62,875 bases of DNA, taken from Hufsiella arboris. GTDB taxonomy: Bacteria > Bacteroidota > Bacteroidia > Sphingobacteriales > Sphingobacteriaceae. The position numbers and the translations under genes are program-made. Of the stretch, positions 1 to 62,875 are shown one piece after another. The stretch lies in assembly GCF_009834875.1 (NCBI RefSeq), contig NZ_WVHT01000015.1, forward strand, positions 1 to 62,875. Direction: 5' to 3'. Within the stretch, counting starts at the first letter, position 1; each line of letters begins with the position of its first letter. Below the pieces are notes generated by a model. It was not told where the DNA came from. It searched no databases and worked only from the letters and a program-made list of their open reading frames with translations.

Positions 1-133
1 ATTTCTATGACTTCCTTACGCTAGCAATTTTAATTTTAGAAGCCGATACCTTGCTTCTAACTAATTTAACATACCTTATTAAACCAACCTATTATTAAAT
101 TTGAGTACAAATCAGTGTGCCTGACCAACATCT

Positions 134-2446
134 ATGAAATCTATTTTAATTTTCCTGCTAGCTGCTTTCAGCGTCAGCCAATCATTTGCACAAAAAAATT
201 ATCTCAAACCCTATAATATCACGTGGACCAGTGAAAGTAAAAATTCCGGCGAGTCGATGCCTTGCGGTGGTGGCGATATCGGGTTGAATGTTTGGGTTGA
301 AAAGGGCGATCTTTTATTCTACATCGCCCGAAGCGGAACATACGATGAAAACAACGCGCTTCTCAAAGCCGGAAGAGTAAGAGTTCGTCTGAGTCCAAAT
401 CCTTTTGCGAGTGGTGATTTTAAGCAAACGTTGAATCTTTACGATGGTAACGTGCTGATAGAAGCTCAGGGTACAAAAATCAACTTGTGGGTCGACGTGT
501 TTAATCCGCAGGTTCATGTGGAAATAACATCGGCAAAGCCCTTAACTGCCGAAGCCGGCTATGAAACGTGGCGGTACAAAGATCTCCTGAAAGCAGGCAG
601 AGAAAATAATGAAAACGCGTACAAATCCGCGGCCACCAGTCCGGTAAAAAGTTATAAAGACTCAGTAGCATTTCAGCAAAATGCGGTTTTGTTCTTTCAT
701 CAAAACAAACACCAGGAATCGGTTTTTGATCTGACCGTTAAACAACAGGGCCTGGAGAAAGTAAAATCTCAACTGGATGATCCGTTGAAAAACCGGGTGT
801 TTGGCGGCTTACTTTCAGGACGAAATTTTCAATCTAATGGCCTGGACAGCGGTCGTTACCTGAATACATCTTTTAAGGCCTGGAAATTAAAAAGCATTCG
901 GCCATCAACGTCGCAGAATTTCACATTAACGCTGTTTACGGAGCAAACTCCATCGCTTACAAGTTGGAAAAACGGATTGCAAAAGCAGGAGCAAAAAGCC
1001 GGATCCGACAAGCGGGCTTTGCAGAATACCCAAAACTGGTGGCACCAATTTTGGGAGCGGAGCTTCATATTAATTGACCAGGAAAAGGTCGAGGTGAGTT
1101 CAGCGGCCTGGCAATCGGGAAGAAATTATCAGCTATTCAGGTACATGCTTGCCTGCAATGTTTCGGGAAGTTATCCAACGAAGTTTAACGGTGGGTTATT
1201 TACATATGATCCTGTTTTAACCGATACGGGTTATAAATATACTCCTGATTTCCGTAACTGGGGAGGGAGCATTTTCACTGCACAAAATCAACGGCTGGTT
1301 TATTTCCCGATGCTTAAAAGCGGCGACTTTGACGTGCTGAAACCTCAGCTTGATTTTTACCTGCGTTTACTGAAAAATGCCGAAACAGCTACTCAAACTT
1401 ACTGGCCGCATCGCGGAGCGCGATTTACAGAGCAGCTTGAAAACTTTGGTTTATCAGACCTGGCAGAGTACGGAAATAATCGTCCGAAGGATCTGGATGC
1501 GGGTGTCGACTACAATCCGTGGCTTGAATACCATTGGGAAACGGTACTTGAATTTTGCCTCATGATGCTTGAGACGGAAGATTACGGCGGAAAAGATATT
1601 CACGCGTACATTCCATTTATTGAAAGCTGCCTGCGTTTTTTTGATGAGCATTATCAGTACCTGGCCTTACAGCGCGGAAGTAAAGCGCTTGACGGTGACG
1701 GACGTTTGGTTCTTTATCCGGGCTCGGCAGCTGAAACGTTCAAGATGGCCTACAACTCTACATCCACCATTTCCGGGCTTAAAGTTGTTTTACAAAAAAT
1801 ACTTAGGTTGCCTACAGGTTACCTGGACGAATCGCAACGTACGTACTTTAACTCGATGTTAAAAAGAATACCTGAAATAAGCTTTCAATACATGAATGGC
1901 TATAAGACCATCGCTCCGGCGCGTTCGTGGGAGCGAATCAATAACGAGGAAAGTCCGCAGCTGTATCCTGTTTACCCGTGGGGGATTTTTGGTATCGAAA
2001 AACCAAACCTCGATCTGGCCTTAAACACCTGGAACCATGACTCGACAGTAATTAAGTTTCGCAATTACATTGGCTGGAAACAGGACAATATTTTTGCAGC
2101 ACGTTTGGGGCTAACAAAGGAAGCCGCCGATTTAACGTTCGCGAAACTTAAAGATTCCGGCAGACGATTCCCGGCTTTCTGGGGACCGGGATTTGACTGG
2201 ACGCCGGATCACAACTGGGGAGGATCGGGAATGATCGGCTTGCAGGAAATGTTACTGCAAGCCGCAGACGGAAAGATTTACCTGTTCCCCGCCTGGCCGA
2301 AAAACATCGATGTACATTTCAAGCTTCACACATCAAAACAAACAACCGTTGAATGCGTGCTGAAAAACGGGAAATTTGAATCGCTAAAAGTGATGCCTGA
2401 ATCTCGCAGCAAAGACGTGATTAATTGCCTGGCTGATAAATTGTAA
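134..2446 (+). CDS. Secreted DUF5703 / GH95-like glycoside hydrolase
   Basis: A 770-residue exported protein, probably a periplasmic or surface carbohydrate-active enzyme. A clear signal peptide ends near residue 19 (...SQSFA|QK). The N-terminal part, with CGGGDIGLNVW near residue 43, resembles the DUF5703 sandwich domain found before (alpha/alpha)6 barrels. The middle carries acidic and aromatic helices (YNPWLEYHWETVLEF, PGSAAETFKMAYNST), and the end has NWGGSGMIGLQEMLLQ near residue 694 followed by LFPAWPKN, close to the C-terminal signature of GH95 alpha-L-fucosidases. Family membership is recognised by eye; substrate and catalytic acids are not assigned. The length fits this group. It stands alone, with no SusC/SusD pair beside it, which is unusual for a polysaccharide-utilisation enzyme, although the upstream neighbour lies outside the window. 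Confidence 0.8.
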   Translation: MKSILIFLLAAFSVSQSFAQKNYLKPYNITWTSESKNSGESMPCGGGDIGLNVWVEKGDLLFYIARSGTYDENNALLKAGRVRVRLSPNPFASGDFKQTLNLYDGNVLIEAQGTKINLWVDVFNPQVHVEITSAKPLTAEAGYETWRYKDLLKAGRENNENAYKSAATSPVKSYKDSVAFQQNAVLFFHQNKHQESVFDLTVKQQGLEKVKSQLDDPLKNRVFGGLLSGRNFQSNGLDSGRYLNTSFKAWKLKSIRPSTSQNFTLTLFTEQTPSLTSWKNGLQKQEQKAGSDKRALQNTQNWWHQFWERSFILIDQEKVEVSSAAWQSGRNYQLFRYMLACNVSGSYPTKFNGGLFTYDPVLTDTGYKYTPDFRNWGGSIFTAQNQRLVYFPMLKSGDFDVLKPQLDFYLRLLKNAETATQTYWPHRGARFTEQLENFGLSDLAEYGNNRPKDLDAGVDYNPWLEYHWETVLEFCLMMLETEDYGGKDIHAYIPFIESCLRFFDEHYQYLALQRGSKALDGDGRLVLYPGSAAETFKMAYNSTSTISGLKVVLQKILRLPTGYLDESQRTYFNSMLKRIPEISFQYMNGYKTIAPARSWERINNEESPQLYPVYPWGIFGIEKPNLDLALNTWNHDSTVIKFRNYIGWKQDNIFAARLGLTKEAADLTFAKLKDSGRRFPAFWGPGFDWTPDHNWGGSGMIGLQEMLLQAADGKIYLFPAWPKNIDVHFKLHTSKQTTVECVLKNGKFESLKVMPESRSKDVINCLADKL

Positions 2447-2650
2447 CTAGTTTGAACCTATCAAACACGCTGATAAAAAATTTAAAAACCTTGCTTTATC
2501 GTGTCAGTATCAAAACTGTGTTTACGTTTACTTTAAATTCGCTGCTTGAACTGTTACCTCCGAATAGTTTGCCCGAAAGGATAGTTTTCCCGTTTTTCTC
2601 GCAAGCGATACATACCGGGCAACGCTATTTACCATGCTTGTTTAATAAAA

Positions 2651-3286
2651 TCATTGTTCGCTATCCACCCTGTACTCATCCAGAATTTGCTGAAGCTGCC
2701 TAATTGGTATCCTGAAGCTTGTTTTGTTTTCGGAACGAATCGCCCACATGCACGAAATCAGTGTCAATACAAATGTGATCGCAGCCGCTACGGGGTGCTC
2801 TTTTACGCTACCCGGCACAAATATCGTAAAGCTGAGTATCACACCAATCGCCGCGCTAACTGGCACAAGGAATAGTTCATACAACTTTTTAAAGCGATAG
2901 AAGTTTCTGAGGAAAGTATATTGCTGAAAAACGTAATTGTAAATTGAAACAGATGGATCTTGTTCCGTTGAAAATTTTGTTGAGGCAATTTTTTTAAAGT
3001 TCCGCATCAGGAAAACCATGAAAGGCAGGTATAAAATAATTCCGGCGATGCTCAGGCTAAGAATGAACGGATTGCGCCAGTGAACAATGATCACATGACT
3101 GAGCAAGGCATAAACGATTATCTGGAAAACAAAGTATGCCCAGAAATAGCGCATGGAGGCAGCTAAATGCTTGCCGGTTCTGCGTCTGATAATTTTTTTT
3201 AATGATTCCGGATCCTGTGCCGGTGCACCTGTAAGCATGCCCTGCTTTTCGACCCATTCATTTTTCAAATCTTCTAATTGTGTCAT
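2651..3286 (-). CDS. Four-helix membrane protein paired with ECF sigma factor
   Basis: Hypothetical integral membrane protein of about 211 residues. I chose the ATG at 3286 (MTQLEDLKNEW) because the longer reading from 3316 would overlap the end of the sigma gene, while this start leaves a 10-base gap. Four hydrophobic stretches are visible (YFWAYFVFQIIVYALL, FILSLSIAGIILYLPFMVF, LFLVPVSAAIGVILSFTIF, VAAAITFVLTLISCMWAI) after a charged cytoplasmic N-terminus of about 45 residues. It follows the ECF sigma gene on the same strand and is probably co-transcribed. By position it may control the sigma factor, but it lacks a recognisable zinc-binding anti-sigma motif, so that role is inference only. 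Confidence 0.75.
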   Translation of the reverse strand: MTQLEDLKNEWVEKQGMLTGAPAQDPESLKKIIRRRTGKHLAASMRYFWAYFVFQIIVYALLSHVIIVHWRNPFILSLSIAGIILYLPFMVFLMRNFKKIASTKFSTEQDPSVSIYNYVFQQYTFLRNFYRFKKLYELFLVPVSAAIGVILSFTIFVPGSVKEHPVAAAITFVLTLISCMWAIRSENKTSFRIPIRQLQQILDEYRVDSEQ

Positions 3287-3296
3287 AGCTGTAGTT

Positions 3297-3803
3297 TTAA
3301 ATCTGTTGTTTAACATGCATTTCTAATTCTCTTTTGATCCTCACCAGTCTCACGCTAACATTCGAGCGTGTGAGTCCCGTTACTAAAGCAATTTCATCGT
3401 AGCTCATTTCTTCAAGATAAAGAAGTACAATTGCTTTATTCAATTCGGAAAGATGGGCAATGGCATTGCGTAGTAAAGCGATTAATTCTTCCTGGTTCCC
3501 GGGCGGATTATCCGCGATCTGGTAATGATTGGGCGATAGTGGTTCGCTTTTCCATGTCGCGCTTTTTCGTTTATAGGTGAGCGCGGTATTCAGGCAAACG
3601 CGGTACATCCATGTCGAAAAGCGGGCCCGTCCGTCGAATGTGGGAAAGGCCTTCCATAGCTGGTACATCATTTCCTGCAAGCCATCCGCACGTTCGTCAG
3701 CATCATGAAAATAAATCCCGGTTACTTTGTAAGCTATCCCGAGATTTTGATTGATCAGGCAAATGAACTTCTCGCTTAATTGTTCGACCATGATGGAGAT
3801 CAT
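3297..3803 (-). CDS. ECF-family RNA polymerase sigma factor
   Basis: A 168-residue sigma-70 family factor of the extracytoplasmic-function type. Region 2 is seen in RADGLQEMMYQLWKAF and FDGRARFSTWMYRVCLNTA (core binding and -10 recognition), and region 4 in LSELNKAIVLLYLEEMSYDE followed by the helix-turn-helix IALVTGLTRSNVSVRLVRIK (-35 recognition). No region 1.1 or 3 is present, and the length is normal for ECF factors. An in-frame ATG at 3791 is an alternative start. It leads a two-gene minus-strand unit with the membrane protein that follows. The signal sensed and the target promoters cannot be read from the sequence. Confidence 0.9.
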   Translation of the reverse strand: MISIMVEQLSEKFICLINQNLGIAYKVTGIYFHDADERADGLQEMMYQLWKAFPTFDGRARFSTWMYRVCLNTALTYKRKSATWKSEPLSPNHYQIADNPPGNQEELIALLRNAIAHLSELNKAIVLLYLEEMSYDEIALVTGLTRSNVSVRLVRIKRELEMHVKQQI

Positions 3804-3885
3804 TTTCTATAATTAGTAACAGCTCTTTCCCGAAAACTACAAAAAGCTAAACTAATTTTTGTTACATCGCATCCACTGGATCGGA

Positions 3886-3996
3886 ATGGACGGCATCCGC
3901 TTTATCGACGAGTATGCTCAACCATCCTGTACGGCAGGGCGTGTATCTTTTATTACCGGGCAATATTTATACAATCGTGGCGTGACGGAAGGTTAA
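3886..3996 (+). pseudogene. Sulfatase gene fragment with CTAGR active-site motif
   Basis: An open stretch of 36 codons ending in TAA at 3994 encodes [20 protein letters not shown] followed by FITGQ. This matches the formylglycine motif region of arylsulfatases of the SCTAGR type (FTDEYAxPSCTAGRASFITGQ). Normal sulfatases have about 50 residues before and over 350 after this point; here stops cut it on both sides (TAA at 3853), and the last residues have drifted. It is a short relic. It differs from the intact sulfatase at 16.8 kb, which has CTPSR, so it is not a partial copy of that gene. Confidence 0.65.
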
Positions 3997-4434
3997 GTGA
4001 AAAGCAATCAGGCTGTCTGATCTTTTGGAATTATTGTCCGGCCTTGCTTGAAACTTACGCCTGGATTAAGAAAAGTATTAGTTGGATCTTATATATGATC
4101 ATTTGGAAACCAGCGCTCATCATTCTTCGCATCTGCAGCCCCGCTTTTGTTGCAAGTTTTTTGCCAAAAGTTCGGAATAAATGAATGTTCCGGCAGCAAA
4201 AAAGCTTTTCACGGCAATTGGGTTTACGGCCGGTAGGTTTGCTTTTCATCGGACATGAACGGTTCGTCATGCCCGCCCTGACCCGGTATCTGAAGAGATG
4301 CTAAGGGCAGGCTTGCTACCCGGAACATTGTTGCACAGCCTCAACGATTTTAAACCCGACATTCGCGTAAATCCTTCAAAGGCGCAAACAGTTTCGGTTT
4401 GGGGAATCCATTCATTTTGAAGGATTGCAGCATT

Positions 4435-4482
4435 GGCGGGACTATCGGAGCCGATTAACACAGGAACCTGCTTTCCAAAAAA
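4435..4482 (+). repeat. 48-base direct repeat, copy 1
   Basis: The segment starting GGCGGGACTATCGG and ending in a run of A recurs at 4531-4579, about 44 of 48 bases identical, with the two starts 96 bases apart. It lies inside the decayed region. The small open frames across it (repeated WRDYR and LTQEPA) look like by-products of the duplication. Confidence 0.7.
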
Positions 4483-4530
4483 GCATTAGTAAGAGAATAG
4501 AAATTAGTGGTACGCGTGGACACTCACCAT

Positions 4531-4579
4531 GGCGGGACTATCGGGCCCAATTAACACAGGAACCTGCTTCCCCAAAAAA
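4531..4579 (+). repeat. 48-base direct repeat, copy 2
   Basis: Second copy of the segment at 4435-4482, differing by four substitutions and one extra base near the terminal A run. Confidence 0.7.
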
Positions 4580-4673
4580 TACCATTACTATTTCAACGTC
4601 AATGGTAGCGAAGCCAAAAGGTTCCCTGCGTTCTTTGAAACTCTAACCGAAATCATTTAATTGATCGCTGCCC

Positions 4674-4744
4674 ACACTTCCAATCTGTGTCTCCCAAACT
4701 GGAAGTGTAAGGTTGCACATAAACCCGCCATGCGCCGAATGGCG
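4674..4744 (+). promoter_or_regulatory. Two stem-loops in the leader of the ChrB-AraC gene
   Basis: Two inverted repeats lie just before the ATG at 4779: ACACTTCCA (4674-4682) with TGGAAGTGT (4700-4708), and CGCCAT (4726-4731) with ATGGCG (4739-4744). They may be an operator for the regulator itself or an RNA hairpin in its leader. No function is shown. Confidence 0.4.
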
Positions 4745-4778
4745 GCGTATACCGTAGTTTATATATTTAGCGAAAAAT

Positions 4779-5636
4779 ATGAAATGGATTACTCGTGAGC
4801 ATCCCAAAATCGACAGGATCGCCTGCCCCTGGCTGATCAAAAGATTTATCGACGCGGATGCTGAAATCATCTATGTTCCGTATGAGCAGGTGCTGCATAA
4901 GGCCGAAGAGCTTGGAGCGGTTCCTTTCGATTTGCCCGGCGTTGAGTATTCGCACTATGAGGATCGCTGTACATTTGATTTTTTTATCAGGAAACACCAG
5001 TTAAAAGATCCTGCTTTGGACCGTATCGCCGCTATTGTTCGCGGGGCCGATACGGATCGCCATGAGTTCGCGCCGCAGTCAGCCGGGCTCGAAGCGATTT
5101 TTTCCGGTTTAGCCTTCAACAGTAAAGATGATTTCGCGCTGCTCGAACTGGGCATGGTTATATACGACGGCCTCTATTCCTGGGCACAGCACCTATATAA
5201 AAAAAAGCATACCCAGGGTAACCAGGCGGAGCAGCTGTTGTTGGAGGTTTATCACAAATACCTGCAGGATACTTCGAAAAAAGCACCTGCCTGGACACAG
5301 GAGCTTAGGGAAATGATCCAGGATCAGTTGGACACCAACATGACCCTCAGCTTACAGCAAGCATCTGACGAACTGGATATCAACCCCGCTTATTTGTCCC
5401 GTGAATTTTCCAGGTACTTTGATAATCTATCCTTTGGTGAGTATATCCGAAAGGCGCGGATTGGAAAGGCAATTCACCTCATCGAAACCACGAATTACAC
5501 CTTAACCGAGATCGCTTATCTAACCGGATTCTCTGATCAGAGCCATTTCACCCGCATCTTTAAAAAACAGACAGGTCAAACCCCGACATTTTATAAAAAG
5601 AATGTGCTGAAAAGTAAAAAGGAAGCCAAAAGTTAA
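4779..5636 (+). CDS. ChrB-type chromate domain fused to AraC DNA-binding domain
   Basis: 285 residues with two parts. Residues 1 to about 140 match the C-terminal domain of ChrB chromate-resistance proteins (KIDRIACPWLIKRFID, VEYSHYEDRCTFDFF, IVRGADTDRHEFAPQS). Residues about 180-280 are an AraC-type double helix-turn-helix (LQQASDELDINPAYLSREFS, GKAIHLIETTNYTLTEIAYL, then TGFSDQSHFTRIFKKQTGQT). The order suggests a sensor domain driving a DNA-binding domain, so it probably regulates the chromate transporter gene that follows 201 bases downstream on the same strand. In proteobacteria ChrB is a regulator with a different N-terminal half; here AraC supplies the DNA-binding part. Chromate response is inferred from the domain and the neighbour. 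Confidence 0.85.
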   Translation: MKWITREHPKIDRIACPWLIKRFIDADAEIIYVPYEQVLHKAEELGAVPFDLPGVEYSHYEDRCTFDFFIRKHQLKDPALDRIAAIVRGADTDRHEFAPQSAGLEAIFSGLAFNSKDDFALLELGMVIYDGLYSWAQHLYKKKHTQGNQAEQLLLEVYHKYLQDTSKKAPAWTQELREMIQDQLDTNMTLSLQQASDELDINPAYLSREFSRYFDNLSFGEYIRKARIGKAIHLIETTNYTLTEIAYLTGFSDQSHFTRIFKKQTGQTPTFYKKNVLKSKKEAKS

Positions 5637-5671
5637 AATTATTCTATTTATAGCCTGCTGATGCCGGTAAT

Positions 5672-5704
5672 ATTGTTCCGGAAAACATCTCGTCAGGGAA
5701 CAAT
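5672..5704 (+). terminator. Possible stem-loop between regulator and chrA
   Basis: ATTGTTCC (5672-5679) can pair with GGAACAAT (5697-5704) around a 17-base loop, followed by TTCCTTT. The loop is long and the T run weak, so this could be a terminator, an attenuator or an operator. Confidence 0.3.
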
Positions 5705-5837
5705 TTCCTTTATGGACCTGCATGTTCTGCGCAAAACGCCCCAACGCAGTGTGTTTATTATAGAGCGTAGTTAAGCGTCTGCCTTTTTTAATAAACAGCC
5801 GAAGAGCCATAACGGAACAGCTGATTATTTTTTACTT

Positions 5838-7018
5838 ATGAAACTAACTTCCAACCGAACACCGCCAAAATGTTCCCTGCGGGAGATCACCGTTTACTTT
5901 TTGAAGTTGGGCACCTGGGGATTCGGCGGCCCGGTTGCCCTGGTAGGTTACATGCAGCGCGACCTGGTAGAGCATAAGGGCTGGTTAACGGAAGAAGAAT
6001 ATAAAGAAGGCCTGGCTTTAGCCCAATTGGCGCCCGGGCCTTTGGCGGCACAAGTAGGAATTTATATTGGTTTTGTGCATTATGGACTGATCGGTGCGAC
6101 GCTGACAGGACTGGCGTTTGTACTGCCCTCGTTTTTTATGGTGGTGCTTTTGGGTATGGCCTACCGATTGTATGGCGGGCTGCCATGGATGCAGGCGGTG
6201 TTTTACGGCGTTGGCGCAGCAGTAATCGGTATTATTGCCATCAGCGCGTACAAGCTGACAATCAAATCAATCGGTAAATTGGAGCCTGCTGTCATGAGAT
6301 CTAAATGGCTCCTATGGCTTTTCTATATAACCGGGATCGCGGTTACCGTAATTACAGAGCGCGAAGAAGTTCTGTTGTTTGCTGGATGCGGCATTTTGTA
6401 CATGCTCCTCAAAGCTCCGCCACGCTGGGCAAAACGCACGGACATCGCGCCGGTGTCTTTTCTTCTGGGAACCGGTTTCTGGCATTATGAAGGCAAAACC
6501 CTGCAGGAAATCGCCTGGTTTTTTGCCAAAGCCGGAACTTTTATATTCGGTAGCGGGCTGGCCATCGTTCCTTTTTTACATGGTGGTGTGGTTAAGGAGT
6601 TCGGCTGGCTCAATGAACACCAGTTCGTTGATGCAGTGGCTGTAGCTATGATCACCCCGGGGCCTGTAGTAATTACCGTTGGTTTTATCGGTTACATGGT
6701 TGCCGGCTTCCCTGGTGCATGTGTAGCGGCATTGGCTACTTTTCTGCCTTGTTATCTATTTACGGTCGCCCTGGCGCCATCTTTTAAAAAGATTGCCCAA
6801 AATACCAGTATTAAAGCTTTTGTGGACGGAATCACGGCAGCGGTCATGGCGCACTGGTTGGATCAGTTATCATCATCGGCTTGCGCTCGATCGTTGATGT
6901 TCCCACCGCGCTTATCGCTGTAGCCGCCTGCCTCGTGCTGATTTACGTCAAAAAGATCCGCGAACCTTATATCATCGCCGCCGCTGCTGTCATAGGTATT
7001 TTAATCAAATCTTTATAA
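5838..7018 (+). pseudogene. chrA: Chromate transporter ChrA, frameshifted near 6846
   Basis: ChrA exports chromate from the cytoplasm across the inner membrane. Two CHR domains are visible: the first around LKLGTWGFGGPVALVGYMQR and LAQLAPGPLAAQVGIYIG, the second around FAKAGTFIFGSGLAIVPFLH and MITPGPVVITVGFIGYM, as in the long two-domain family of about 390 residues. The frame starting at 5838 ends early at 6923 with an out-of-family tail. Reading on from 6848 in the shifted frame restores the expected end (GALVGSVIIIGLRSIVDVPT ... IIAAAAVIGILIKSL, stop 7016-7018). One missing base in GTCATGGC (about 6843-6850) explains it; adding a C after A6846 would restore VTGAL. It is either a recent inactivating mutation or a sequencing error. 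The last two helices are lost in the uncorrected reading. Confidence 0.85.
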
Positions 7019-7019
7019 A

Positions 7020-7535
7020 ATGAATAAACCTTACACACTTGCTCTTCTTTTTACCATCCTACTTTACTTTTCTGGTTCCAAAAAAAGCTCCGCCCAAACA
7101 ACTATTTATCCGAGAATCACCGGTTATTTCAGCATAGTTCACCCTATAGGAACCTGGAACAAGGATGGCTTTACCGGAAACTTTGGAGACGTCTACACGG
7201 TGGGCTTCCCGTTTGGCATGAACATACTTAAAAGCGATCGCTTTGGTGTCAGCTTTGAAATTGCGCCCACCATCAGAACGGAGCATGGTATCTCTAAAGT
7301 AAACTCGGTGCTTTTTCATCCCGGCGCTATGTTCCGCTTCAAACACGGATTTACTTTTATTGGACGCATGGCTTTTGAAACGAATGGAAGGTTTGGCGTG
7401 ACACCGGTTTTTAACCAAGTGCTGGTTAAAGGGAAGAATGCAAGCTTTTTTACTTCCATACCTGTGCCTGTTCGGTTTGGCAATAACATGCCCGCGTCAA
7501 TCGGCGCTGGCTTACAGTTTGGTGTAAGTTTTTAA
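7020..7535 (+). CDS. Small outer-membrane beta-barrel-like protein
   Basis: 171 residues with a signal peptide ending near residue 25 (SSAQ). The rest alternates polar and aromatic residues (YPRITGYFSIVHPIGTW, RFGVSFEIAPTIRTEHG, PASIGAGLQFGVSF) and ends in F, as expected for a small outer-membrane barrel. The start codon lies two bases after the restored chrA stop, so it is very probably in the same transcript; a hairpin terminator follows at 7550. No specific function is recognised. A role linked to chromate export is inference from position. Confidence 0.7.
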   Translation: MNKPYTLALLFTILLYFSGSKKSSAQTTIYPRITGYFSIVHPIGTWNKDGFTGNFGDVYTVGFPFGMNILKSDRFGVSFEIAPTIRTEHGISKVNSVLFHPGAMFRFKHGFTFIGRMAFETNGRFGVTPVFNQVLVKGKNASFFTSIPVPVRFGNNMPASIGAGLQFGVSF

Positions 7536-7549
7536 AAAAGGGCATAAAA

Positions 7550-7575
7550 AAAGCGGTATTTATACCGCTTTATGT
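7550..7575 (+). terminator. Hairpin terminator after the chromate operon
   Basis: AAAGCGGTAT (7550-7559) pairs with ATACCGCTTT (7562-7571). An A run precedes the stem and a short T tract is present, so it could serve both this operon and the minus-strand gene ending at 7609. Confidence 0.75.
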
Positions 7576-7608
7576 AACCTGATCGAACCATGGTATCTGT
7601 AAATCTTT

Positions 7609-8382
7609 TTACAATACATTTAAGTGTTTGTCGGGTTTATCCGAATCGTTTTTGCGACTGTTATAGTGTTGGTCATAATTGTCGGGTACTTTAGAATCGC
7701 GGCCTTTTTTTGCACCGAACCCGGCTGCTCCCGCGCCTAATAAAATACCGATAAAGGAAAAGAGCGCTGCATTACCCGTAGCCGCGGCGGCATCATCGGC
7801 AACCTTCAGCGCTTCGTCCTTGTTTTCTGCAACCACATTTTTAAGTTTAGCGTTATCAGCGGCTAACTGATCGTCACCCGTGGCGGTGCCTGGCTGATAT
7901 CGTTCCTGGGCGGCTTGCTTAACAGACGGTGCTGCACTGCTTACTGCTCCGCCGATCATTTTACCGGCACCGCCAATAATACCTCCGATTGCACTTGAAA
8001 TAAGATAGAATGTTAATACGAACAGTAAGCCCGCGACTAACAGTCCGTGAATAAAACTTTCGGAGGTGTGTTTGTCCTTAGCCAGTCTGCCTGCAACCCA
8101 GCCGCCGGCAAACAGCGAAATAAGCATTGTGACCACATACCAGATACCTGAACCGATTGCAAGGCCTTTGCCTGGCGTGTCGCCGCCAACGGCATCAACC
8201 GTGCTCATGCCGATAGCGACACCTAAAAGTGTTAAAGCAAGCTGTATAAATACGGCGATAATAAGTCCTGCGAAAACCGCAGCCCAGCTGATCCGTTGCT
8301 GCCAGGAATTTGCGAATGAACTCTGGGGATAATACTCGGGCGCGTTCCATGTTGCCCCCGCATTTGTGACATTTGTTTCCAT
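7609..8382 (-). CDS. Hypothetical multi-pass membrane protein
   Basis: 257 residues. After a polar N-terminus come hydrophobic helices: ISWAAVFAGLIIAVFIQLAL, IWYVVTMLISLFAGGWVAG, FIHGLLVAGLLFVLTFYLIS and ALFSFIGILLGAGAAGFG. Between helices 3 and 4 lies a glycine-rich stretch and a soluble alanine- and lysine-rich segment (about residues 150-205). The tail is strongly charged (KKGRDSKVPDNYDQ onward). Proteins of this shape are common in soil Bacteroidota and often sit near stress genes, but I know of no assigned function. It appears monocistronic and ends close to the bidirectional hairpin at 7550-7571. Confidence 0.75.
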   Translation of the reverse strand: METNVTNAGATWNAPEYYPQSSFANSWQQRISWAAVFAGLIIAVFIQLALTLLGVAIGMSTVDAVGGDTPGKGLAIGSGIWYVVTMLISLFAGGWVAGRLAKDKHTSESFIHGLLVAGLLFVLTFYLISSAIGGIIGGAGKMIGGAVSSAAPSVKQAAQERYQPGTATGDDQLAADNAKLKNVVAENKDEALKVADDAAAATGNAALFSFIGILLGAGAAGFGAKKGRDSKVPDNYDQHYNSRKNDSDKPDKHLNVL

Positions 8383-8489
8383 GATTATTTATTTTAGTTT
8401 ATTTTGTTAAAGAGAGTGACAGAGTGCGTTTTGTAACTAGTAGAGATGATTTAAGACTTTCCGACATTGGTATAGTCGAAATTAGCAGT

Positions 8490-8690
8490 TTAACGAAACT
8501 GGTCGATCTCCCGTTTTAATAAAGCGGCTGCCTTGTTAGCCTTTGCCAGGTTAACAGCGCTTGCCTTAAAGGCGGCGTTAATTTCAACAGGTTTAAATGT
8601 TCCCCTGGGTTTACGGGTATGGGTGCCATAAGAGCGGCTTTCAACAATTATGTCGCCTGTTGCAGTTCGTTCTGCTTTTTTTCTTGCCAT
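8490..8690 (-). CDS. Small basic hypothetical protein
   Basis: 66 residues, lysine- and arginine-rich, starting MARKKAERTATGDIIVESRS and ending in a predicted helix (AAALLKREIDQFR). It has no signal peptide or membrane segment. The composition fits a small nucleic-acid-associated or conserved hypothetical protein. The ATG at 8690 is followed by a continuous frame to 8490 with no competing long frame on the other strand. Function unknown. Confidence 0.55.
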   Translation of the reverse strand: MARKKAERTATGDIIVESRSYGTHTRKPRGTFKPVEINAAFKASAVNLAKANKAAALLKREIDQFR

Positions 8691-9172
8691 TTATAAAATA
8701 ATATTTACTTTAGATCATCCGACTAAAAATAACAATTTCCGGTTGTTTCTAAATTCAAAATCCGCATACTTATAACGATGTTACAGCGACCTCATAGTGT
8801 CCTTTCAGCGACCTTATAGCGATGGTTGTCCGTGCTAAAGTCGCCCTATATTCGTACTATACTCGGTGTTCATTGGGCTGGAAGGCTATTTTGCCGAACA
8901 AAGTAGCTTGCAGAACCGATGAAAAGGCCTTTGATGTAATGGGATTTTCCGGTGAGTGGGGACACGCACCGGGCTGAGAGATTTCCGTTGCGTGCGGATG
9001 CCATATTGGTGGTCAGCGGAATGGTTTATTGTCGCTGTCATAAAAATGCTTTCAAACCTGCGTTTCCTGCACTACCCGATTCCTCCCTCGAGGGAGGTTA
9101 GGTGGGTGACGTTACTGTCTTTCAACAAGATCAAAACGGGATGCCCGCCTCCGCTCAATTCTTAGTGCAAAG
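8691..9172. other. Intergenic region with short repeats
   Basis: No gene seen in 482 bases. Around 8780-8825 there is a degenerate tandem pair (CAGCGACCTCATAG, CAGCGACCTTATAG). A perfect 16-base palindrome, CCTCCCTCGAGGGAGG, sits at 9082-9097, followed by TTAGGTGGGTGA; a related string occurs near 13992-14019. Confidence 0.6.
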
Positions 9173-10000
9173 TTATTTTAGGACAAGACACCCGTTTGTT
9201 AGCACTTCGACCACTTCCGAAGCCAGCAAATGCAATGTATCTACTCGTTTGGTCAGCATTTCCAGGTCTTCATCACTGATACTATACACGGTTGCATAAC
9301 GACCCTCCGTATAGGCATCGTCCAGTTTTTTCAGTAAGGCGATATCTTCCGGCTTATGAGTTGAAAACACCTGGGCAAATGCCGGCAGGTATTGAGCAGC
9401 ACACTGCTGCAGGATGCGTACTTCGTGCGAGCGTCGCTCGCGCCCGCACAAAAAGATGATCACCGCCCGCAGGCACAGTTCGGCCGACTGATGCAGCATG
9501 AACAGGGCCAGCCCCAGTGTCTGCGGGTCCTGCAAAAAGAAAAAGCAGCCTTCGTAGCAATGCAAAGCGGCTTGGAATTGGGCTTCGAAGACCAGCCGGG
9601 CCCGCTCGAGCACCAGGGATTGTTCTCCGGGAGCAAAGGACTGAAAATCCTTGTGTTTGCCGGTATCGTACAGCAGGTTATCCTTCCGGCAGATCATGGA
9701 ATAAAATACATGCCCCTGCTGCAGCTTCTGCACCAGGTAATTTGGCTTAACGATGAGACAATTACCGTAACCTATTCCCGCCAGTTCGAGGTAAGGCTGC
9801 ATTTCGGTAAAAGCGCGGGTGCAGGAAGGTTGCAGTACCACCAGGAGCAAACAGCTGCTTTCCGCCTCGCCAATGAACTGCTGCTGCATGCAGTAGATCT
9901 TATCAGGCTTCAGTACCTCGATGAGTAAACGGCAAAAAGCGGGAAGCTCCGGTTTGGGAGCAATTTGAGGTTTAGGTGAAGCGCTGGTTTCCATAAGCAT
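9173..10000 (-). CDS. HEPN domain protein with a degenerate N-terminal half
   Basis: 275 residues. The C-terminal half (about 140-270) looks like a HEPN domain: helix ALFMLHQSAELCLRAVIIFL, then the Rx4H motif in GRERRSHEV, then LLKKLDDAYTEGRYATVYSI. HEPN proteins are often RNases or partners of MNT nucleotidyltransferases. The N-terminal half (PAFCRLLIEVLKPDKIYCMQ, LLLVVLQPSC) has the layout of a nucleotidyltransferase fold, but the GSx10DxD catalytic motif is not visible, so it is probably inactive. An in-frame ATG at 9994 is an alternative start. It may be a toxin-like or defence-related RNase; no cognate antitoxin is obvious, although two XRE regulators lie on the other side of the hairpin at 10060. 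Confidence 0.7.
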   Translation of the reverse strand: MLMETSASPKPQIAPKPELPAFCRLLIEVLKPDKIYCMQQQFIGEAESSCLLLVVLQPSCTRAFTEMQPYLELAGIGYGNCLIVKPNYLVQKLQQGHVFYSMICRKDNLLYDTGKHKDFQSFAPGEQSLVLERARLVFEAQFQAALHCYEGCFFFLQDPQTLGLALFMLHQSAELCLRAVIIFLCGRERRSHEVRILQQCAAQYLPAFAQVFSTHKPEDIALLKKLDDAYTEGRYATVYSISDEDLEMLTKRVDTLHLLASEVVEVLTNGCLVLK

Positions 10001-10059
10001 TTTCGGGTTTAATCAATAGCTGCAGGAAACACAAAAAAGAAGGCGTGAAACCTGCTATC

Positions 10060-10169
10060 GTTCCGGAGGTACTGGTATACCATGAACACGATGGGGCAGG
10101 CTCACGCCTATGACGTGAGCACTTCACTCATCGCCTTGCGTTCATTGAAAATTACCAGTTTTCCGGAAC
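10060..10169 (-). repeat. Nested stem-loop upstream of the HEPN gene
   Basis: Three nested inverted repeats share a centre near 10110: GTTCCGGA with TCCGGAAC, extended by ACTGGTA with TACCAGT (10060-10077 and 10153-10169); ATGAAC with GTTCAT (10082-10087 and 10140-10145); GCTCACG with CGTGAGC (10100-10106 and 10114-10120). It lies 60 bases before the HEPN start, in its likely leader. It could be a folded RNA element or a small REP/MITE-like element. Confidence 0.65.
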
Positions 10170-10316
10170 AAGACTTTAAGTGCGAATGCTTCAATATTCG
10201 AAGAAGTCGCTAATTTATATACTATTTTATTTTCTCAGCATACATTCAAAGATAAAAGGATATTTTAATTGCGGAAATATATTACCGCGATTTATTTGAA
10301 TAAATCATTCACCTTG

Positions 10317-10562
10317 ATGGCATCAAGAACATATCTAATGCCGTCGAAGGATACTGAAGAACTGCAAAAAAAATTTGGAGAGAATCTAAAAAAGATTAGA
10401 GAAGAAAAAGGGTTGAGTTTAAGAGAAGTGGCTTCCAGATGCAATCTGGACAACAGCAACATATCTAAAATAGAAAATGGTCAATTTAACATACAACTTT
10501 CAAAGATTTTTGAATTAGCTAAGGGTTTAGGTGTTGAGGCTAGGGACTTGCTGAATTTCTAA
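10317..10562 (+). CDS. XRE-family helix-turn-helix regulator
   Basis: A Cro/C1-type DNA-binding protein of about 81 residues. The domain runs FGENLKKIREEKGLSLREVA, SRCNLDNSNISKIENGQ and LSKIFELAKGLGVEARDLL, so the protein is little more than the domain itself. A longer frame begins with TTG at 10269, but its extra residues are not domain-like; the ATG at 10317 or 10338 is more credible. A second, related regulator follows after 12 bases. Regulators of this size often act as antitoxins or local repressors; the target is unknown. Confidence 0.75.
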   Translation: MASRTYLMPSKDTEELQKKFGENLKKIREEKGLSLREVASRCNLDNSNISKIENGQFNIQLSKIFELAKGLGVEARDLLNF

Positions 10563-10574
10563 ATTTATTTGTTC

Positions 10575-10815
10575 ATGAGTGAACAGCAGAACATGTCTTC
10601 CATCGACCAGTATGTAATAGATTTTGTAAGAAAGCTGCGTATAGAAAAAGCTCTTAAACAAGAAGACATTGCTGTAATTATTGGCACACAACGAACTTTT
10701 ATCGCTAATGTAGAAAGTTCAAAGAATCGTGCTAAACAATCTGATACATATTAATTTGCTTGCCGACCATTTCGGGATTTCTCCGAGAGAGTTTTTGCCG
10801 AAGAAGGCATTGTAG
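10575..10815 (+). pseudogene. Second XRE regulator, frameshifted
   Basis: From the ATG at 10575 the frame gives an XRE domain start (QYVIDFVRKLRIEKALKQED, IAVIIGTQRTFIANVESSKN) and then stops at 10752-10754. From 10738 the +1 frame supplies the missing end, NLIHINLLADHFGISPREFL then PKKAL, stop at 10813. An indel near 10733-10738 (two bases lost or one gained) has broken the gene. It is possibly a non-functional partner of the intact XRE gene just upstream. Confidence 0.65.
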
Positions 10816-11138
10816 TTGGTGACGCGGGTCCGCTAAGCGAGACCCTGCTTGGACACAATTTAAATCAGAAAAGCCTTGGGAAGATAAACTGTCTTTAAGC
10901 CGAGTCCGCGACTCTTTTCCATTACTAAATCCGTAGCGCCCTGGGGAATTTCATGGACAGCCGGGTGATTAGGATGATTGTTGTAACAGCAAAAAAAGAT
11001 CTCTGATAGGCTTTAATTAACCACGTAGCATAGTCTTTCGAAAAGCGTTTAGTTGAAACAAAACTTTCGTGAGGCAGGTTATCGGTAAACAATGAGAATA
11101 AGGAAGGTGCGGCGAAAATTCACTGAAAAACTTACATT
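10816..11138. other. Intergenic region with a dispersed repeat
   Basis: No gene seen. It holds one copy of a dispersed repeat (10894-10960) and a small GGGTC/GACCC inverted repeat near 10826-10850. The bases before 11139 should carry the promoter of the 740-residue gene, but no confident promoter match was seen. Confidence 0.5.
10894..10960 (+). repeat. Dispersed intergenic repeat, copy 1
   Basis: The segment TTTAAGCCGAGTC ... GACTCTTTTCCATT ... AAATCCGTAG ... GGACA matches 20905-20968 in order and spacing with scattered substitutions. Neither copy is coding. Confidence 0.6.
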
Positions 11139-13361
11139 ATGAATGCAACTTCACCCTGGGCCGTTGCGGCTAAAGTATCAGTTGATGACCAACAACCGGA
11201 TATCGTTTTTTCCAAAGAAATTGGCGGCTATGCCATTCAGGTTTACTATACGAATAATTCGCTCTGGATTTCAGTTGCCTGTCCGAAAGGAGCGCGCATC
11301 GTTTTGCGCCCGGCATATACTCCCGATAATCAGCTGAAGCCAGGAAAAGTTAGTTCTCTTCCCGACGGGGTGCGGATATCGCTGTCCGCCTGTATCGGCC
11401 ATTTCCAGGTAGAACTTCGGTTCCCAGCGGAGGATGCAGCCTTGCTTCGCTACACCACAACCTTCAGGGCGGGCAACCCCCAGTTTTTTCCGTTTTGGCC
11501 GAGAGATATGGTCATCGTCGGGCCCCGTACGTTGGAAGAAGGGAACATTGAGGGAACAGTTCATATCAGCCAGGAAGGAACGCGTTCCGGATTGCAATAT
11601 TTCAGTTTAGACGAACCGCAATCGGGAACAGTATTGTATTTTCAAAACCTAACCGCTATCAACGATTATGCACAGCTTACAGAGACTTCACTTGGCAACG
11701 TCGTAGGAGGTACGTGGCCGGAACTGGGCTTCGCACTTCCCCCTACCATTAAGAACAAACCTGTACCGGCACACAGAGATGTAGTAATTTCAGATGCTTT
11801 TTTGGCATTCGATCAAAATAATCCTAAAAGTGAAACTGAGCTTGCCAGGCAATTTTTAAACCTGCTGGCAAGTATTTACATCGATCTGCCAAAACCCCAA
11901 ACGCAGTATTATGATTGGCCAGGAATGGTTGACCAGGGTTTACATGACCTCGAATTTAATCATGGCTGCTGGTCGCACGGTGCGGAGCAGGATTATTTGA
12001 ACGCCTATGTGGCTGATTATAAAACTCCGCCCGAGTCGATGGTCCAACTTGCCGTGTTGCTGCCCCTGGTTGATTACCATGACTGGTGCAAAACAGATCT
12101 GCCGGCCATCATGAAGATTAAAAACGGGCTGGACGCTTTTTATAACGATGATTTGAAGACAATTGTACGGTTTTTACCAGCACAGGAGGCTGAGCTCGAC
12201 GGATCGGAAGAACAGCTTAAACCCAATGTGATGGATTCCTGGTATCTGCACCATCCATTGCTAAACCTTGGTCGGCTTGCGCTTCGCGGCGATAAACAGG
12301 GAAAAAAACTCTTCCTGGGATCTTTAGATTTTACAATACGTGTAGCCCGCCATTTTAATTACGAATGGCCGGTTATGTATAACATAGAAACGCTGGAAGT
12401 TGTTAAAGCAGAAACTCAGCCGGGCGCAGGCGGTGAAAAGGATGTTGCCGGTTTGTACGCATTGGTAATGCTCCACGCATGGCAGCTCACAAAAGAAAAT
12501 AAGTATTTACTTGAGGCTAAGAAAGCCGCAAAGACACTGAAGAATAAGGGCTTTCACCTGTTTTATCAGGCGAACAACACGGCTTTTTCAGCAAATGCTA
12601 TGCTCTGGCTGCATATTGAAACGGGCGAAAAAGTATACCTCGATCTTGCCTATCTATGCCTCGCCAATCTTTTCAAGAACCTGCAGCTCTGGGAATGTGA
12701 TTATGGGTTTGCGAAAAATCACCCGACATTCTTTGCAATATTTCCATTGAACGATGCGCCGTATACTGCCGCTTATGAGGAGCAGGAGGTATTTGCAGCC
12801 CTGCATAATTTTTTGCTTTACGCAGATCAGGCCGATATCTTACCATCCGTGGCGCTGCTTGTTCCGGAATTCCTGCGTTACCTTGTCAATAGGGCCCCCT
12901 ACTACTATCCTCCAAACCTGCCCAAAGAAATGCTGGCGAAAGAAGTAAAGACAGGGCAGGTAGATCATAAACTTTGGATCGCGATTGAGGACATACACGA
13001 TGGCTGGGAGCAATCGGGCAGTGTCGGGCAGGAGGTTTACGGCGCCGGAGTAGCCTTCGGTATTATACCGCGTCATTTTTACCGTGTTCCGGATGAAGAT
13101 TTTATGATCTATATCGATTATCCTGCTGCCGATTTTAAATCACATAAAGGAAGTGTTTCATTTAAAGTGAGTGGCGACAGCCGCTTAACCTGCCGCATGT
13201 TAATTATAAAGAATGGTTCACTGCCGGTTTTTTCGGTAGCATGCAATGAAGAGCAATTAAAAGGCATGCGACGAAAAGACGACCATCTTGAATTTTTAGT
13301 ACCTGGAGATCAATACATACGGGTGAAGTGGAATGCGCATTCGCCCGAAAAAAAGGCATGA
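11139..13361 (+). CDS. Hypothetical protein, probably alpha/alpha-barrel
   Basis: 740 residues without a signal peptide or membrane helix, so cytosolic. I do not recognise the family. The first 240 residues look beta-rich (IQVYYTNNSLWISVACPKGA, FQVELRFPAEDAALLRYTT). The middle, about 250-610, is helical with repeated aromatic and acidic positions (YYDWPGMVDQGLHDLEFNHG, FNYEWPVMYNIETLEVV, PGAGGEKDVAGLYALVMLHA), the layout of six-hairpin glycosidases and epimerases. The end (about 640-735) is again beta-rich. A carbohydrate-related role is an inference from this layout only. It is flanked by repeat-bearing intergenic DNA on both sides and appears monocistronic. Confidence 0.6.
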   Translation: MNATSPWAVAAKVSVDDQQPDIVFSKEIGGYAIQVYYTNNSLWISVACPKGARIVLRPAYTPDNQLKPGKVSSLPDGVRISLSACIGHFQVELRFPAEDAALLRYTTTFRAGNPQFFPFWPRDMVIVGPRTLEEGNIEGTVHISQEGTRSGLQYFSLDEPQSGTVLYFQNLTAINDYAQLTETSLGNVVGGTWPELGFALPPTIKNKPVPAHRDVVISDAFLAFDQNNPKSETELARQFLNLLASIYIDLPKPQTQYYDWPGMVDQGLHDLEFNHGCWSHGAEQDYLNAYVADYKTPPESMVQLAVLLPLVDYHDWCKTDLPAIMKIKNGLDAFYNDDLKTIVRFLPAQEAELDGSEEQLKPNVMDSWYLHHPLLNLGRLALRGDKQGKKLFLGSLDFTIRVARHFNYEWPVMYNIETLEVVKAETQPGAGGEKDVAGLYALVMLHAWQLTKENKYLLEAKKAAKTLKNKGFHLFYQANNTAFSANAMLWLHIETGEKVYLDLAYLCLANLFKNLQLWECDYGFAKNHPTFFAIFPLNDAPYTAAYEEQEVFAALHNFLLYADQADILPSVALLVPEFLRYLVNRAPYYYPPNLPKEMLAKEVKTGQVDHKLWIAIEDIHDGWEQSGSVGQEVYGAGVAFGIIPRHFYRVPDEDFMIYIDYPAADFKSHKGSVSFKVSGDSRLTCRMLIIKNGSLPVFSVACNEEQLKGMRRKDDHLEFLVPGDQYIRVKWNAHSPEKKA

Positions 13362-13541
13362 TCATTAAACCCGGTACCGGGAAGGAGCCTCGCTGGTTAC
13401 AACGGTGGTAAGTCTAACCCCCTTTCAGCAAACTCTGTTCGACGCAGCAATGTCTGCAGTTTGCATATCCGCCGAAAGTTTTCTAACTCCTTGCTGATCG
13501 TTAAGCTTATTCAGGTACAAACAACTACCTATTTAAACAAT

Positions 13542-13604
13542 AAAATTGTCGCATAAAATTTTGTCGCATTAAATCGCGCGACAAAAAATTGTGCGACAAA
13601 ATTT
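13542..13604. repeat. Long palindrome with four TTGTCGCA motifs
   Basis: TTGTCGCA occurs at 13546 and 13561, and inverted at 13577 (one mismatch) and 13592. The spacing within each side is the same (7 bases), so the two 27-base arms fold on each other with about 21 of 27 positions pairing around an 8-base loop. The outer motif pair is perfect. It may be a transcription stop, a protein-binding site or a mobile-element relic. Confidence 0.65.
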
Positions 13605-14101
13605 ACAATGAAAATATCGGCAAGTTTTCCGGGATACTGCAAACAGCGAGTTGCAAAATTCTCCAACCAAAGAACGTCCTACCGGGCATTACCTGGTATC
13701 TGACTATGCGAAAAAATGCCCGGTTATGACCGGCAAGACGATTTGGGACAGCAAAACGTCACTCCTCGGCCCGGTGCGTGTCACGTCAACGGTGTATCGA
13801 GACACGCACTATGTCGGCAGGTTTTGATTGTTTGCAATTGGCATAGCTTAATTTATTAATAATTTGAGTCGTTCAAGCTTCGCTGAACATTCTGCAGCTT
13901 CTCTGAACGAGTAGTAACTGTCAACTAAAATCCGGACAAGACCACCTGTAAACTTTTTTTAGGACGATACATTAGCAAAGAATAGAAATTATTCCCCCTT
14001 GAGGGCGCTAAATGGGTGATTGTTAGTTATTGAATTTTCTTCAATAAACGCACCTGCTTGTAGATCGGCCAGCCCTTGTACTAACAATCGTAACCTTACT
14101 C

Positions 14102-14123
14102 GTTCCATTTTGTAAAGTGAAAC
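14102..14123 (+). promoter_or_regulatory. 22-bp palindrome, copy a (DUF1254 A1)
   Basis: Reads GTTCCA-N10-TGAAAC with a TTTGTAAA core, ending 104 bases before the A1 start codon. The motif and the bases just after it (TGATTAGA) are shared with copy b, so a and b were probably duplicated with their genes. Confidence 0.6.
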
Positions 14124-14227
14124 TGATTAGACTGTCTTTTAGAGACTGTATCTGCCAGCTTCCCCTTATTTTCATTTACCGAATTGTGATCCTCATATCA
14201 CAGGCATTAAATCGAAATAAAAGTTCT

Positions 14228-15709
14228 ATGAAAAAGATTAATTCTCGTTTGTTGTTCGCTCTTCTAATTGCTGGAATATGGCTATCTGCCTGCAATCAAA
14301 ACAAAACAAACACCGGAAACAACGCTGATTCGACCGGTAACACAAACGATTCATCGGCTACTGCTTTTAAACCAGCCAGCATCAAAGAACAACTAATTTA
14401 CCAGCGTGCCTTGCAGGCCGTTATCTGGGGCATGCCCGCGGTAAACTATGACCTGATGCTGCAGGAAATGCTTACAAAAACTTCCGCCAAACAAAACGAG
14501 ATCGTGTACTGGTCGCGCCCTGCCGACTGGCATAATCAAACGCTTACGCCCAATCCTGATGCGATCTATTTCATGGTATTCTTTAATACGAAGGATGCCG
14601 GGCCAGTTGTCATTGAGGTTCCTCCGGCAGAAGGCGGTTCTTCTTTTGCTGCTAATATTGACAACATATTTCAGATGCCGCTGGAAGATGCAGGGCCTTA
14701 TGGTGCCGATAAAGGCGCAGGCGGAAAATACCTGATTCTGCCTCCCGGTTACAAGCAAAAACCACCAGTGGGTTACATCGTACTGCCTGCCGATACCTAC
14801 GAAGGTTATGGACTGCTTCGTTCCAACCTCCCCAGCCACAGTGATGCAGATATTGCCAAATCGGTGACCTACGGAAAAAGACTTAAAGTTTATCCATTGT
14901 CAAAAGCAGGAAACCCGGGCGAAACCAGGTTCACTGACGCAAAGGATGTGATCTACGATTCCACTATTCCATTTGATGCAAAATTTTTCCGTTCGCTTGA
15001 CCGGATTGTACAAAGCCAGCCCTGGCTTACCCGCGACAAAGCGATGATCAATGTGCTTAAAACGATCGGAATAGAAAAAGGCAAATCATTCAATCCTGAT
15101 GCAGGAACAACTGAAATTTTAAATGCAGCTGCCAAAGGGGCGCATGATTATATCGAAGCGTTGTACGATGCTGGCTTTCCGCGGCTTAATGCTGATGCGC
15201 ATTGGGCGGTTCCCGCCATGCCGGAATTGGTAAAAGCAGGGTCTTCCGGTTATGCTGAAACCGATATCTACCCGGTTGATGCCCGCAGCCTCACTTATTC
15301 CATTGGTTACGTTGGGATCAAGCGTTTAGGCACGGCGCAGATATATCTGATTTCAGGCAAGGACAAAGATAACAACGACCTAAGCGGCGCTGAAACCTAT
15401 CGGCTTCATGTGCCGGCGAATGTGCCAACAAAGCAGTACTGGTCTGCAACGGTGTACGACCGTGTAACACATGCCCTGATTAAAAATCTATCACGTGCAA
15501 GCTGTGCCTCAAACGATAAAGCGGTTCAACAAAATGGCGATGGATCGGTCGATGTATACTTTGGTCCAAAGTCGCCGGCAGGCAAAGAACCCAACTGGGT
15601 TCCAACCGATTCAAAGGGTCGATTCGAAGTGCTGTTTCGACTTTATGGTCCGGAGAAAGCATTGTTCGAGAGAACATGGAAACTTGGGGATATTGAGAAA
15701 GTAAAATAA
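14228..15709 (+). CDS. DUF1254/DUF1214 lipoprotein A1
   Basis: About 493 residues. The ATG at 14228 gives a lipoprotein signal peptide with lipobox LSAC, whereas the frame extends further upstream only through non-signal residues. A DUF1254 domain follows (AVIWGMPAVNYDLMLQEM, TLTPNPDAIYFMVFFNTKDA, GPVVIEVPPA), then a C-terminal DUF1214 domain (YRLHVPANVPTKQYWSATVY, DGSVDVYFGPKSPAGKEPNW, RLYGPEKALFERTWKLG). Both domains are of unknown biochemical role. The protein is probably anchored in the periplasm. It is closely related to A2 at 21.2 kb and leads a run with a barrel protein, a sulfatase and B1. Regulation is probably through the palindrome at 14102. Confidence 0.88.
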   Translation: MKKINSRLLFALLIAGIWLSACNQNKTNTGNNADSTGNTNDSSATAFKPASIKEQLIYQRALQAVIWGMPAVNYDLMLQEMLTKTSAKQNEIVYWSRPADWHNQTLTPNPDAIYFMVFFNTKDAGPVVIEVPPAEGGSSFAANIDNIFQMPLEDAGPYGADKGAGGKYLILPPGYKQKPPVGYIVLPADTYEGYGLLRSNLPSHSDADIAKSVTYGKRLKVYPLSKAGNPGETRFTDAKDVIYDSTIPFDAKFFRSLDRIVQSQPWLTRDKAMINVLKTIGIEKGKSFNPDAGTTEILNAAAKGAHDYIEALYDAGFPRLNADAHWAVPAMPELVKAGSSGYAETDIYPVDARSLTYSIGYVGIKRLGTAQIYLISGKDKDNNDLSGAETYRLHVPANVPTKQYWSATVYDRVTHALIKNLSRASCASNDKAVQQNGDGSVDVYFGPKSPAGKEPNWVPTDSKGRFEVLFRLYGPEKALFERTWKLGDIEKVK

Positions 15710-15755
15710 TACGGTAAATCTCCAGGAGGAAGAGATTACAAAATAATCATTGGTT

Positions 15756-16742
15756 ATGAAAGATAAAAGAACAACTCGAATGCCTTATGCCCTTATTTGG
15801 TTGATTGCTTTCACCCTTCTCAATGTAACGGCAAAGGCGCAGTTAAAAGGCACGCACCTCTTAGGCGATATGGGCCTGCAATCCGGCAGTCAGCCGCCAC
15901 CATCCTTTACACCGGCCGTGGCATTGTATAATTATCATACGTCCAAATTTGTGACGGCAAACAAAGATGAGATCAAAGCCCCGGATATCAACATGTTCCT
16001 GCTGGGTTTGGGAGGAAGTTGGGTGACCAACGCTAAGATACTCGGCGGCAATTACGGTGGTTCCATTTTAATAGGATTTGCCTCCAGTAAAATCGAGGGA
16101 AACCTCATCGCTACCAAATCGTCCTTAGCCTTTACCGACTTATACGTACAGCCCCTGCAATTAGGCTGGAAAACAAAACAGGCTGATTTTACATTTGGAT
16201 ACGCCTTATACCTGCCAACGGGCAAATATGAATTGGGTGGCGATGATAACGCCGGCTTAGGAATATTGACGAACGAGTTTTCCGCAGGTACCACCGTTTA
16301 TTTCGATCCCAAAAAGGAATGGAATATTTCGACGCTGCTTTCTTATGGTATAAACAGCAAGAAAAAGAATACGCAGGACAATGAAATTACAGTCGGCAAC
16401 CCGCTAACCATCGAGGGCGGCCTGGGTAAAACCTGGTATAAACCGGTAAAGAGAACGCCTCTGCCCATGATCATCAACGCGGGTGCGGTTTACTACATGC
16501 AGTTTAAAACCACGGCTGATGAAATGAGAATCCCGGTGATCAGCAACAGTACATTTGACCTGGCGAATAAAGATCATATCTACGCGCTCGGCGCAGAAGC
16601 CAATGTTTTTATTCCCAAAATTAAATCAAGTATCGGCCTTCGCTGGGTGGGTGAACTTGGGGCGGAGAACCGCACACAGGGAAATTCTTTTTTTATCACG
16701 ATAGCGCCTTTCATCACATTTTTTGAACCAAAAAAGAAGTAG
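15756..16742 (+). CDS. Outer-membrane protein of the MetA-pathway (SphA-like) family
   Basis: About 328 residues. The ATG at 15756 precedes a signal peptide ending near TAKA|Q. The body is a predicted barrel with strand patterns typical of proteins annotated as phenol MetA degradation or transporter (QLGWKTKQADFTFGYALYLP followed by TGKYELGGDDNAGLG, then WNISTLLSYGINSKKKN), ending FITIAPFITFFEPKKK. Members of this family are thought to be channels for hydrophobic compounds; the substrate is unknown here. It starts 46 bases after A1 and is probably co-transcribed with it. A related but distant barrel at 41.8 kb also has the regulatory palindrome upstream. Confidence 0.75.
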   Translation: MKDKRTTRMPYALIWLIAFTLLNVTAKAQLKGTHLLGDMGLQSGSQPPPSFTPAVALYNYHTSKFVTANKDEIKAPDINMFLLGLGGSWVTNAKILGGNYGGSILIGFASSKIEGNLIATKSSLAFTDLYVQPLQLGWKTKQADFTFGYALYLPTGKYELGGDDNAGLGILTNEFSAGTTVYFDPKKEWNISTLLSYGINSKKKNTQDNEITVGNPLTIEGGLGKTWYKPVKRTPLPMIINAGAVYYMQFKTTADEMRIPVISNSTFDLANKDHIYALGAEANVFIPKIKSSIGLRWVGELGAENRTQGNSFFITIAPFITFFEPKKK

Positions 16743-16749
16743 GTGAGGC

Positions 16750-16782
16750 AGGTGTCAGACACTTTAAAAATGTCAGACACCT
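16750..16782. repeat. REP-like palindrome with GTCAGAC
   Basis: AGGTGTCAGACA (16750-16761) and TGTCAGACACCT (16771-16782) form arms with one central mismatch, around CTTTAAAAA. It lies in the short gap between the barrel gene and the sulfatase gene. It shares the GTCAGAC core and the same central mismatch with the palindromes at 20738 and 24213. Confidence 0.65.
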
Positions 16783-16816
16783 AAAAGGCCAGGAACAAAC
16801 ACGTCTAAAAAGCATC

Positions 16817-18220
16817 ATGAAAAAACTAGTGATCTTATTACTTATTATTCCCTTCGCTATTACCCTTTACGCTCAGCAAAAGCCGAACATTGTTTTTATC
16901 CTGATGGATAACCTGGGCTATGGTGAGGTTGGATGCTATGGCGGCGGTGAGATAAGAGGCGCCGCTACACCCCGCATCGACAAGTTTGCAACCGAGGGTA
17001 CCCGCCTAACAAATTTCAATGTCGAGTCGCAATGCACGCCAAGCCGTTCCGCAATTTTGACGGGGCGCTTCGCCATTCGTTCGGGGACACATTCCGTACC
17101 GTTGCCAGGTTTACCGGATGGGCTTACCCAATGGGAAGTAACTATTGCCGAATTGCTTTCGGGGGTTGGTTATAAAACGGCAAGTTTTGGTAAATGGCAT
17201 CTCGGCAGTGCGCAGAACAGGCTGCCTAATGAGCAGGGCTTTGATGAATGGTACGGTATTCCGCGAACCACAGATGAGTCCATGTTTCCTTCTCAACCGG
17301 GAGCAAAGGCCGCAGGTATTCCTTTTATGCATACGATGGAAGGCCGGAAAGGCGAAAAAAGCAAGGATGTAGCTCTGTATGACCTCGACCAGCGCCGGCT
17401 GATTGACGCAGAAGTTACCAGGCGTGCTATTGATTTTATGCAGCGAAGTGTACAGGCAAAAAAAACCTTTTATGCTTACGTTCCTTTTACGTTGGTTCAT
17501 TTTCCTGCGCTGCCTAACCCGAAGTTCGCTGGCAAAACCGGCAATGGTGATTTCCCCGACGCGCTTGCCGAAATGGATAGCCATGTTGGCGAAATACTTG
17601 ATGCAGTTGATAAACTGGGTATTCGTGACAATACGATCTTTGTGTTTACCAGCGATAACGGGCCCGATCCTACATTTCCTTCGCAGGGATCTTCCGGTCC
17701 GTGGCGCGGTTATTATTTCACCCACATGGAAGGTTCGCTGCGAACCCCTTTCATTATTCGATGGCCGGGTAAAATTCCTGCCGGACGCGTCAGTAACGAG
17801 ATCGTACATGAAGTGGATACCTATACCACCTTCGCAAAAATTGCCGGCGCCAAAATACCCGGCGACAGGCCGGTTGACGGAGTAGATCAGTCTGATTTTT
17901 TCTTTGGTAAGGCCAAATCAAACCGTGAAGGTTTTCCTGTTTTTGTAGCGGATCGCCTGGAAGCCGTGAAATGGAAAAACTTTAAAATGGCCTTTTATGA
18001 AGCGGAGCGTGAATGGTGGAGCCCGCCAACTAAGCTTGGAGTACCCCAGATATTTGATCTTTATACCGATCCCAAAGAGGAGTATCCTGCTACTTTAACA
18101 CCAAATGCATGGGTAGGTGGATTTATGATGAAGATCATAGGCGATTTTGAAAAAAGCCTGGTGAAATATCCCCTGATTAAACCGGGAACGCCGGATCCAT
18201 ATCTGCCGCCGAATAAATGA
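16817..18220 (+). CDS. Exported arylsulfatase (sulfatase family, type I)
   Basis: 467 residues with a signal peptide ending near residue 19. It hydrolyses a sulfate ester; the substrate is unknown. The active-site signature CTPSR begins at Cys73, the residue converted to formylglycine, with Arg77. Metal ligands are visible in ILMDNLGYGE (Asp31, Asn32) and FTSDNGPDPT, and GKWHLG is near residue 126. The length is normal. Conversion of Cys73 needs a maturation enzyme (anSME or FGE) that is not in this window. It lies between A1/barrel and B1 on the same strand with short gaps, so it is probably part of that operon. Sulfatases next to DUF1254 genes are suggestive of a shared substrate route, but that is inference. 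Confidence 0.92.
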   Translation: MKKLVILLLIIPFAITLYAQQKPNIVFILMDNLGYGEVGCYGGGEIRGAATPRIDKFATEGTRLTNFNVESQCTPSRSAILTGRFAIRSGTHSVPLPGLPDGLTQWEVTIAELLSGVGYKTASFGKWHLGSAQNRLPNEQGFDEWYGIPRTTDESMFPSQPGAKAAGIPFMHTMEGRKGEKSKDVALYDLDQRRLIDAEVTRRAIDFMQRSVQAKKTFYAYVPFTLVHFPALPNPKFAGKTGNGDFPDALAEMDSHVGEILDAVDKLGIRDNTIFVFTSDNGPDPTFPSQGSSGPWRGYYFTHMEGSLRTPFIIRWPGKIPAGRVSNEIVHEVDTYTTFAKIAGAKIPGDRPVDGVDQSDFFFGKAKSNREGFPVFVADRLEAVKWKNFKMAFYEAEREWWSPPTKLGVPQIFDLYTDPKEEYPATLTPNAWVGGFMMKIIGDFEKSLVKYPLIKPGTPDPYLPPNK

Positions 18221-18258
18221 TGAGCGTTCTGAAACCAGTGTCAACATAAAAATAAATC

Positions 18259-19782
18259 ATGAAAAAAATCAACATCTCATCACTGACTCTCTCTATAGTT
18301 CCGATAACCATTGGGATCGTTCTGCTGTTGGCAGCCTGCAAGCAAAACCGAGATAAGTCGGCCGTCAAAACCGATTCAACCACAACGGTAACAGAAGTAA
18401 CAGATACCAGTTCGGCGAAGCAAGCTGTTCCAGGACCTGATACAACCGTGAAGATCACCGAATCTTATGCCCGGCAGGTGGCCAAAGATGCTTTGTTCTG
18501 GGCCTGGCCAATGGAAAATATTTATAACCGACGCCTGGCCTTTAAGCAGGCGCCACATGCTGGTTTAATGAATGGCGTATTGCCTTTTGCGCCACTCAAC
18601 ACCTTATCCATGTTGCACGATTATATACAGCCGGAACAGCGCTGGGTGGCTTGCCCAAACCAAGATGTAGTGTACGGCGCAGCCATTGCGGCATTAGATG
18701 AAACGCCGGTAGTGGTACAGGTGCCTGATTTCGGCAACCGATTTTGGGTGTACCAGGTAGTTGATCTGAGAACGGATGCATTCGCTCAACTGGGTAAGAT
18801 GTATGGAACCAAGCCTGGTTTTTATTTACTCGTAGGCCCCAATTGGAAAGGTGATGTACCAAAAGGCATTACCAAAGTATTCCGCAGTAAAACCGGTACT
18901 GCTTTCGTTGTGCCACGCGTGTTTCAGGATGATACTCCTGAAGATAAAGCAGCGATACAAAAAGTGATCAGCTCTATTAATGTGTATGCCCTGGACAAGT
19001 TTGATGGTAAAACGAAAACACAAGACTGGAGTAAGCTTCCAACCCTGGGTTCGCCTACAAAAGATAACAGTACAGCTGAAACCAAATGGGTTTTTCCTGA
19101 CAAATTTTTTGATTTGTTACCCATCGTTCTGAAAGATGCACCGCCTCTGCCAGGCGAAGAAGCACGTTATGCCCAGGTAAACGCGTTGCTTGCTGCCGCC
19201 CGTAAAAATCCTGCCTTAAAAAAAGCAATGATCGATGAAGCCATTAAAGCCGAAAAAGAACTGGTAGATCCGCTGCTGCAGTTCCGCAATTGGGGAATAC
19301 AACTCGCCAACCACTGGTCTACAGGTAATAACACCGCCGCGTTTGGAACGGATTATTTTACACGTACCGCGATGGCGAAATCAAACATATTGGTGAATGT
19401 CGGTGTCGAAACGAAATATTTTTACCAGGATCTCGATTCAGCTGGTGCTAGATTGAACGGCGGCAACCGGTATGCGGTTACTTTCGCAAAAGGGCAAACA
19501 CCACCTGTAAATGGCTTTTGGTCGCTTACTTTATACGACGAGTTTCATTTTTTTGTCCCCAATACGATTAAACGCTATTCGCTCGGCACTAAAAACAAAA
19601 CATTAATATATAATTCCGACGGCTCATTGACGATTTATGTTCAGGCAAGTGCGCCGGCAAATCGGGATAACTGGCTTCCGGCTCCTAAAGGGAACTTTTC
19701 ATTGTATTTAAGAGCGTATTGGCCGAAAGATGTTGTGGTGAATGGCAGCTGGACGCCGCCAGCTGTGGTGAAGGTGAAATAG
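18259..19782 (+). CDS. DUF1254/DUF1214 lipoprotein B1
   Basis: 507 residues. A lipoprotein signal peptide ends in lipobox LAAC, followed by a threonine-rich linker (KTDSTTTVTEVTDTSSAK). DUF1254 features (FWAWPMENIYNRR, CPNQDVVYGAAIAALDETPV, VQVPDFGNRFWVYQVVDLRT) and a DUF1214 C-terminus (GFWSLTLYDEFHFFVPN, YSLGTKNKTLIYNSDGSLTI) follow. It is the closest relative in the window of B2 at 22.7 kb; the last 30 coding bases before the final codon are nearly the same in both genes. It follows the sulfatase after 38 bases and is probably the last gene of the A1 operon. Biochemical role unknown. Confidence 0.88.
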   Translation: MKKINISSLTLSIVPITIGIVLLLAACKQNRDKSAVKTDSTTTVTEVTDTSSAKQAVPGPDTTVKITESYARQVAKDALFWAWPMENIYNRRLAFKQAPHAGLMNGVLPFAPLNTLSMLHDYIQPEQRWVACPNQDVVYGAAIAALDETPVVVQVPDFGNRFWVYQVVDLRTDAFAQLGKMYGTKPGFYLLVGPNWKGDVPKGITKVFRSKTGTAFVVPRVFQDDTPEDKAAIQKVISSINVYALDKFDGKTKTQDWSKLPTLGSPTKDNSTAETKWVFPDKFFDLLPIVLKDAPPLPGEEARYAQVNALLAAARKNPALKKAMIDEAIKAEKELVDPLLQFRNWGIQLANHWSTGNNTAAFGTDYFTRTAMAKSNILVNVGVETKYFYQDLDSAGARLNGGNRYAVTFAKGQTPPVNGFWSLTLYDEFHFFVPNTIKRYSLGTKNKTLIYNSDGSLTIYVQASAPANRDNWLPAPKGNFSLYLRAYWPKDVVVNGSWTPPAVVKVK

Positions 19783-20053
19783 AACAAGTTGATGGGCCGG
19801 TAATACCCGTCTCATATCTTTAAATAGTGGTAAATTAGAATAAAACAGGGGCCAATTCGAAAACTTGCATACCCGTCAGACACACTGTTCCGAGTGATGT
19901 TGTCCGTCAGGAAAACCCGTTTTGGTTTCTTTCCGATTAGCCTGAATAGTACTTAGGGATACCTGTATTATTGGGTAATCCTGTATAAAACTATGAGAGA
20001 TGGCTGTGCGGAAAATCTGTTTGACAAGCAATATTAACTTAATCGATTTTATC
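19783..20053. other. Region before the IS110 remnant
   Basis: No gene seen in 271 bases. Short CCGTCAGAC and GTCCGTCAGG strings near 19876-19912 recall the REP-like palindromes. In intact IS110 elements the DNA before the transposase encodes a bridge RNA; a remnant of it may lie here, but I could not define the element ends. Confidence 0.4.
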
Positions 20054-20690
20054 ATGTTAAAGTATTCAGTCGGCCTGGATGTTTCCCTAAAGGAGATTGA
20101 TTGCTTCTAACCCGGAAGTGGCAGAAAAAGTGCGAAAAATATGTACGATTAAGGGCGTCGGCTTGCTTACGGCGGCAACCATACTTGCCGAAACCAATGG
20201 GTTTGCCCTGTTCGGCAATGCCCGGCAGCTTGTTAGTTTTGCAGGACTGGATGTAGAAGAAAACCAATCTGGAAAGCACATAGGCAACACCCGTATCACC
20301 AAGAAAGGGAACAGCCATATCCGGAGAATACTGTACATGCCGGCATTTGTGACAGTGACTCACCAGGTAAAACCATTCATGGACTTATATCAGCGTACCC
20401 TGTCCAAACATGGCATCAAAATGAAAAGCTATGTGGCCGTGCAGAAAAAGCTATTGGTTGTTATCTATGCTTTATGGAAAAAGAACGAAGCCTTTGATTC
20501 AGGATGCCGGCTCCATGAGCATACCGAAGAACAGGAATCGGCGCTTCCTCTCGGGTCGGCGGCCATAGCCGCCGAAGAAATCTTTCCAGCTGAAAAACAA
20601 GTAGTGCCAGTAAAATTACCGGCACTACACAAGGTAAGCATGCCGAGTGAACGATCACCGTATGCTTCCTCTCGGGTAGTACAAAGTTAA
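20054..20690 (+). pseudogene. IS110-family transposase with internal deletion
   Basis: The N-terminus (MLKYSVGLDVSLKEID from ATG 20054) is the start of the DEDD domain of IS110 transposases. It runs into a stop within 20 codons. In a different frame from about 20096 the C-terminal transposase_20 domain appears (EKVRKICTIKGVGLLTAATI, FAGLDVEENQSGKHIGNTRI, SHIRRILYMPAF). About 400-550 bases of the middle, including most of the catalytic DEDD domain, are missing, and the junction is out of frame. The gene is dead. It lies between the two DUF1254 loci. The last 80 residues are not domain-like. Confidence 0.85.
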
Positions 20691-20737
20691 AAATATAAAA
20701 AAGATAGTTGCAATTACAGATAGTACCTGACGGGAAT

Positions 20738-20765
20738 CCGGTCAGACGCCCAAGCGTCAGACCGG
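20738..20765. repeat. REP-like palindrome, copy 1
   Basis: CCGGTCAGACGC and GCGTCAGACCGG pair with one mismatch around a 4-base loop. The same 28 bases occur at 24213-24240, each time downstream of mobile or duplicated DNA. Confidence 0.7.
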
Positions 20766-20904
20766 TAAGGTCATGTGACGTAAAGGTAACTAATTCTGTC
20801 CGTAGTGTTCAGCGCAGCGGTCACTACGGATTGTGGAATCGACAGGAGTCTTTCGACTCCGTTTTTGATTTTAAATAAATGGAAATAAGTGAAATAGATT
20901 TTGT

Positions 20905-20968
20905 TTAACCGAGTCGGAGACTCTCTTCCATTTGTAAATCCGTAGAGCCCTGCGGAACTCTGCGGACA
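20905..20968 (+). repeat. Dispersed intergenic repeat, copy 2
   Basis: Related to 10894-10960: CCGAGTCGGAGACTCTCTTC, AAATCCGTAG and GGACA occur in the same order. The GAGTC/GACTC pair in the first part gives a short hairpin in this copy. Confidence 0.6.
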
Positions 20969-21054
20969 ATTTCGAAGATAAAACTTTTTGTTTTAAAATT
21001 CTAAATGTCTCGTACCTGAAACTAGTGTTAACCGTCGATCAGCAACACTCATTC

Positions 21055-21076
21055 GTTCCATCTTGTAAAATGAAAC
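21055..21076 (+). promoter_or_regulatory. 22-bp palindrome, copy b (DUF1254 A2)
   Basis: Reads GTTCCA-N10-TGAAAC with CTTGTAAAA in the centre, ending 112 bases before the A2 start codon. It differs from copy f by a single base when both are read in the same direction. Confidence 0.6.
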
Positions 21077-21188
21077 TGATTAGAAGGTTAATTAGAAAGC
21101 GGTGTGCACGCTTCCTCTTAACTTCAATAATTATTAGGAGGAGCTGTGGAGCCTAACAGGTTTCAGTCACCCAAAACGTAACCTCGAT

Positions 21189-22643
21189 ATGAACAAAAAA
21201 ATCCTTCTGGCAATTCTACCGGTGATCATGATCGCCTGCAAGCAAACCCCGACAAACAAAACTGGAACCTCCGGTAATGCAGATACTGCAAAAGCATCTG
21301 TTTTCAAACCAGCTAACATCAAAGAACAGATGATTTATAGCCGCGCCATCGAAGCCGCTAACTGGGGCATGTCGGCAGTAAATTTCGACCTGATGGTTCA
21401 GGCGACGAAGAAAGCCGGCGGAGATTATAATCAAATTGTTATCTGGCCCAAATTGCTCGACTGGATGAATCAAACGATCACACCTAACCCGGATGTGATC
21501 TATGTAATGCCTTTTGTAAACACCAAAGATGTTGGCCCGATGGTGCTGGAAATACCGCCTGCCGATAGCGGAACCGTTGTGGGCAGCGTAATGGACCGCT
21601 GGCAAATGGCTATGGACGACGTTGGCCCGGCAGGGCTGGATAAAGGTAAAGGCGGGAAATACCTGATTCTTCCTCCGGAATATAAGGGAGCAATACCAGC
21701 AGGATATTTACCCATGCACTCGGGCACTTACTTAGGTTATTCTTTACTCAGGGTGGTATTGAAGAGTCCTGGCGAAAAGGGAATTACAGATGCCGTTGCT
21801 TATGCACGGCGCATAAAATTATACCCGTTTTCGCAAGCCGGTAAATCGCCCAAAACAACCTGGTTGGATGCATCGGGTAAGGAGTTCAACTCATTAATTC
21901 CGTACGATTTTAACTTTTATGAATCACTTAACCGTGTAGTACAAGACGATATCTGGCTGACAAAAGACCAGGCCATGATCGACCCTTTGAAATATATCGG
22001 TATTGAAAAAGGAAAGCCTTTCAATCCCGATGCACGCACAAAGGAAATTCTGGCATCCGCTATCAGCGACGCAAAACAATGGTTTAAACTTCGATATGAA
22101 GATATGTTTAAAAAGCCTTTCTATGAAGGAACTACCTGGGCCTTTCCTGTCACTGAGGAATTTGGAACCGATGTTAAATCGAATTTTGCCGATCCGAACA
22201 GTTACCCAACCGACATGCGCGGACTGCTTTACACATTTATTTTTTTTAGCGCAAAACATGTAGGCGAAGGTCAGTGGTATTTAATGGCTATAACCGACAA
22301 GGATAACCAAATGTTAAAGGGAAGCGAGAATTATCGCCTTCATGTTCCTGCCAATGTCCCTGTCCGACAATATTGGTCGATAACCGTTTATGACGCGGCA
22401 ACCCATGCTTTCATACGCAACTTCACCCGTTTTAACCGCTCTTCTCAAAGTCCGGGTATTCAGAAGAATGCTGACGGTTCGACTGATATTTATTTCGGGC
22501 CCAATGCACCGCAAGGGAAAGAAGCTAACTGGATTCCAACCAACCCGAATGGTACGTTTGAACTGATGGCCCGTTTTTACGGACCTGATAAAACATTCTT
22601 TACCAAAAACTGGAAATTGGGAACTGTGGAGAAGGTGAAATAA
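21189..22643 (+). CDS. DUF1254/DUF1214 lipoprotein A2
   Basis: 484 residues. The signal peptide ends in a lipobox-like MIAC. It is the sister of A1: AANWGMSAVNFDLMVQAT, TITPNPDVIYVMPFVNTKDV and, at the end, YRLHVPANVPVRQYWSITVY and DGSTDIYFGPNAPQGKEANW mark the DUF1254 and DUF1214 domains. The final residues (KNWKLGTVEKVK) match the A1 end (RTWKLGDIEKVK). The gene is followed after 23 bases by B2, so A2-B2 form an operon that repeats the A1...B1 pair but without the barrel and the sulfatase. Function unknown. Confidence 0.88.
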   Translation: MNKKILLAILPVIMIACKQTPTNKTGTSGNADTAKASVFKPANIKEQMIYSRAIEAANWGMSAVNFDLMVQATKKAGGDYNQIVIWPKLLDWMNQTITPNPDVIYVMPFVNTKDVGPMVLEIPPADSGTVVGSVMDRWQMAMDDVGPAGLDKGKGGKYLILPPEYKGAIPAGYLPMHSGTYLGYSLLRVVLKSPGEKGITDAVAYARRIKLYPFSQAGKSPKTTWLDASGKEFNSLIPYDFNFYESLNRVVQDDIWLTKDQAMIDPLKYIGIEKGKPFNPDARTKEILASAISDAKQWFKLRYEDMFKKPFYEGTTWAFPVTEEFGTDVKSNFADPNSYPTDMRGLLYTFIFFSAKHVGEGQWYLMAITDKDNQMLKGSENYRLHVPANVPVRQYWSITVYDAATHAFIRNFTRFNRSSQSPGIQKNADGSTDIYFGPNAPQGKEANWIPTNPNGTFELMARFYGPDKTFFTKNWKLGTVEKVK

Positions 22644-22666
22644 TTACGATTACTTAAAAGACCTTT

Positions 22667-24175
22667 ATGAAAAAAGACCTTTCTTTTTTGACTGTAGCAG
22701 CTGCTGTCGCTCTGCTCGCAGCCTGCAATCAAAATCAAAACAAATCGGTAAGTAAAACCGATTCAACAACCACCGTAACAGAAGTTACCGATACCGGCTC
22801 GGCAAAAAAAGACAGTATGCCACCCGGGCCGGTCCCCAACACCATCATGACCGAAGCTTATGTAAAAAACCTGGCTGCTTCTATTTACCTGTGGGCCTGG
22901 CCCATGGTCAATGTTCACAACAGGGTAACGCTATTAAGCGCCGTGAAAGAACCCGTGTATGTTGGTGGTGTAATACCTACGGCTCCAATCGGCCGCCTGT
23001 GTTTGCTCAACGATTATATTAAGCCGGACCAACGCACAATTGCCTGTCCCAACCAGGATGTAGTATATGGCGTCGGTCCGTTTGATACCCAAAAAGAACC
23101 TACAGTATTACAAGTGCCGGATTTTGGCAAACGCTTTTGGGTGTACCAGGTAAGCGACCAACGTACAGACGGTTTTGCAAAGGTGGGGCAGATGTATAAC
23201 ACAAAACCCGGATTTTACCTCGTAACGGGTAAAGACTGGAACGGCAAAATTCCCGATGGAATTACTGGTGTACTTAGATGTCCTACGAGATATGGACTGA
23301 TCCTTCCCCGCGTTTTTCAGTCAGATGATCCGGCTGATAAAGAAGCCGTGCAGCCCCTGATCAATCAAATCAATCAGTATCCGCTGAGTGAGTTCAATGG
23401 CAAGATGAAAACAGTGGTTTGGAGGAATACCAAAAAGACGCCACCTGATAATTCCGGCGGAGGTGAAACGAAATGGGTGAAACCTGAAACTTTTTTTGAC
23501 CAGCTACCGGATATTATAAAAGAAGTTCCCCCACAAAAGGGTGAAGAAGCATGGTATGCACAGGTTAATGGTTTGCTTGCTGCGATTGCTAAAAATCCAA
23601 AGCTGAAAGCAACTGCAAGGCAAGCGGTAATTGATGCCGACAAAACTCTTGTTGACCCTTTACTTCAATTTGTGAATGTGGGTTATCCTGTAAAAAACAA
23701 CTGGACCACCCAAAGTAACGGAGCACAATTTGGAGTGGATTATCTCACCAGGACTGCCTGCGCTAAGGCAAATATTTTCGTGAATAAACCCTTTGAAACA
23801 AAATATTTCTACCAGGACCTTGATTCGTCCGCTGTAAGATTGAACGGAAATAATAAGTACACCGTAACCTTTGCCCAGGGTCAGTTACCCGCAGTAAAGG
23901 GGTTTTGGTCGCTCACCATGTACGATAAGGAACATTTTTTTGTACCAAATAACCTCAACCGGTATTCACTTGGCACAAAAAATAAAACGCTGAAAACAAA
24001 CCCCGACGGCTCACTCACTTTATATGTACAAAGCACGCCGCCATCGGCAGATAAAATGAACAATTGGTTGCCAGCTCCTAAAGAAGTATTCTCCTTATAT
24101 GTGAGATGTTACTGGCCGGACGAAACTGTTGTAAAAGATGAGTGGACGCCGCCAGCTGTGGTGAAGGTGAAGTAG
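22667..24175 (+). CDS. DUF1254/DUF1214 lipoprotein B2
   Basis: 502 residues, with lipobox LAAC and the same linker type as B1 (KTDSTTTVTEVTDTGSAKK). Domain marks: YLWAWPMVNVHNRV, CPNQDVVYGVGPFDTQKEPT, LQVPDFGKRFWVYQVSDQRT, GFWSLTMYDKEHFFVPNNLN, YSLGTKNKTLKTNPDGSLTL. The end WTPPAVVKVK is the same as in B1. It is the second gene of the A2-B2 operon. The amount of divergence within the bodies of B1 and B2 shows an older duplication than the near-identical 3' end alone would suggest. Confidence 0.88.
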   Translation: MKKDLSFLTVAAAVALLAACNQNQNKSVSKTDSTTTVTEVTDTGSAKKDSMPPGPVPNTIMTEAYVKNLAASIYLWAWPMVNVHNRVTLLSAVKEPVYVGGVIPTAPIGRLCLLNDYIKPDQRTIACPNQDVVYGVGPFDTQKEPTVLQVPDFGKRFWVYQVSDQRTDGFAKVGQMYNTKPGFYLVTGKDWNGKIPDGITGVLRCPTRYGLILPRVFQSDDPADKEAVQPLINQINQYPLSEFNGKMKTVVWRNTKKTPPDNSGGGETKWVKPETFFDQLPDIIKEVPPQKGEEAWYAQVNGLLAAIAKNPKLKATARQAVIDADKTLVDPLLQFVNVGYPVKNNWTTQSNGAQFGVDYLTRTACAKANIFVNKPFETKYFYQDLDSSAVRLNGNNKYTVTFAQGQLPAVKGFWSLTMYDKEHFFVPNNLNRYSLGTKNKTLKTNPDGSLTLYVQSTPPSADKMNNWLPAPKEVFSLYVRCYWPDETVVKDEWTPPAVVKVK

Positions 24176-24212
24176 TTTGTTGGATTTGTGAAAACCCGTC
24201 TGACGGGATAGT

Positions 24213-24240
24213 CCGGTCAGACGCCCAAGCGTCAGACCGG
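24213..24240. repeat. REP-like palindrome, copy 2
   Basis: Same 28 bases as 20738-20765, 38 bases after the B2 stop. Another small palindrome, CCCGTCTGACGGG, lies just before it (24196-24208). Confidence 0.7.
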
Positions 24241-24355
24241 TAATGATATCCTGGTACGTGGAACTAAGGTATTCTTTAGCGGATTTGCTGAGCTGGGAAA
24301 AACCCTCCGGCGATGCCAGGTTGCCGTACGAAGTGATGTTTCCCGTCTTCCAGAA

Positions 24356-24838
24356 TCACTTCTTCCTTTTACGCAGCAGCAATATTGCTGTTCCGGTGAT
24401 CAGTGCGGTAACGGCAATTTTTTTTACAAACTTGGAGCGATTATATTGCCATTCCACTGCCCAGCCACGCTCTTTCACAATATTCGGCAGATGGCCGGAT
24501 TTAATGTCGTCAATCAAACCTTCGAACATATTGATACGATCGGCAAATAGAAGGGGCAGCCAGTGTCGGTACCGGTCTTCACTATGCTTAAACGCATACC
24601 GGCGGATTACACCGCTTAAGCCGGATGGCGGCACAGATGTCCCGAATACGGTGGTCATCTTCGGCCTTTCGTTAGACATTAAGATCTCAACAGTTTCGGG
24701 CTGTGGCTCGGACCGCTCGTAATTAGTGCGGTTGTGGTCATCCCCGGTGTAATTCTTGATCGGGTAGGTAGGTTCATTCTCCGGGTCGGAATCCATACCC
24801 CAGCCCGGGATGTTTTTATAATCTTCGTTGCTTTCCAT
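24356..24838 (-). CDS. Hypothetical protein with C-terminal membrane helix
   Basis: 160 residues. The N-terminal two thirds are polar and proline-rich (PGWGMDSDPENEPTYPIKNY). A conserved-looking central part reads VPPSGLSGVIRRYAFKHSED then RYRHWLPLLFADRINMFEGL. The end has one membrane helix (KIAVTALITGTAILLL) followed by a basic RKRKK tail, so the bulk is probably in the periplasm or faces the membrane surface. It follows the alcohol dehydrogenase gene with a 3-base gap and is certainly in the same transcript. Function unknown. Confidence 0.75.
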   Translation of the reverse strand: MESNEDYKNIPGWGMDSDPENEPTYPIKNYTGDDHNRTNYERSEPQPETVEILMSNERPKMTTVFGTSVPPSGLSGVIRRYAFKHSEDRYRHWLPLLFADRINMFEGLIDDIKSGHLPNIVKERGWAVEWQYNRSKFVKKIAVTALITGTAILLLRKRKK

Positions 24839-24841
24839 GAT

Positions 24842-25996
24842 TTAAACTTTAGCAGATGGCGGAATTAATACGGCTTTAATACAATTGTCCAATTTGGATG
24901 AGAACAGGCGGTACGCGTCTGAAACCTCTTCAAGCGGAACACGGTGAGTGATCAGCTCGCGTGGCTTCAATCGGCCGGACTGTACATGGTCGATCAGTTT
25001 TGGCAGCAACCTTTTTACTGAAGCCTGGTTAGCGCGAATAGTAATTCCCTTATTTACCACGTTACCGATGGCTAAGAGGTTAAACGGCGGGCCGTATACC
25101 CCCACAATTGAAACAATGCCGCCTTTTTTTACCGAGTTAATGGCCCATTGTAATGCAGTTGCCGCTCCTGCCTGCAATAGCAATACCCGGCCGCTAAAGG
25201 TTTGTAAGGTATTGCCTTCAGCTTCACAGCCAACGCAGTCGATACAAACATCTGCACCATACCAATCAGTTGTTTTCTTCAGGAACAGTACCGGGTCTTC
25301 CAGTGACTTGAAGTTGTATGCCTCGCATTTTGCGTAGTTTTTTGCAAATTCTAAGCGATAATCGACATGGTCTATAATGATTACCCGCGATGGACCGAAA
25401 AACCAGGCACAGCGTGCTGCCATAATACCAATGGGGCCGGCTCCGAACACCACTACGGTGTCGCCTTCCTTGATGCCGCCCATCTCGGCGGCCTGGTAGC
25501 CTGTCGGCACAACGTCAGTTAATAACACGGCATCGTCCGGGTCCATATCCGGCGGAATAACGGTTGGGCCGACGTCAGCAAACGGTACCCGCACATATTC
25601 GGCCTGCCCGCCATCAAAACCACCGGCGGTATGCGAGTAGCCGAAGATAGCACCTACGGCAGTGGCCATCGGGTTGGATTCATGGCAGTTGCCATACAGC
25701 CCTTGCTTACAAAAATTGCATTTTCCGCAGGCAACGTTAAAAGGTATAAGCACGTGATCGCCCACTTTCAGGTTTTGCACCATTGGACCGACTTCTTCAA
25801 CAATGCCTGTAAACTCATGGCCGAAAGTTGAACCAATACGTGTATCAGGTACCATGCCGTGGTACAGGTGCAGGTCTGACCCGCAGATACAGCTGCGCGT
25901 TACCCGTACGATCGCATCTTCAGGATGCAGCATCTCTGGCATTGGTTTTTCTACGGTGCGGATCCGGTAAGGCCCGCGATAATTCATAGCTAACAT
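24842..25996 (-). CDS. Zinc-dependent alcohol dehydrogenase (MDR family)
   Basis: 384 residues. It is a medium-chain NAD(P)-dependent dehydrogenase of the group often annotated as glutathione-independent formaldehyde or threonine-type dehydrogenase. Catalytic zinc ligands are seen in SCICGSDLHLYHG and GHEFTGIVEEVG; the structural zinc site is CGKCNFCKQGLYGNC. The Rossmann motif is VVFGAGPIGIMAARCA. The sequence IRTVEKPMPEM and the late HRVPLEEVSDAYRLF are usual for the family. The start could be MLAMNYRG or MNYRG four codons... two residues later; the latter is closer to the family norm. It heads an operon with the 160-residue membrane protein. Substrate unknown; stress-related aldehyde or alcohol conversion is plausible from its neighbours. 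Confidence 0.9.
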   Translation of the reverse strand: MLAMNYRGPYRIRTVEKPMPEMLHPEDAIVRVTRSCICGSDLHLYHGMVPDTRIGSTFGHEFTGIVEEVGPMVQNLKVGDHVLIPFNVACGKCNFCKQGLYGNCHESNPMATAVGAIFGYSHTAGGFDGGQAEYVRVPFADVGPTVIPPDMDPDDAVLLTDVVPTGYQAAEMGGIKEGDTVVVFGAGPIGIMAARCAWFFGPSRVIIIDHVDYRLEFAKNYAKCEAYNFKSLEDPVLFLKKTTDWYGADVCIDCVGCEAEGNTLQTFSGRVLLLQAGAATALQWAINSVKKGGIVSIVGVYGPPFNLLAIGNVVNKGITIRANQASVKRLLPKLIDHVQSGRLKPRELITHRVPLEEVSDAYRLFSSKLDNCIKAVLIPPSAKV

Positions 25997-26348
25997 AGGT
26001 GAGATGTTTTAAACTTAACTGCGAACCAGCCGAAGGAGTTTCAGCAGATACAAAAACAGGTAGAATACACGTTAAGATGCGTGAAATACCGGCAGGTTAA
26101 GTTTGTATCAAAAAACGCCGGAAGCGGATAGCTGAGCATACTTTTGTGAATCCGACAGGATAGCCTGACGGGACCCTGCCGAAATCTTTTACGAAACCAA
26201 CACTCCCTCCGGCGATAGAACAACGGAAGTTTCACCGGTACCAGGCCTATTGTCGTTCATAACAGTCGACAGCGCTGATTGTGTCGACGTTGTATGTTGA
26301 GAGGATGCTAATTAGTGCCTTCCGGCGACACTCCGCCAATCACCGTAA
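25997..26348. other. Intergenic region, nothing recognised
   Basis: No gene seen in 352 bases between the dehydrogenase start and the DoxX stop. It should hold the dehydrogenase promoter on the minus strand. The short frames across it have no protein-like character. Confidence 0.5.
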
Positions 26349-26732
26349 CTAGTCGGTACTCTTAACTGCCCAATACACAAGAGCCGGTTGAAAAAGCAAT
26401 CGCAGAAATCTTTTTTTATCAGAATCAAGACCAAAGGCATTCCTTTTATTGATAAACTGCGAGACGTTTCCTGGAAAAACAGCGACAAAAAAAGCAGCAG
26501 CAATTTTACCGATTTGCTTTTTATGTTTTTTATTAGCAAAAACAAGGGCACTTCCAAGTCCGATTTCAGCGATTCCCGAATAAATGACAGTATCATCTTT
26601 TTTTAAAGGAACCCAGTCCGGGACCTGGGCTTGAAATTCTTTGCGTTTAGATGTAAGATGGCTTATGCCTGCAAATATTAAGCCTGCACCTAACAAGATC
26701 CGGGCTGCGTTTTTTATATTTTCTTCTTTCAT
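26349..26732 (-). CDS. DoxX-like membrane protein
   Basis: 127 residues with four predicted helices (AARILLGAGLIFAGISHLT, VIYSGIAEIGLGSALVFA, IGKIAAAFFVAVFPGNVSQF, LRLLFQPALVYWAVKS). The first helix with GAGLIFAGISHL, the PDWVP segment and NVSQFINKRNAFGLDSD are typical of short DoxX/YkgB-like quinol-associated membrane proteins. It may take part in redox or stress physiology; a specific activity cannot be given. Monocistronic, opposite to the manganese catalase gene 178 bases away. Confidence 0.75.
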   Translation of the reverse strand: MKEENIKNAARILLGAGLIFAGISHLTSKRKEFQAQVPDWVPLKKDDTVIYSGIAEIGLGSALVFANKKHKKQIGKIAAAFFVAVFPGNVSQFINKRNAFGLDSDKKRFLRLLFQPALVYWAVKSTD

Positions 26733-26910
26733 AACTTAAAACCTATGACCGACGATAGTACAAATACTATTCCGTAGGTCTGGGAGTTGTTGTCAACACA
26801 GGTAATGCCACATTCGTATCTAACTTATTGTTAAATAATTAAAACTTAAAGTTATGCTCAAGGTTGTATAAATACCCTTCCCTACAATTTACCTATTAAA
26901 TCAGAAAAAC

Positions 26911-27855
26911 ATGTTCCACCACGTAAAAGACTTACAGTTTAACGCCCGTGTGTCTCGTCCCGATCCAGCATTTGCCAATTTATTATTAGAGCAATTTGGC
27001 GGAGAAAACGGAGAGCTGGCAGCTGCCATGCAGTATTTCACACAGGCTTTTGGCGCTAAAATGCCACATCCCGAAAAATACGATATGCTTATGGATATCG
27101 CAACAGAAGAATTCAGTCACCTTGAAATTGTCGGGGCAACTATTCAAATGCTCTTAAAAGGAGTAAACGGAGAATTAAAAGACGCCGCCGACCAGTCGGA
27201 AATTATGCAGGTTATGAACGGGAAGGCCGCTAAGGAAAACATCATTCATGATGCGCTGGCGTCCAACCCGCATTTTGTAACCCTGAGTGCAGGCGGCCCG
27301 AGGCTGAGTAACAGCCAGGGTATTCCATGGTGCGCTTCGTACATTCACTCGAATGGCGACCTTACGGTCGACTTAAGAAGCAACCTGGCGTCCGAATCGC
27401 GGGCGAAAATTGTGTATGAGCATTTAATGAAATTTACAGATGATCCTTATGTCAAAGAATCACTGTCATTCCTCATGACGCGTGAGGTTGCTCATTATAA
27501 AATGTTTGAAGCCGCATTGGATTCTATTCAACCAAACTTCCCGCCGGCCGTACTTCAGGCCGATCCAAGGTTTACGCAGCAATATTTTAACATGTCAAAC
27601 GGCGAAAACATTCGCGGGCCATGGAATGAAGGCGAAATGCCGGGCATGGGAAAGAACTGGGAATACATTTCGGACCCAGTTGCACACGTTCAGGAAACAG
27701 AAGGCTTAACTGTCCGGGATAACGATATGGAAAGAAAGCTTGAAGAAACCGAAGAGTTAAACGGAAAGATGAGCGTTTTGAAAAGTGAAGAAGTTAAAAA
27801 CTCCGAACCTGAAGGCATTGCTCAGTGGAGTAAATACCAATCAAAAGTTCTGTAA
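26911..27855 (+). CDS. Manganese catalase
   Basis: 314 residues. It decomposes hydrogen peroxide with a di-manganese centre held in a four-helix bundle. Ligand positions are visible: Glu in GGENGELAAAMQYFTQAFG, Glu and His in MDIATEEFSHLEIVG, and Glu and His in TREVAHYKMFEAAL. The central PRLSNSQGIPWCASYIHSNG loop is typical, and so is the C-terminal segment with GPWNEGEMPG. The length fits the family. It is cytosolic, with no signal peptide. A hairpin terminator follows directly, so the gene appears to stand alone, facing a DUF892 protein gene further downstream, another stress-type ferritin-like fold. Confidence 0.95.
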   Translation: MFHHVKDLQFNARVSRPDPAFANLLLEQFGGENGELAAAMQYFTQAFGAKMPHPEKYDMLMDIATEEFSHLEIVGATIQMLLKGVNGELKDAADQSEIMQVMNGKAAKENIIHDALASNPHFVTLSAGGPRLSNSQGIPWCASYIHSNGDLTVDLRSNLASESRAKIVYEHLMKFTDDPYVKESLSFLMTREVAHYKMFEAALDSIQPNFPPAVLQADPRFTQQYFNMSNGENIRGPWNEGEMPGMGKNWEYISDPVAHVQETEGLTVRDNDMERKLEETEELNGKMSVLKSEEVKNSEPEGIAQWSKYQSKVL

Positions 27856-27860
27856 CATCG

Positions 27861-27890
27861 ACCGGGTTGACAAATGTTAGCCCGGTTTTA
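27861..27890 (+). terminator. Terminator after manganese catalase
   Basis: ACCGGG (27861-27866) pairs with CCCGGT (27881-27886), followed by TTTTATTT, six bases after the stop codon. Confidence 0.65.
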
Positions 27891-28143
27891 TTTCCTTATC
27901 CCTGCAGCAACCTCCGGGTACCTTATCCGGAAAAAATGCCACGGTTATAATGCATCAGATTTTGCGCCGCAATTTAATTCGGTTAAGTAAGTGTGAATCA
28001 TCCGGCAATCAGGCCGGTTGGTTTTTCTAAATGTCCTGTTTAACAGGCGTTTTTAATTAAGAACCGCAAATAGCTTCATTAGAAGTCTTTTTTATTTCTG
28101 GCATCATATTTTCTATTACTCATACAAATAAATTTAATCTACT

Positions 28144-28698
28144 ATGGCGACGCCTAAAAAAACAACACCTGCAACTAAACCGAGCGGTTTAACAGGAAAG
28201 ATGGACAATTCGGAATTTCATAAATTCTTTGTTGACGAATTAAAAGATATTTACTGGGCTGAAAAACACCTGGTGAAAGCACTTCCTAAAATGAAGAAAG
28301 CTGCAACCAGCGCCGAACTCGCTGCCGCATTTGACAAGCACACGCAGGAAACTCAAACACACATCGATACGCTTGAACAAGTGTTCGCTCTGTTGGAAGA
28401 AAAACCAGCTGCAAAAAAATGTGACGCAATGGCCGGCTTACTGGAAGAAGCAGAGGGAATCATCGAGGATACCGATTCTGATACAATGATTCGTGATGCA
28501 GGATTGATCCTGGCGGCTCAGAAAGTTGAGCATTATGAAATTGCAACCTACGGCACACTGCGCACCTTTGCTCAGAACATGGGTCATACAGACGTACAGG
28601 AGTTGCTTCAGCAAACATTGGATAACGAGAAAGAAACCGATGTGGCTTTAACACAGGTTGCTGAAAGCTTCGTTAACCAGGAAGCTGCAGCAGAATAA
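28144..28698 (+). CDS. DUF892 ferritin-like protein (YciE/YciF family)
   Basis: 184 residues with a lysine- and threonine-rich N-terminal tail and a four-helix ferritin-like bundle. Metal-ligand style helices are seen in FFVDELKDIYWAEKHLVKAL, FDKHTQETQTHIDTLEQVF, LILAAQKVEHYEIATYGTLR and LLQQTLDNEKETDVALTQVA. Family members are induced by osmotic and oxidative stress in several bacteria; the reaction, if any, is unknown. Start ATG 28144 is preceded by an A/T-rich leader. A strong terminator follows at 28721. Its position beside the manganese catalase suggests a shared stress response. Confidence 0.9.
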   Translation: MATPKKTTPATKPSGLTGKMDNSEFHKFFVDELKDIYWAEKHLVKALPKMKKAATSAELAAAFDKHTQETQTHIDTLEQVFALLEEKPAAKKCDAMAGLLEEAEGIIEDTDSDTMIRDAGLILAAQKVEHYEIATYGTLRTFAQNMGHTDVQELLQQTLDNEKETDVALTQVAESFVNQEAAAE

Positions 28699-28720
28699 GG
28701 TTTAACCGACTATTTTGTTT

Positions 28721-28750
28721 AAAAGCCGCTGTCAAACAGCGGCTTTTATT
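28721..28750 (+). terminator. Terminator after the DUF892 gene
   Basis: AAAAGCCGCTGT (28721-28732) and ACAGCGGCTTTT (28736-28747) form a perfect 12-base stem with a 3-base loop, followed by ATTATT. Confidence 0.9.
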
Positions 28751-28858
28751 ATTACAGGTAGTTTTGCTTTAGACTTTTATCAATTACTAATTGGTCCAGG
28801 CTTAAACACAGTTATAAGAGTATGGCGCCACCCACACTCTTTGATTTATTGATACGGA

Positions 28859-29353
28859 TTAATTATCGGTAGGAGAGGCAACCTGGGCCATAATAGCGGC
28901 TTTTTGCTTATCCAGGTTTGATAACCGCTCTTTTTTCTTTTCGATTTTTTTATTCAGATCAGTGATGTCTTTGCTATTCTCTTTTTGATCATCTGCTGCA
29001 TCTTCAGCTTCATTAGCTTTATTATTTGCTTTCTTTGCTTGTCTCATCGCTTTTTTCGAATCACTTACGTTGCCATTCGTTGCTGTCGACGCCGTTTCCT
29101 TGCTTTCCTGTGCGGCAGACATGGCATCCCTGGCGCTGGAAGATTCCTTGGACTGATACCCGGATGTTTTGTTTTGAGCGGTGACTAATTTGGCGTTTAA
29201 GTCCTTTATGTCTGAAGTTAATTCGCTGTATTCTTTATTCAGTTTAACCGTATCAGCGGGAGTATCATAGTTTTGACCGGAGGCACAGCCGGCAAACGCA
29301 AGAGTTGTCACAGTAAAGGCGCATAGCGCAGCTTTAATTTTGTTTTTTAACAT
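28859..29353 (-). CDS. Coiled-coil lipoprotein
   Basis: 164 residues. The signal peptide ends in lipobox AFAGC, so the protein is membrane-anchored through a lipid. The mature part is almost all charged helix: EYSELTSDIKDLNAKLVTAQ, then a Ser/Ala/Lys-rich middle, then KDITDLNKKIEKKKERLSNL. The heptad-like spacing predicts two coiled coils. Such proteins may space or link the outer membrane and peptidoglycan, but no family was recognised. It has its own promoter region shared, divergently, with the acidic protein gene 404 bases away. Confidence 0.75.
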   Translation of the reverse strand: MLKNKIKAALCAFTVTTLAFAGCASGQNYDTPADTVKLNKEYSELTSDIKDLNAKLVTAQNKTSGYQSKESSSARDAMSAAQESKETASTATNGNVSDSKKAMRQAKKANNKANEAEDAADDQKENSKDITDLNKKIEKKKERLSNLDKQKAAIMAQVASPTDN

Positions 29354-29756
29354 GATTTGATTATTAATAGATAGATACAGTATATAATCAATAATCAGTC
29401 CATCGCCTGAATCGCCGGAAAGCGTAACTTTTTGATTTTTAGCAAAATAAGTGTAGGTTATACCCGAAATAGTGTAGTTATTTCATTCATTTTAATTGGC
29501 CAGTTGTCGAGGTATATCTGATTATCACTTTATTGAAAAACCTTCACATACCTGAGTTGCTTTTACCGATCTCTTTTGTATTTACTACTTATCCCCGTAA
29601 CAAGTTTTATACAGGACACAAGCCGGTGAAAGGAGGGTTGACTGATCTTCCATGAAAATCAAATGATGTTAACGATCGTGGAAAAAAGAAAATGCTTTCC
29701 CGGGGTCGCTTTATAAACATAATAGGGTTAGTTCTGTTGCCAGATAAAAGCTATTT
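29354..29756. other. Divergent intergenic region
   Basis: No gene seen in 403 bases. It should carry promoters for the coiled-coil lipoprotein (minus) and the acidic protein (plus); no reliable match to the Bacteroidota -33/-7 pattern was found. Confidence 0.4.
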
Positions 29757-30050
29757 ATGATTTTAAACGAGAACGACTTACTTGCTCAAGGAGCCGAAAG
29801 TCAGGAGAATTCCAATTCCTATCAAACCACAAACACGGCATTCGGACATGAGGATGATTATTCGGTTGATCCTGATCCGGAAGAAGATGACCTGAACGAA
29901 GACGACGACCTGGAAGAGAGCGATGACTTAGATGATGATGATACTGATGATGCCGAAATAGTGAACTCGGACGATGATGATCTTACCGATGACGACGAAG
30001 ATTTGGTGACAGAGGACGAAACAGAGGATGGCGAAGGCCCGCTTGAATAA
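29757..30050 (+). CDS. Small, highly acidic hypothetical protein
   Basis: 97 residues of extreme composition: from residue 34 on, about two of every three residues are Asp or Glu (runs such as PDPEEDDLNEDDDLEESDDL). No signal peptide, no hydrophobic core, so it is probably disordered and cytosolic. It ends with a good terminator (30102), which supports it being a real transcript. Related short acidic proteins are frequent in Sphingobacteriaceae; their role is not known. Cation buffering, a DNA mimic or a chaperone-like role are possibilities only. Confidence 0.7.
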   Translation: MILNENDLLAQGAESQENSNSYQTTNTAFGHEDDYSVDPDPEEDDLNEDDDLEESDDLDDDDTDDAEIVNSDDDDLTDDDEDLVTEDETEDGEGPLE

Positions 30051-30101
30051 TATTATTACCAGGAACAACCAGTAAACAAATAAAGCTTTCTGAAACTGGT
30101 G

Positions 30102-30133
30102 AAAGGAGCTGTCGTTAGACAGCTCCTTTTTGT
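30102..30133 (+). terminator. Terminator after the acidic protein gene
   Basis: AAAGGAGCTGTC (30102-30113) pairs perfectly with GACAGCTCCTTT (30118-30129) around GTTA, followed by a T run. Confidence 0.9.
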
Positions 30134-30220
30134 ATTCTACCCTGTTGGAAACTTAGAATTGCAATGATTACCTGTAAATGCAGTTAAGAGCACTGTGGAA
30201 ACCCTGCATAATAAGCCTAC

Positions 30221-31414
30221 TTATAAACTTACCAGAACCGGTAATTGCGCTTCAAACAGTGTGGTAAATTCCTGCGCACTTAGAATATGACCTTGTTTCT
30301 GGGCGTTATTGGCTACGTTATAGCCCCACTCAGCCGCAGCCATCCGCTGGGCAGGCGTTCCGTGGTGGCCGGTACTGTTGAATGAACAATCGCCGATATT
30401 AAAAAACACTTGTAAAAATAGCTTAACTCTTTTCCATTGCATGGATGCGCCTCGGGCATGAGATAAGTAATATGCCGAGTAGGCATCAGCCATTAATTCT
30501 GTTCGGCGGGTCGCTTCAGGGCTGTTTACATCAGTAAATAAATTCAGCTGATATTGAATATGATGTCCGAATTCATGTGCCAGTATAGCCTGGGGAGCAA
30601 CATCGCCATAGCCGATAGCATCGAACGCTTCCAGGATACCATCGCCCATAATAATTTTGTCCGGAATAACGCCGTAAGGTGGGAAGTTAAATCCCTTCAC
30701 AGCAAAAGCGTTAAAGGTAAAAATCGGATGATCGCCGTTCCTGTACTGCGAAAATGCGTCAAGTAATGCCAAAACCAGGTCCGCGTAATATTCAGCGTCT
30801 TCCGTGCCTAAGCCATAGGCTGCTGTATAGGTTCTGATCAGTTTATTTCTGTCGGTAAGCATGTTTCCGTGCATCGCCGTCAACACGATTCCGTTGGTTT
30901 GGATGTTCCAGAAACGTTTTAAATCTTTAAACGTTTTGTTTATTCGTTGGGTGTATTCACCCTTTAATCCGAAATATTGATTTGCTGAACTGTTTTCAAA
31001 CAACAGCGCATCATAGTTAGGTAAGTCCAGCATCGCGGTATTAATTGCATAGCTGATAACGGTTCCATTCCAATCAGCAAGCTGTTGGTCCAGCCACAGG
31101 TTTATCGGCGTGTTGGCGTCACACTGCGTTGGTTCAACAGCTAAGGCCTTGCGAATAATATCACGGTATATGGGTTCATTAAGCGCTGGAATACGCGCAT
31201 TCGGCTTTAGTTCGAGCCTGCTGTCAGAGACCAGCTTGTTAAGCTTTTGCTGTAAATCCGGAGAAACCTGCTGTGGCTTTGGTGCCGTAGTTTTTTTTGA
31301 CATCAGCAGGTCGTTTGACAAATCGCTGCTTTCAAAGTTTACATCTTTCTTACAGCCGGTTGAAAATAGAAGAAACGCGGCGATAGTTACTGCCAAAAGT
31401 TTTGAGTTTTTCAT
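30221..31414 (-). CDS. Lipoprotein zinc metalloprotease
   Basis: 397 residues, with a lipoprotein signal (lipobox-like FSTGC, Cys21). The HExxH motif lies in ILAHEFGHHIQYQLN near residue 275, and a downstream acidic ligand is probably in RRTELMADAYSAYYLSHARG. The arrangement resembles neutral zinc metallopeptidases of the YpfJ type, though the N-terminal 200 residues (NLWLDQQLADWNGTVISYAI) do not match anything I can name. A late GTPAQRMAAAEWGY segment is also typical of that group. The enzyme would act in the periplasm or at the surface. Monocistronic, convergent with the acidic protein gene. Confidence 0.8.
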   Translation of the reverse strand: MKNSKLLAVTIAAFLLFSTGCKKDVNFESSDLSNDLLMSKKTTAPKPQQVSPDLQQKLNKLVSDSRLELKPNARIPALNEPIYRDIIRKALAVEPTQCDANTPINLWLDQQLADWNGTVISYAINTAMLDLPNYDALLFENSSANQYFGLKGEYTQRINKTFKDLKRFWNIQTNGIVLTAMHGNMLTDRNKLIRTYTAAYGLGTEDAEYYADLVLALLDAFSQYRNGDHPIFTFNAFAVKGFNFPPYGVIPDKIIMGDGILEAFDAIGYGDVAPQAILAHEFGHHIQYQLNLFTDVNSPEATRRTELMADAYSAYYLSHARGASMQWKRVKLFLQVFFNIGDCSFNSTGHHGTPAQRMAAAEWGYNVANNAQKQGHILSAQEFTTLFEAQLPVLVSL

Positions 31415-32683
31415 AATTAAAGGATTGGTAAAAAGTAGTTTAAGTTAGCAATAATTTATGTTCAGCAAGAAATGCTTTCAGATTAAATTGCTAACAATAA
31501 GGACTTAAATCTCATTGCCTGGGATCGAGCAAAAAGTTAAGCGCCGGAAATACAGCCTCATTTATTTCCCCTGTGTAACCCGTTCCGCCGATCAGAATAA
31601 TTTTACTAAAAAAATTAATAATTGAAAAATTCGACTGCCGGGTTTTGTCGTCTTCGGCGTCGGCCTTAATCTGGCAAAGCGATAATAGTCTAAGCCCGAA
31701 TTTCAGTTACATGTTCTTCCGGGCGGGCAAACAAATTACAGGAGGAAAGATCCTGGTAAGCGAATTCTGTAAATACGCGAAATGACAGTCTGCAGCTCAT
31801 ATCGGCCGAAGCAAACGCATCACGCACAAAAAAATGGCGTCTTTACCAGGTAGTCGGTCATTTTTGTGAAATCCTGTTGAAGTTTTCCTTTGGAACAACA
31901 GATTGTTTTCCTGGTGATATTGTCTTTAACAATCGGCGAACCGGTTTTATTCACAAAAATCCCTCCTATATTATCAAGAATGGCCGGTTTGGATCGCTAG
32001 AAAAGATCGGATTCACATTCTCCTGCATTCGTGTTGCACATTTGAATTTGCAACATAATTGTCGCCCGTTTTTATCTGATAACTTAAATTTTGTGCTTCA
32101 ATTTGGGAATAAAAAGAAGCAAATGACTACATAAACCTGTTCACAAATAACTTGATCCCTTGGGTGGTTTCCGCTCATGGAAAGCTCTCGATCCCGTTAC
32201 GAGTGAAAAAATAAGAAAAGGAAATTATTTACGACGCCGCAAGAACAAAAGTGCGTGCATGGGAAAAAGAAAATATTCCTAAGCAGACACAATGATTTAT
32301 GCCGATTTATAACGGTATTGGGTGTGAGGTTTTGGCCCTGCAAATGATAATTTGCAGGGTTTTTGCTTTAATTAACCCGCAGGTTGATCGCGAAACGTGA
32401 TTAAATAAGGCAACCTTTGGAAAATGCAGGATGAGATAGTTTTTAGCTCTTTACGACCGGCATTCTTTTGCCCTCGCTATTCATTCAATATTACTTTCTT
32501 ATTGCACCCCAGCGTTAAAAAGTGTAAACATTTAATTCGTAAAATCCTTATTTCTAATGACGTTATCCAAGCGCTATAAAACATGGGGCTAGCTTAACAA
32601 GGGGGTTATTATCAAACCTTGATATTATAAGCCAACTGCATCTACACCTTTCTCATAACCAAGCACTATCTGATTTTACGTTT
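31415..32683. other. Long region without a clear gene
   Basis: 1269 bases with no convincing protein gene. An 85-codon frame (31877-32134) and a 43-codon stretch ending at 32270 are open but not protein-like enough to call. A strong plus-strand hairpin with T run at 32336 points to a transcript, possibly a small RNA or a short unrecognised gene, ending there. The last 300 bases lead into the CheB gene. Confidence 0.5.
32336..32364 (+). terminator. Orphan terminator in a gene-free region
   Basis: CCCTGCAAAT (32336-32345) pairs perfectly with ATTTGCAGGG (32350-32359), loop GATA, followed by TTTTTG. There is no T run on the other side, so it serves the plus strand, where no gene was recognised upstream for 900 bases. 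Confidence 0.8.
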
Positions 32684-33715
32684 ATGGAAAAGAGAAATAT
32701 TATTGTGATAGGTGCCTCCACTGGTGGTTTTGAAGCGATTAAGAAAATAGTCCGGGACCTGCCTGCCGATATGGATGCGTCTGTTTTTATCGTTTGGCAC
32801 ATGAGTCCGGATATTGAGGGTTTGTTGCCCAACGTGTTGAACAAGCTGGGAACAATTGAGGCAGCGCATGCTTATGACAAAGAGCCTATTAAGCCGAATC
32901 ATATTTATATTGCTCCGCCCGACCGCCATTTATTAATTGAAGAAGGACAGGTGAGTGTGACACGCGGACCTAAAGAAAACCGCTTTCGACCTGCTATTGA
33001 TCCCTTGTTTCGTTCTGCAGCATATACTTACGGCAACCGGGTAATAGGAATAATCTTATCAGGGGCCCTCGATGATGGAACTGCAGGACTGTGGCGCATC
33101 AAGTTCAGCGGCGGCATTGCCATCGTGCAGGAACCGGCTGATGCAGATGTGCCTTCAATGCCTGAGAATGCCTTGCGTGAGGTAAACGTTGATTATTGCG
33201 TTCCTGTCGCCGGCATAGCAGGCTTGTTAGTTAAATTGTCATCAGAAGAGGTGTTAAGAAATACAGAGGTTATGAGAGATGAAAGAACACGAATAGAGAT
33301 TGACATTGCGGCCGAAGAAAATGCCTTACTAAAAGGCGCTTTGAAACTAGGTGTATTGTCACCGTATACCTGCCCCGAATGTCACGGAGTGTTATCGGTA
33401 ATAATGGATGGAAATCTTAGCCGTTTCCGCTGCCACACTGGTCATGCTTATTCTGCAGATACGCTGATGGTAGCACTTAGCGAAAAAATTGAAGATAGTT
33501 TATACAGCGCTATACGGGGGATGGATGAAAATATCTTACTGCTGAATCACATTGGCGATAATTATGCTGAGGCCAATCAACCGAAACTGGCTGCCGTTTA
33601 TTTTAAAAATGCAAAAGAAGCTCTCGAACGTTCGAACCTGGTACGTAAAGCAGTACGAAGTCATGAACAGTTAAGCAAGGATAAATTATTAAAAGATGCT
33701 GAAAAGGAGTCGTAA
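32684..33715 (+). CDS. CheB-type methylesterase domain protein
   Basis: 343 residues without a receiver domain. Residues 1-185 are a CheB methylesterase domain: catalytic Ser in VIGASTGGFEAI, His in VWHMSPDIEG, Asp in LSGALDDGTAGLW. Residues about 225-265 carry two Cys/His pairs (CPECHGV, RCHTGHAYS) that may bind zinc, and the rest is helical (AIRGMDENILLLNHIGDNYA). Without flagella or a nearby methyl-accepting receptor, it likely acts in a non-chemotaxis pathway with the hybrid kinase encoded 81 bases downstream. The pair on the same strand is common in Bacteroidota. Substrate unknown. Confidence 0.88.
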   Translation: MEKRNIIVIGASTGGFEAIKKIVRDLPADMDASVFIVWHMSPDIEGLLPNVLNKLGTIEAAHAYDKEPIKPNHIYIAPPDRHLLIEEGQVSVTRGPKENRFRPAIDPLFRSAAYTYGNRVIGIILSGALDDGTAGLWRIKFSGGIAIVQEPADADVPSMPENALREVNVDYCVPVAGIAGLLVKLSSEEVLRNTEVMRDERTRIEIDIAAEENALLKGALKLGVLSPYTCPECHGVLSVIMDGNLSRFRCHTGHAYSADTLMVALSEKIEDSLYSAIRGMDENILLLNHIGDNYAEANQPKLAAVYFKNAKEALERSNLVRKAVRSHEQLSKDKLLKDAEKES

Positions 33716-33796
33716 CAGTTTGTGTTCTTTAAACATTATTATAATGCATATCACATCATTTTTTAATAACCCGAATTATCTTTGTTACTTAATACC

Positions 33797-36700
33797 ATGA
33801 AAAAGCAGGGTGCTAAATCCAAAGGCAAACTAACGCCAACCGAACAGTTACAGAAAAAGCCAAAAGACTTTCTTATCGTAGGTATCGGGGCATCCGCCGG
33901 AGGTATACAAGCCTTGCAGCAATTTTTTCAGCAGGTACCCGAAGACTCGTATATAGCCTATGTGGTCATCTTGCATCTTTCACCAGATCACGACAGCCAG
34001 TTAGCCCGCGTTCTGCAACATGAAACCAAAATACCTGTAGCGCAGGTTACAGAAAAAATTGTTATTGAGCCTGACCATATCTATGTTGTGCCGCCAGACC
34101 GCCACTTGGTGATCGAAGATGGTTACATCGCTGTACTGCCCAACCTGCAGATAGAAGAGCGCCGGGCGCCGGTAGACATTTTTTTTCGCACACTGGCGGA
34201 TCAGCACGGTCCACGAGCTATCAATGTAATCTTATCGGGTACCGGTGCCAATGGCTCTATGGGTTTAAAACGTACAAAAGAGCGAGGCGGAGCAACCTTC
34301 GTACAAAATCCCCGTGAAGCGGAGTTTAACGAAATGCCGCGCAACGCCATTGCTACTGATTTAGTGGATGAAGTGCTGAACGTTGCAAGCATCCCTGCCC
34401 GCATCATTGCCTATCGCGACAGCATGGGTACCGTAGAAATCATTGAAGAAGCTCAAAAACGTCCTGAGACTCAGCAGCAGGCGCTTCGCGAAATATTCAC
34501 CCAACTTAAAGCACGTACCGGCCATGATTTTTCAAATTACAAACGTTCGACAATTTTGCGTCGTATTGAGCGGCGGATAAACGTAAATAACCTACCCGAC
34601 CTGCCTTCGTATGCGGCGTTTTTGCATGAACATCCTGGTGAAACTCATGCTCTGTTGAAAGACCTGCTAATTTCAGTAACGAATTTTTTCCGGGATAACA
34701 AGCCTTTTAACGGCATTGAGCACGATGTAATGCCGGCCATCTTTGCAGGGAAAACATCTGCAGAGCAGGTTCGGATCTGGGTAGCCGGTTGCGCCACCGG
34801 TGAAGAGGCCTATTCTATGGCCATGGTCTGTGCTGAGCAGGCAGCTGGTATCATTGATGCTCCAAAAGTGCAGATCTTTGCCACTGATATTGACGAGTCG
34901 GTCATTGCTACGGCCCGGGAAGGGTTTTACACGCTAAATGATGCCGCCGATGTATCTCCCGACAGGCTGCGGCGCTTTTTTAACCGTGACGGCGATGGCT
35001 ACCGGGTGCAAAGGGAGATCAGGGAAATGATCCTTTTTGCACAGCATAATTTTTTAAAAGACCCGCCTTTTTCAAAGCTTGACCTGGTTAGCTGCCGCAA
35101 CGTATTCATCTATCTGAACACCACGGCACAGGATCGAGTAATAGAAACTTTTCATTTTGCCTTAAGGCCAAAGGGTTTTCTTTTCCTGGGCACTTCAGAG
35201 TCCGTGGATGGCGCCAGCGACCTTTATTCCGTCTATAGCCGTGATAACCATATCTTCCAGTCCCGGGAGGTTACTCGCCGCAGTTACCCCGTGCCTGAAT
35301 CGGTTCCCCAGTTTCATTACCCCAAAGCCGACCTTTTACAAAGACCGGAAGAAAGTGAGGGCCGTGGACAGCGCATTTCATTTGGAGAGCTTCACCAAAA
35401 AATGCTGGAGCAATACGCTCCGCCCTCGGTAGTGGTAAATGAAGAATACGAGATTGTGCACATGACAGAAAGGGCGGGGAAATATTTTGAATTTGCGGGA
35501 GGAGAGCCCACACAAAACCTCCTGAAACTTATCCGCCCGCAAATAAGATTGGAGCTGCGTTCTGCGCTCTACCAGGCGGTGCAAAATAATACAGCTGTGG
35601 AAGCCCGTAATATTAAACTGTTGGTGAATGGTGAGCACCAATCCCTGGACATCCAGGTTCGCCCCGTTCTGGAAGATGGCAAAACTCCAAAGGGATTTAT
35701 CCTTGTTATTTTTAAACCTGCGCAGGAAGCCTCGCAAGAAGGCGCTACCATCAGGTTGGCATCCGATGAACCCGTGGCCAGGCAGCTGGAGGAAGAACTC
35801 ATCGGCCTGAAAACCCAACTCCGCAATTCGACAGAGCAGTACGAATACCAGGCCGAAGAACTGAAAGCGTCAAACGAAGAGTTGCAGGCTATGAACGAAG
35901 AACTTCGTTCGGCAGCAGAAGAACTGGAAACGAGCAAGGAAGAATTGCAGTCTATCAACGAAGAACTGCGCACTGTGAACCAGGAACTGAAGGTGAAGAT
36001 TGATGAAACAACTATTGCCAGCAACAACCTTCAAAATCTTGTTAACTCAGCCAACGTAGGTACCATTTTCCTTGACCGCGGTTTTGCAATACGCCTGTTT
36101 ACGCCGACAGTTCTCGATATTTTTAATCTAAAAGCCAGTGACTACGGCCGGCCTGTTACCGATATTACCAATAAGCTGCAGTACGATGGGTTGTTACAAG
36201 ATGCAGAAGCCGTGCTGGAGAAGCTCACCATCATAGAGCGCGAAGTAACAACCAGCGATAACCGTTTTTTTCTGATGCGGCTTCTGCCTTATCGTACATC
36301 TGAAGACCATATTAACGGCGTGGTAATCACTTTTTTTGACATTACTAAGCGAAGAGAATCGGAAGAAGCCTTGAGGCAATCGCAAGAAAAATATCGCATT
36401 CAACTAGAGCAAGACGTTGAGATACGTACTGCCGAGCTGAAAGAAAGTCGGGAACAATATTCAACCCTTGTAGAGAATACACCTGATATGATCACACGGT
36501 GGGACAGAGAGCTGAAACTGGTGTTTGCTAATACTGCGTTTGACCCCAAAACCGGCCTTACCAACATAAACCTCCTGGGCAAAACGAACATCGAAATGGG
36601 ACAGCCGGATGAAATAGCCCTGCCCTTTATGAAGAGTTTACGTAAAGTTTTCGAAACCGGTGAAACAGTAGAGCATTTTAATTTTTTTCAAACGCAGGAA

Positions 36701-39577
36701 GGAGAAACCTGGTTCTATTCGCGCCTAACTCCTGAAAAAAATGCTGAAGGCGAAGTTGAAACGGTACTGTCTGTAGCAAGAGATATCTCAGAAATAAAAA
36801 AGGCTGAACAAAATATAGCTCAAAACAATTTGCGTCTTAAAGAGGCTCAAAGCATTGGCGCCATTGGCTCATTTGAATGGAATTTTGACGAGGAATATGT
36901 AAGCTGGAGCGACGAGATGTATCGCATTGTCGGCCTGGAACCGCAGAGCAGACTCATTACAATAAAATTTACCGACAGTCTGATTCCGTCTGAAGATCTG
37001 CCCGCTGTGCTGGCTATAAAAGAAGCATCGTTTGTTACGCCGGGACATTATGAGCTACAGCACCGTATCCGGCTCAATAATGGCGGTGAGAAATGGGTCG
37101 CTCACCGTTTTGAAAGCTTAGGCGATGACGCCGGCAATGTGGTCCGGGTGCATGGTACACTCCAGGATATCACCAAACAAAAAAAATCCGAGCATGAACT
37201 GCTTAGCATAAAAGATGAACTGGCTCAACGTGCAACTAAAAAATACCTTGAGCTTTTTCAATCGATAGACCAGGGTTTTTGTACCATAACAGTTAAATAT
37301 GATGAAAATGACAAACCGATTGATTACCAATTTATCGAAGTCAGCCCTTCGTTTGAGTACCAGACAGGAATTAAAGACGCTGCAGGCAAATGGATTAAAG
37401 ATATCGATCCGGAGCAGGATGCCTTTTGGTTTAATGCCTACGGCGGTGTAGCTAAAAACAGGAAGGCAGATCGGTTTGAATATCTTTCTAATTCCCGTAG
37501 TCGCTGGTGGAGCGTTTATGCATTCCCAATAGATGAGCCGAAACAGAGAAGGATAGGTGTTTTGTTTAATGACATTACGGAGCGCAAACGCCGCGAAGCG
37601 AACCTCGCTTTCCTGGCCGAAGTAAGCCAGGACCTCGTGCGCCTCACGGATATTGACGAAACGATGGACACACTCGGTGTTAAAATCGGTTATTATTTCA
37701 ATCTTTCGCGATGTGTTTTTGCTGAAATTGTAGAAGCTGAAGACAAGGTAATTATTGTCCGTGACTGGTGCCGTTCACAGTTTTCGAACCTTGTTGGAGA
37801 AATGCCGATCTCGCAATTTATTAATGAAGAGTATCGCCAGAAAAGCCGCGCCGGAGAAACAATTGTTGTAAGTAATGTTCATCATAGTTCGCTTGTTCAC
37901 GGTCGCCAGGTGGAAGACATTTTTAAGGTAGTTTCTTTTGTAAATGTCCCGATTATCAAAGACGGTCAATGGCGGTTTACCCTGGGGATTTATGATGCGG
38001 TGGCACGTGATTGGGCTGGCGATGAAATTGAATTGCTGCGCGAATTGACATCGCGTATATGGACGCGCATTGAACGTGCCTGGGCGGAAGAAGCATTGCG
38101 GAAATCCGAAGAAAAATACCGGAATCAACTGACGCGGGAAGTAGCCGAACGCACAAATGAATTGAAAGAAAACTATTCATTATTACAAACCATTTACGAT
38201 ACCACATTGATCGGTATTTCTGTGTTTGTACCGGTAAGAGATAAGAAAGGAACGATTACAGACTTCAGGATTGTGATGGTCAATAAAAAGATTGAACGTT
38301 CTTCCACCCACAGTGATCTTGTCGGAAAATTATATAGCCAACTGTATCCCGGTATCAGGCAGATTGGCCTTTTCGACCTGATGGTTAAAACCATAGAGAC
38401 CGGCGAGCCGGGAAAAACGGAATATCATTATAATTTTGAAGGTATTGACCGTTGGTATTCCACTATGTTCGTTAAAGGCGAAGATATCCTTGTAAGCACG
38501 AATTTGGATATCACTGAACAAAAACGATCGGAAGAAGAGCGTTTTCGAAATTACGTATTGTTGCAACAATCTGAAGAACTTGCCGCTACCGGTAGTTGGG
38601 ACTATGACCTTTTAACAGACAACTTTATCTGGTCTGACGGTATGTACCGCTTGTTCAACGTTCCGAAAGGAATAGAGGTCAGTCCCGATATCTATATACA
38701 ATATGCAACGCCCGATTGCTATGACACGGCAGCTCGTATCATCAGCCATATTAAACATGGCGACGCTGAATTTGATGAAACCTTAAAAATTGAAGTTGAG
38801 GGTACAGTTAAGGTCGTAAAAATAAAAGCCGCGGTGCTGAAGAATGAAGAGGGCCATCCCGTGCGAGTGCTTGGTGTAGATATGGATGTCACCGCTACAC
38901 GTGCCGCGGAAGAAAAATTGAGAAAAATGGAGTCGGAGCTGCAATTAGAAATTTTCCGCGAAACACTTAATGTACAGGAAGAGGAACGAAGACGTATTTC
39001 TGAGAGCCTGCATAACGGTATCGGGCAGATATTATATGGCGTTAAGATATCTCTGTCGGGACTCAGTCAAGACATGTCATGGCAAGAGTTTGGAAAGGCT
39101 AAAACGTACACGAACAAACTGCTTACTGATTCGATCGCGGAAACCCGCCGTGTATCACATGAATTGATGCCGACAACGCTGGAAGAATTCGGCCTTCAAA
39201 GTGCCATAGACGATATATGCCATCAATTATCAGGCAGCCTGCACTTAACCTGCACAATCAGGGGACTTAAAGGGCGCCTGGAAAAGTATCTTGAACTGGC
39301 GGTATACCGAACTGTGCAGGAACTGATTACCAATATGGTCAAACACGCTCATGCGACAGAAGCCGCGGTTGAAATCGTAATAGAACAGGAAAAGGTTTTT
39401 ATACAGGTCTCAGATAACGGACAAGGTATGGAAAATAGCCGGAACCATAAGCCGGGTATCGGCCTGTCATCTATTCGCAGCAAGATTAAGCTGCTGAACG
39501 GAGAAGTAACGATCAGTTCAGCTACGGGCAAAGGAACCGATATCCGCGTATTTATACCTATGCCAAAGAGAGAATAA
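33797..39577 (+). CDS. CheB-CheR-PAS-GAF hybrid histidine kinase
   Basis: 1926 residues from the ATG at 33797 (the frame is open from a TTG at 33782). Order: CheB-like domain (about 25-215), CheR N-domain and methyltransferase (about 240-500; SAM motif WVAGCATGEEAYSMAM), PAS-like segment (about 545-620), a Glu-rich coiled coil (about 665-740), then PAS domains (near 750, 890, 1020, 1150), a GAF domain (about 1275-1420), two more PAS domains, a HisKA_3 dimerisation domain with ISESLHNGIGQ near 1735, and an HATPase domain ending IRVFIPMPKRE. In the CheB part Ser (GASAGG) and His (LHLSPDHD) are present, but the catalytic Asp position reads GTGANG, Asn in place of Asp. It is cytosolic, with no membrane helix. 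HisKA_3 kinases usually signal to NarL-type regulators, such as that at 44.7 kb. Confidence 0.9.
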   Translation: MKKQGAKSKGKLTPTEQLQKKPKDFLIVGIGASAGGIQALQQFFQQVPEDSYIAYVVILHLSPDHDSQLARVLQHETKIPVAQVTEKIVIEPDHIYVVPPDRHLVIEDGYIAVLPNLQIEERRAPVDIFFRTLADQHGPRAINVILSGTGANGSMGLKRTKERGGATFVQNPREAEFNEMPRNAIATDLVDEVLNVASIPARIIAYRDSMGTVEIIEEAQKRPETQQQALREIFTQLKARTGHDFSNYKRSTILRRIERRINVNNLPDLPSYAAFLHEHPGETHALLKDLLISVTNFFRDNKPFNGIEHDVMPAIFAGKTSAEQVRIWVAGCATGEEAYSMAMVCAEQAAGIIDAPKVQIFATDIDESVIATAREGFYTLNDAADVSPDRLRRFFNRDGDGYRVQREIREMILFAQHNFLKDPPFSKLDLVSCRNVFIYLNTTAQDRVIETFHFALRPKGFLFLGTSESVDGASDLYSVYSRDNHIFQSREVTRRSYPVPESVPQFHYPKADLLQRPEESEGRGQRISFGELHQKMLEQYAPPSVVVNEEYEIVHMTERAGKYFEFAGGEPTQNLLKLIRPQIRLELRSALYQAVQNNTAVEARNIKLLVNGEHQSLDIQVRPVLEDGKTPKGFILVIFKPAQEASQEGATIRLASDEPVARQLEEELIGLKTQLRNSTEQYEYQAEELKASNEELQAMNEELRSAAEELETSKEELQSINEELRTVNQELKVKIDETTIASNNLQNLVNSANVGTIFLDRGFAIRLFTPTVLDIFNLKASDYGRPVTDITNKLQYDGLLQDAEAVLEKLTIIEREVTTSDNRFFLMRLLPYRTSEDHINGVVITFFDITKRRESEEALRQSQEKYRIQLEQDVEIRTAELKESREQYSTLVENTPDMITRWDRELKLVFANTAFDPKTGLTNINLLGKTNIEMGQPDEIALPFMKSLRKVFETGETVEHFNFFQTQEGETWFYSRLTPEKNAEGEVETVLSVARDISEIKKAEQNIAQNNLRLKEAQSIGAIGSFEWNFDEEYVSWSDEMYRIVGLEPQSRLITIKFTDSLIPSEDLPAVLAIKEASFVTPGHYELQHRIRLNNGGEKWVAHRFESLGDDAGNVVRVHGTLQDITKQKKSEHELLSIKDELAQRATKKYLELFQSIDQGFCTITVKYDENDKPIDYQFIEVSPSFEYQTGIKDAAGKWIKDIDPEQDAFWFNAYGGVAKNRKADRFEYLSNSRSRWWSVYAFPIDEPKQRRIGVLFNDITERKRREANLAFLAEVSQDLVRLTDIDETMDTLGVKIGYYFNLSRCVFAEIVEAEDKVIIVRDWCRSQFSNLVGEMPISQFINEEYRQKSRAGETIVVSNVHHSSLVHGRQVEDIFKVVSFVNVPIIKDGQWRFTLGIYDAVARDWAGDEIELLRELTSRIWTRIERAWAEEALRKSEEKYRNQLTREVAERTNELKENYSLLQTIYDTTLIGISVFVPVRDKKGTITDFRIVMVNKKIERSSTHSDLVGKLYSQLYPGIRQIGLFDLMVKTIETGEPGKTEYHYNFEGIDRWYSTMFVKGEDILVSTNLDITEQKRSEEERFRNYVLLQQSEELAATGSWDYDLLTDNFIWSDGMYRLFNVPKGIEVSPDIYIQYATPDCYDTAARIISHIKHGDAEFDETLKIEVEGTVKVVKIKAAVLKNEEGHPVRVLGVDMDVTATRAAEEKLRKMESELQLEIFRETLNVQEEERRRISESLHNGIGQILYGVKISLSGLSQDMSWQEFGKAKTYTNKLLTDSIAETRRVSHELMPTTLEEFGLQSAIDDICHQLSGSLHLTCTIRGLKGRLEKYLELAVYRTVQELITNMVKHAHATEAAVEIVIEQEKVFIQVSDNGQGMENSRNHKPGIGLSSIRSKIKLLNGEVTISSATGKGTDIRVFIPMPKRE

Positions 39578-39780
39578 GATGGAATACAAATGGTTAAACC
39601 GTATAAATAGATCAATCGTTTATTAAGCTTTCGATAAGGCTTAATCAGCTATCGTCAATCTTCGGAGGTTAGCGCTCCAAAAAATAAAAACTTGAGCCAG
39701 CCTGTTGAAGTACGTAATTTCGTATCGTATACTGCTTCCCGTCGCCCCCGGTTTGTGTCTCCACAAAACGGAATAGTAAC

Positions 39781-39840
39781 GCTTTTAATCCGACCGAAGG
39801 ATGTTTTATAAGTTCGGTCTGTGATGACACAGGCCGAGGT
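39781..39840. repeat. 60-base hairpin repeat, copy 1
   Basis: Begins GCTTTTAATC and contains the stem TTCGGTCTGTG / CACAGGCCGAG with a 4-base loop (ATGA). It matches 40111-40170 over its full length. Confidence 0.65.
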
Positions 39841-40110
39841 GGTGGATACTGCTTTCCATTGCGCCGATTTAATCAGTTTCGATGGAAACAAACCGCTCGG
39901 CAATAAACCTGATGGACGTGAAAAGCTTTTTTGAGGCAGCAGCTTACGGCAAGTAATTGCATTCGCAAAAAACTTGTAACAAACAGCAGGACTTCAATTG
40001 AAAAGAGCTTCTGCCATTCGTTTTCAAATAATTAATGCAAATTAACAACCTTTGGCGGAGCCTTAAAAGAATCTCGCCCCGGTTTATATCCTCTCAAATG
40101 AAAGAGTAAA

Positions 40111-40170
40111 GCTTTTATCTGACTGCAGGATGTTTTGTAAATGTCGGTCTGTGACGACATAGACCAAGGT
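40111..40170. repeat. 60-base hairpin repeat, copy 2
   Basis: Begins GCTTTTATCT and contains GGTCTGTG / CATAGACC around ACGA. The stem substitutions relative to copy 1 are tolerated as G-U pairs in both copies. Confidence 0.65.
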
Positions 40171-40258
40171 AATAGCCTGCCGGGCATAAAAATTTAATTA
40201 TGCGGAATTTTACAATTTTACCGGCTCACGGATCATTCTTTTTGTAGAAAAGAAAACA

Positions 40259-40708
40259 ATGAAAAGAATAATCATCTCAATGGTGCTGCTGACAATAGCT
40301 TGTATAGCACATGCACAATCAAACAACAACCAGTTTGCGGAAGTAAGAAAAGTAATTGAAGCCAGCAATGCCATTTACGCCGATCTCGCTAACAAAAACG
40401 ATGGTTCCATTTTGACACGGTATACAGATGACGCCTGCTTATATCCACCGAATATGGCACCGATTTGCGGAGGAAAGAACATGCTTGCGTTTTTTAAAGG
40501 CGGCCCGAAAGTGCATGTCAAATTCACGATACAACATTTGTACGGTGATCCGAAAAGTTTTGTAACGGAAGAAAGTTTTTACGAGATGGCAGATATGAGC
40601 GGTAAAAAGATTGACGACGGAAAAGTAATCGTGATCTGGAAAAAAACCAGCGCCGGCTGGAAAATGTACCGCGACATGTTTAGCAGTAATAACAAGGCGA
40701 AAAGTTAA
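40259..40708 (+). CDS. Secreted SnoaL/DUF4440-like protein
   Basis: 149 residues with a signal peptide ending AHA|Q near residue 19. The remainder has the layout of a SnoaL/NTF2-like cone fold of the DUF4440 type: FAEVRKVIEASNAIYADLAN, then RYTDDACLYPPNMAPICGGK, then GKVIVIWKKTSAGWKMYRDM with the final FSSN. These small periplasmic proteins bind or convert unknown ligands. It converges on the AraC gene with only 8 bases between the stop codons. Function otherwise unknown. Confidence 0.8.
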   Translation: MKRIIISMVLLTIACIAHAQSNNNQFAEVRKVIEASNAIYADLANKNDGSILTRYTDDACLYPPNMAPICGGKNMLAFFKGGPKVHVKFTIQHLYGDPKSFVTEESFYEMADMSGKKIDDGKVIVIWKKTSAGWKMYRDMFSSNNKAKS

Positions 40709-40716
40709 GCCGATTA

Positions 40717-41535
40717 TTAAAAACCAATGTTAACAGCTTGCTGAAAATCCTGCCCGTTTTTTACCAGTGAAAGCCTTGCTTCTGATGGCGTGATGCCGGT
40801 GAATTTTTTAAAATCTTTTATAAAATGCGCCTGGTCATAATAGCCACATTCATAAGAAACAAAGGTAAGCGAAAGTTGCGAGCCAAGCACCAGATCAAGG
40901 CTTTTATTAAACCGGTTTACCGAGAAAAAACCTGCAGGATTCAGGCCGACATGATTCAAAAACAGGTTTTGGATCTTTCGTTCTGACATACCAAAATCAT
41001 TAGAAAATGCAGGCATATCAAAGCTTTCATAGTCAGCACAAATACGGCTGCAGAGTTGTCGCATCAGCAATATTTTCTGCAGCTTTTTTTCGTTTGCTTT
41101 CAATTTCGATATGAAATAATTGTCCATCACATTGATTTGTTCATGAACGCCGGAGGTCATCAATAACTGCTCATTAAAATCACGAATCTCCTGGCCGAAA
41201 ACATCGTGCAGATTTGTGGCGTAGTTTGTAAAATCAGCAACAGGATTGTTGAAAAATAAAGATGCTGCATACGGATAAATTCTTGCGATGAGAATCCTGG
41301 TGTTTTTCGCCGCCATCAATTTTGTAGGGACGGTAAGATGACCGAGCAATTCAATTTGTGGCGTATCTTTTCTCTCGCCGTTGATAATGGTAGCTGCCGA
41401 ACCTCCCGCAATATTTACTACGAAATCAATGTAGCCGCTGGGGTAGAAAACTTCATTCTCAAGATCCTTTTCGATAGTGATAACCGTATAGCTTTTAATG
41501 TATGGCCGCAGAATGGAAACAGGAGAGAAAATCAT
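40717..41535 (-). CDS. AraC-family transcriptional regulator
   Basis: 272 residues. The N-terminal part (RPYIKSYTVITIEKDLENEV, FYPSGYIDFVVNIAGG) is a ligand-sensing beta domain; the C-terminal 100 residues form the double helix-turn-helix (PAFSNDFGMSERKIQNLFLN, VGLNPAGFFSVNRFNKSLDL, then LTFVSYECGYYDQAHFIKDF ending KKFTGITPSEARL). It is divergent from the barrel gene at 41.8 kb, and the 22-bp palindrome at 41699 lies between them, so it could regulate that gene. That it binds this palindrome is not shown; AraC proteins normally bind direct repeats. Confidence 0.9.
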   Translation of the reverse strand: MIFSPVSILRPYIKSYTVITIEKDLENEVFYPSGYIDFVVNIAGGSAATIINGERKDTPQIELLGHLTVPTKLMAAKNTRILIARIYPYAASLFFNNPVADFTNYATNLHDVFGQEIRDFNEQLLMTSGVHEQINVMDNYFISKLKANEKKLQKILLMRQLCSRICADYESFDMPAFSNDFGMSERKIQNLFLNHVGLNPAGFFSVNRFNKSLDLVLGSQLSLTFVSYECGYYDQAHFIKDFKKFTGITPSEARLSLVKNGQDFQQAVNIGF

Positions 41536-41698
41536 CGTTTCGTTGGTTTTAATACAATCCAGGTAAGTGAAGTAAACCGGTCAGGCATTGCATAAGCGTT
41601 GATAGTTTAATTATCCTTTAGATAGCCAAAGCCTTCATAAATTACACGCGTGAATGAATTGAACAGCGCTTGTTCGCATGAGCGATCGGTCTTTTTTG

Positions 41699-41720
41699 GT
41701 TTCACTTTGTAAACTGGAAC
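41699..41720 (+). promoter_or_regulatory. 22-bp palindrome, copy c (barrel gene 41801)
   Basis: Reads GTTTCA-N10-TGGAAC with centre TTTGTAAA, a near-perfect palindrome, ending 80 bases before the ATG at 41801. Confidence 0.6.
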
Positions 41721-41800
41721 AGAGTTAGGCGTCAATACTTCTTTTCCGCTCACACGATCGGGTAATTTTATACAGATAATCAGTGTTTATTAATCCGTTC

Positions 41801-42634
41801 TGTATGCTTAAATTTTTACTAAGGCTTGTTTTTTTGTCGTTAATAGCCCGCCCTTATTATAGCTGTGCACAACAGGATACCACCGGCAGTGTGAATACAG
41901 AGAAACAAAGCGCTCAAGCTCTGGCTGATAAGTTATCTAACCCGGTAGCAAGCATGATCAGCGTACCTTTTCAAAACAATACCGACTGGGGGATAGGCGA
42001 TTATAATGGTTCGAAAAATACGCTGAATTTTCAGCCCGTTATTCCTATTACCCTAAGTAAAAATCTGAACTTGATCACCCGGCTTGTGCTGCCATTCATT
42101 ACCCAGCAGGATGTGCTGGGTCCCGGTACTCATGAAACGGGCCTTGCTGATGCAACGATCAGCGGATTCTTTTCTTCTTCACATCCTAAAAACGGCTTCA
42201 TCTGGGGATTCGGGCCTGCACTGCTCATTCCTACAGCGACCAGTGAGTACCTGGGTACGAAAAAATTCGGCGTAGGGCCTACTGCGTTGGTTTTAAAACA
42301 GGGCAAGGGAAATACAGTCGGCTTCCTGGCCAATCAATTATGGAGTGTGGCCGGCGATAAAGACAGGCAGGATGTAAACCAGCTTTTTGTGCAACCTTTT
42401 TTTTCCCATAGCTTTAAAAGCGGGGCGGCCCTGGGCGGGAATATGGAATTAACGCAGAATTGGGAGGGCCATACCATTACTTTATTCCTGAACCCCGTTA
42501 TTTCCGGTATCACCAAGATCGGCAAACAGCCTGTCCAGTTAGCTGTCGGTCCGCGCATCCCGCTGGCCGGGCCCGATGCTGTCCGCCCGGCTTTTGGTAT
42601 CCGTTCGGTGCTGATATTTGTATTTGCGCAGTGA
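41801..42634 (+). CDS. Outer-membrane barrel protein (SphA/MetA-like)
   Basis: About 277 residues from the ATG at 41801 (MLKFLLRLVFLSLIARPYYS), which places the signal peptide at the N-terminus; the longer frame from 41783 adds six residues. The mature protein is barrel-like (MISVPFQNNTDWGIGDYNG, LNLITRLVLPFITQQDVLGP, FIWGFGPALLIPTATSEYLG, GNTVGFLANQLWSVAGDKD, FGIRSVLIFVFAQ). The family is often annotated as neuromedin U or transporter in Gram-negative genomes; the substrate is unknown. The regulatory palindrome is 80 bases upstream and an AraC gene lies divergent to it. Confidence 0.75.
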   Translation, partial: CMLKFLLRLVFLSLIARPYYSCAQQDTTGSVNTEKQSAQALADKLSNPVASMISVPFQNNTDWGIGDYNGSKNTLNFQPVIPITLSKNLNLITRLVLPFITQQDVLGPGTHETGLADATISGFFSSSHPKNGFIWGFGPALLIPTATSEYLGTKKFGVGPTALVLKQGKGNTVGFLANQLWSVAGDKDRQDVNQLFVQPFFSHSFKSGAALGGNMELTQNWEGHTITLFLNPVISGITKIGKQPVQLAVGPRIPLAGPDAVRPAFGIRSVLIFVFAQ

Positions 42635-43358
42635 AAACGCTCCACTCCAACTGTGTTCAAACGTTAATATTTTTGTTCGTGCAGATAAGTTAATATAACT
42701 TAGCAATTAATCATTTCAAAGCTGGGAGAGGCTTCGCCTGACGCTCTTCCTGTCCGCCAGTGATTTTCCATCCGGAAGCCACGTAGTATTGAATGTAACC
42801 GTTACGTGCATTTATTATATCCCATTCGCTGTCATTGGCTCTAATTAGTTACTTCGCTGCAAAACAGGTAGTTGATACTGGAATAACGAGTATTAATACG
42901 TTGCCGAGTTTTTTCGCTTCTTATAATTTTGCTTGTATGGAAACAAACCATTTATAAAATTAGGTCCAACACAGGAAAAAGCTTAATCGATATTATTTTA
43001 GTAAATACACTTTCTGATTTGCGCTCTCCTATCTGAATGTGAACAAATATGACTGGGAATATAGATCGAAAAACTTCTTACAGCTTTAATATACCAAATC
43101 ACCCGACGACAGTTTTATCTGAAAATGCCGGGGGATCGCTGAGCATCATGGTAACTAAATTGAAAGATTCTTTTTAACAGTATTTCGCGCCGGTTTGTAT
43201 GAGGTTTCCGGAGCATGTTTATATCTTTTGAATTATAGGTTTTCATGGGCAGTTCAGCGAAATTTTTCCGCCATTGATTTGGTATCAGAATTCTTTCGAA
43301 GCTCGGATATGCGGGTGGTCAGCATTGATGAATAAAGTCAACTTTTTAAATTATTACT
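42635..43358. other. Intergenic region, little recognised
   Basis: No convincing gene in 724 bases. A 42-codon frame from ATG 43049 to TAA 43177 is the only notable open stretch. A GC-rich string near 42721-42775 (GGCTTCGCCTGACGCTC) may be part of a short palindromic repeat. Confidence 0.45.
43049..43177 (+). CDS. Possible 42-residue protein
   Basis: ATG at 43049 opens a frame encoding SYSFNIPNHPTTVLSENAGG among 42 residues, stop TAA at 43175. There is no signal peptide, no recognised family and no clear ribosome binding site. An open frame of this length is expected by chance fairly often, so I give it low weight. Confidence 0.2.
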   Translation: MTGNIDRKTSYSFNIPNHPTTVLSENAGGSLSIMVTKLKDSF

Positions 43359-44495
43359 ATGGCATCGAGCGATATAATGCAACAAAACTGCCCGGAATCA
43401 CGCACTTTCCGAAAGGATGGTATTCCAGATTATTCTTCCTGTGAAATTCTTGTCGCGCTTGCCAAAAAGTGCGACATTATGATCTTTGGTTACGATATAT
43501 CCTTGCAGTGTTTCACTTACCACAATCCCGCTTTTACGTCGACGGTCCGGGCAGAAAACAGCAAGTTAGATCTTAAAGCTATTCTTAGCAGAGTTTACCC
43601 GGATGACCGCGATAAATTTACAATGGCATACCGGCGACTTCTGAAAACTGGCCAGCATTCACTGGAGTTTCGGATGGACAAAAACGGGCAGGGTGATAGA
43701 TGGTTACGCCTAAACCTGCACTTTATCGATGAGAAAAAGAATGTCATAGCAGGTTATGCAGAAGATATCACGCATATTAAAGCTTATGCTGCCGATCTTC
43801 AAGCAATTTCAGAGAGGAAGAACTCAGTTCTGAACATCCTGGCACACGATCTGACAGGGCCTCTAGGCTCTATCCAGAACTATGCTTCCTTAATGGCCAG
43901 GGAGATTGACTCGACCGGCAGCGAGTCCCTCAAAGAATTTGCAGGTGCGATCTGCCGTATCAGTAAAGATAGCGTCGGACTGGTCAGAGATCTTATTGAA
44001 GAAGAATTTATATCATCATCCGCAAACCTGTTAAAAAAGCGGGTCAATATTGTTGAAAGTATACGCCAGGTGACGGCACGTTATCAAAGCTCGCAAGTCA
44101 GATTAAAACAGCAAATGATATTTAACTGCTGCGAGGACCATATATTCGTAGATATCGACGAGACAAAACTTCTGCATGCAATCAACAATTTATTATCCAA
44201 TGCGTTAAAATTTACTCCGAAAGATGGGACAGTGAAAGTGACAGTTTGTAAACAGGCAGATCATGTAATGATCCGTGTTTCAGATACCGGAATTGGGATA
44301 CCTGAAAAATTTCACGGCAACCTATTCAGCAAATTCAGTGAAGCAGGCAGACCGGGTTTAAATGGCGAACAATCTATAGGGCTGGGAATGTCGATCATTA
44401 AAACGATCGTTGATTGGCACAAAGGCAGGATCCTGGTCCGCAGTAAAGAAAATAAGGGGACCACAATCAGTATTCTCCTGCCTTATTCCGATTGA
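43359..44495 (+). CDS. PAS-domain sensor histidine kinase
   Basis: 378 residues, no membrane helix. A PAS/PAC sensor domain spans about 40-145 (MIFGYDISLQCFTYHNPAFT, RWLRLNLHFIDEKKNVIAGY, AEDITHIK). The HisKA H-box is LNILAHDLTGPLGSIQNYAS with His near 167. The HATPase domain shows the N-box LLHAINNLLSNALKFTPKDG, G1 VSDTGIGIPEKFH, and G2 SIGLGMSIIKTIVDWHKGRI. All catalytic motifs seem intact. A NarL-type regulator gene follows 167 bases later; partnership is possible, though HisKA kinases more often partner OmpR-type regulators. Confidence 0.92.
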   Translation: MASSDIMQQNCPESRTFRKDGIPDYSSCEILVALAKKCDIMIFGYDISLQCFTYHNPAFTSTVRAENSKLDLKAILSRVYPDDRDKFTMAYRRLLKTGQHSLEFRMDKNGQGDRWLRLNLHFIDEKKNVIAGYAEDITHIKAYAADLQAISERKNSVLNILAHDLTGPLGSIQNYASLMAREIDSTGSESLKEFAGAICRISKDSVGLVRDLIEEEFISSSANLLKKRVNIVESIRQVTARYQSSQVRLKQQMIFNCCEDHIFVDIDETKLLHAINNLLSNALKFTPKDGTVKVTVCKQADHVMIRVSDTGIGIPEKFHGNLFSKFSEAGRPGLNGEQSIGLGMSIIKTIVDWHKGRILVRSKENKGTTISILLPYSD

Positions 44496-44662
44496 TTGCG
44501 GCGGTTCAGGGAGCATGTATATGACGGAAGCGTCGAAGCAATTCGATGAAAGATAGATAGGGCTGTTTTTTATCAACCCGGTTTATTACAAGCATGTAGC
44601 GCGCCCCTGTTTATATGCAAACTTTTTGCGAAGCTGCTTGTCGTAAAAAATATAAGTAGCTT

Positions 44663-45316
44663 ATGATCAGGATAGTTTTAGTTGAAGACCACAGTGTGGT
44701 TCGCTCGGGCCTCAGTTTCCTGCTGAAAGGTGAAAAAGATTTTAGGGTAACTGGAGAAGCAAGTAATGGAATGGAAGCTCTCCGGCTTCTTGAAACATCC
44801 GTTGAAGCGGATGTTCTGCTTACTGATATAAATATGCCTTTTATGAACGGGCTTGAGTTGACAAGGAAGGTCAGGGAAAAATATCCGACGATTAAAACCC
44901 TGATACTGTCAATGCTTGAACACGAAAAGTACCTGATTGAAGCCTTCGATTCAGGAGCATGCGGTTACGCATTGAAAAATATCGATGCACAGGAGCTTGT
45001 TTGCGGACTAAGAATGGTGTCCCAGGATCGTAGATTCATTTGTGCCGAATTAGCATCAACTTTATTCGATAAGGTCACCCGCTTTTATGAGAAAGAATCA
45101 GAATCCATAAGAGCAGTATCAGCGGATTTAAGCCCCCGGGAAATGGAAGTTTTAGGGCTTATCGCCGACGGTTTTACGAACCAGGAAATCGCTGACAAGT
45201 TGTTTACAAGCAAACGAACGGTTGAAGGTCATCGCTTAAGCCTGATCGATAAAACCGAAACCAGGAATACTGCCTCGCTTATACAATACGCCTTCCGCGC
45301 AGGATTATTAAAATAG
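44663..45316 (+). CDS. NarL/FixJ-type response regulator
   Basis: 217 residues. Receiver domain 1-120: acidic pair in VLVEDHSVVRSG, phosphorylated Asp in DVLLTDINMPFMNGLEL, conserved Thr/Ser and Lys in TLILSML and GYALKNIDAQEL. C-terminal LuxR-type helix-turn-helix: LSPREMEVLGLIADGFTNQE, IADKLFTSKRTVEGHRLSLI. It probably acts as a transcription activator. Partners could be the PAS kinase just upstream or, on family grounds, the HisKA_3 hybrid kinase at 33.8-39.6 kb. The gene seems to be transcribed alone or with the upstream kinase. Confidence 0.93.
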   Translation: MIRIVLVEDHSVVRSGLSFLLKGEKDFRVTGEASNGMEALRLLETSVEADVLLTDINMPFMNGLELTRKVREKYPTIKTLILSMLEHEKYLIEAFDSGACGYALKNIDAQELVCGLRMVSQDRRFICAELASTLFDKVTRFYEKESESIRAVSADLSPREMEVLGLIADGFTNQEIADKLFTSKRTVEGHRLSLIDKTETRNTASLIQYAFRAGLLK

Positions 45317-45395
45317 CTTGCTCTGCAAACACATGTTCTACTTTATTGCCGAAATGTCTTCTGCGTGCTATTTCGCGTATAAATTCAGAAACCCG

Positions 45396-45417
45396 GTTTC
45401 AAATTATAATGTGCAAC
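45396..45417 (+). promoter_or_regulatory. 22-bp palindrome, copy d (BamA-like gene)
   Basis: Reads GTTTCA-N10-TGCAAC with centre ATTATAAT, the most divergent copy, ending 67 bases before the start codon at 45485. Confidence 0.5.
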
Positions 45418-45484
45418 CCTTGTATTAATTCGAAAGAAGCAGATGAAGCTTTAATAGGCTAATTTTAGGCATTATCCGAAACGC

Positions 45485-46711
45485 TTGAAAAATAAATACA
45501 GGATATTATTAATTGTAGCCTTACTTTGTGCGGCATCAGCTAAAGCCCAGGACCCGCCATCGTCGCAGGCAGCAAAAGATAGCCTTTCGCAGCAAATGGA
45601 CGCGATCGATGTGCTGAAGAAGATATTTCCGCCCAAAAAAACTGACACGGTAAAAAAGGCTTCGGCACTAGCCATACTGCCCGCGATCGGTTATAATCCC
45701 AGTACTGGATTCCTGCTTGGTATTAATTTTCTCAAATCGTTTCATACCGATCCTTCCGCTAAGCTTTCCGTCGCCCAGCTCGATGGATCGTACACATCAA
45801 AAAACCTGATTATAGTACGGTTCCGGACGAATATTTTCACCAAGGACAACAAATGGAACTTTCAGGGTAACTGGCAGTATCTCAGAAATTATGTTAACGA
45901 TTATGGTATAGGAGGCGATGCACGCCGCGATCCGCCCGTTAACTACCCCACCCGTTTTAATTATTTCCGTTTGATGGAAAAAGCTTACCGGAATCTGGGT
46001 AATAACTTTTATGCGGGTGGCGGCATTAGTTTCGACCTGCGTAATCATATCAACGCCGAACCAGCCGACAGCACACTCTATTCACCAAACAATGCATATA
46101 GTTTTGAAAAAGGATTTAATTCTGAGCGGTATTTTGTGAACGGGCTAATCCTGAATTTCCAATATAACACGCGCGAACATCCGAACCGCTCATTCGGCGG
46201 AATATATACAGACCTGGTATTTCGTTATAACACAAAGCTGTTAGGAAGTTCAAAGGAGTCAGGACAATTATATACGGAGCTGAGAAAATATATCAGCCTG
46301 TCGAAGACAAACCCCGAACATGTGCTTGCTTTCTGGTATTGGGGAAGTTATATTCTCTGGGGAGAAATGCCTTACCTTGAGCTGCCGTATACTGAATACG
46401 ATACATACAACCGAAGCGGACGTGGTTATACACTGGGTCGTTTCCGGGGGCCGAGTTTCGCAGATGCCGAAGTGGAGTATCGCTTTCCGATCAGTAAGCG
46501 GACTAAATTTTTAAGCGGCGTTTTATTCAGCAATTTTCAAACGGTATCCGACGGGAATAATAACCAGTTCTTAAAGTATATTGAACCGGCCGCCGGCGCT
46601 GGATTACGGGTGCTGTTTAATAAGAAATCACGTACAAACATTTGCCTGGACTACGCACGGGGTAAATACGGTTCCTCAGGTTTTTTCTTTTCACTGAATG
46701 AAGCCTTTTAA
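45485..46711 (+). CDS. BamA/TamA-like outer-membrane protein
   Basis: 408 residues. The start is a TTG, chosen because it directly precedes a normal signal peptide (MKNKYRILLIVALLCAASAKA|Q) and no ATG upstream is in frame. The mature protein has a short soluble part and a barrel with the surface-antigen D15 layout: LPAIGYNPSTGFLLGINFLK, LNFQYNTREHPNRSFGGIYT, FWYWGSYILWGEMPYLELPY, GRFRGPSFADAEVEYRFPIS, ending YGSSGFFFSLNEAF. Without POTRA domains it is not the essential BamA; short members of this family are probably passive channels or lipase-linked barrels. The 22-bp palindrome lies upstream. Confidence 0.82.
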   Translation: MKNKYRILLIVALLCAASAKAQDPPSSQAAKDSLSQQMDAIDVLKKIFPPKKTDTVKKASALAILPAIGYNPSTGFLLGINFLKSFHTDPSAKLSVAQLDGSYTSKNLIIVRFRTNIFTKDNKWNFQGNWQYLRNYVNDYGIGGDARRDPPVNYPTRFNYFRLMEKAYRNLGNNFYAGGGISFDLRNHINAEPADSTLYSPNNAYSFEKGFNSERYFVNGLILNFQYNTREHPNRSFGGIYTDLVFRYNTKLLGSSKESGQLYTELRKYISLSKTNPEHVLAFWYWGSYILWGEMPYLELPYTEYDTYNRSGRGYTLGRFRGPSFADAEVEYRFPISKRTKFLSGVLFSNFQTVSDGNNNQFLKYIEPAAGAGLRVLFNKKSRTNICLDYARGKYGSSGFFFSLNEAF

Positions 46712-46885
46712 ATCTTAAGAACTACGATCAAATTATATACAGCATTTAGCTCCCGATGCTGGTTTGCTGATGTATCCGGAAATGTTTGTAGAAGATACAT
46801 TCTCTCACTCGAAGGTTGTCCGGTTCCTGAATTTAGGCAAGCGGTTTAAATAACGATACAAACCAATTTAGATCGAAGATCTTAC

Positions 46886-47602
46886 TTAACTCCGTTCGAG
46901 CAAATATCTCCAGACAACCGCGCTTAAAACTGAACCAATAACCGGAGCAACGATAAAGAGCCAAACCTGACCAAGAGCATCTCCTCCGACTAAAACGGCA
47001 GGCCCGATGCTACGTGCAGGGTTTACCGAAACACCCGTAACAGGTATACCTACAATGTGGATTAAAACTAAACTCAAGCCGATTGCAAGTCCGGCAAAGC
47101 CACCGTGAATATTTTTTGTTGAAGTTGAACCGAAAATAACCAGTAAAAAAATAAAAGTAAATACAACTTCTGCTACAAAGCCAGCCATCAGGCTGTACTT
47201 CCTGGGTGAGAACATATCATAACCGTTTTGCCCCAGGCCGTTTTCTACAACTGAATACCCGGGCCGGCCAGAAGCGATCAATAACAATACAGTAGCCCCT
47301 GCAATGGCGCCTAAGATTTGGGCGATAATGTAATAAGCCGCATCGCTGGCTTTCATACGCCCAGCTATAACCATTCCTATTGATATCGCAGGATTAATGT
47401 GGCATCCTGAAATGTAGCCGATAGCATAAGCCATCGCTATAACTGAAAGCCCGAATGCAAATGAGATTCCGAGCAGTCCTACGCCGTCAACATTTGCGTT
47501 TCCTGTCGTCGCGGAAATTACTGCGCTCCCGCAACCCATTAAAACTAAGACTGCCGTTCCGAGAAACTCTACGCAAAATTTGGATAATTTACTTGTTTCC
47601 AT
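46886..47602 (-). CDS. aqpZ: Aquaporin Z-type water channel
   Basis: 238 residues with six membrane helices and the two NPA half-helices: SGCHINPAISIGM and GVSVNPARSIGPA. The selectivity-filter residues fit a water channel and not a glycerol facilitator: His in LIHIVGIPVTG and Arg after the second NPA. The insertion GYDMFSPRKYS in the loop before helix 4 is common in AqpZ. The protein lies in the inner membrane and lets water cross in response to osmotic change. On the minus strand with the barrel gene behind it at 55 bases upstream; whether the two share a transcript is uncertain. Confidence 0.95.
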   Translation of the reverse strand: METSKLSKFCVEFLGTAVLVLMGCGSAVISATTGNANVDGVGLLGISFAFGLSVIAMAYAIGYISGCHINPAISIGMVIAGRMKASDAAYYIIAQILGAIAGATVLLLIASGRPGYSVVENGLGQNGYDMFSPRKYSLMAGFVAEVVFTFIFLLVIFGSTSTKNIHGGFAGLAIGLSLVLIHIVGIPVTGVSVNPARSIGPAVLVGGDALGQVWLFIVAPVIGSVLSAVVWRYLLERS

Positions 47603-47657
47603 TCCATTTTAGATTATAGTTAAACTGAAAGATGTTGTTAGATTACTGAATTCGGCA

Positions 47658-48260
47658 TTACTCTGCTTCACCCTTTGTTTTGCCAAACTTTTTGGCAATG
47701 CCGAGCCCAAGGCCCCAGGTATCGTATGCGTTCCATCTGAAGTCATAGCTTAAGGTTCCGAAAACTTCCCAGCCTTTTGGTAGTTCGCCGTCGTATTCAA
47801 TACCTGCCCTGTTGAGTGTTAAGTTTTCTTCTTTGGCGAATTCCTCACCGATGCCCAGCAAAAAACTGAAGTGTTTTCCGGGTTTGAATATGCACATCAA
47901 TGCGGGTGCTATCGGATAGCTTCTTTCTATCTCCTCTTTCTCGCCGTTCTCAGAAGTACTTTCTACTTTAAATTTTTCAATGGTGAGATCTGTGTGCAAC
48001 CCGACTGCCCATCTGGGACTGAACCCAAATGTGTAATCGATCCCCCAGGATGGTAGTGTAAGCGATTTCTTTTTTCCATCCGCATCCCGGCCCTCAAAAA
48101 CATGTGTGTGATTAATCGATACAGCAAGCTCATGATAAGAATGGAAACCTTTTTCAGTCTCATTTTCTTCCTGAGCGAAGCAATTGTTCCGAACTGACAA
48201 AAGCAAGATTCCAGCTCCCAGGATCAGCCATGTAAAAACTATGTTTATCGATTTGTGCAA
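47658..48260 (-). CDS. Outer-membrane beta-barrel-like protein
   Basis: 200 residues. The N-terminus (NIVFTWLILGAGILLLSVRN, then NCFAQEEN) is a signal peptide. The mature protein has alternating strands (YHELAVSINHTHVFEGRDAD, PSWGIDYTFGFSPRWAVGLH, FSFLLGIGEEFAKEENLTL, WEVFGTLSYDFRWNAYDTWG, LGLGIAKKFGKTKGEAE). It fits an eight- to ten-strand barrel. The family is unknown to me. The palindrome copy e lies 127 bases upstream of its start. It is followed by aqpZ on the same strand. Confidence 0.7.
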   Translation of the reverse strand: MHKSINIVFTWLILGAGILLLSVRNNCFAQEENETEKGFHSYHELAVSINHTHVFEGRDADGKKKSLTLPSWGIDYTFGFSPRWAVGLHTDLTIEKFKVESTSENGEKEEIERSYPIAPALMCIFKPGKHFSFLLGIGEEFAKEENLTLNRAGIEYDGELPKGWEVFGTLSYDFRWNAYDTWGLGLGIAKKFGKTKGEAE

Positions 48261-48387
48261 GCTATATTGAGTTTGGTCAATATTCGGTTCGCTATCCTGC
48301 TAATTTCTACTCTGCATTCTATCTCGGTTACCAAGACTAAATTATTTAAAAAACGGGTAAGCAATTGTTCCGGTAGCCGTACATCAG

Positions 48388-48409
48388 GTTCCATTTTGCA
48401 ATATGAAAC
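48388..48409 (-). promoter_or_regulatory. 22-bp palindrome, copy e (barrel gene 48260)
   Basis: On the plus strand it reads GTTCCA-N10-TGAAAC with centre TTTGCAAT; it is 127 bases before the start of the minus-strand barrel gene. Confidence 0.55.
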
Positions 48410-48511
48410 CTATTTGAATTTACGGCCTCAAGGGTGAAATACTTGCACACTGCGCGAAGTCGAAACATCGGTGATGGTCTTTAATTCTGTCCAGGCTGGG
48501 AATATTTTGTT

Positions 48512-49768
48512 TTAATATATCCACTGCAGCCGCACAATCAAGCTATTAGTTATGCCTTTTATATTGTCCCGGTCGAGGTTGCTATAACCGTACCCGAAAG
48601 CCATTCTCCAATATTGCGTGGCCCACCAATTAAGGCCGCCGTAAAATTTTACAAGTTTCCCGCCTTTAATGTCTTTTGAATCAAGGTCTACGTTGGATAT
48701 TCGTGCAACCACCTCCCAGGCACCATGCGTTGCTTCCGGCTTAACGCGGCGGGCATAGGCGGCTTTTTTGTCGTACGGCCGCTGCTCTCCGCTAAGCACC
48801 CAGCTTCCTGTAAAATAATATCCTTTGAATGTTTCACTCCCCTGTGGCGTGCTGGCCGTGCTGATTACATATTCGCCCAGCAAGGAGAAATTTTTGATAT
48901 TCCACAATTCTTCAAAACCTATGCTCCAGGAATGATCCGCGGCAAAATTTTTCGTATCCACATAATTGGAAGTTACATTGGATTCATTTTTTCCCTTATA
49001 CCTCAGGATATCATTCTGGCCCTCGGCATAGCGTGTGCTCACTGCCAGGTGAAGAAATGTTTTAGTTGCCTCATCATAATAGGGCAAGCCGGTAAGCCTG
49101 GCTGTGAATGAATTAGCGCCACCTTTCAACGTAGTATCTGTGGTAATGAAATTATTGAAATAGCCTGCCGCCATTGTCATCCGGTCGTTCAGTAAGGGTT
49201 TGTTCCAGCGTACACCTGTATTTCGCGACACAAAAAAGGGGTTCAGTATACGTTCTGCCTGCGGCAGGTTCGCTGCGTCCCCAACCATTTCATAGACGAA
49301 GGTTTCTTTTAGTTTTCCTACCGAGAAACTCCCGATTTTTCCTGCAGGGATGGTGAACATCAGGTCCGTGAAACCGAAAGCTTTCTGGTCGTCTGTACGA
49401 TCAAGTCCCTTATACTCGATACCAATAAGGTACGACCAGCGATTTTTAAAAAAGATCTTCCCCCGCATCATAAACCGGGCACTGCGAAGATCAAACTGAT
49501 CCTTTTGCTTACCCACCTGCCTGATACTGGCACTATCCTGGAAAAAAGCTGAATAATCAATGATTGGCGCCGCCCCCAACTGCATTGAAAAAAGCTTGGT
49601 GCTGAAATGTGTCCAGCTCATTTTTTTTCGTACATCCGGGATAAGATATTTTTTTCCGGTGTCCGCCAGTACCTGCGTTTGGGATGAGTCGACTAAATCC
49701 GTATTCTGCGCAAAGACAGATGTGAGCTGAAATGCAAATAGTATGAGCAGGAAGATTTTTATTTTCAT
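48512..49768 (-). CDS. Phosphate-selective porin O/P family protein
   Basis: About 418 residues from the ATG at 49768 (MKIKIFLLILFAFQLTSVFA|Q), which places the signal peptide first; the longer frame adds six residues. The mature protein is a 16-strand type porin with typical OprO/OprP features: DLRSARFMMRGKIFFKNRWS, then YLIGIEYKGLDRTDD, FSVGKLKETFVYEMVGDA, LNPFFVSRNTGVRWNKPLLN, TMAAGYFNNFI, and the ending INWWATQYWRMAFGYGYSNL-like strand with final LIVRLQWIY. It would pass phosphate or other anions across the outer membrane; specificity cannot be judged. No palindrome copy was seen before it. Confidence 0.8.
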   Translation of the reverse strand: MKIKIFLLILFAFQLTSVFAQNTDLVDSSQTQVLADTGKKYLIPDVRKKMSWTHFSTKLFSMQLGAAPIIDYSAFFQDSASIRQVGKQKDQFDLRSARFMMRGKIFFKNRWSYLIGIEYKGLDRTDDQKAFGFTDLMFTIPAGKIGSFSVGKLKETFVYEMVGDAANLPQAERILNPFFVSRNTGVRWNKPLLNDRMTMAAGYFNNFITTDTTLKGGANSFTARLTGLPYYDEATKTFLHLAVSTRYAEGQNDILRYKGKNESNVTSNYVDTKNFAADHSWSIGFEELWNIKNFSLLGEYVISTASTPQGSETFKGYYFTGSWVLSGEQRPYDKKAAYARRVKPEATHGAWEVVARISNVDLDSKDIKGGKLVKFYGGLNWWATQYWRMAFGYGYSNLDRDNIKGITNSLIVRLQWIY

Positions 49769-49937
49769 AAAACCTGTTTTAACCAAATAACCAGGTATGG
49801 AACCTGCGAGTTAAATAAGCTATGCAGTACTAATTGCAAAATCCTGGGTTTAGTGAAAGAAGACGATATTAGATCCTAAATGAACAGAGTTCGAATCGTT
49901 GAAGATTGATAAACATATCGCTATACGCACTGATTTT

Positions 49938-50888
49938 CTACCATTTCTTTTTCCCAAAGGCATAAGATGCAGAAAGAGAAGGTCCGTTATACCCCCATTT
50001 TAAATAACCATGTAATTTTTCTTTATCTACGTCTACATTGAAGTTCAAGCCTGTGTACCCTAAAGCGACGTCAAAATTCTTTAGTACCTCGTACATTACA
50101 ACAACGTTATAGCTAAAAATTTGCCCGTCTACATCATTCACTTTTAACGATAAATAGCTGATCTCGCCATTGAACGCCAGGCGGTTTGTAAACGCGTAGC
50201 CGCCCCAAATACCTACATCAGGTAGTGGGGCCGTAAAACCAAAATCGTCGCTATATCCAAGACTGGCTGTGGCGCCTGTTGCTGAAATACCCACGTCACT
50301 TTTTACGATATGCGCACCCAACATCAGTCCCAGTTCATATTTCGGATGGCTTAATAATGCATAGCCATATGAAAAGCGAAAAATATTTGTTTTAAAAAAC
50401 GAATTCACGTCGGCATTTACGGGATAGGTGTGATCGCCGAACTCAACATCTTTTTTTAGCGTATAGTTTGAGTTGCGGTCTACGTGAAAGTAGCTCAGGT
50501 CAAATCTCGACCTGCGCGAGGCTCTCCATTGAAAATTTCCAAGAAACGTTGCGGTGGATTTGCTGAAGCCTAAATTGTCTTCAAAATTTATCGTGGTCCC
50601 GAAGGTATTTTGCTGGTTACCGACTTCGATTTCGGTATTATTTACCGGGATGAACAAACCAACCGACGCCCGGAAACGCTGTACCCACCATGGCGGGGTT
50701 GCGTTGGTTCGCGATTTATTTTCACTTGAATTTATTGAATAGGGTGGCAGATAACTGGAATTTCCAGATTGATCATTCGCTTGATAAGCATTCAATGATT
50801 CGAAAGACTGTTGTGCTTTTAACCCTTTAGAAAGAACCACCAGTACACTAGCTATTAGTATGCCGGGCAGAAGAATTTTTCTTTTCAT
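49938..50888 (-). CDS. Outer-membrane beta-barrel protein
   Basis: About 316 residues from the ATG at 50888 (MKRKILLPGILIASVLVVLS ... LKAQQ), which gives a signal peptide; the upstream extension in the longer frame is not signal-like. Strand patterns include FRASVGLFIPVNNTEIEVG, SRRSRFDLSYFHVDRNSNYT, FRFSYGYALLSHPKYELGLM, LPDVGIWGGYAFTNRLAFNG, YNVVVMYEVLKNFDVALGYT and the end LSASYAFGKKKW. I cannot name the family or substrate. Palindrome copy f is 112 bases upstream of this start. Confidence 0.72.
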   Translation of the reverse strand: MKRKILLPGILIASVLVVLSKGLKAQQSFESLNAYQANDQSGNSSYLPPYSINSSENKSRTNATPPWWVQRFRASVGLFIPVNNTEIEVGNQQNTFGTTINFEDNLGFSKSTATFLGNFQWRASRRSRFDLSYFHVDRNSNYTLKKDVEFGDHTYPVNADVNSFFKTNIFRFSYGYALLSHPKYELGLMLGAHIVKSDVGISATGATASLGYSDDFGFTAPLPDVGIWGGYAFTNRLAFNGEISYLSLKVNDVDGQIFSYNVVVMYEVLKNFDVALGYTGLNFNVDVDKEKLHGYLKWGYNGPSLSASYAFGKKKW

Positions 50889-51242
50889 ATTAACCTGGTA
50901 AGATTTGACTAATAAGTTACCGTTCACTATTAAACTAATAATGAATAATACAAATGTCTGCCGTTATTCTTTATAGAATTAGTATGTAAGTGCCAGATGT
51001 GTTTCATTTTACAAGATGCAACATAGTTGAAGCCGAAATGCTCCCGGCTTTAAAAAAGACGCGGTAACTTTATTTTGATTGAGAAAGTCATTAAAGACAC
51101 CGAATAACTGGATACCTGCCTAATCCTCTAATGCCGGGGATATTCCCTGATATAGCTGTAGAACGATTCAAACCATGAATGTTGTGTAATCTGGGATTAC
51201 GCTTCAATAGCCACCTGTAATGGCCGCCTATAAATTGAGCAT
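50889..51242. other. Divergent region between barrel gene and adhesin gene
   Basis: No gene seen. It carries palindrome f at 51001, which by distance (112 bases) fits the minus-strand barrel gene better than the adhesin (220 bases). Confidence 0.5.
51001..51022 (-). promoter_or_regulatory. 22-bp palindrome, copy f (barrel gene 50888)
   Basis: On the plus strand it reads GTTTCA-N10-TGCAAC with centre TTTTACAAG; read toward the barrel gene it is GTTGCA-N10-TGAAAC, one base different from copy b. Confidence 0.6.
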
Positions 51243-54200
51243 ATGGTTAAAAAGCTACTTTTTTATTCGTTTTTTTTCTTAACATGCTTTTTTGCTAAAG
51301 CCCAGACAGCCCTGGATTTAAGCTTTTCCAAAACGGATATCAGTTGTAATGGAGCGGCTGATGGTACAGCAACAGCTAATCCTTCCGGTGGCGCGATACC
51401 TTACCAATACACTTGGTCGAACGGAGCAACTACGAAAACAATAAGTAATCTTGCCGCGGGAATATACTCCTGTAAAGTGACTGACCGCCTGGGGGCCTCG
51501 GTAAGCAAGAGCGTTGTTATTGTCCAGCCGGGGATATTGAATGCTTCCATTTCGCAAACAAATATTACCTGCAATGGTGCCGACGATGGAACCGCCGCAC
51601 TAACAGTAAGCGGCGGTTCCAGTCCATATACTTATGATTGGTCTAATGGGGATAAAACAAACTCCGTACAGAATTTAGCTCCCGGAACTTATACCTGTAC
51701 CATCACCGACGCAAACGGCTGTACAACATCGGCTGAGGTTAACATTGCTCAGCCATCGCCGTTATCTCAGACTGTAACTAAAACGGATGTTTTGTGTAAT
51801 GGTGCTTCGACCGGTGCGGCTACTGTTGTGGTCACCGGTGGTACGAAGCCCTATACATTCAATTGGAGTAATGGCGCAACTACCGACCGCATAACATCTG
51901 TTCCGGCGGGAGATTATACCTGTACCATTACCGATGCAAAGGGTTGCGTAACTACTGCATCCATATCTATTTTGCAACCGGAAGCTATTGCGATAGTTAC
52001 TTCGCAAACTAATGTACTTTGTAACGGCGACAACAGTGGTTCAGCTACCGTCACGGTAACTGGCGGAGTTAAACCCTACGGTTATCAGTGGAGCAACGGT
52101 GCAAGCACGCCTACTATAAATAACCTTGTTGCCGGTACTTACACATGCATAGTAAATAATGCCAATGGTTGCGAGCAAACTGCCACAGTAACTGTTACGG
52201 AGGTTTCAGCCTTTACTATATCCGATGTAAAATCCGATGTAAAATGTAACGGTGGCAACGACGGTTCAGCAACGTTGACGGTTAGCGGCAGTACGGCTCC
52301 TTATACCTATTCATGGTTCCCATCTGGTGGCTCTTCAGCTACTGCGAGTAATCTGAGTGCCGGAGTGTACACATGCACAGTTACCGATGCCAACGGCTGC
52401 GATACAGTTATAGCAGTGACAATCGGGCAACCGTCAAAACTTGCTTTCAGTAGTTCTACAACAGATATACTTTGTAATGGTGCCTCAACAGGCGCCGCGG
52501 CTTTGACGGTATCAGGCGGAACTGCTCCTTATTCATACAGCTGGAGCAATGGAGCAACTACATCTTCCATCAGTAATGTAAAAGCTGGAACATACACCTG
52601 TACGATCACCGATGCGAACGGGTGCAGTGTGGTAGCAACCATCAGCATTCAGGAACCACCCGCGATCCGGTTCACCACTACGCAGACCAATATCATCTGC
52701 AACGGCGACGCTACCGGAGCGGCCGGAGTCATCGCGACAGGCGGCGCAAAACCCTACTCATACCTGTGGAATAACGGTGCAACCACTGCTTCAATTAGTA
52801 ATGTCAGAGCGGGAACCTATACCTGTACGATTACAGACGCAAACAACTGCCAGGCAACCGCCACCGTTACCATTACACAACCCGGCCCGATAACGTTTAC
52901 AACTAATCAAATGAATGTGAGTTGTAATGGCGCCAATAGCGGGCAGGCGTCAGTAAATGTAAGCGGAGGCGGAACCGGACCTTACACTTACAGCTGGTCC
53001 CCTTCGGGTGGAACGGCGGCTGTTGCAACAGGGCTTGCGGCCGGAACCTACGTATGCACAATTACTGATGTAAATGGTTGTGATACCACAGCAACCGTTA
53101 CGATAACCCAACCCACTGCACTCACTTCTACAGTTTCACAAACCAATATTCTCTGCAACGGCAAGGCCACAGGTTCGGCAAAAGTAACTGCAGCAGGCGG
53201 AGTAGGCCCTTATAAATATAACTGGTTGCCATACGGCGGAACGGCCGCTACTGCTTCGGGTTTAAGGGCGGGTACTTTCATTTGTACGATTACCGATGCT
53301 AACGGCTGCACGACAACATCCACTGTTACCATTACACAACTGGCAGCTTTTTCATTTACAGTTACACACACCGATGCGAAATGCAACGGCCAGGCAACAG
53401 GTTCTGCCACTGTGACTGTTACCGCCGGAGGAACAGCGCCTTATCGTTATAGCTGGTCGCCGAGAGGCGGAGCGGCTGCCACCGCCAATGGTCTTTCAGC
53501 CGGTCGGTATAGCTGTCTTATTACTGACGCGAATGGCTGTGATACAACAGCGAATGTTATAATTTCAGAACCAGCAAAACTTTCCGCTACCGCGACAAAG
53601 ACAGTTATCACCTGCAAAGGGGCCAAGGATGGTACCGCTACGGCAGTTGTAAGCGGTGGTACAGCTCCCTACACCTATAAATGGTCGCCGGGAGGACAAA
53701 CTACTGCCAAGATAATTAACCTCGGTCCGGGCACATATACCTGCACTGCCACAGATGCCAACGGATGTACAATCATTGGTACGGTATCACTGGTAGAACC
53801 GCCTGTATTTTCAGCAACCACCACACGTAAAAATATCAGTTGCAATGGCGGAGCCGATGGTAGTGCCACAGCTGTCCCTTCAGGCGGAGTCAGTCCTTAC
53901 ACTTATAGCTGGTCCAATGGTGCCACTACCGCTACTATTAACAACCTTGCTGCCGGAACTTATACCGGCACTGTCAAAGATGCCAACGGATGTATAACAA
54001 ATATATCCGCTACAATTACAGATCCGGCGCCAATTTCTGCACAAACTTCAGCTACCAATATTACCTGTAACGGTTTGAATAACGGAACGGCTACTGTCAA
54101 TCCTTCCGGCGGAACGCCGCCATATACTTATCAGTGGTCGAACGGTGGCACAACAAAAACAATAAGTAACCTTGCACCAGGCAGTTATACCGTTACAGTG

Positions 54201-57200
54201 AAAGACGTAAATGGGTGTACTTTTAACGTTGCCAGCCCGGCAGTAGTCAGCCAGCCACCGGCTCTTTCTGTAACAACAACTCAAATTAACGTGATCTGCA
54301 GCGGCAGCGCTACAGGGATTGCAAAGGTCGCCGTAACCGGGGGTACACCACCTTACAATTATCAATGGTCGCCTGCGGGTGGCACCGGCGCGACAGCCAC
54401 CGGTCTTGTCGCAGGTACTTACACTTGCGCAATTACCGATGCAAAAGGGTGTAAGACATCCGCCACCGTAACAATTACCGACAAATCCCCACTTATAGTT
54501 ACGCCAACGACAACCAATGTCAGTTGTAAAGGTGCGGCCGATGGTTCCATCTCGCTCGCGGTTTCAGGTGGTACGGCGCCATATACTTATCAATGGGTAC
54601 CGGGAGGAGCAACCACCGCGTCAATCAACAACCTGGAACCGGGTTCTTATACATGTACAGTTACAGATGCCAATGGGTGTATTAAGATACAGACCATCGA
54701 TATAACAGAACCTGAAAAGCTGAAGGCCACTATAACTAAGACATCTGACGTGACTTGCAATGGCGCTTCGGACGGATGTGCCACAGTGGAAGTTACAGGC
54801 GGCACTTTGCCTTATACATACAGTTGGTCACCTTCGGGTGGAACTAATGCAACCGTATGCGGTTTGGGTCCGGGATCCTATACCTGCACCGTAACCGATG
54901 CAAATGGTTGTAAAGTAACTACCGCACCCGCGACAATCAACGACCAGCAACCTATCAATGGCAATATTTCTCATACCAACGTTACTGAGGCCGGTGCAAA
55001 TAATGGCTCAGCAAGTGTCAGCCCGTCTGGCGGAACTCCGCCTTATACTTATAGCTGGTCGCCAGGAGGACAAACCACCTCATCGATTAACAATCTGCCG
55101 CCCGGCACTTATACATGTACCATTACGGATGCTAACGGCTGTAAAGAGACCGAAAGCGTTGTGGTACAACAACCCACAGATCCAACACTCACGATATCAA
55201 AAACAAATGTAAGCTGTAACGGTGCAAACGATGGTTCAGCAACTGTATTGGTCGCCGGAGGCACTGCTCCGTATACTTATAGTTGGTCGCCCGGTGGACA
55301 AACCACTCAAACTATCAACAACCTGGCGCCTGGTACCTACACCTGCGTTGTGACTGATTCAAAGGGTTTGAAAGACGCCATCAGCGTCACGGTTTATCAG
55401 CCCGCTCCAATAACAGCGCAAGTAGCGACCAACGCCGTCGAATGTAATGGAAACTCAACAGGTTCAGCGACCTTGTATCCATCAGGAGGTAGCCGGCCAT
55501 ATAAATATTTATGGTCAAACGGAGCCACAACAGCTACTGCCAGCAACCTTGCTGCCGGAACATATAATTGCGTGATCACCGATGTAAATGGTTGTACGCA
55601 GACTATTTCCAATATAGTTATTACTCAGCCGCCGCCGCTTAGTGTCAATGTCGCCCAGATTAATATCAGCTGTTCAGGTATTAAAAACGGCGAAGCATCA
55701 GTTACGGTAAGTGGGGGTACAGCGCCTTATTCTTACAAGTGGTCGCCAAGTGGCGGTAATGGACGAATAGCAACCGGGTTAGCGGCCGGTACTTACACCT
55801 GCCTGATCACCGATGATAACGGATGTAATTCAACAGTTTCCGTTACAATTACATCTCCTGACCCGCTTGTCGCTTCAGCCACTAAAGCAAACATTTCCTG
55901 TAATGGTGCAAATGACGGAACAGTTACTGCTGTGATCAGCGGCGGAACGCCGCCTTATAGTTATAAATGGGAACCTAACGGCGAAACGACTGCTACTATT
56001 AGTAATCTGTCTCCAGGAACCTATACTTGTATTGTTATCGATGCCAACGGATGCAAAGTGGTCGGGACAGCTGATATAACGCAACCCGAGATTCTGAACG
56101 CGGTTGCAGCAGTCACAAATATCACTTGTAAAGGCGACGCGGACGGAAAAGCCACAGCCAATGTGACCGGTGGTACCGCGCCGTACAGTTACAGTTGGTC
56201 AACCGGTAGCACAGCCCAAGCAATCAGCAACCTGACGCCTGGTAGTTATACCTGTAACATAACCGATGCAAATGGTTGTAAAACAACAATGACGGCTGAT
56301 GTAACAGAACCAGATTTTGTTTCGGGAGCAATCTCAAAAACAGATGTAAGCTGCAACGGCGGAACTGATGGAAGTATCACTATATCGGGAACCGGCGGAA
56401 CAGCACCTTATACGTATAGCTGGGACAACGGCGCGACTACCGCAGCCATCAATAATCTTGTAGCAGGGAACTACGTTTGTACAATTACAGATTCTCATCA
56501 ATGCACCGGGACTGTTACAGTAACTATTACTGAGCCTGCAGTTTTATCTGCGACAACAGAGCAAATCAATGTAATCTGCAACGGGGATGCCGACGGCATT
56601 GCCAATGTCACAGTTACAGGAGGTACGGCGCCATATACTTACAACTGGACACCCAAAGGGGGAACTGGTCCGACGGCAACCGGGCTCACTGCCGGAACTT
56701 ACACTTGTGCGATTTTAGATGCGAAGGGTTGTACAACGACAGCTACCGTAACCATCACTCAGCCAGATCCGCTATTAGTTGATGTCGACCAGGTGAATGT
56801 AAGTTGTAAGGGCGCAGGCGACGCACGGGTTACCTTGACACCTTCGGGCGGTACAGCGCCTTATACGTATAGCTGGTCGAACGGGGCAGCAACAGCAGAA
56901 CTAACTAATCTGGCCCCGGGTACCCAGACTTACACCGTGACCGATGCAAATGGTTGTGAGAATGTTGGAACAATCGAGATTACTGAACCTAAAACGCTTG
57001 CTGCCAGCTCAACGCATACCAACGTTTTATGTAAATCGGGCAGTGATGGGTCTGTCACTGCTACCGCGATTGAGGGTACCGCGCCATACAGATATTCCTG
57101 GGCTCCCGGAGGAGCAACTACTGCTACGGTTACCGGATTAAAAGCTGGAACTTACACTTGTACAATTACCGATGCAAATGGCTGTACAGTAACAACCAGT

Positions 57201-60200
57201 CAGACGATTACGGAACCAACAATATTGGCGGTAAGTGTCGCCCAGACTAATATCAGCTGTAATGGGGCTGCTGATGGAAATGCCACGGTAACCGCTTCCG
57301 GAGCTACGCCGGGCTATACCTATAATTGGTCGAACGGAGCAACGACTAATGCAGTTACAGGGTTGGCACCGGGCAGCTATACATGTACCATCGCCGACCA
57401 GAACGGTTGCGACACAACTATCTCTATGGTAATTACACAACCCGATGTCCTTGCCTATACAACTGGTCAAACCGATGTTCTCTGTAATGGCAACAGCACC
57501 GGATCGGCAACAGTAACCGTGAGCGGCGGAACCACACCTTATACCTATAACTGGAATAACGGCGCAACTACCGCAACCGCAAACAATCTTGCCGCAGGAA
57601 CTTACACTTGCGTGATTACTGATGCCCACGGATGTACAACTACAGCAACCGTAACTATATCTGAGCCGGCTGTTCTGGCTTTCACAACAGCACATACCGA
57701 TGCTGATTGCAATGGAAATAATACGGGTAAAGCGTCGGTTACAGCTTCGGGAGGAACTTCTCCTTACACTTATTCCTGGAACACAGGTGCAACAACCAGT
57801 AGCATAACAAGCCTTGTAGCCGGCACCTATACGTGTACCATCACCGATGCCGCAGGTTGCCAGGTAACAGCGACTGTAGTGATTAACGAACCTACTGCAC
57901 TCGCACTAAGCCCTTCGCAAACCAATGTTGACTGTAATGGTAACAACAACGGCTCTGCTACTATAAGTGTAACAGGCGGAACACCTCCTTACAGCTACAG
58001 CTGGAATACAGGTGAAACGATACCGGTAATTAATAATCTTGCGCCCGGCACTTATACGTGTACGGTCACCGATGATAACGGGTGTACAGCAACTTCTTCG
58101 GTTACCATCACGCAGCCTCCTGTGCTGGCAGCCAGCGTTACAGCAAAAACGAATGTAAATTGTCATGGTGGCAACACCGGTTCGGCTACCGTTTCAGTAA
58201 CGGGTGGTACTGCACAGTACACCTATCTCTGGTTGCCAGGCAGTATAACAACTGCGACGGCGTCAAACCTGGCTGCAGGAATTTATGTTTGTCGGGTAAC
58301 CGATGCAAACGGATGTATCGCAGAGATCGCTACAATTATTACTCAACCTTCGGCATTAACAGCGTCAACCACCAGTACAAATGCAAATTGTAACGGCACA
58401 GCAACAGGTGGTGCCGGCGTTCACGTTAGCGGAGGCGTAACCCCGTATACTTATTCCTGGTCGAATGGAGCTACTACCGATAGTATCGCTAATCTCAATG
58501 CCGGGACTTACACCTGCACAATTACCGATGCAAATAATTGTACGACAACGGCGACAGTAACCATCACGCAGCCTACAACGCTTGCCGTGACAACCTCGCA
58601 GAGAAATGTTGATTGCAATGGAAACAGCACCGGTGGAGCTCGTGTAACCGTCAGCGGCGGAACCAATCCTTATACATATAGCTGGTCGAACGGTTCTGCT
58701 TTGGATAGCGCCGTAAATCTCGCTGCGGGAACGTATACCTGCAATATAACCGACGCCAACGGCTGCATTGCCACCACTACGGTAACGATCACTGAGCCGG
58801 CGGTACTTAGCGCAAGTATAACAGCTCAAGCCAATGTAAATTGTAACGGCGCACAAACCGGCTCGGCGACGGTTTCTCCGGTAGGAGGAACATCTCCTTA
58901 TACCTATCAATGGTCTGTTGGAGGCATCACTGCCGCAACGGCAACCGGTTTGGGCGCAGGTACTTATACCTGTACCGTAACTGATTTGAATGGTTGTACT
59001 ACCACGGCAACTGTTGTAATTACACAGCCGGATATTTTAGTCGCCACAATAGGTTTGCAAACAAATGTAAGTTGTAACGGTGTCAATGATGGCTCTGTAA
59101 CTGTCCAGGCTTCCGGCGGTACCGCACCTTATACTTACCTGTGGTCAAACGGAGCAACTACTGCGCAGGCCAATAACATCGCCGCCGGAAATTACACCTG
59201 TACCATCACGGATGCAAGCGGCTGTACAACCACCATTAATGCCACAATTACTGAGCCTGCTGTGCTCGCGTTTACATCTGCCCAAGTGAATGTGAGTTGC
59301 AACGGCAGCAGTACCGGTTCCGCAAAAGTAACTGTCAGCGGCGGTTCCAGTCCCTATACGTATCTGTGGTCAAACGGAAGTACCACCGACAGCATCGTCA
59401 ATGTAACCGCCGGAACTTATACCTGCGTCATAACGGATGCTCACGGATGTATTGCTACGGCTTCAATAACTATAACCGAACCGACGGTTCTGAGTTTTAC
59501 AACCAATCAAACAAATGTGACCTGTAACGGCGCGTCCACGGGCGCTGCCTCAGTGACAGTAAGCGGTGGAACCAGTCCGTATTCTTACCTCTGGTCGAAC
59601 GGTGCAACTACCGCTGCGATTGATGACGTAAAGGCTGGTGCATACACCTGCACAATTACAGATGCCAATGGTTGCACAACGACAGCATCGATCACTATTA
59701 CGGAAGCAGCAGCGCTTGCAGCAGTAACTAAACAAACAAATGTGGATTGCCATGGCAATAGCACAGGAGGTGCTTCCGTAACCGTCAGCGGGGGCACTGC
59801 ACCATACACTTACAGCTGGTCGAGCGGAGCTACAGCCGACACTATTTCAAACCTGCCTGCCGGAAGTTATTCGGTTACGATTACAGATGCTAATGGTTGT
59901 AAAACCTCTGCAACAGTAACCATTACCGAGCCGGCGGTACTTAGCGCCAGCGTTACTTCTCAAGCCAATTCCGGCTGTGATGACAATTCTGGTTCTGCCA
60001 CTGTAACAGTAGTCGGAGGTACTTCTCCGTATAAATACCTGTGGTCCGTTGGCGGAGTCACCGATTCTACGATAACAGGATTAAGTGCGGGTAGTTACAC
60101 CTGCACCGTCACCGATGCACAGGGTTGTACCACTACCGCGACAGCAGTGATCACCAAACCTGAAGCACTGACTGCGTTAATCAGTTTGCAAACAAATGTT

Positions 60201-62753
60201 GCATGCAATGGCGGCAATGATGGAGTTGTTGCTGTTCAGCCTTCCGGAGGAACGCCGCCTTATTCATACCTGTGGTCGAATGGAGAAACCAGCGGCCGTA
60301 TTAATAATCTTACAGCCGGAACCTATAACTGCACCATTACAGATTCCAGAGGTTGCAGCACTATTGTAACAGCCACAATCACCGAACCAACAGTTTTGGC
60401 ATTCACACAAAGGCAAAAGAATGTAGCCTGTCACGGCGATAATAGCGGATCCGCCGCAGTATCGGTAAGTGGCGGTACCGCTCCGTACGTTTATAAGTGG
60501 TCGAACGGGGCCGTTACAGATAGTGTTGGTGGTTTAATCGCAGGCACTTATACCTGTACAATCACTGATTCGCATGGTTGTGACACAACTGCGTCGGTTA
60601 CGATAACTGAACCAACTGCGATAACCTTCCGTACTGCGGAACGGGATGCTCTTTGTAATAGCACAGCCACCGGAAACGCGGTCGTACTTGTTACAGGAGG
60701 AACTCCGCCGTATACTTATCGCTGGTCAAACCGACGAACAACCGAAACTATCGATAGTCTTGCGGCCGGAACCTACACCTGTACAATTACTGACGCTAAT
60801 GGTTGTGATACGACCGCTGTTGTCGTGATCAACCAACCTGATTTACTGACAGCGGTAGTTACACAAAAATCAAATGTAAGCTGCAATGGAGCGAACGATG
60901 GGACTGCAACTGTGCTGCCATCCGGAGGCACGCCCCCTTACACCTACGAATGGTCAAATGGCGGAACTACCGGAAGAATCTCAAACCTGGCGCCGGGATT
61001 ATATTTATGTAAGATTACCGGATCTAACGGTTGCGTGACGAGGGCAGAGGTTGTAATTACTCAGCCACCTGTGCTTACTTTTACAACAAGCCAGACAAAT
61101 GTTACCTGTAACGGCGGCGGCAGCGGATCGGCCAGGGTTGTTGCAAGCGGCGGTACAAGTCCGTATACCTATCAATGGAGCAATGGAATAGCTTCAGATT
61201 CGACGGCTAATCTCCATGCCGGAACATACACCTGCGTAATTACAGATGCCAATGGTTGTGACACGACTGCGACTGTGACGATTACCGAAGGAGCTGCCAT
61301 TTCATTCACAACATCTAAAACAGATGTAAAATGTCATGGAGGCAGTACCGGTTCGGCAGCCGTTGCAGTAAACAATCCCGGCACATATACTTATGCATGG
61401 AGCAGCGGCGCTACAACTGCCGCTATTACCGGATTGAAAGCGGGGGTTTACAACGTAACAATTACCAACAGCAATGGCTGCGATACCACTGCCAGTATCA
61501 CTATTGCAGAACCTGCGACGATTGCCGTAACTATGTCACAAACGAATATCAGCTGCAATTCGGGAACTACGGGTTCTGCCGCAGTAGCTGTTAGCGGCGG
61601 CACAGCGCCTTATACTTATAGTTGGTCTAACGGGCAAACTACCGCTGCAATAAGCGGGTTAACGGCCGGCAATTATTCTTGTTTAGTAACTGATGCTAAC
61701 GGCTGCGACACAACTGTAAGTGTTACGCTGCTGGCCAGTAGTTTCGAGGCATCTAAAACCGTAATTGACGAAAGTCAGGACAATAATGCAGATCCGAACG
61801 AACTATTGACCTATTCAATCCGGGTGAAAAATACAGGAACAACTGCCATTGACACTATTCTCATCAGCGACCAGGTACCGGCACTTACAACATTCGTCAG
61901 TACGGCTCAAGGTTCTGTCGCCAATAACACACTTACGATAAATGATCGTCAACTAGCTGTAAACGAAGAACGTGTTTACTCATTTGTAGTTCGAAGAAAT
62001 CAAAACGTAGGCGGTGCCCAGTTTATTTCGAATACCGCAAGTGTCAGTACAGGGAAATCGGCTGGCGCAGCGTGTGTGCTAAACCCATCAGTAAACATAC
62101 CGATCCCGACAAATACACCGACAATAAAAATCGTCGACCTGTCGATTCTCAAACAATCAGAACCAAAAGCCGTGCGTGTCGGCGATAACTACGAGTATTC
62201 AATTACTGTTTCGAATACCGGTGCTACGGCTGTACCTGTGACGGTGACAGATACCCTGCCATCGAGCATCAGCTATCTGAGCAGTACGGTCAGTGCCGGT
62301 AAGGTTAACTATGAAACGGGCAGCCGTATACTCACCTGGCAAATTGATTCGCTTCCTAACGGACGTAGTGAATCGCTAAAAATTATTGTTAAAGCGGTAA
62401 CAGATGGTATGGTAACGAACACATCCTGGGTAGCAAGTCCGCAAATCGATCAGAATCCTGAAAACAATAAATCAAGTAATGTGAAGGAAATTACCCGGTT
62501 CTTCATTCCAAACATCATTACTCCAAACGGTGATAATAAAAACGATGCATTTGTGATCATCGGGCTTGATACATACGATGACGCAATCTTTTCAGTTTAT
62601 AATCGCTGGGGAAACCAGGTATATCATAACGAACACTATAAAAATGAATGGACAGGCGAAGGTTTAAATGAAGGAACTTATTTCTATACACTCATTCTTA
62701 AATCGGGCGACCGGGTAGAAAATTATAAAGGATGGATACAGTTGCTGCGATAG
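51243..62753 (+). CDS. Giant SprB-like repeat adhesin, T9SS type B cargo
   Basis: 3836 residues. Signal peptide 1-20 (...CFFAKA|Q). Residues about 25-3498 are 46 SprB-type repeats of about 75 residues, each following the pattern TNVSCNG ... SGGTAPYTYSW ... AAGTYTCTITDANGC ... ITQP. Residues about 3500-3750 hold two DUF11-like beta-sandwich domains (LTYSIRVKNTGTTAIDTILI, YEYSITVSNTGATAVPVTVT). The last 85 residues are a gliding-motility C-terminal sorting domain (FFIPNIITPNGDNKNDAF, FSVYNRWGNQVYHNEHYKNE, WIQLLR), which directs export by the type IX system. In Flavobacterium johnsoniae SprB is a mobile surface adhesin of about 6500 residues; here the gene is shorter but of the same class. The PorP/SprF gene follows at once, the usual partner. 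Whether this strain glides cannot be told. Confidence 0.92.
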   Translation: MVKKLLFYSFFFLTCFFAKAQTALDLSFSKTDISCNGAADGTATANPSGGAIPYQYTWSNGATTKTISNLAAGIYSCKVTDRLGASVSKSVVIVQPGILNASISQTNITCNGADDGTAALTVSGGSSPYTYDWSNGDKTNSVQNLAPGTYTCTITDANGCTTSAEVNIAQPSPLSQTVTKTDVLCNGASTGAATVVVTGGTKPYTFNWSNGATTDRITSVPAGDYTCTITDAKGCVTTASISILQPEAIAIVTSQTNVLCNGDNSGSATVTVTGGVKPYGYQWSNGASTPTINNLVAGTYTCIVNNANGCEQTATVTVTEVSAFTISDVKSDVKCNGGNDGSATLTVSGSTAPYTYSWFPSGGSSATASNLSAGVYTCTVTDANGCDTVIAVTIGQPSKLAFSSSTTDILCNGASTGAAALTVSGGTAPYSYSWSNGATTSSISNVKAGTYTCTITDANGCSVVATISIQEPPAIRFTTTQTNIICNGDATGAAGVIATGGAKPYSYLWNNGATTASISNVRAGTYTCTITDANNCQATATVTITQPGPITFTTNQMNVSCNGANSGQASVNVSGGGTGPYTYSWSPSGGTAAVATGLAAGTYVCTITDVNGCDTTATVTITQPTALTSTVSQTNILCNGKATGSAKVTAAGGVGPYKYNWLPYGGTAATASGLRAGTFICTITDANGCTTTSTVTITQLAAFSFTVTHTDAKCNGQATGSATVTVTAGGTAPYRYSWSPRGGAAATANGLSAGRYSCLITDANGCDTTANVIISEPAKLSATATKTVITCKGAKDGTATAVVSGGTAPYTYKWSPGGQTTAKIINLGPGTYTCTATDANGCTIIGTVSLVEPPVFSATTTRKNISCNGGADGSATAVPSGGVSPYTYSWSNGATTATINNLAAGTYTGTVKDANGCITNISATITDPAPISAQTSATNITCNGLNNGTATVNPSGGTPPYTYQWSNGGTTKTISNLAPGSYTVTVKDVNGCTFNVASPAVVSQPPALSVTTTQINVICSGSATGIAKVAVTGGTPPYNYQWSPAGGTGATATGLVAGTYTCAITDAKGCKTSATVTITDKSPLIVTPTTTNVSCKGAADGSISLAVSGGTAPYTYQWVPGGATTASINNLEPGSYTCTVTDANGCIKIQTIDITEPEKLKATITKTSDVTCNGASDGCATVEVTGGTLPYTYSWSPSGGTNATVCGLGPGSYTCTVTDANGCKVTTAPATINDQQPINGNISHTNVTEAGANNGSASVSPSGGTPPYTYSWSPGGQTTSSINNLPPGTYTCTITDANGCKETESVVVQQPTDPTLTISKTNVSCNGANDGSATVLVAGGTAPYTYSWSPGGQTTQTINNLAPGTYTCVVTDSKGLKDAISVTVYQPAPITAQVATNAVECNGNSTGSATLYPSGGSRPYKYLWSNGATTATASNLAAGTYNCVITDVNGCTQTISNIVITQPPPLSVNVAQINISCSGIKNGEASVTVSGGTAPYSYKWSPSGGNGRIATGLAAGTYTCLITDDNGCNSTVSVTITSPDPLVASATKANISCNGANDGTVTAVISGGTPPYSYKWEPNGETTATISNLSPGTYTCIVIDANGCKVVGTADITQPEILNAVAAVTNITCKGDADGKATANVTGGTAPYSYSWSTGSTAQAISNLTPGSYTCNITDANGCKTTMTADVTEPDFVSGAISKTDVSCNGGTDGSITISGTGGTAPYTYSWDNGATTAAINNLVAGNYVCTITDSHQCTGTVTVTITEPAVLSATTEQINVICNGDADGIANVTVTGGTAPYTYNWTPKGGTGPTATGLTAGTYTCAILDAKGCTTTATVTITQPDPLLVDVDQVNVSCKGAGDARVTLTPSGGTAPYTYSWSNGAATAELTNLAPGTQTYTVTDANGCENVGTIEITEPKTLAASSTHTNVLCKSGSDGSVTATAIEGTAPYRYSWAPGGATTATVTGLKAGTYTCTITDANGCTVTTSQTITEPTILAVSVAQTNISCNGAADGNATVTASGATPGYTYNWSNGATTNAVTGLAPGSYTCTIADQNGCDTTISMVITQPDVLAYTTGQTDVLCNGNSTGSATVTVSGGTTPYTYNWNNGATTATANNLAAGTYTCVITDAHGCTTTATVTISEPAVLAFTTAHTDADCNGNNTGKASVTASGGTSPYTYSWNTGATTSSITSLVAGTYTCTITDAAGCQVTATVVINEPTALALSPSQTNVDCNGNNNGSATISVTGGTPPYSYSWNTGETIPVINNLAPGTYTCTVTDDNGCTATSSVTITQPPVLAASVTAKTNVNCHGGNTGSATVSVTGGTAQYTYLWLPGSITTATASNLAAGIYVCRVTDANGCIAEIATIITQPSALTASTTSTNANCNGTATGGAGVHVSGGVTPYTYSWSNGATTDSIANLNAGTYTCTITDANNCTTTATVTITQPTTLAVTTSQRNVDCNGNSTGGARVTVSGGTNPYTYSWSNGSALDSAVNLAAGTYTCNITDANGCIATTTVTITEPAVLSASITAQANVNCNGAQTGSATVSPVGGTSPYTYQWSVGGITAATATGLGAGTYTCTVTDLNGCTTTATVVITQPDILVATIGLQTNVSCNGVNDGSVTVQASGGTAPYTYLWSNGATTAQANNIAAGNYTCTITDASGCTTTINATITEPAVLAFTSAQVNVSCNGSSTGSAKVTVSGGSSPYTYLWSNGSTTDSIVNVTAGTYTCVITDAHGCIATASITITEPTVLSFTTNQTNVTCNGASTGAASVTVSGGTSPYSYLWSNGATTAAIDDVKAGAYTCTITDANGCTTTASITITEAAALAAVTKQTNVDCHGNSTGGASVTVSGGTAPYTYSWSSGATADTISNLPAGSYSVTITDANGCKTSATVTITEPAVLSASVTSQANSGCDDNSGSATVTVVGGTSPYKYLWSVGGVTDSTITGLSAGSYTCTVTDAQGCTTTATAVITKPEALTALISLQTNVACNGGNDGVVAVQPSGGTPPYSYLWSNGETSGRINNLTAGTYNCTITDSRGCSTIVTATITEPTVLAFTQRQKNVACHGDNSGSAAVSVSGGTAPYVYKWSNGAVTDSVGGLIAGTYTCTITDSHGCDTTASVTITEPTAITFRTAERDALCNSTATGNAVVLVTGGTPPYTYRWSNRRTTETIDSLAAGTYTCTITDANGCDTTAVVVINQPDLLTAVVTQKSNVSCNGANDGTATVLPSGGTPPYTYEWSNGGTTGRISNLAPGLYLCKITGSNGCVTRAEVVITQPPVLTFTTSQTNVTCNGGGSGSARVVASGGTSPYTYQWSNGIASDSTANLHAGTYTCVITDANGCDTTATVTITEGAAISFTTSKTDVKCHGGSTGSAAVAVNNPGTYTYAWSSGATTAAITGLKAGVYNVTITNSNGCDTTASITIAEPATIAVTMSQTNISCNSGTTGSAAVAVSGGTAPYTYSWSNGQTTAAISGLTAGNYSCLVTDANGCDTTVSVTLLASSFEASKTVIDESQDNNADPNELLTYSIRVKNTGTTAIDTILISDQVPALTTFVSTAQGSVANNTLTINDRQLAVNEERVYSFVVRRNQNVGGAQFISNTASVSTGKSAGAACVLNPSVNIPIPTNTPTIKIVDLSILKQSEPKAVRVGDNYEYSITVSNTGATAVPVTVTDTLPSSISYLSSTVSAGKVNYETGSRILTWQIDSLPNGRSESLKIIVKAVTDGMVTNTSWVASPQIDQNPENNKSSNVKEITRFFIPNIITPNGDNKNDAFVIIGLDTYDDAIFSVYNRWGNQVYHNEHYKNEWTGEGLNEGTYFYTLILKSGDRVENYKGWIQLLR
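51315..61733 (+). repeat. 46 tandem SprB-type repeats within the adhesin gene
   Basis: I counted 46 units averaging 75.5 codons. Most units keep three cysteines (CNG, YTC, NGC). Protein similarity is high, but neighbouring units use different synonymous codons (TGCAATGG, TGTAATGG, TGCAACGG, TGTAACGG for Cys-Asn-Gly), so few long exact DNA repeats exist. Unit 17 lacks the first Cys, unit 18 lacks NGC, unit 39 has GCDDNSGS, and unit 45 lacks SGGTAPY. Confidence 0.85.
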
Positions 62754-62760
62754 CGGCCAA

Positions 62761-62875
62761 ATGAAAAGACTTATGAAAAAGCTTGGATTACTAATGGTTT
62801 TAATGGGAGTTTGCCAGCTGGTGGGCGCCCAGCAGGATGTACAGTTCAGTCAGTATATTTTTAACCCGCTGAATT
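62761..62875 (+). CDS. PorP/SprF-family T9SS protein, 5' part
   Basis: The gene starts with ATG at 62761, seven bases after the adhesin stop, and runs off the window after 38 codons. The signal peptide (MKKLGLLMVLMGVCQLVGAQ from residue 5) is followed by QDVQFSQYIFNPLN, the start typical of type IX secretion membrane proteins of the PorP/SprF family. These outer-membrane barrels are needed for secretion or surface attachment of the neighbouring SprB-type cargo. The adjacency implies one transcript. Confidence 0.9.
   Translation, partial: MKRLMKKLGLLMVLMGVCQLVGAQQDVQFSQYIFNPLN

Follow-up and report, generated by a model that had tools for sequence, protein, structure and literature searches.

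A fixed-position palindrome before mostly exported and outer-membrane protein genes of Hufsiella arboris, and a membrane AraC-family protein as its likely reader

The window analyzed here is the whole 62,875-nt stretch at positions 1 to 62,875 of the forward strand of Hufsiella arboris contig NZ_WVHT01000015.1 (assembly GCF_009834875.1). A preliminary description had placed six palindromes in it, and all six were found where they had been reported, each with no mismatch to the pattern GTTNCA-N10-TGNAAC: palindromes a (14102 to 14123, + strand; GTTCCATTTTGTAAAGTGAAAC), b (21055 to 21076, + strand; GTTCCATCTTGTAAAATGAAAC), c (41699 to 41720, + strand; GTTTCACTTTGTAAACTGGAAC), d (45396 to 45417, + strand; GTTTCAAATTATAATGTGCAAC), e (48388 to 48409, - strand; GTTTCATATTGCAAAATGGAAC on that strand), and f (51001 to 51022; GTTTCATTTTACAAGATGCAAC), the last of which may serve both directions and was assigned no strand. 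When up to one mismatch was allowed, the window contained 11 matches, compared with a mean of 2.73 in shuffled sequence (largest, 7; none of 100 shuffles reached 11). The description's statement that there was no further copy did not hold, as a seventh perfect match is located at 32033 to 32054 (GTTGCACATTTGAATTTGCAAC; no strand assigned). The nearest larger gene starts more than 600 nt from it, a search for a -7 element of at least 5/6 positions facing a gene found none there, and we are unsure of its function.

Palindrome a is followed by a DUF1254/DUF1214 gene (14117 to 15709, + strand; identified with Pfam, and lipoprotein-like by eye). This open reading frame (ORF) begins at a GTG codon overlapping the palindrome, and a later ATG at 14228 is the more likely start. 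The gene is the probable first member of an operon running to 19782, the rest of which (15750 to 19782, + strand) encodes a Phenol_MetA_deg family protein, a sulfatase, and a second DUF1254/DUF1214 protein; homologs of all three occur in site-led operons of Mucilaginibacter and/or Flavobacterium. Two genes behind palindrome b (21189 to 22643 and 22667 to 24175, + strand) were assigned to the DUF1254 cluster by sequence clustering, without a Pfam scan of their own. Palindrome c precedes a gene for a probable exported protein (41783 to 42634, + strand), whose homolog is the first gene behind a site in Mucilaginibacter X5P1 and the third in a site-led operon of Flavobacterium ginsenosidimutans. 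Behind palindrome d is a gene for an Omp85-superfamily protein (45485 to 46711, + strand; Pfam), with site-led homologs in Mucilaginibacter agri and a Sphingobacteriaceae metagenome-assembled genome (L165 and L129, respectively). A second probable exported protein is encoded behind palindrome e (47658 to 48260, - strand), and homologs of it belong to site-led operons in both Flavobacterium and M. agri.

Palindrome f is flanked by a - strand gene (49938 to 50927), which has a site-led homolog (51% identity) in Mucilaginibacter X5P1, and by a repeat-rich giant gene of 3836 codons on the + strand (51243 to 62753), which has a signal-peptide-like start and is adhesin-like by eye (no Pfam scan). 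A Porin_O_P gene (48512 to 49786, - strand; Pfam) follows 151 nt after the 49938-50927 gene; a shared operon was not shown, and an M. agri relative of the porin gene (L171) is located directly behind a palindrome. Four of the targets had been described as outer-membrane barrels, which Pfam bears out only for the Omp85-superfamily protein; for the products of the genes at 41783, 47658, and 49938, no Pfam family reached E 0.001, and all three pass a crude signal-peptide rule. By this rule, the H. arboris targets score weakly higher than the background (14/21 versus 90/184). The label "envelope" is supported, as a prediction, mainly by the protein families and by the other genomes.

Across the 4.80-Mb genome, 19 perfect matches to GTTBCA-NN-TT-NN-AA-NN-TGVAAC were identified and none to the reversed control, and together with the shuffled control in the window this led us to reject chance palindromes. 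Without the TT-NN-AA core, the pattern had 26 matches compared with 6 for its reversed control. The core had been described as TTGTAAA-like; TT-NN-AA is the better spelling. None of the 19 sites has A as base 4, which is C, G, or T throughout. The six palindromes are genuine, part of a set about three times as large as first seen, and all 19 perfect sites are confined to six contigs, some of them small.

The sites are located at a nearly fixed distance from a promoter element. We scored as -7-like any TAnnTTT[A/G] with at least 5/6 positions matching, which, by allowing a final A beside G, is laxer than the TAnnTTTG consensus of the Bacteroidota sigma-A -7 box in the accessible part of the published account (PMC6847099). 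Such an element begins 41 to 43 nt downstream, towards an ORF, at 18 of the 19 sites, so that the genome-wide matches are not random with respect to gene starts; random placement would have spoken against a regulon. H. arboris has 22 directions in which a gene begins no more than 400 nt from a site; a perfect -7 element at 41 to 43 nt is present in 11 of them, whereas the other offsets between 15 and 89 have a mean of 0.01 per offset (maximum, 1). Counts of elements with at least 5/6 positions were 1, 13, and 5 at 41, 42, and 43 nt, respectively, compared with a mean of 0.51 per other offset.

In the window, the elements of palindromes c (41763 to 41770, + strand) and d (45460 to 45467, + strand) are both TAATTTTA, 42 nt after the palindrome. 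Those of a (14167 to 14174, + strand; TATTTTCA, 43 nt), b (21119 to 21126, + strand; TAACTTCA, 42 nt), and e (48344 to 48337, - strand; TAATTTAG, 43 nt) match at 5/6 positions. Palindrome f had been assigned to the gene at 49938 to 50927, but only a weaker element of 5/6 is found on that side (50951 to 50958, - strand; GACATTTG, 42 nt), and the perfect one (51065 to 51072, + strand; TAACTTTA, 42 nt) faces the giant gene at 51243; the site may nevertheless serve both.

With the T of the -7 box at -12, as in the available portion of PMC6847099, the palindrome centre falls at -65.5. No TTTG-like column was seen near -33 in 66 nonredundant promoters, and the -33 box is described in that portion as generally much less evident in Flavobacterium johnsoniae (PMC6847099). 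From its place near -65.5, we infer that the palindrome occupies an activator position. LysR-type sites have an odd-length T-N11-A dyad and were considered because of the -65 position; this type was rejected, since the palindrome is of even length and its symmetric pairs cannot form T-N11-A. Sites of the CRP/FNR and LexA types were likewise rejected, as they have a spacing or parity unlike that of the palindrome.

The same arrangement is found in other genera. The palindrome followed by exactly N42 and TAAYTTT was identified in at least 114 stretches among genome contigs; among the 114 matches listed, 106 are from Flavobacterium or other Flavobacteriaceae and 5 are from Mucilaginibacter. In Flavobacterium and/or Mucilaginibacter, the architecture is accompanied by homologs of many targets, the recurring ones being DUF1254, sulfatases, Porin_O_P, Omp85-like, DUF6515, and DUF4136 proteins and a MoxR-type operon. 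For 13 of the 18 assigned H. arboris sites (14 with one weak match), a homolog occurs in a site-led operon of Flavobacteriaceae or Mucilaginibacter. An Alloalcanivorax locus (L098) was left out of the consensus and the target counts. These nonrandom sites, together with the same geometry and homologous targets elsewhere, support, at the level of inference, the proposal that envelope genes form a regulon controlled by a dimer.

The preliminary description did not identify the regulator. A candidate can now be named, although its binding is inferred: a membrane AraC-family protein of 407 amino acids (P0001; C8:11013-12236), with an N-terminal hydrophobic part of ~250 amino acids and a C-terminal HTH_18 domain (residues 310 to 390; E 6.2e-13, 49.3 bits against a Pfam cut-off of 33.6). 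Its sequence matches the solved chains 3oou_A (E 2.3e-6) and 6swi_A (E 0.0065). Hydropathy analysis, without topology or structure prediction, revealed five hydrophobic stretches within residues 2 to 247, and the N-terminal part is probably multi-pass. The gene ends 22 nt before a palindrome on contig C8. In X4EP1, the candidate's gene ends ~520 nt before a site, and in Flavobacterium it is within 12 kb of a site in the 8 genomes with listed places; F. ginsenosidimutans has two stand-alone copies of the HTH domain ~1.0 kb and ~4 kb from sites. A tree of 28 homologs places the 13 sequences that had been labelled ortholog-like together on one side of a single branch, supported at 100/100. Six short or duplicated sequences and two weaker neighboring paralogs (in G303 and G399) were left out of this tree, and it contained no sequence from Mucilaginibacter X5P1 (G122).

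Site count tracks the presence of the regulator across genomes, with the exception of G122. An ortholog was found in 29 of 150 Flavobacterium genomes, and at least three sites were present in 28 of these 29 compared with 0 of the 121 without it (Fisher p 1.5e-29, uncorrected for relatedness; most of the positives probably belong to a single clade with large genomes). Among 149 Mucilaginibacter genomes, all five with the ortholog have 7 to 20 sites, and 140 of the 144 without it have fewer than three; the other four have at least three, one of them seven. G122 has five genuine-looking sites, and its best regulator match reaches only E 2.1e-18, no ortholog being found; G281, G364, and G292, also Mucilaginibacter without an ortholog, have three to seven matches. 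Conversely, G184 has the ortholog and one site. Two of the orthologs, those of G120 (7 sites) and G125 (5 sites), are interrupted by an internal stop. In G121, whose 20 sites are the highest count of all, the ortholog lies in two pieces at the ends of two contigs, with a stop where it breaks off. What has been observed directly is the palindromes, their distance to the -7 element, the recurrence in other genera, and the co-occurrence and linkage with regulator orthologs.

We conclude that the regulon is real and the proposed regulator likely. In the reading that we consider probable, the palindrome is the operator of an activator regulon of mostly exported and outer-membrane proteins, read by the membrane AraC-family protein encoded on C8. 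A dimer would bind the palindrome, centred at about -65.5, and, always from the same face of the helix (spacing to the -7 element mostly 42 nt, range 41 to 43 nt), would activate Bacteroidota promoters of the sigma-A type, and the protein, as a one-component switch, would probably sense the state of the envelope or the surroundings. Binding by this protein, action as a dimer, activation, and the signal are all inferred, in the absence of expression or binding data.

The co-occurrence cannot separate a binder from a co-travelling target, and other regulators were not profiled genome-wide. An inverted repeat of 22 to 24 bp is also short for two AraC-type domains, which counts against the candidate. 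It is conceivable, if rather unlikely, that a different DNA-binding protein reads the palindrome in the same regulon, the membrane AraC protein being a conserved target or an upstream partner. A small palindrome fits many other regulator families, and G122 has sites without a regulator ortholog. Genes for a NarL-type (C7:44663) and an AraC/DUF6597 (C7:40717) regulator and, by eye, Xre-type (C4:26384) and LytTR-type genes are also located near H. arboris sites. Yet among the proteins encoded within ~8 kb of the sites, on either side, in six genomes, only the membrane AraC regulator could be traced as an ortholog, the other regulators appearing to be scattered paralogs, and its member tracks the sites in three lineages. 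The NarL-, LytTR-, Crp-like, and Xre-type genes were rejected as paralog-like and not recurring as orthologs in the six genomes; a 231-amino-acid protein (L078:1640-2332) was rejected because it has no Pfam match.

The preliminary description left it undecided whether the dimeric regulator represses or activates. Repressor sites are commonly palindromic, and the sign of regulation is untested, but we doubt strongly that the palindrome is a repressor operator, because in the assigned promoters it is upstream of the promoter core at a near-fixed 41 to 43 nt from the -7 element, which a repressor would not need; the fixed spacing favours an activator, a sign that remains an inference. We consider it barely tenable that the palindromes, instead of being regulatory, are recombination sites or were multiplied as part of a mobile or repeated element. 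In favour of this reading, the 19 perfect sites are clustered on six contigs, palindromes a and b have some flank in common, a transposase-like remnant and repeat-rich genes are close by (by eye), and G281 has seven near-identical palindromes of related form. Against it, the H. arboris flanks that were inspected, other than those of a and b, look unrelated by eye, with only the palindrome and the -7 element in common; 66 of 115 selected promoters stay below 70% identity to each other, and most copies are in the correct orientation before genes.

Known systems resemble the activator regulon proposed here only in part. In CRP-type class I activation, the palindrome bound by a dimer is placed upstream of the start at a constant distance in the -60s; the position is alike, but the site sequence and half-site spacing differ, and the candidate is AraC-type and membrane-bound. 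CadC and ToxR are membrane-anchored DNA-binding proteins that act on promoters, as the candidate would, but they carry a winged helix of the OmpR type and cross the membrane once, whereas the candidate is AraC-type and probably multi-pass. RhaS and RhaR of Escherichia coli are soluble. According to the part of PMC3870299 available, they also activate through an inverted repeat, but the two half-sites of RhaR, 17 bp each, are separated by another 17 bp, whereas the whole inverted repeat of the H. arboris type is 22 to 24 bp; motifs of AraC-family rhamnose regulators are described there as having tandem-repeat symmetry. A likeness in protein type is found in Saccharophagus degradans, in which 16 of 31 AraC-type regulators are membrane-bound and hypothesised to detect extracellular polysaccharides; the accessible portion of that paper (PMC2386152) offers only chromosomal proximity to cellulose-degradation enzymes, whereas for H. 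arboris a binding site, a promoter geometry, 19 sites, and a multi-genus spread are inferred. Searches of an open-access library yielded no description of the palindrome motif or regulon, nor a described operator of any membrane AraC-type one-component regulator, a class for which a site, promoter geometry, target list, and candidate regulator are now supplied. As far as the available main text goes, a study of phosphate starvation in Flavobacterium (PMC8115612) contains no sulfatase, AraC, or DUF1254 and thus lends no support to phosphate as the signal.

Absence of the site from close relatives had been named as grounds for refutation. This is literally the case, as same-genus genome G001 has no site, but its best match to the candidate regulator (E 3.1e-41, 30% identity) is not ortholog-grade either, so that we read the absence as gain or loss of the whole switch. 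In 27 relatives, none of which has more than one site, no regulator match better than E 3.1e-41 was found, and a comparison of window positions 32500 to 52400 with G001 at the DNA level gave one 39-nt match only. We see an even chance that an AraC-family kit of switch and target operons, with a 22- to 24-bp palindrome at -65.5, has moved between Bacteroidota families and that the sites decay once the switch is lost; as part of this same reading, the kit's regulon would comprise envelope and sulfatase genes under membrane-embedded AraC-type activators. Because many genomes of Flavobacterium and some of Mucilaginibacter show the same control, it should be open to testing in a tractable laboratory species. 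It ties DUF1254/DUF1214, DUF2092, DUF4136, and DUF6515, all families of unknown function, into one network.

The 22-bp palindrome GTTNCA-NN-TT-NN-AA-NN-TGNAAC was identified at 19 places in the whole Hufsiella arboris genome (4,801,297 bases, 56 contigs), and the reversed pattern, used as a control, at none; without the TT-NN-AA core, the counts were 26 and 6. The six palindromes at 14102 to 51022 of the window lie at exactly the coordinates given in the preliminary description, which had found no further copy; a seventh perfect match at 32033 to 32054 contradicts the latter statement. With a loose pattern allowing one mismatch, the window contained 11 matches, compared with a mean of 2.73 in shuffled sequences, and 0 of 100 shuffles reached 11. 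The form GTTBCA-NN-TT-NN-AA-NN-TGVAAC with up to two mismatches occurred at 43 places in the genome (19 perfect, 3 with one mismatch, and 21 with two) versus 13 for the control, indicating that the two-mismatch places are largely noise. A scan matrix built from 81 sites of six genomes, including H. arboris itself, was applied to the fetched H. arboris contigs. Among the matches accompanied by a -7-like element and lying no more than 400 nt from an ORF, 18 perfect sites scored 26.4 to 30.8 and one one-mismatch site 25.1, followed by 15.3 and 13.6; this gap holds only for such matches, the others falling outside those listed.

The perfect sites are confined to six contigs: C3 (one site), C4 (two), C7, which is the window (seven), C8 (four), C11 (one), and C23 (four, all within the 507- to 535-kb interval of this 553-kb contig). 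Outside these, there is one one-mismatch site, in C56. The G+C content is 0.445 to 0.475 in the fetched parts of C7, C8, and C11 and 0.414 in C23:479-499 kb, a mild difference. By eye, nearly the same OmpA-like C-terminal sequence is found at the start of C8 (14 to 445) and at the end of C23 (552646 to 553083). Such repeats may break the assembly, and the six site-bearing contigs may thus be neighbours, although chromosomal adjacency has not been shown.

A short motif, TAATTTTA/TAACTTTA, often recurs 42 nt downstream of the palindromes, facing the gene. The -7-like element TAnnTTT(A/G), the Bacteroidota sigma-A promoter box, was counted at offsets 15 to 89 in the 22 H. arboris directions with a gene start within 400 nt. 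Perfect elements occurred 11 times at offsets 41 to 43, compared with a mean of 0.01 and a maximum of 1 at the other offsets; elements with at least five of six positions occurred 1, 13, and 5 times at 41, 42, and 43, respectively (mean elsewhere, 0.51; maximum, 3). Such an element at 41 to 43 towards an ORF accompanies 18 of the 19 perfect sites, the sole exception being site 32033. A matrix score of at least 6 together with a perfect -7 element was found at 13 places in the fetched H. arboris contigs and at none in three shuffles of them. Perfect elements at 41 to 43 were also present in 13 of 37 directions in three Mucilaginibacter genomes and in 18 of 39 in two Flavobacterium genomes, so that roughly half or more of the directions facing a gene lack one. 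These five genomes were picked for having at least one site with the 42-nt spacing, so that some of the counts are due to selection, and one other offset reaches 7 in Flavobacterium. In Flavobacterium johnsoniae, the -7 element begins with T at -12 and finishes with G at -5 (PMC6847099), which puts the end of the palindrome at -55 and the centre at -65.5. Across 66 non-redundant promoters, there was no conserved -33 box, but this box is weak in F. johnsoniae anyway (PMC6847099). In Flavobacterium, two palindromes 50 to 51 bp apart, start to start, were observed in G124 (C16:245585-245656), G123 (C8), G131 (C3), G166 (C1), G176 (C63), and G212 (C11), with those in G123 and G124 standing before a sulfatase-like gene.

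Scanning for the palindrome followed by exactly N42 and TAAYTTT, with one genome per species, returned at least 114 stretches. Among the 114 matches listed, 106 are from Flavobacterium or other Flavobacteriaceae, five from Mucilaginibacter, and one each from a Sphingobacteriaceae MAG, a Cryomorphaceae MAG (unsure; the site is close to a coding start), and Alloalcanivorax (taken as chance and dropped). The consensus of the 66 promoters is GTTKCA-NN-TTATAA-NN-TGMAAC, flanked preferentially by G on the left and by C or A on the right; the columns belonging to the search pattern are fixed by selection. Perfect palindromes numbered 7 in Mucilaginibacter X4EP1 (G120), 20 in M. agri (G121), 5 in Mucilaginibacter X5P1 (G122), 15 in F. 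ustbae (G123), 16 in F. ginsenosidimutans (G124), and 5 in Flavobacterium sp. 270 (G125), with a control count of 0 in each. Within the 120 genomes searched as relatives of the window, H. arboris included, sites were found only in H. arboris (19) and G006 (1), with none in the same-genus genome G001.

Clustering of the proteins near sites in six genomes singled out a membrane AraC-type protein as the candidate regulator. The 407-aa H. arboris protein (C8:11013-12236) has an HTH_18 domain at residues 310 to 390 and five hydrophobic stretches within residues 2 to 247, and a site begins 22 nt past the stop codon of its gene. A search of 34 genomes at an E value of 1e-15 gave some match in 19. Besides H. 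arboris, six genomes are motif-positive, and five of these gave ortholog-grade matches (E value of 6e-76 or better, 40 to 43% identity), compared with a best match of 3.1e-41 (30% identity) in the other 27 relatives, which have at most one site each; the exception is Mucilaginibacter X5P1, with five sites and a best match of 2.1e-18. In a tree of 28 homologs, 13 ortholog-like rows fall on one side of a 100/100 branch, apart from the other 15, which include paralogs from motif-positive genomes. The ortholog-like labels were assigned by score, six rows having been dropped beforehand and two paralogs missed. Most ortholog-like rows have the second recognition helix SRTT(F/C)FRAFIK, which differs in the others.

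The ortholog (cut-off, 1e-30; best 12 first-look candidates per genome scored) was present in 29 of 150 Flavobacterium genomes sampled evenly from a larger group (actual E values, 1.3e-57 to 1.9e-92). Every one of these carries a site, and 28 carry three or more (G184 has one), compared with none of the 121 genomes lacking the ortholog (one has two, and four have one). For three or more sites, Fisher's exact test gave a p value of 1.5e-29, ignoring shared descent; the genomes with the ortholog probably represent mostly a single clade. Among 149 Mucilaginibacter genomes, five have the ortholog (1e-40 or better), with 7, 10, 11, 13, and 20 sites. Among the 144 without it, four have at least three sites (G281, 7; G122, 5; G364, 4; and G292, 3), and six more have one or two. 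The GTTCCA...TGGAAC form accounts for every site in G281 and G364 and for two of the three in G292, and the G281 copies barely differ from one another, so these sites may belong to something else. The seven G281 palindromes, of type GTTCCACCTTTAAAACTGGAAC and without a regulator ortholog, are possibly a different repeat or regulon. The G122 sites look genuine, three of the five having a TAnnTTTG-like element at 41 to 42 nt.

The regulator gene is also linked to sites in other genomes: a site follows the end of the gene by ~520 nt in X4EP1, ~600 nt in G399, and ~670 nt in G303. At least eight Flavobacterium genomes (G124, G131, G139, G166, G176, G190, G199, and G212) have a site no more than 12 kb from the gene. 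In M. agri, two contig ends each carry part of the gene, and its start is 175 nt away from a site of contig C43. It contains an internal stop in X4EP1 and Flavobacterium sp. 270; only two of the five sites of the latter retain the TTATAA core, which would fit site decay after loss of the switch, an inference.

In the most likely mechanism, the HTH domains of the membrane-embedded regulator would bind the palindrome at -65.5 as a dimer and contact RNA polymerase, like class-I-type activators. The site, spacing, recurrence, co-occurrence, and linkage are demonstrated here, whereas dimer formation, binding, activation, and the sensing of a signal by the regulator are inferred. AraC-type domains usually need half-sites longer than 11 to 12 bp, so each subunit may mainly use one of its two helix-turn-helix motifs. 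The RhaR half-site is given as 17 bp (PMC3870299). Membrane-bound AraC-type regulators are reported for Saccharophagus degradans, with no operators given in the portion available (PMC2386152), and the main text of an F. psychrophilum promoter map mentions neither AraC nor palindromes (PMC9723704). Searches of an open-access library, which mostly lacks subscription papers, gave no description of the palindrome or regulon.

For 13 of the 18 assigned H. arboris sites (14 with one weak match), at least one gene of the probable operon has a homolog in an operon directly behind a palindrome in Mucilaginibacter, with which one Sphingobacteriaceae MAG was counted, or Flavobacterium. The common targets are DUF1254/DUF1214, sulfatase, HAD-type, Porin_O_P, Omp85-type, Phenol_MetA_deg, DUF6515, and DUF4136 proteins, a MoxR-type AAA operon, a DUF502-like protein (below the Pfam cut-off), and four families without Pfam names (C7:41783, C7:47658, C7:49938, and C23:507855). 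No such homolog was found in these operons for sites C8:34937 and C11:8356 (giant genes), C3:4785, and C23:507716. Under a crude signal-peptide criterion, 46 of the 67 genes that face sites in five other genomes looked exported, versus 220 of the 615 remaining ORFs of the stretches examined; in H. arboris, the difference was weak (14 of 21 versus 90 of 184). Support for the proposed envelope regulon thus comes mainly from the protein families and the other genomes.

Several further features were observed by eye in the window. A remnant resembling the C-terminal part of an IS110-type transposase (20097 to 20690) lies between two DUF1254 operons. Stress-type genes (DoxX-like, manganese catalase-like, and YciE/DUF892-like; 26349 to 28698) lie between the operons of the regulon, with no perfect site among them. 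A 1931-codon ORF (33782 to 39577) resembles a CheB-CheR-PAS-histidine kinase fusion and has a CheB-like gene (32684 to 33715) just before it. Elsewhere, an ~80-aa protein of unknown function is encoded directly behind the site in 20 of the 114 loci from the N42 scan (L032 to L145; e.g., L064, L083, and L100) and also behind a sulfatase gene in L068; it has no homolog among the fetched H. arboris contigs. In F. ginsenosidimutans locus L078, the gene directly behind the palindrome (1640 to 2332) encodes a 231-aa protein without a Pfam match, and more than 200 nt past it lies a stand-alone HTH_18 gene (2619 to 2966) whose product is 41% identical to the DNA-binding domain of the regulator.
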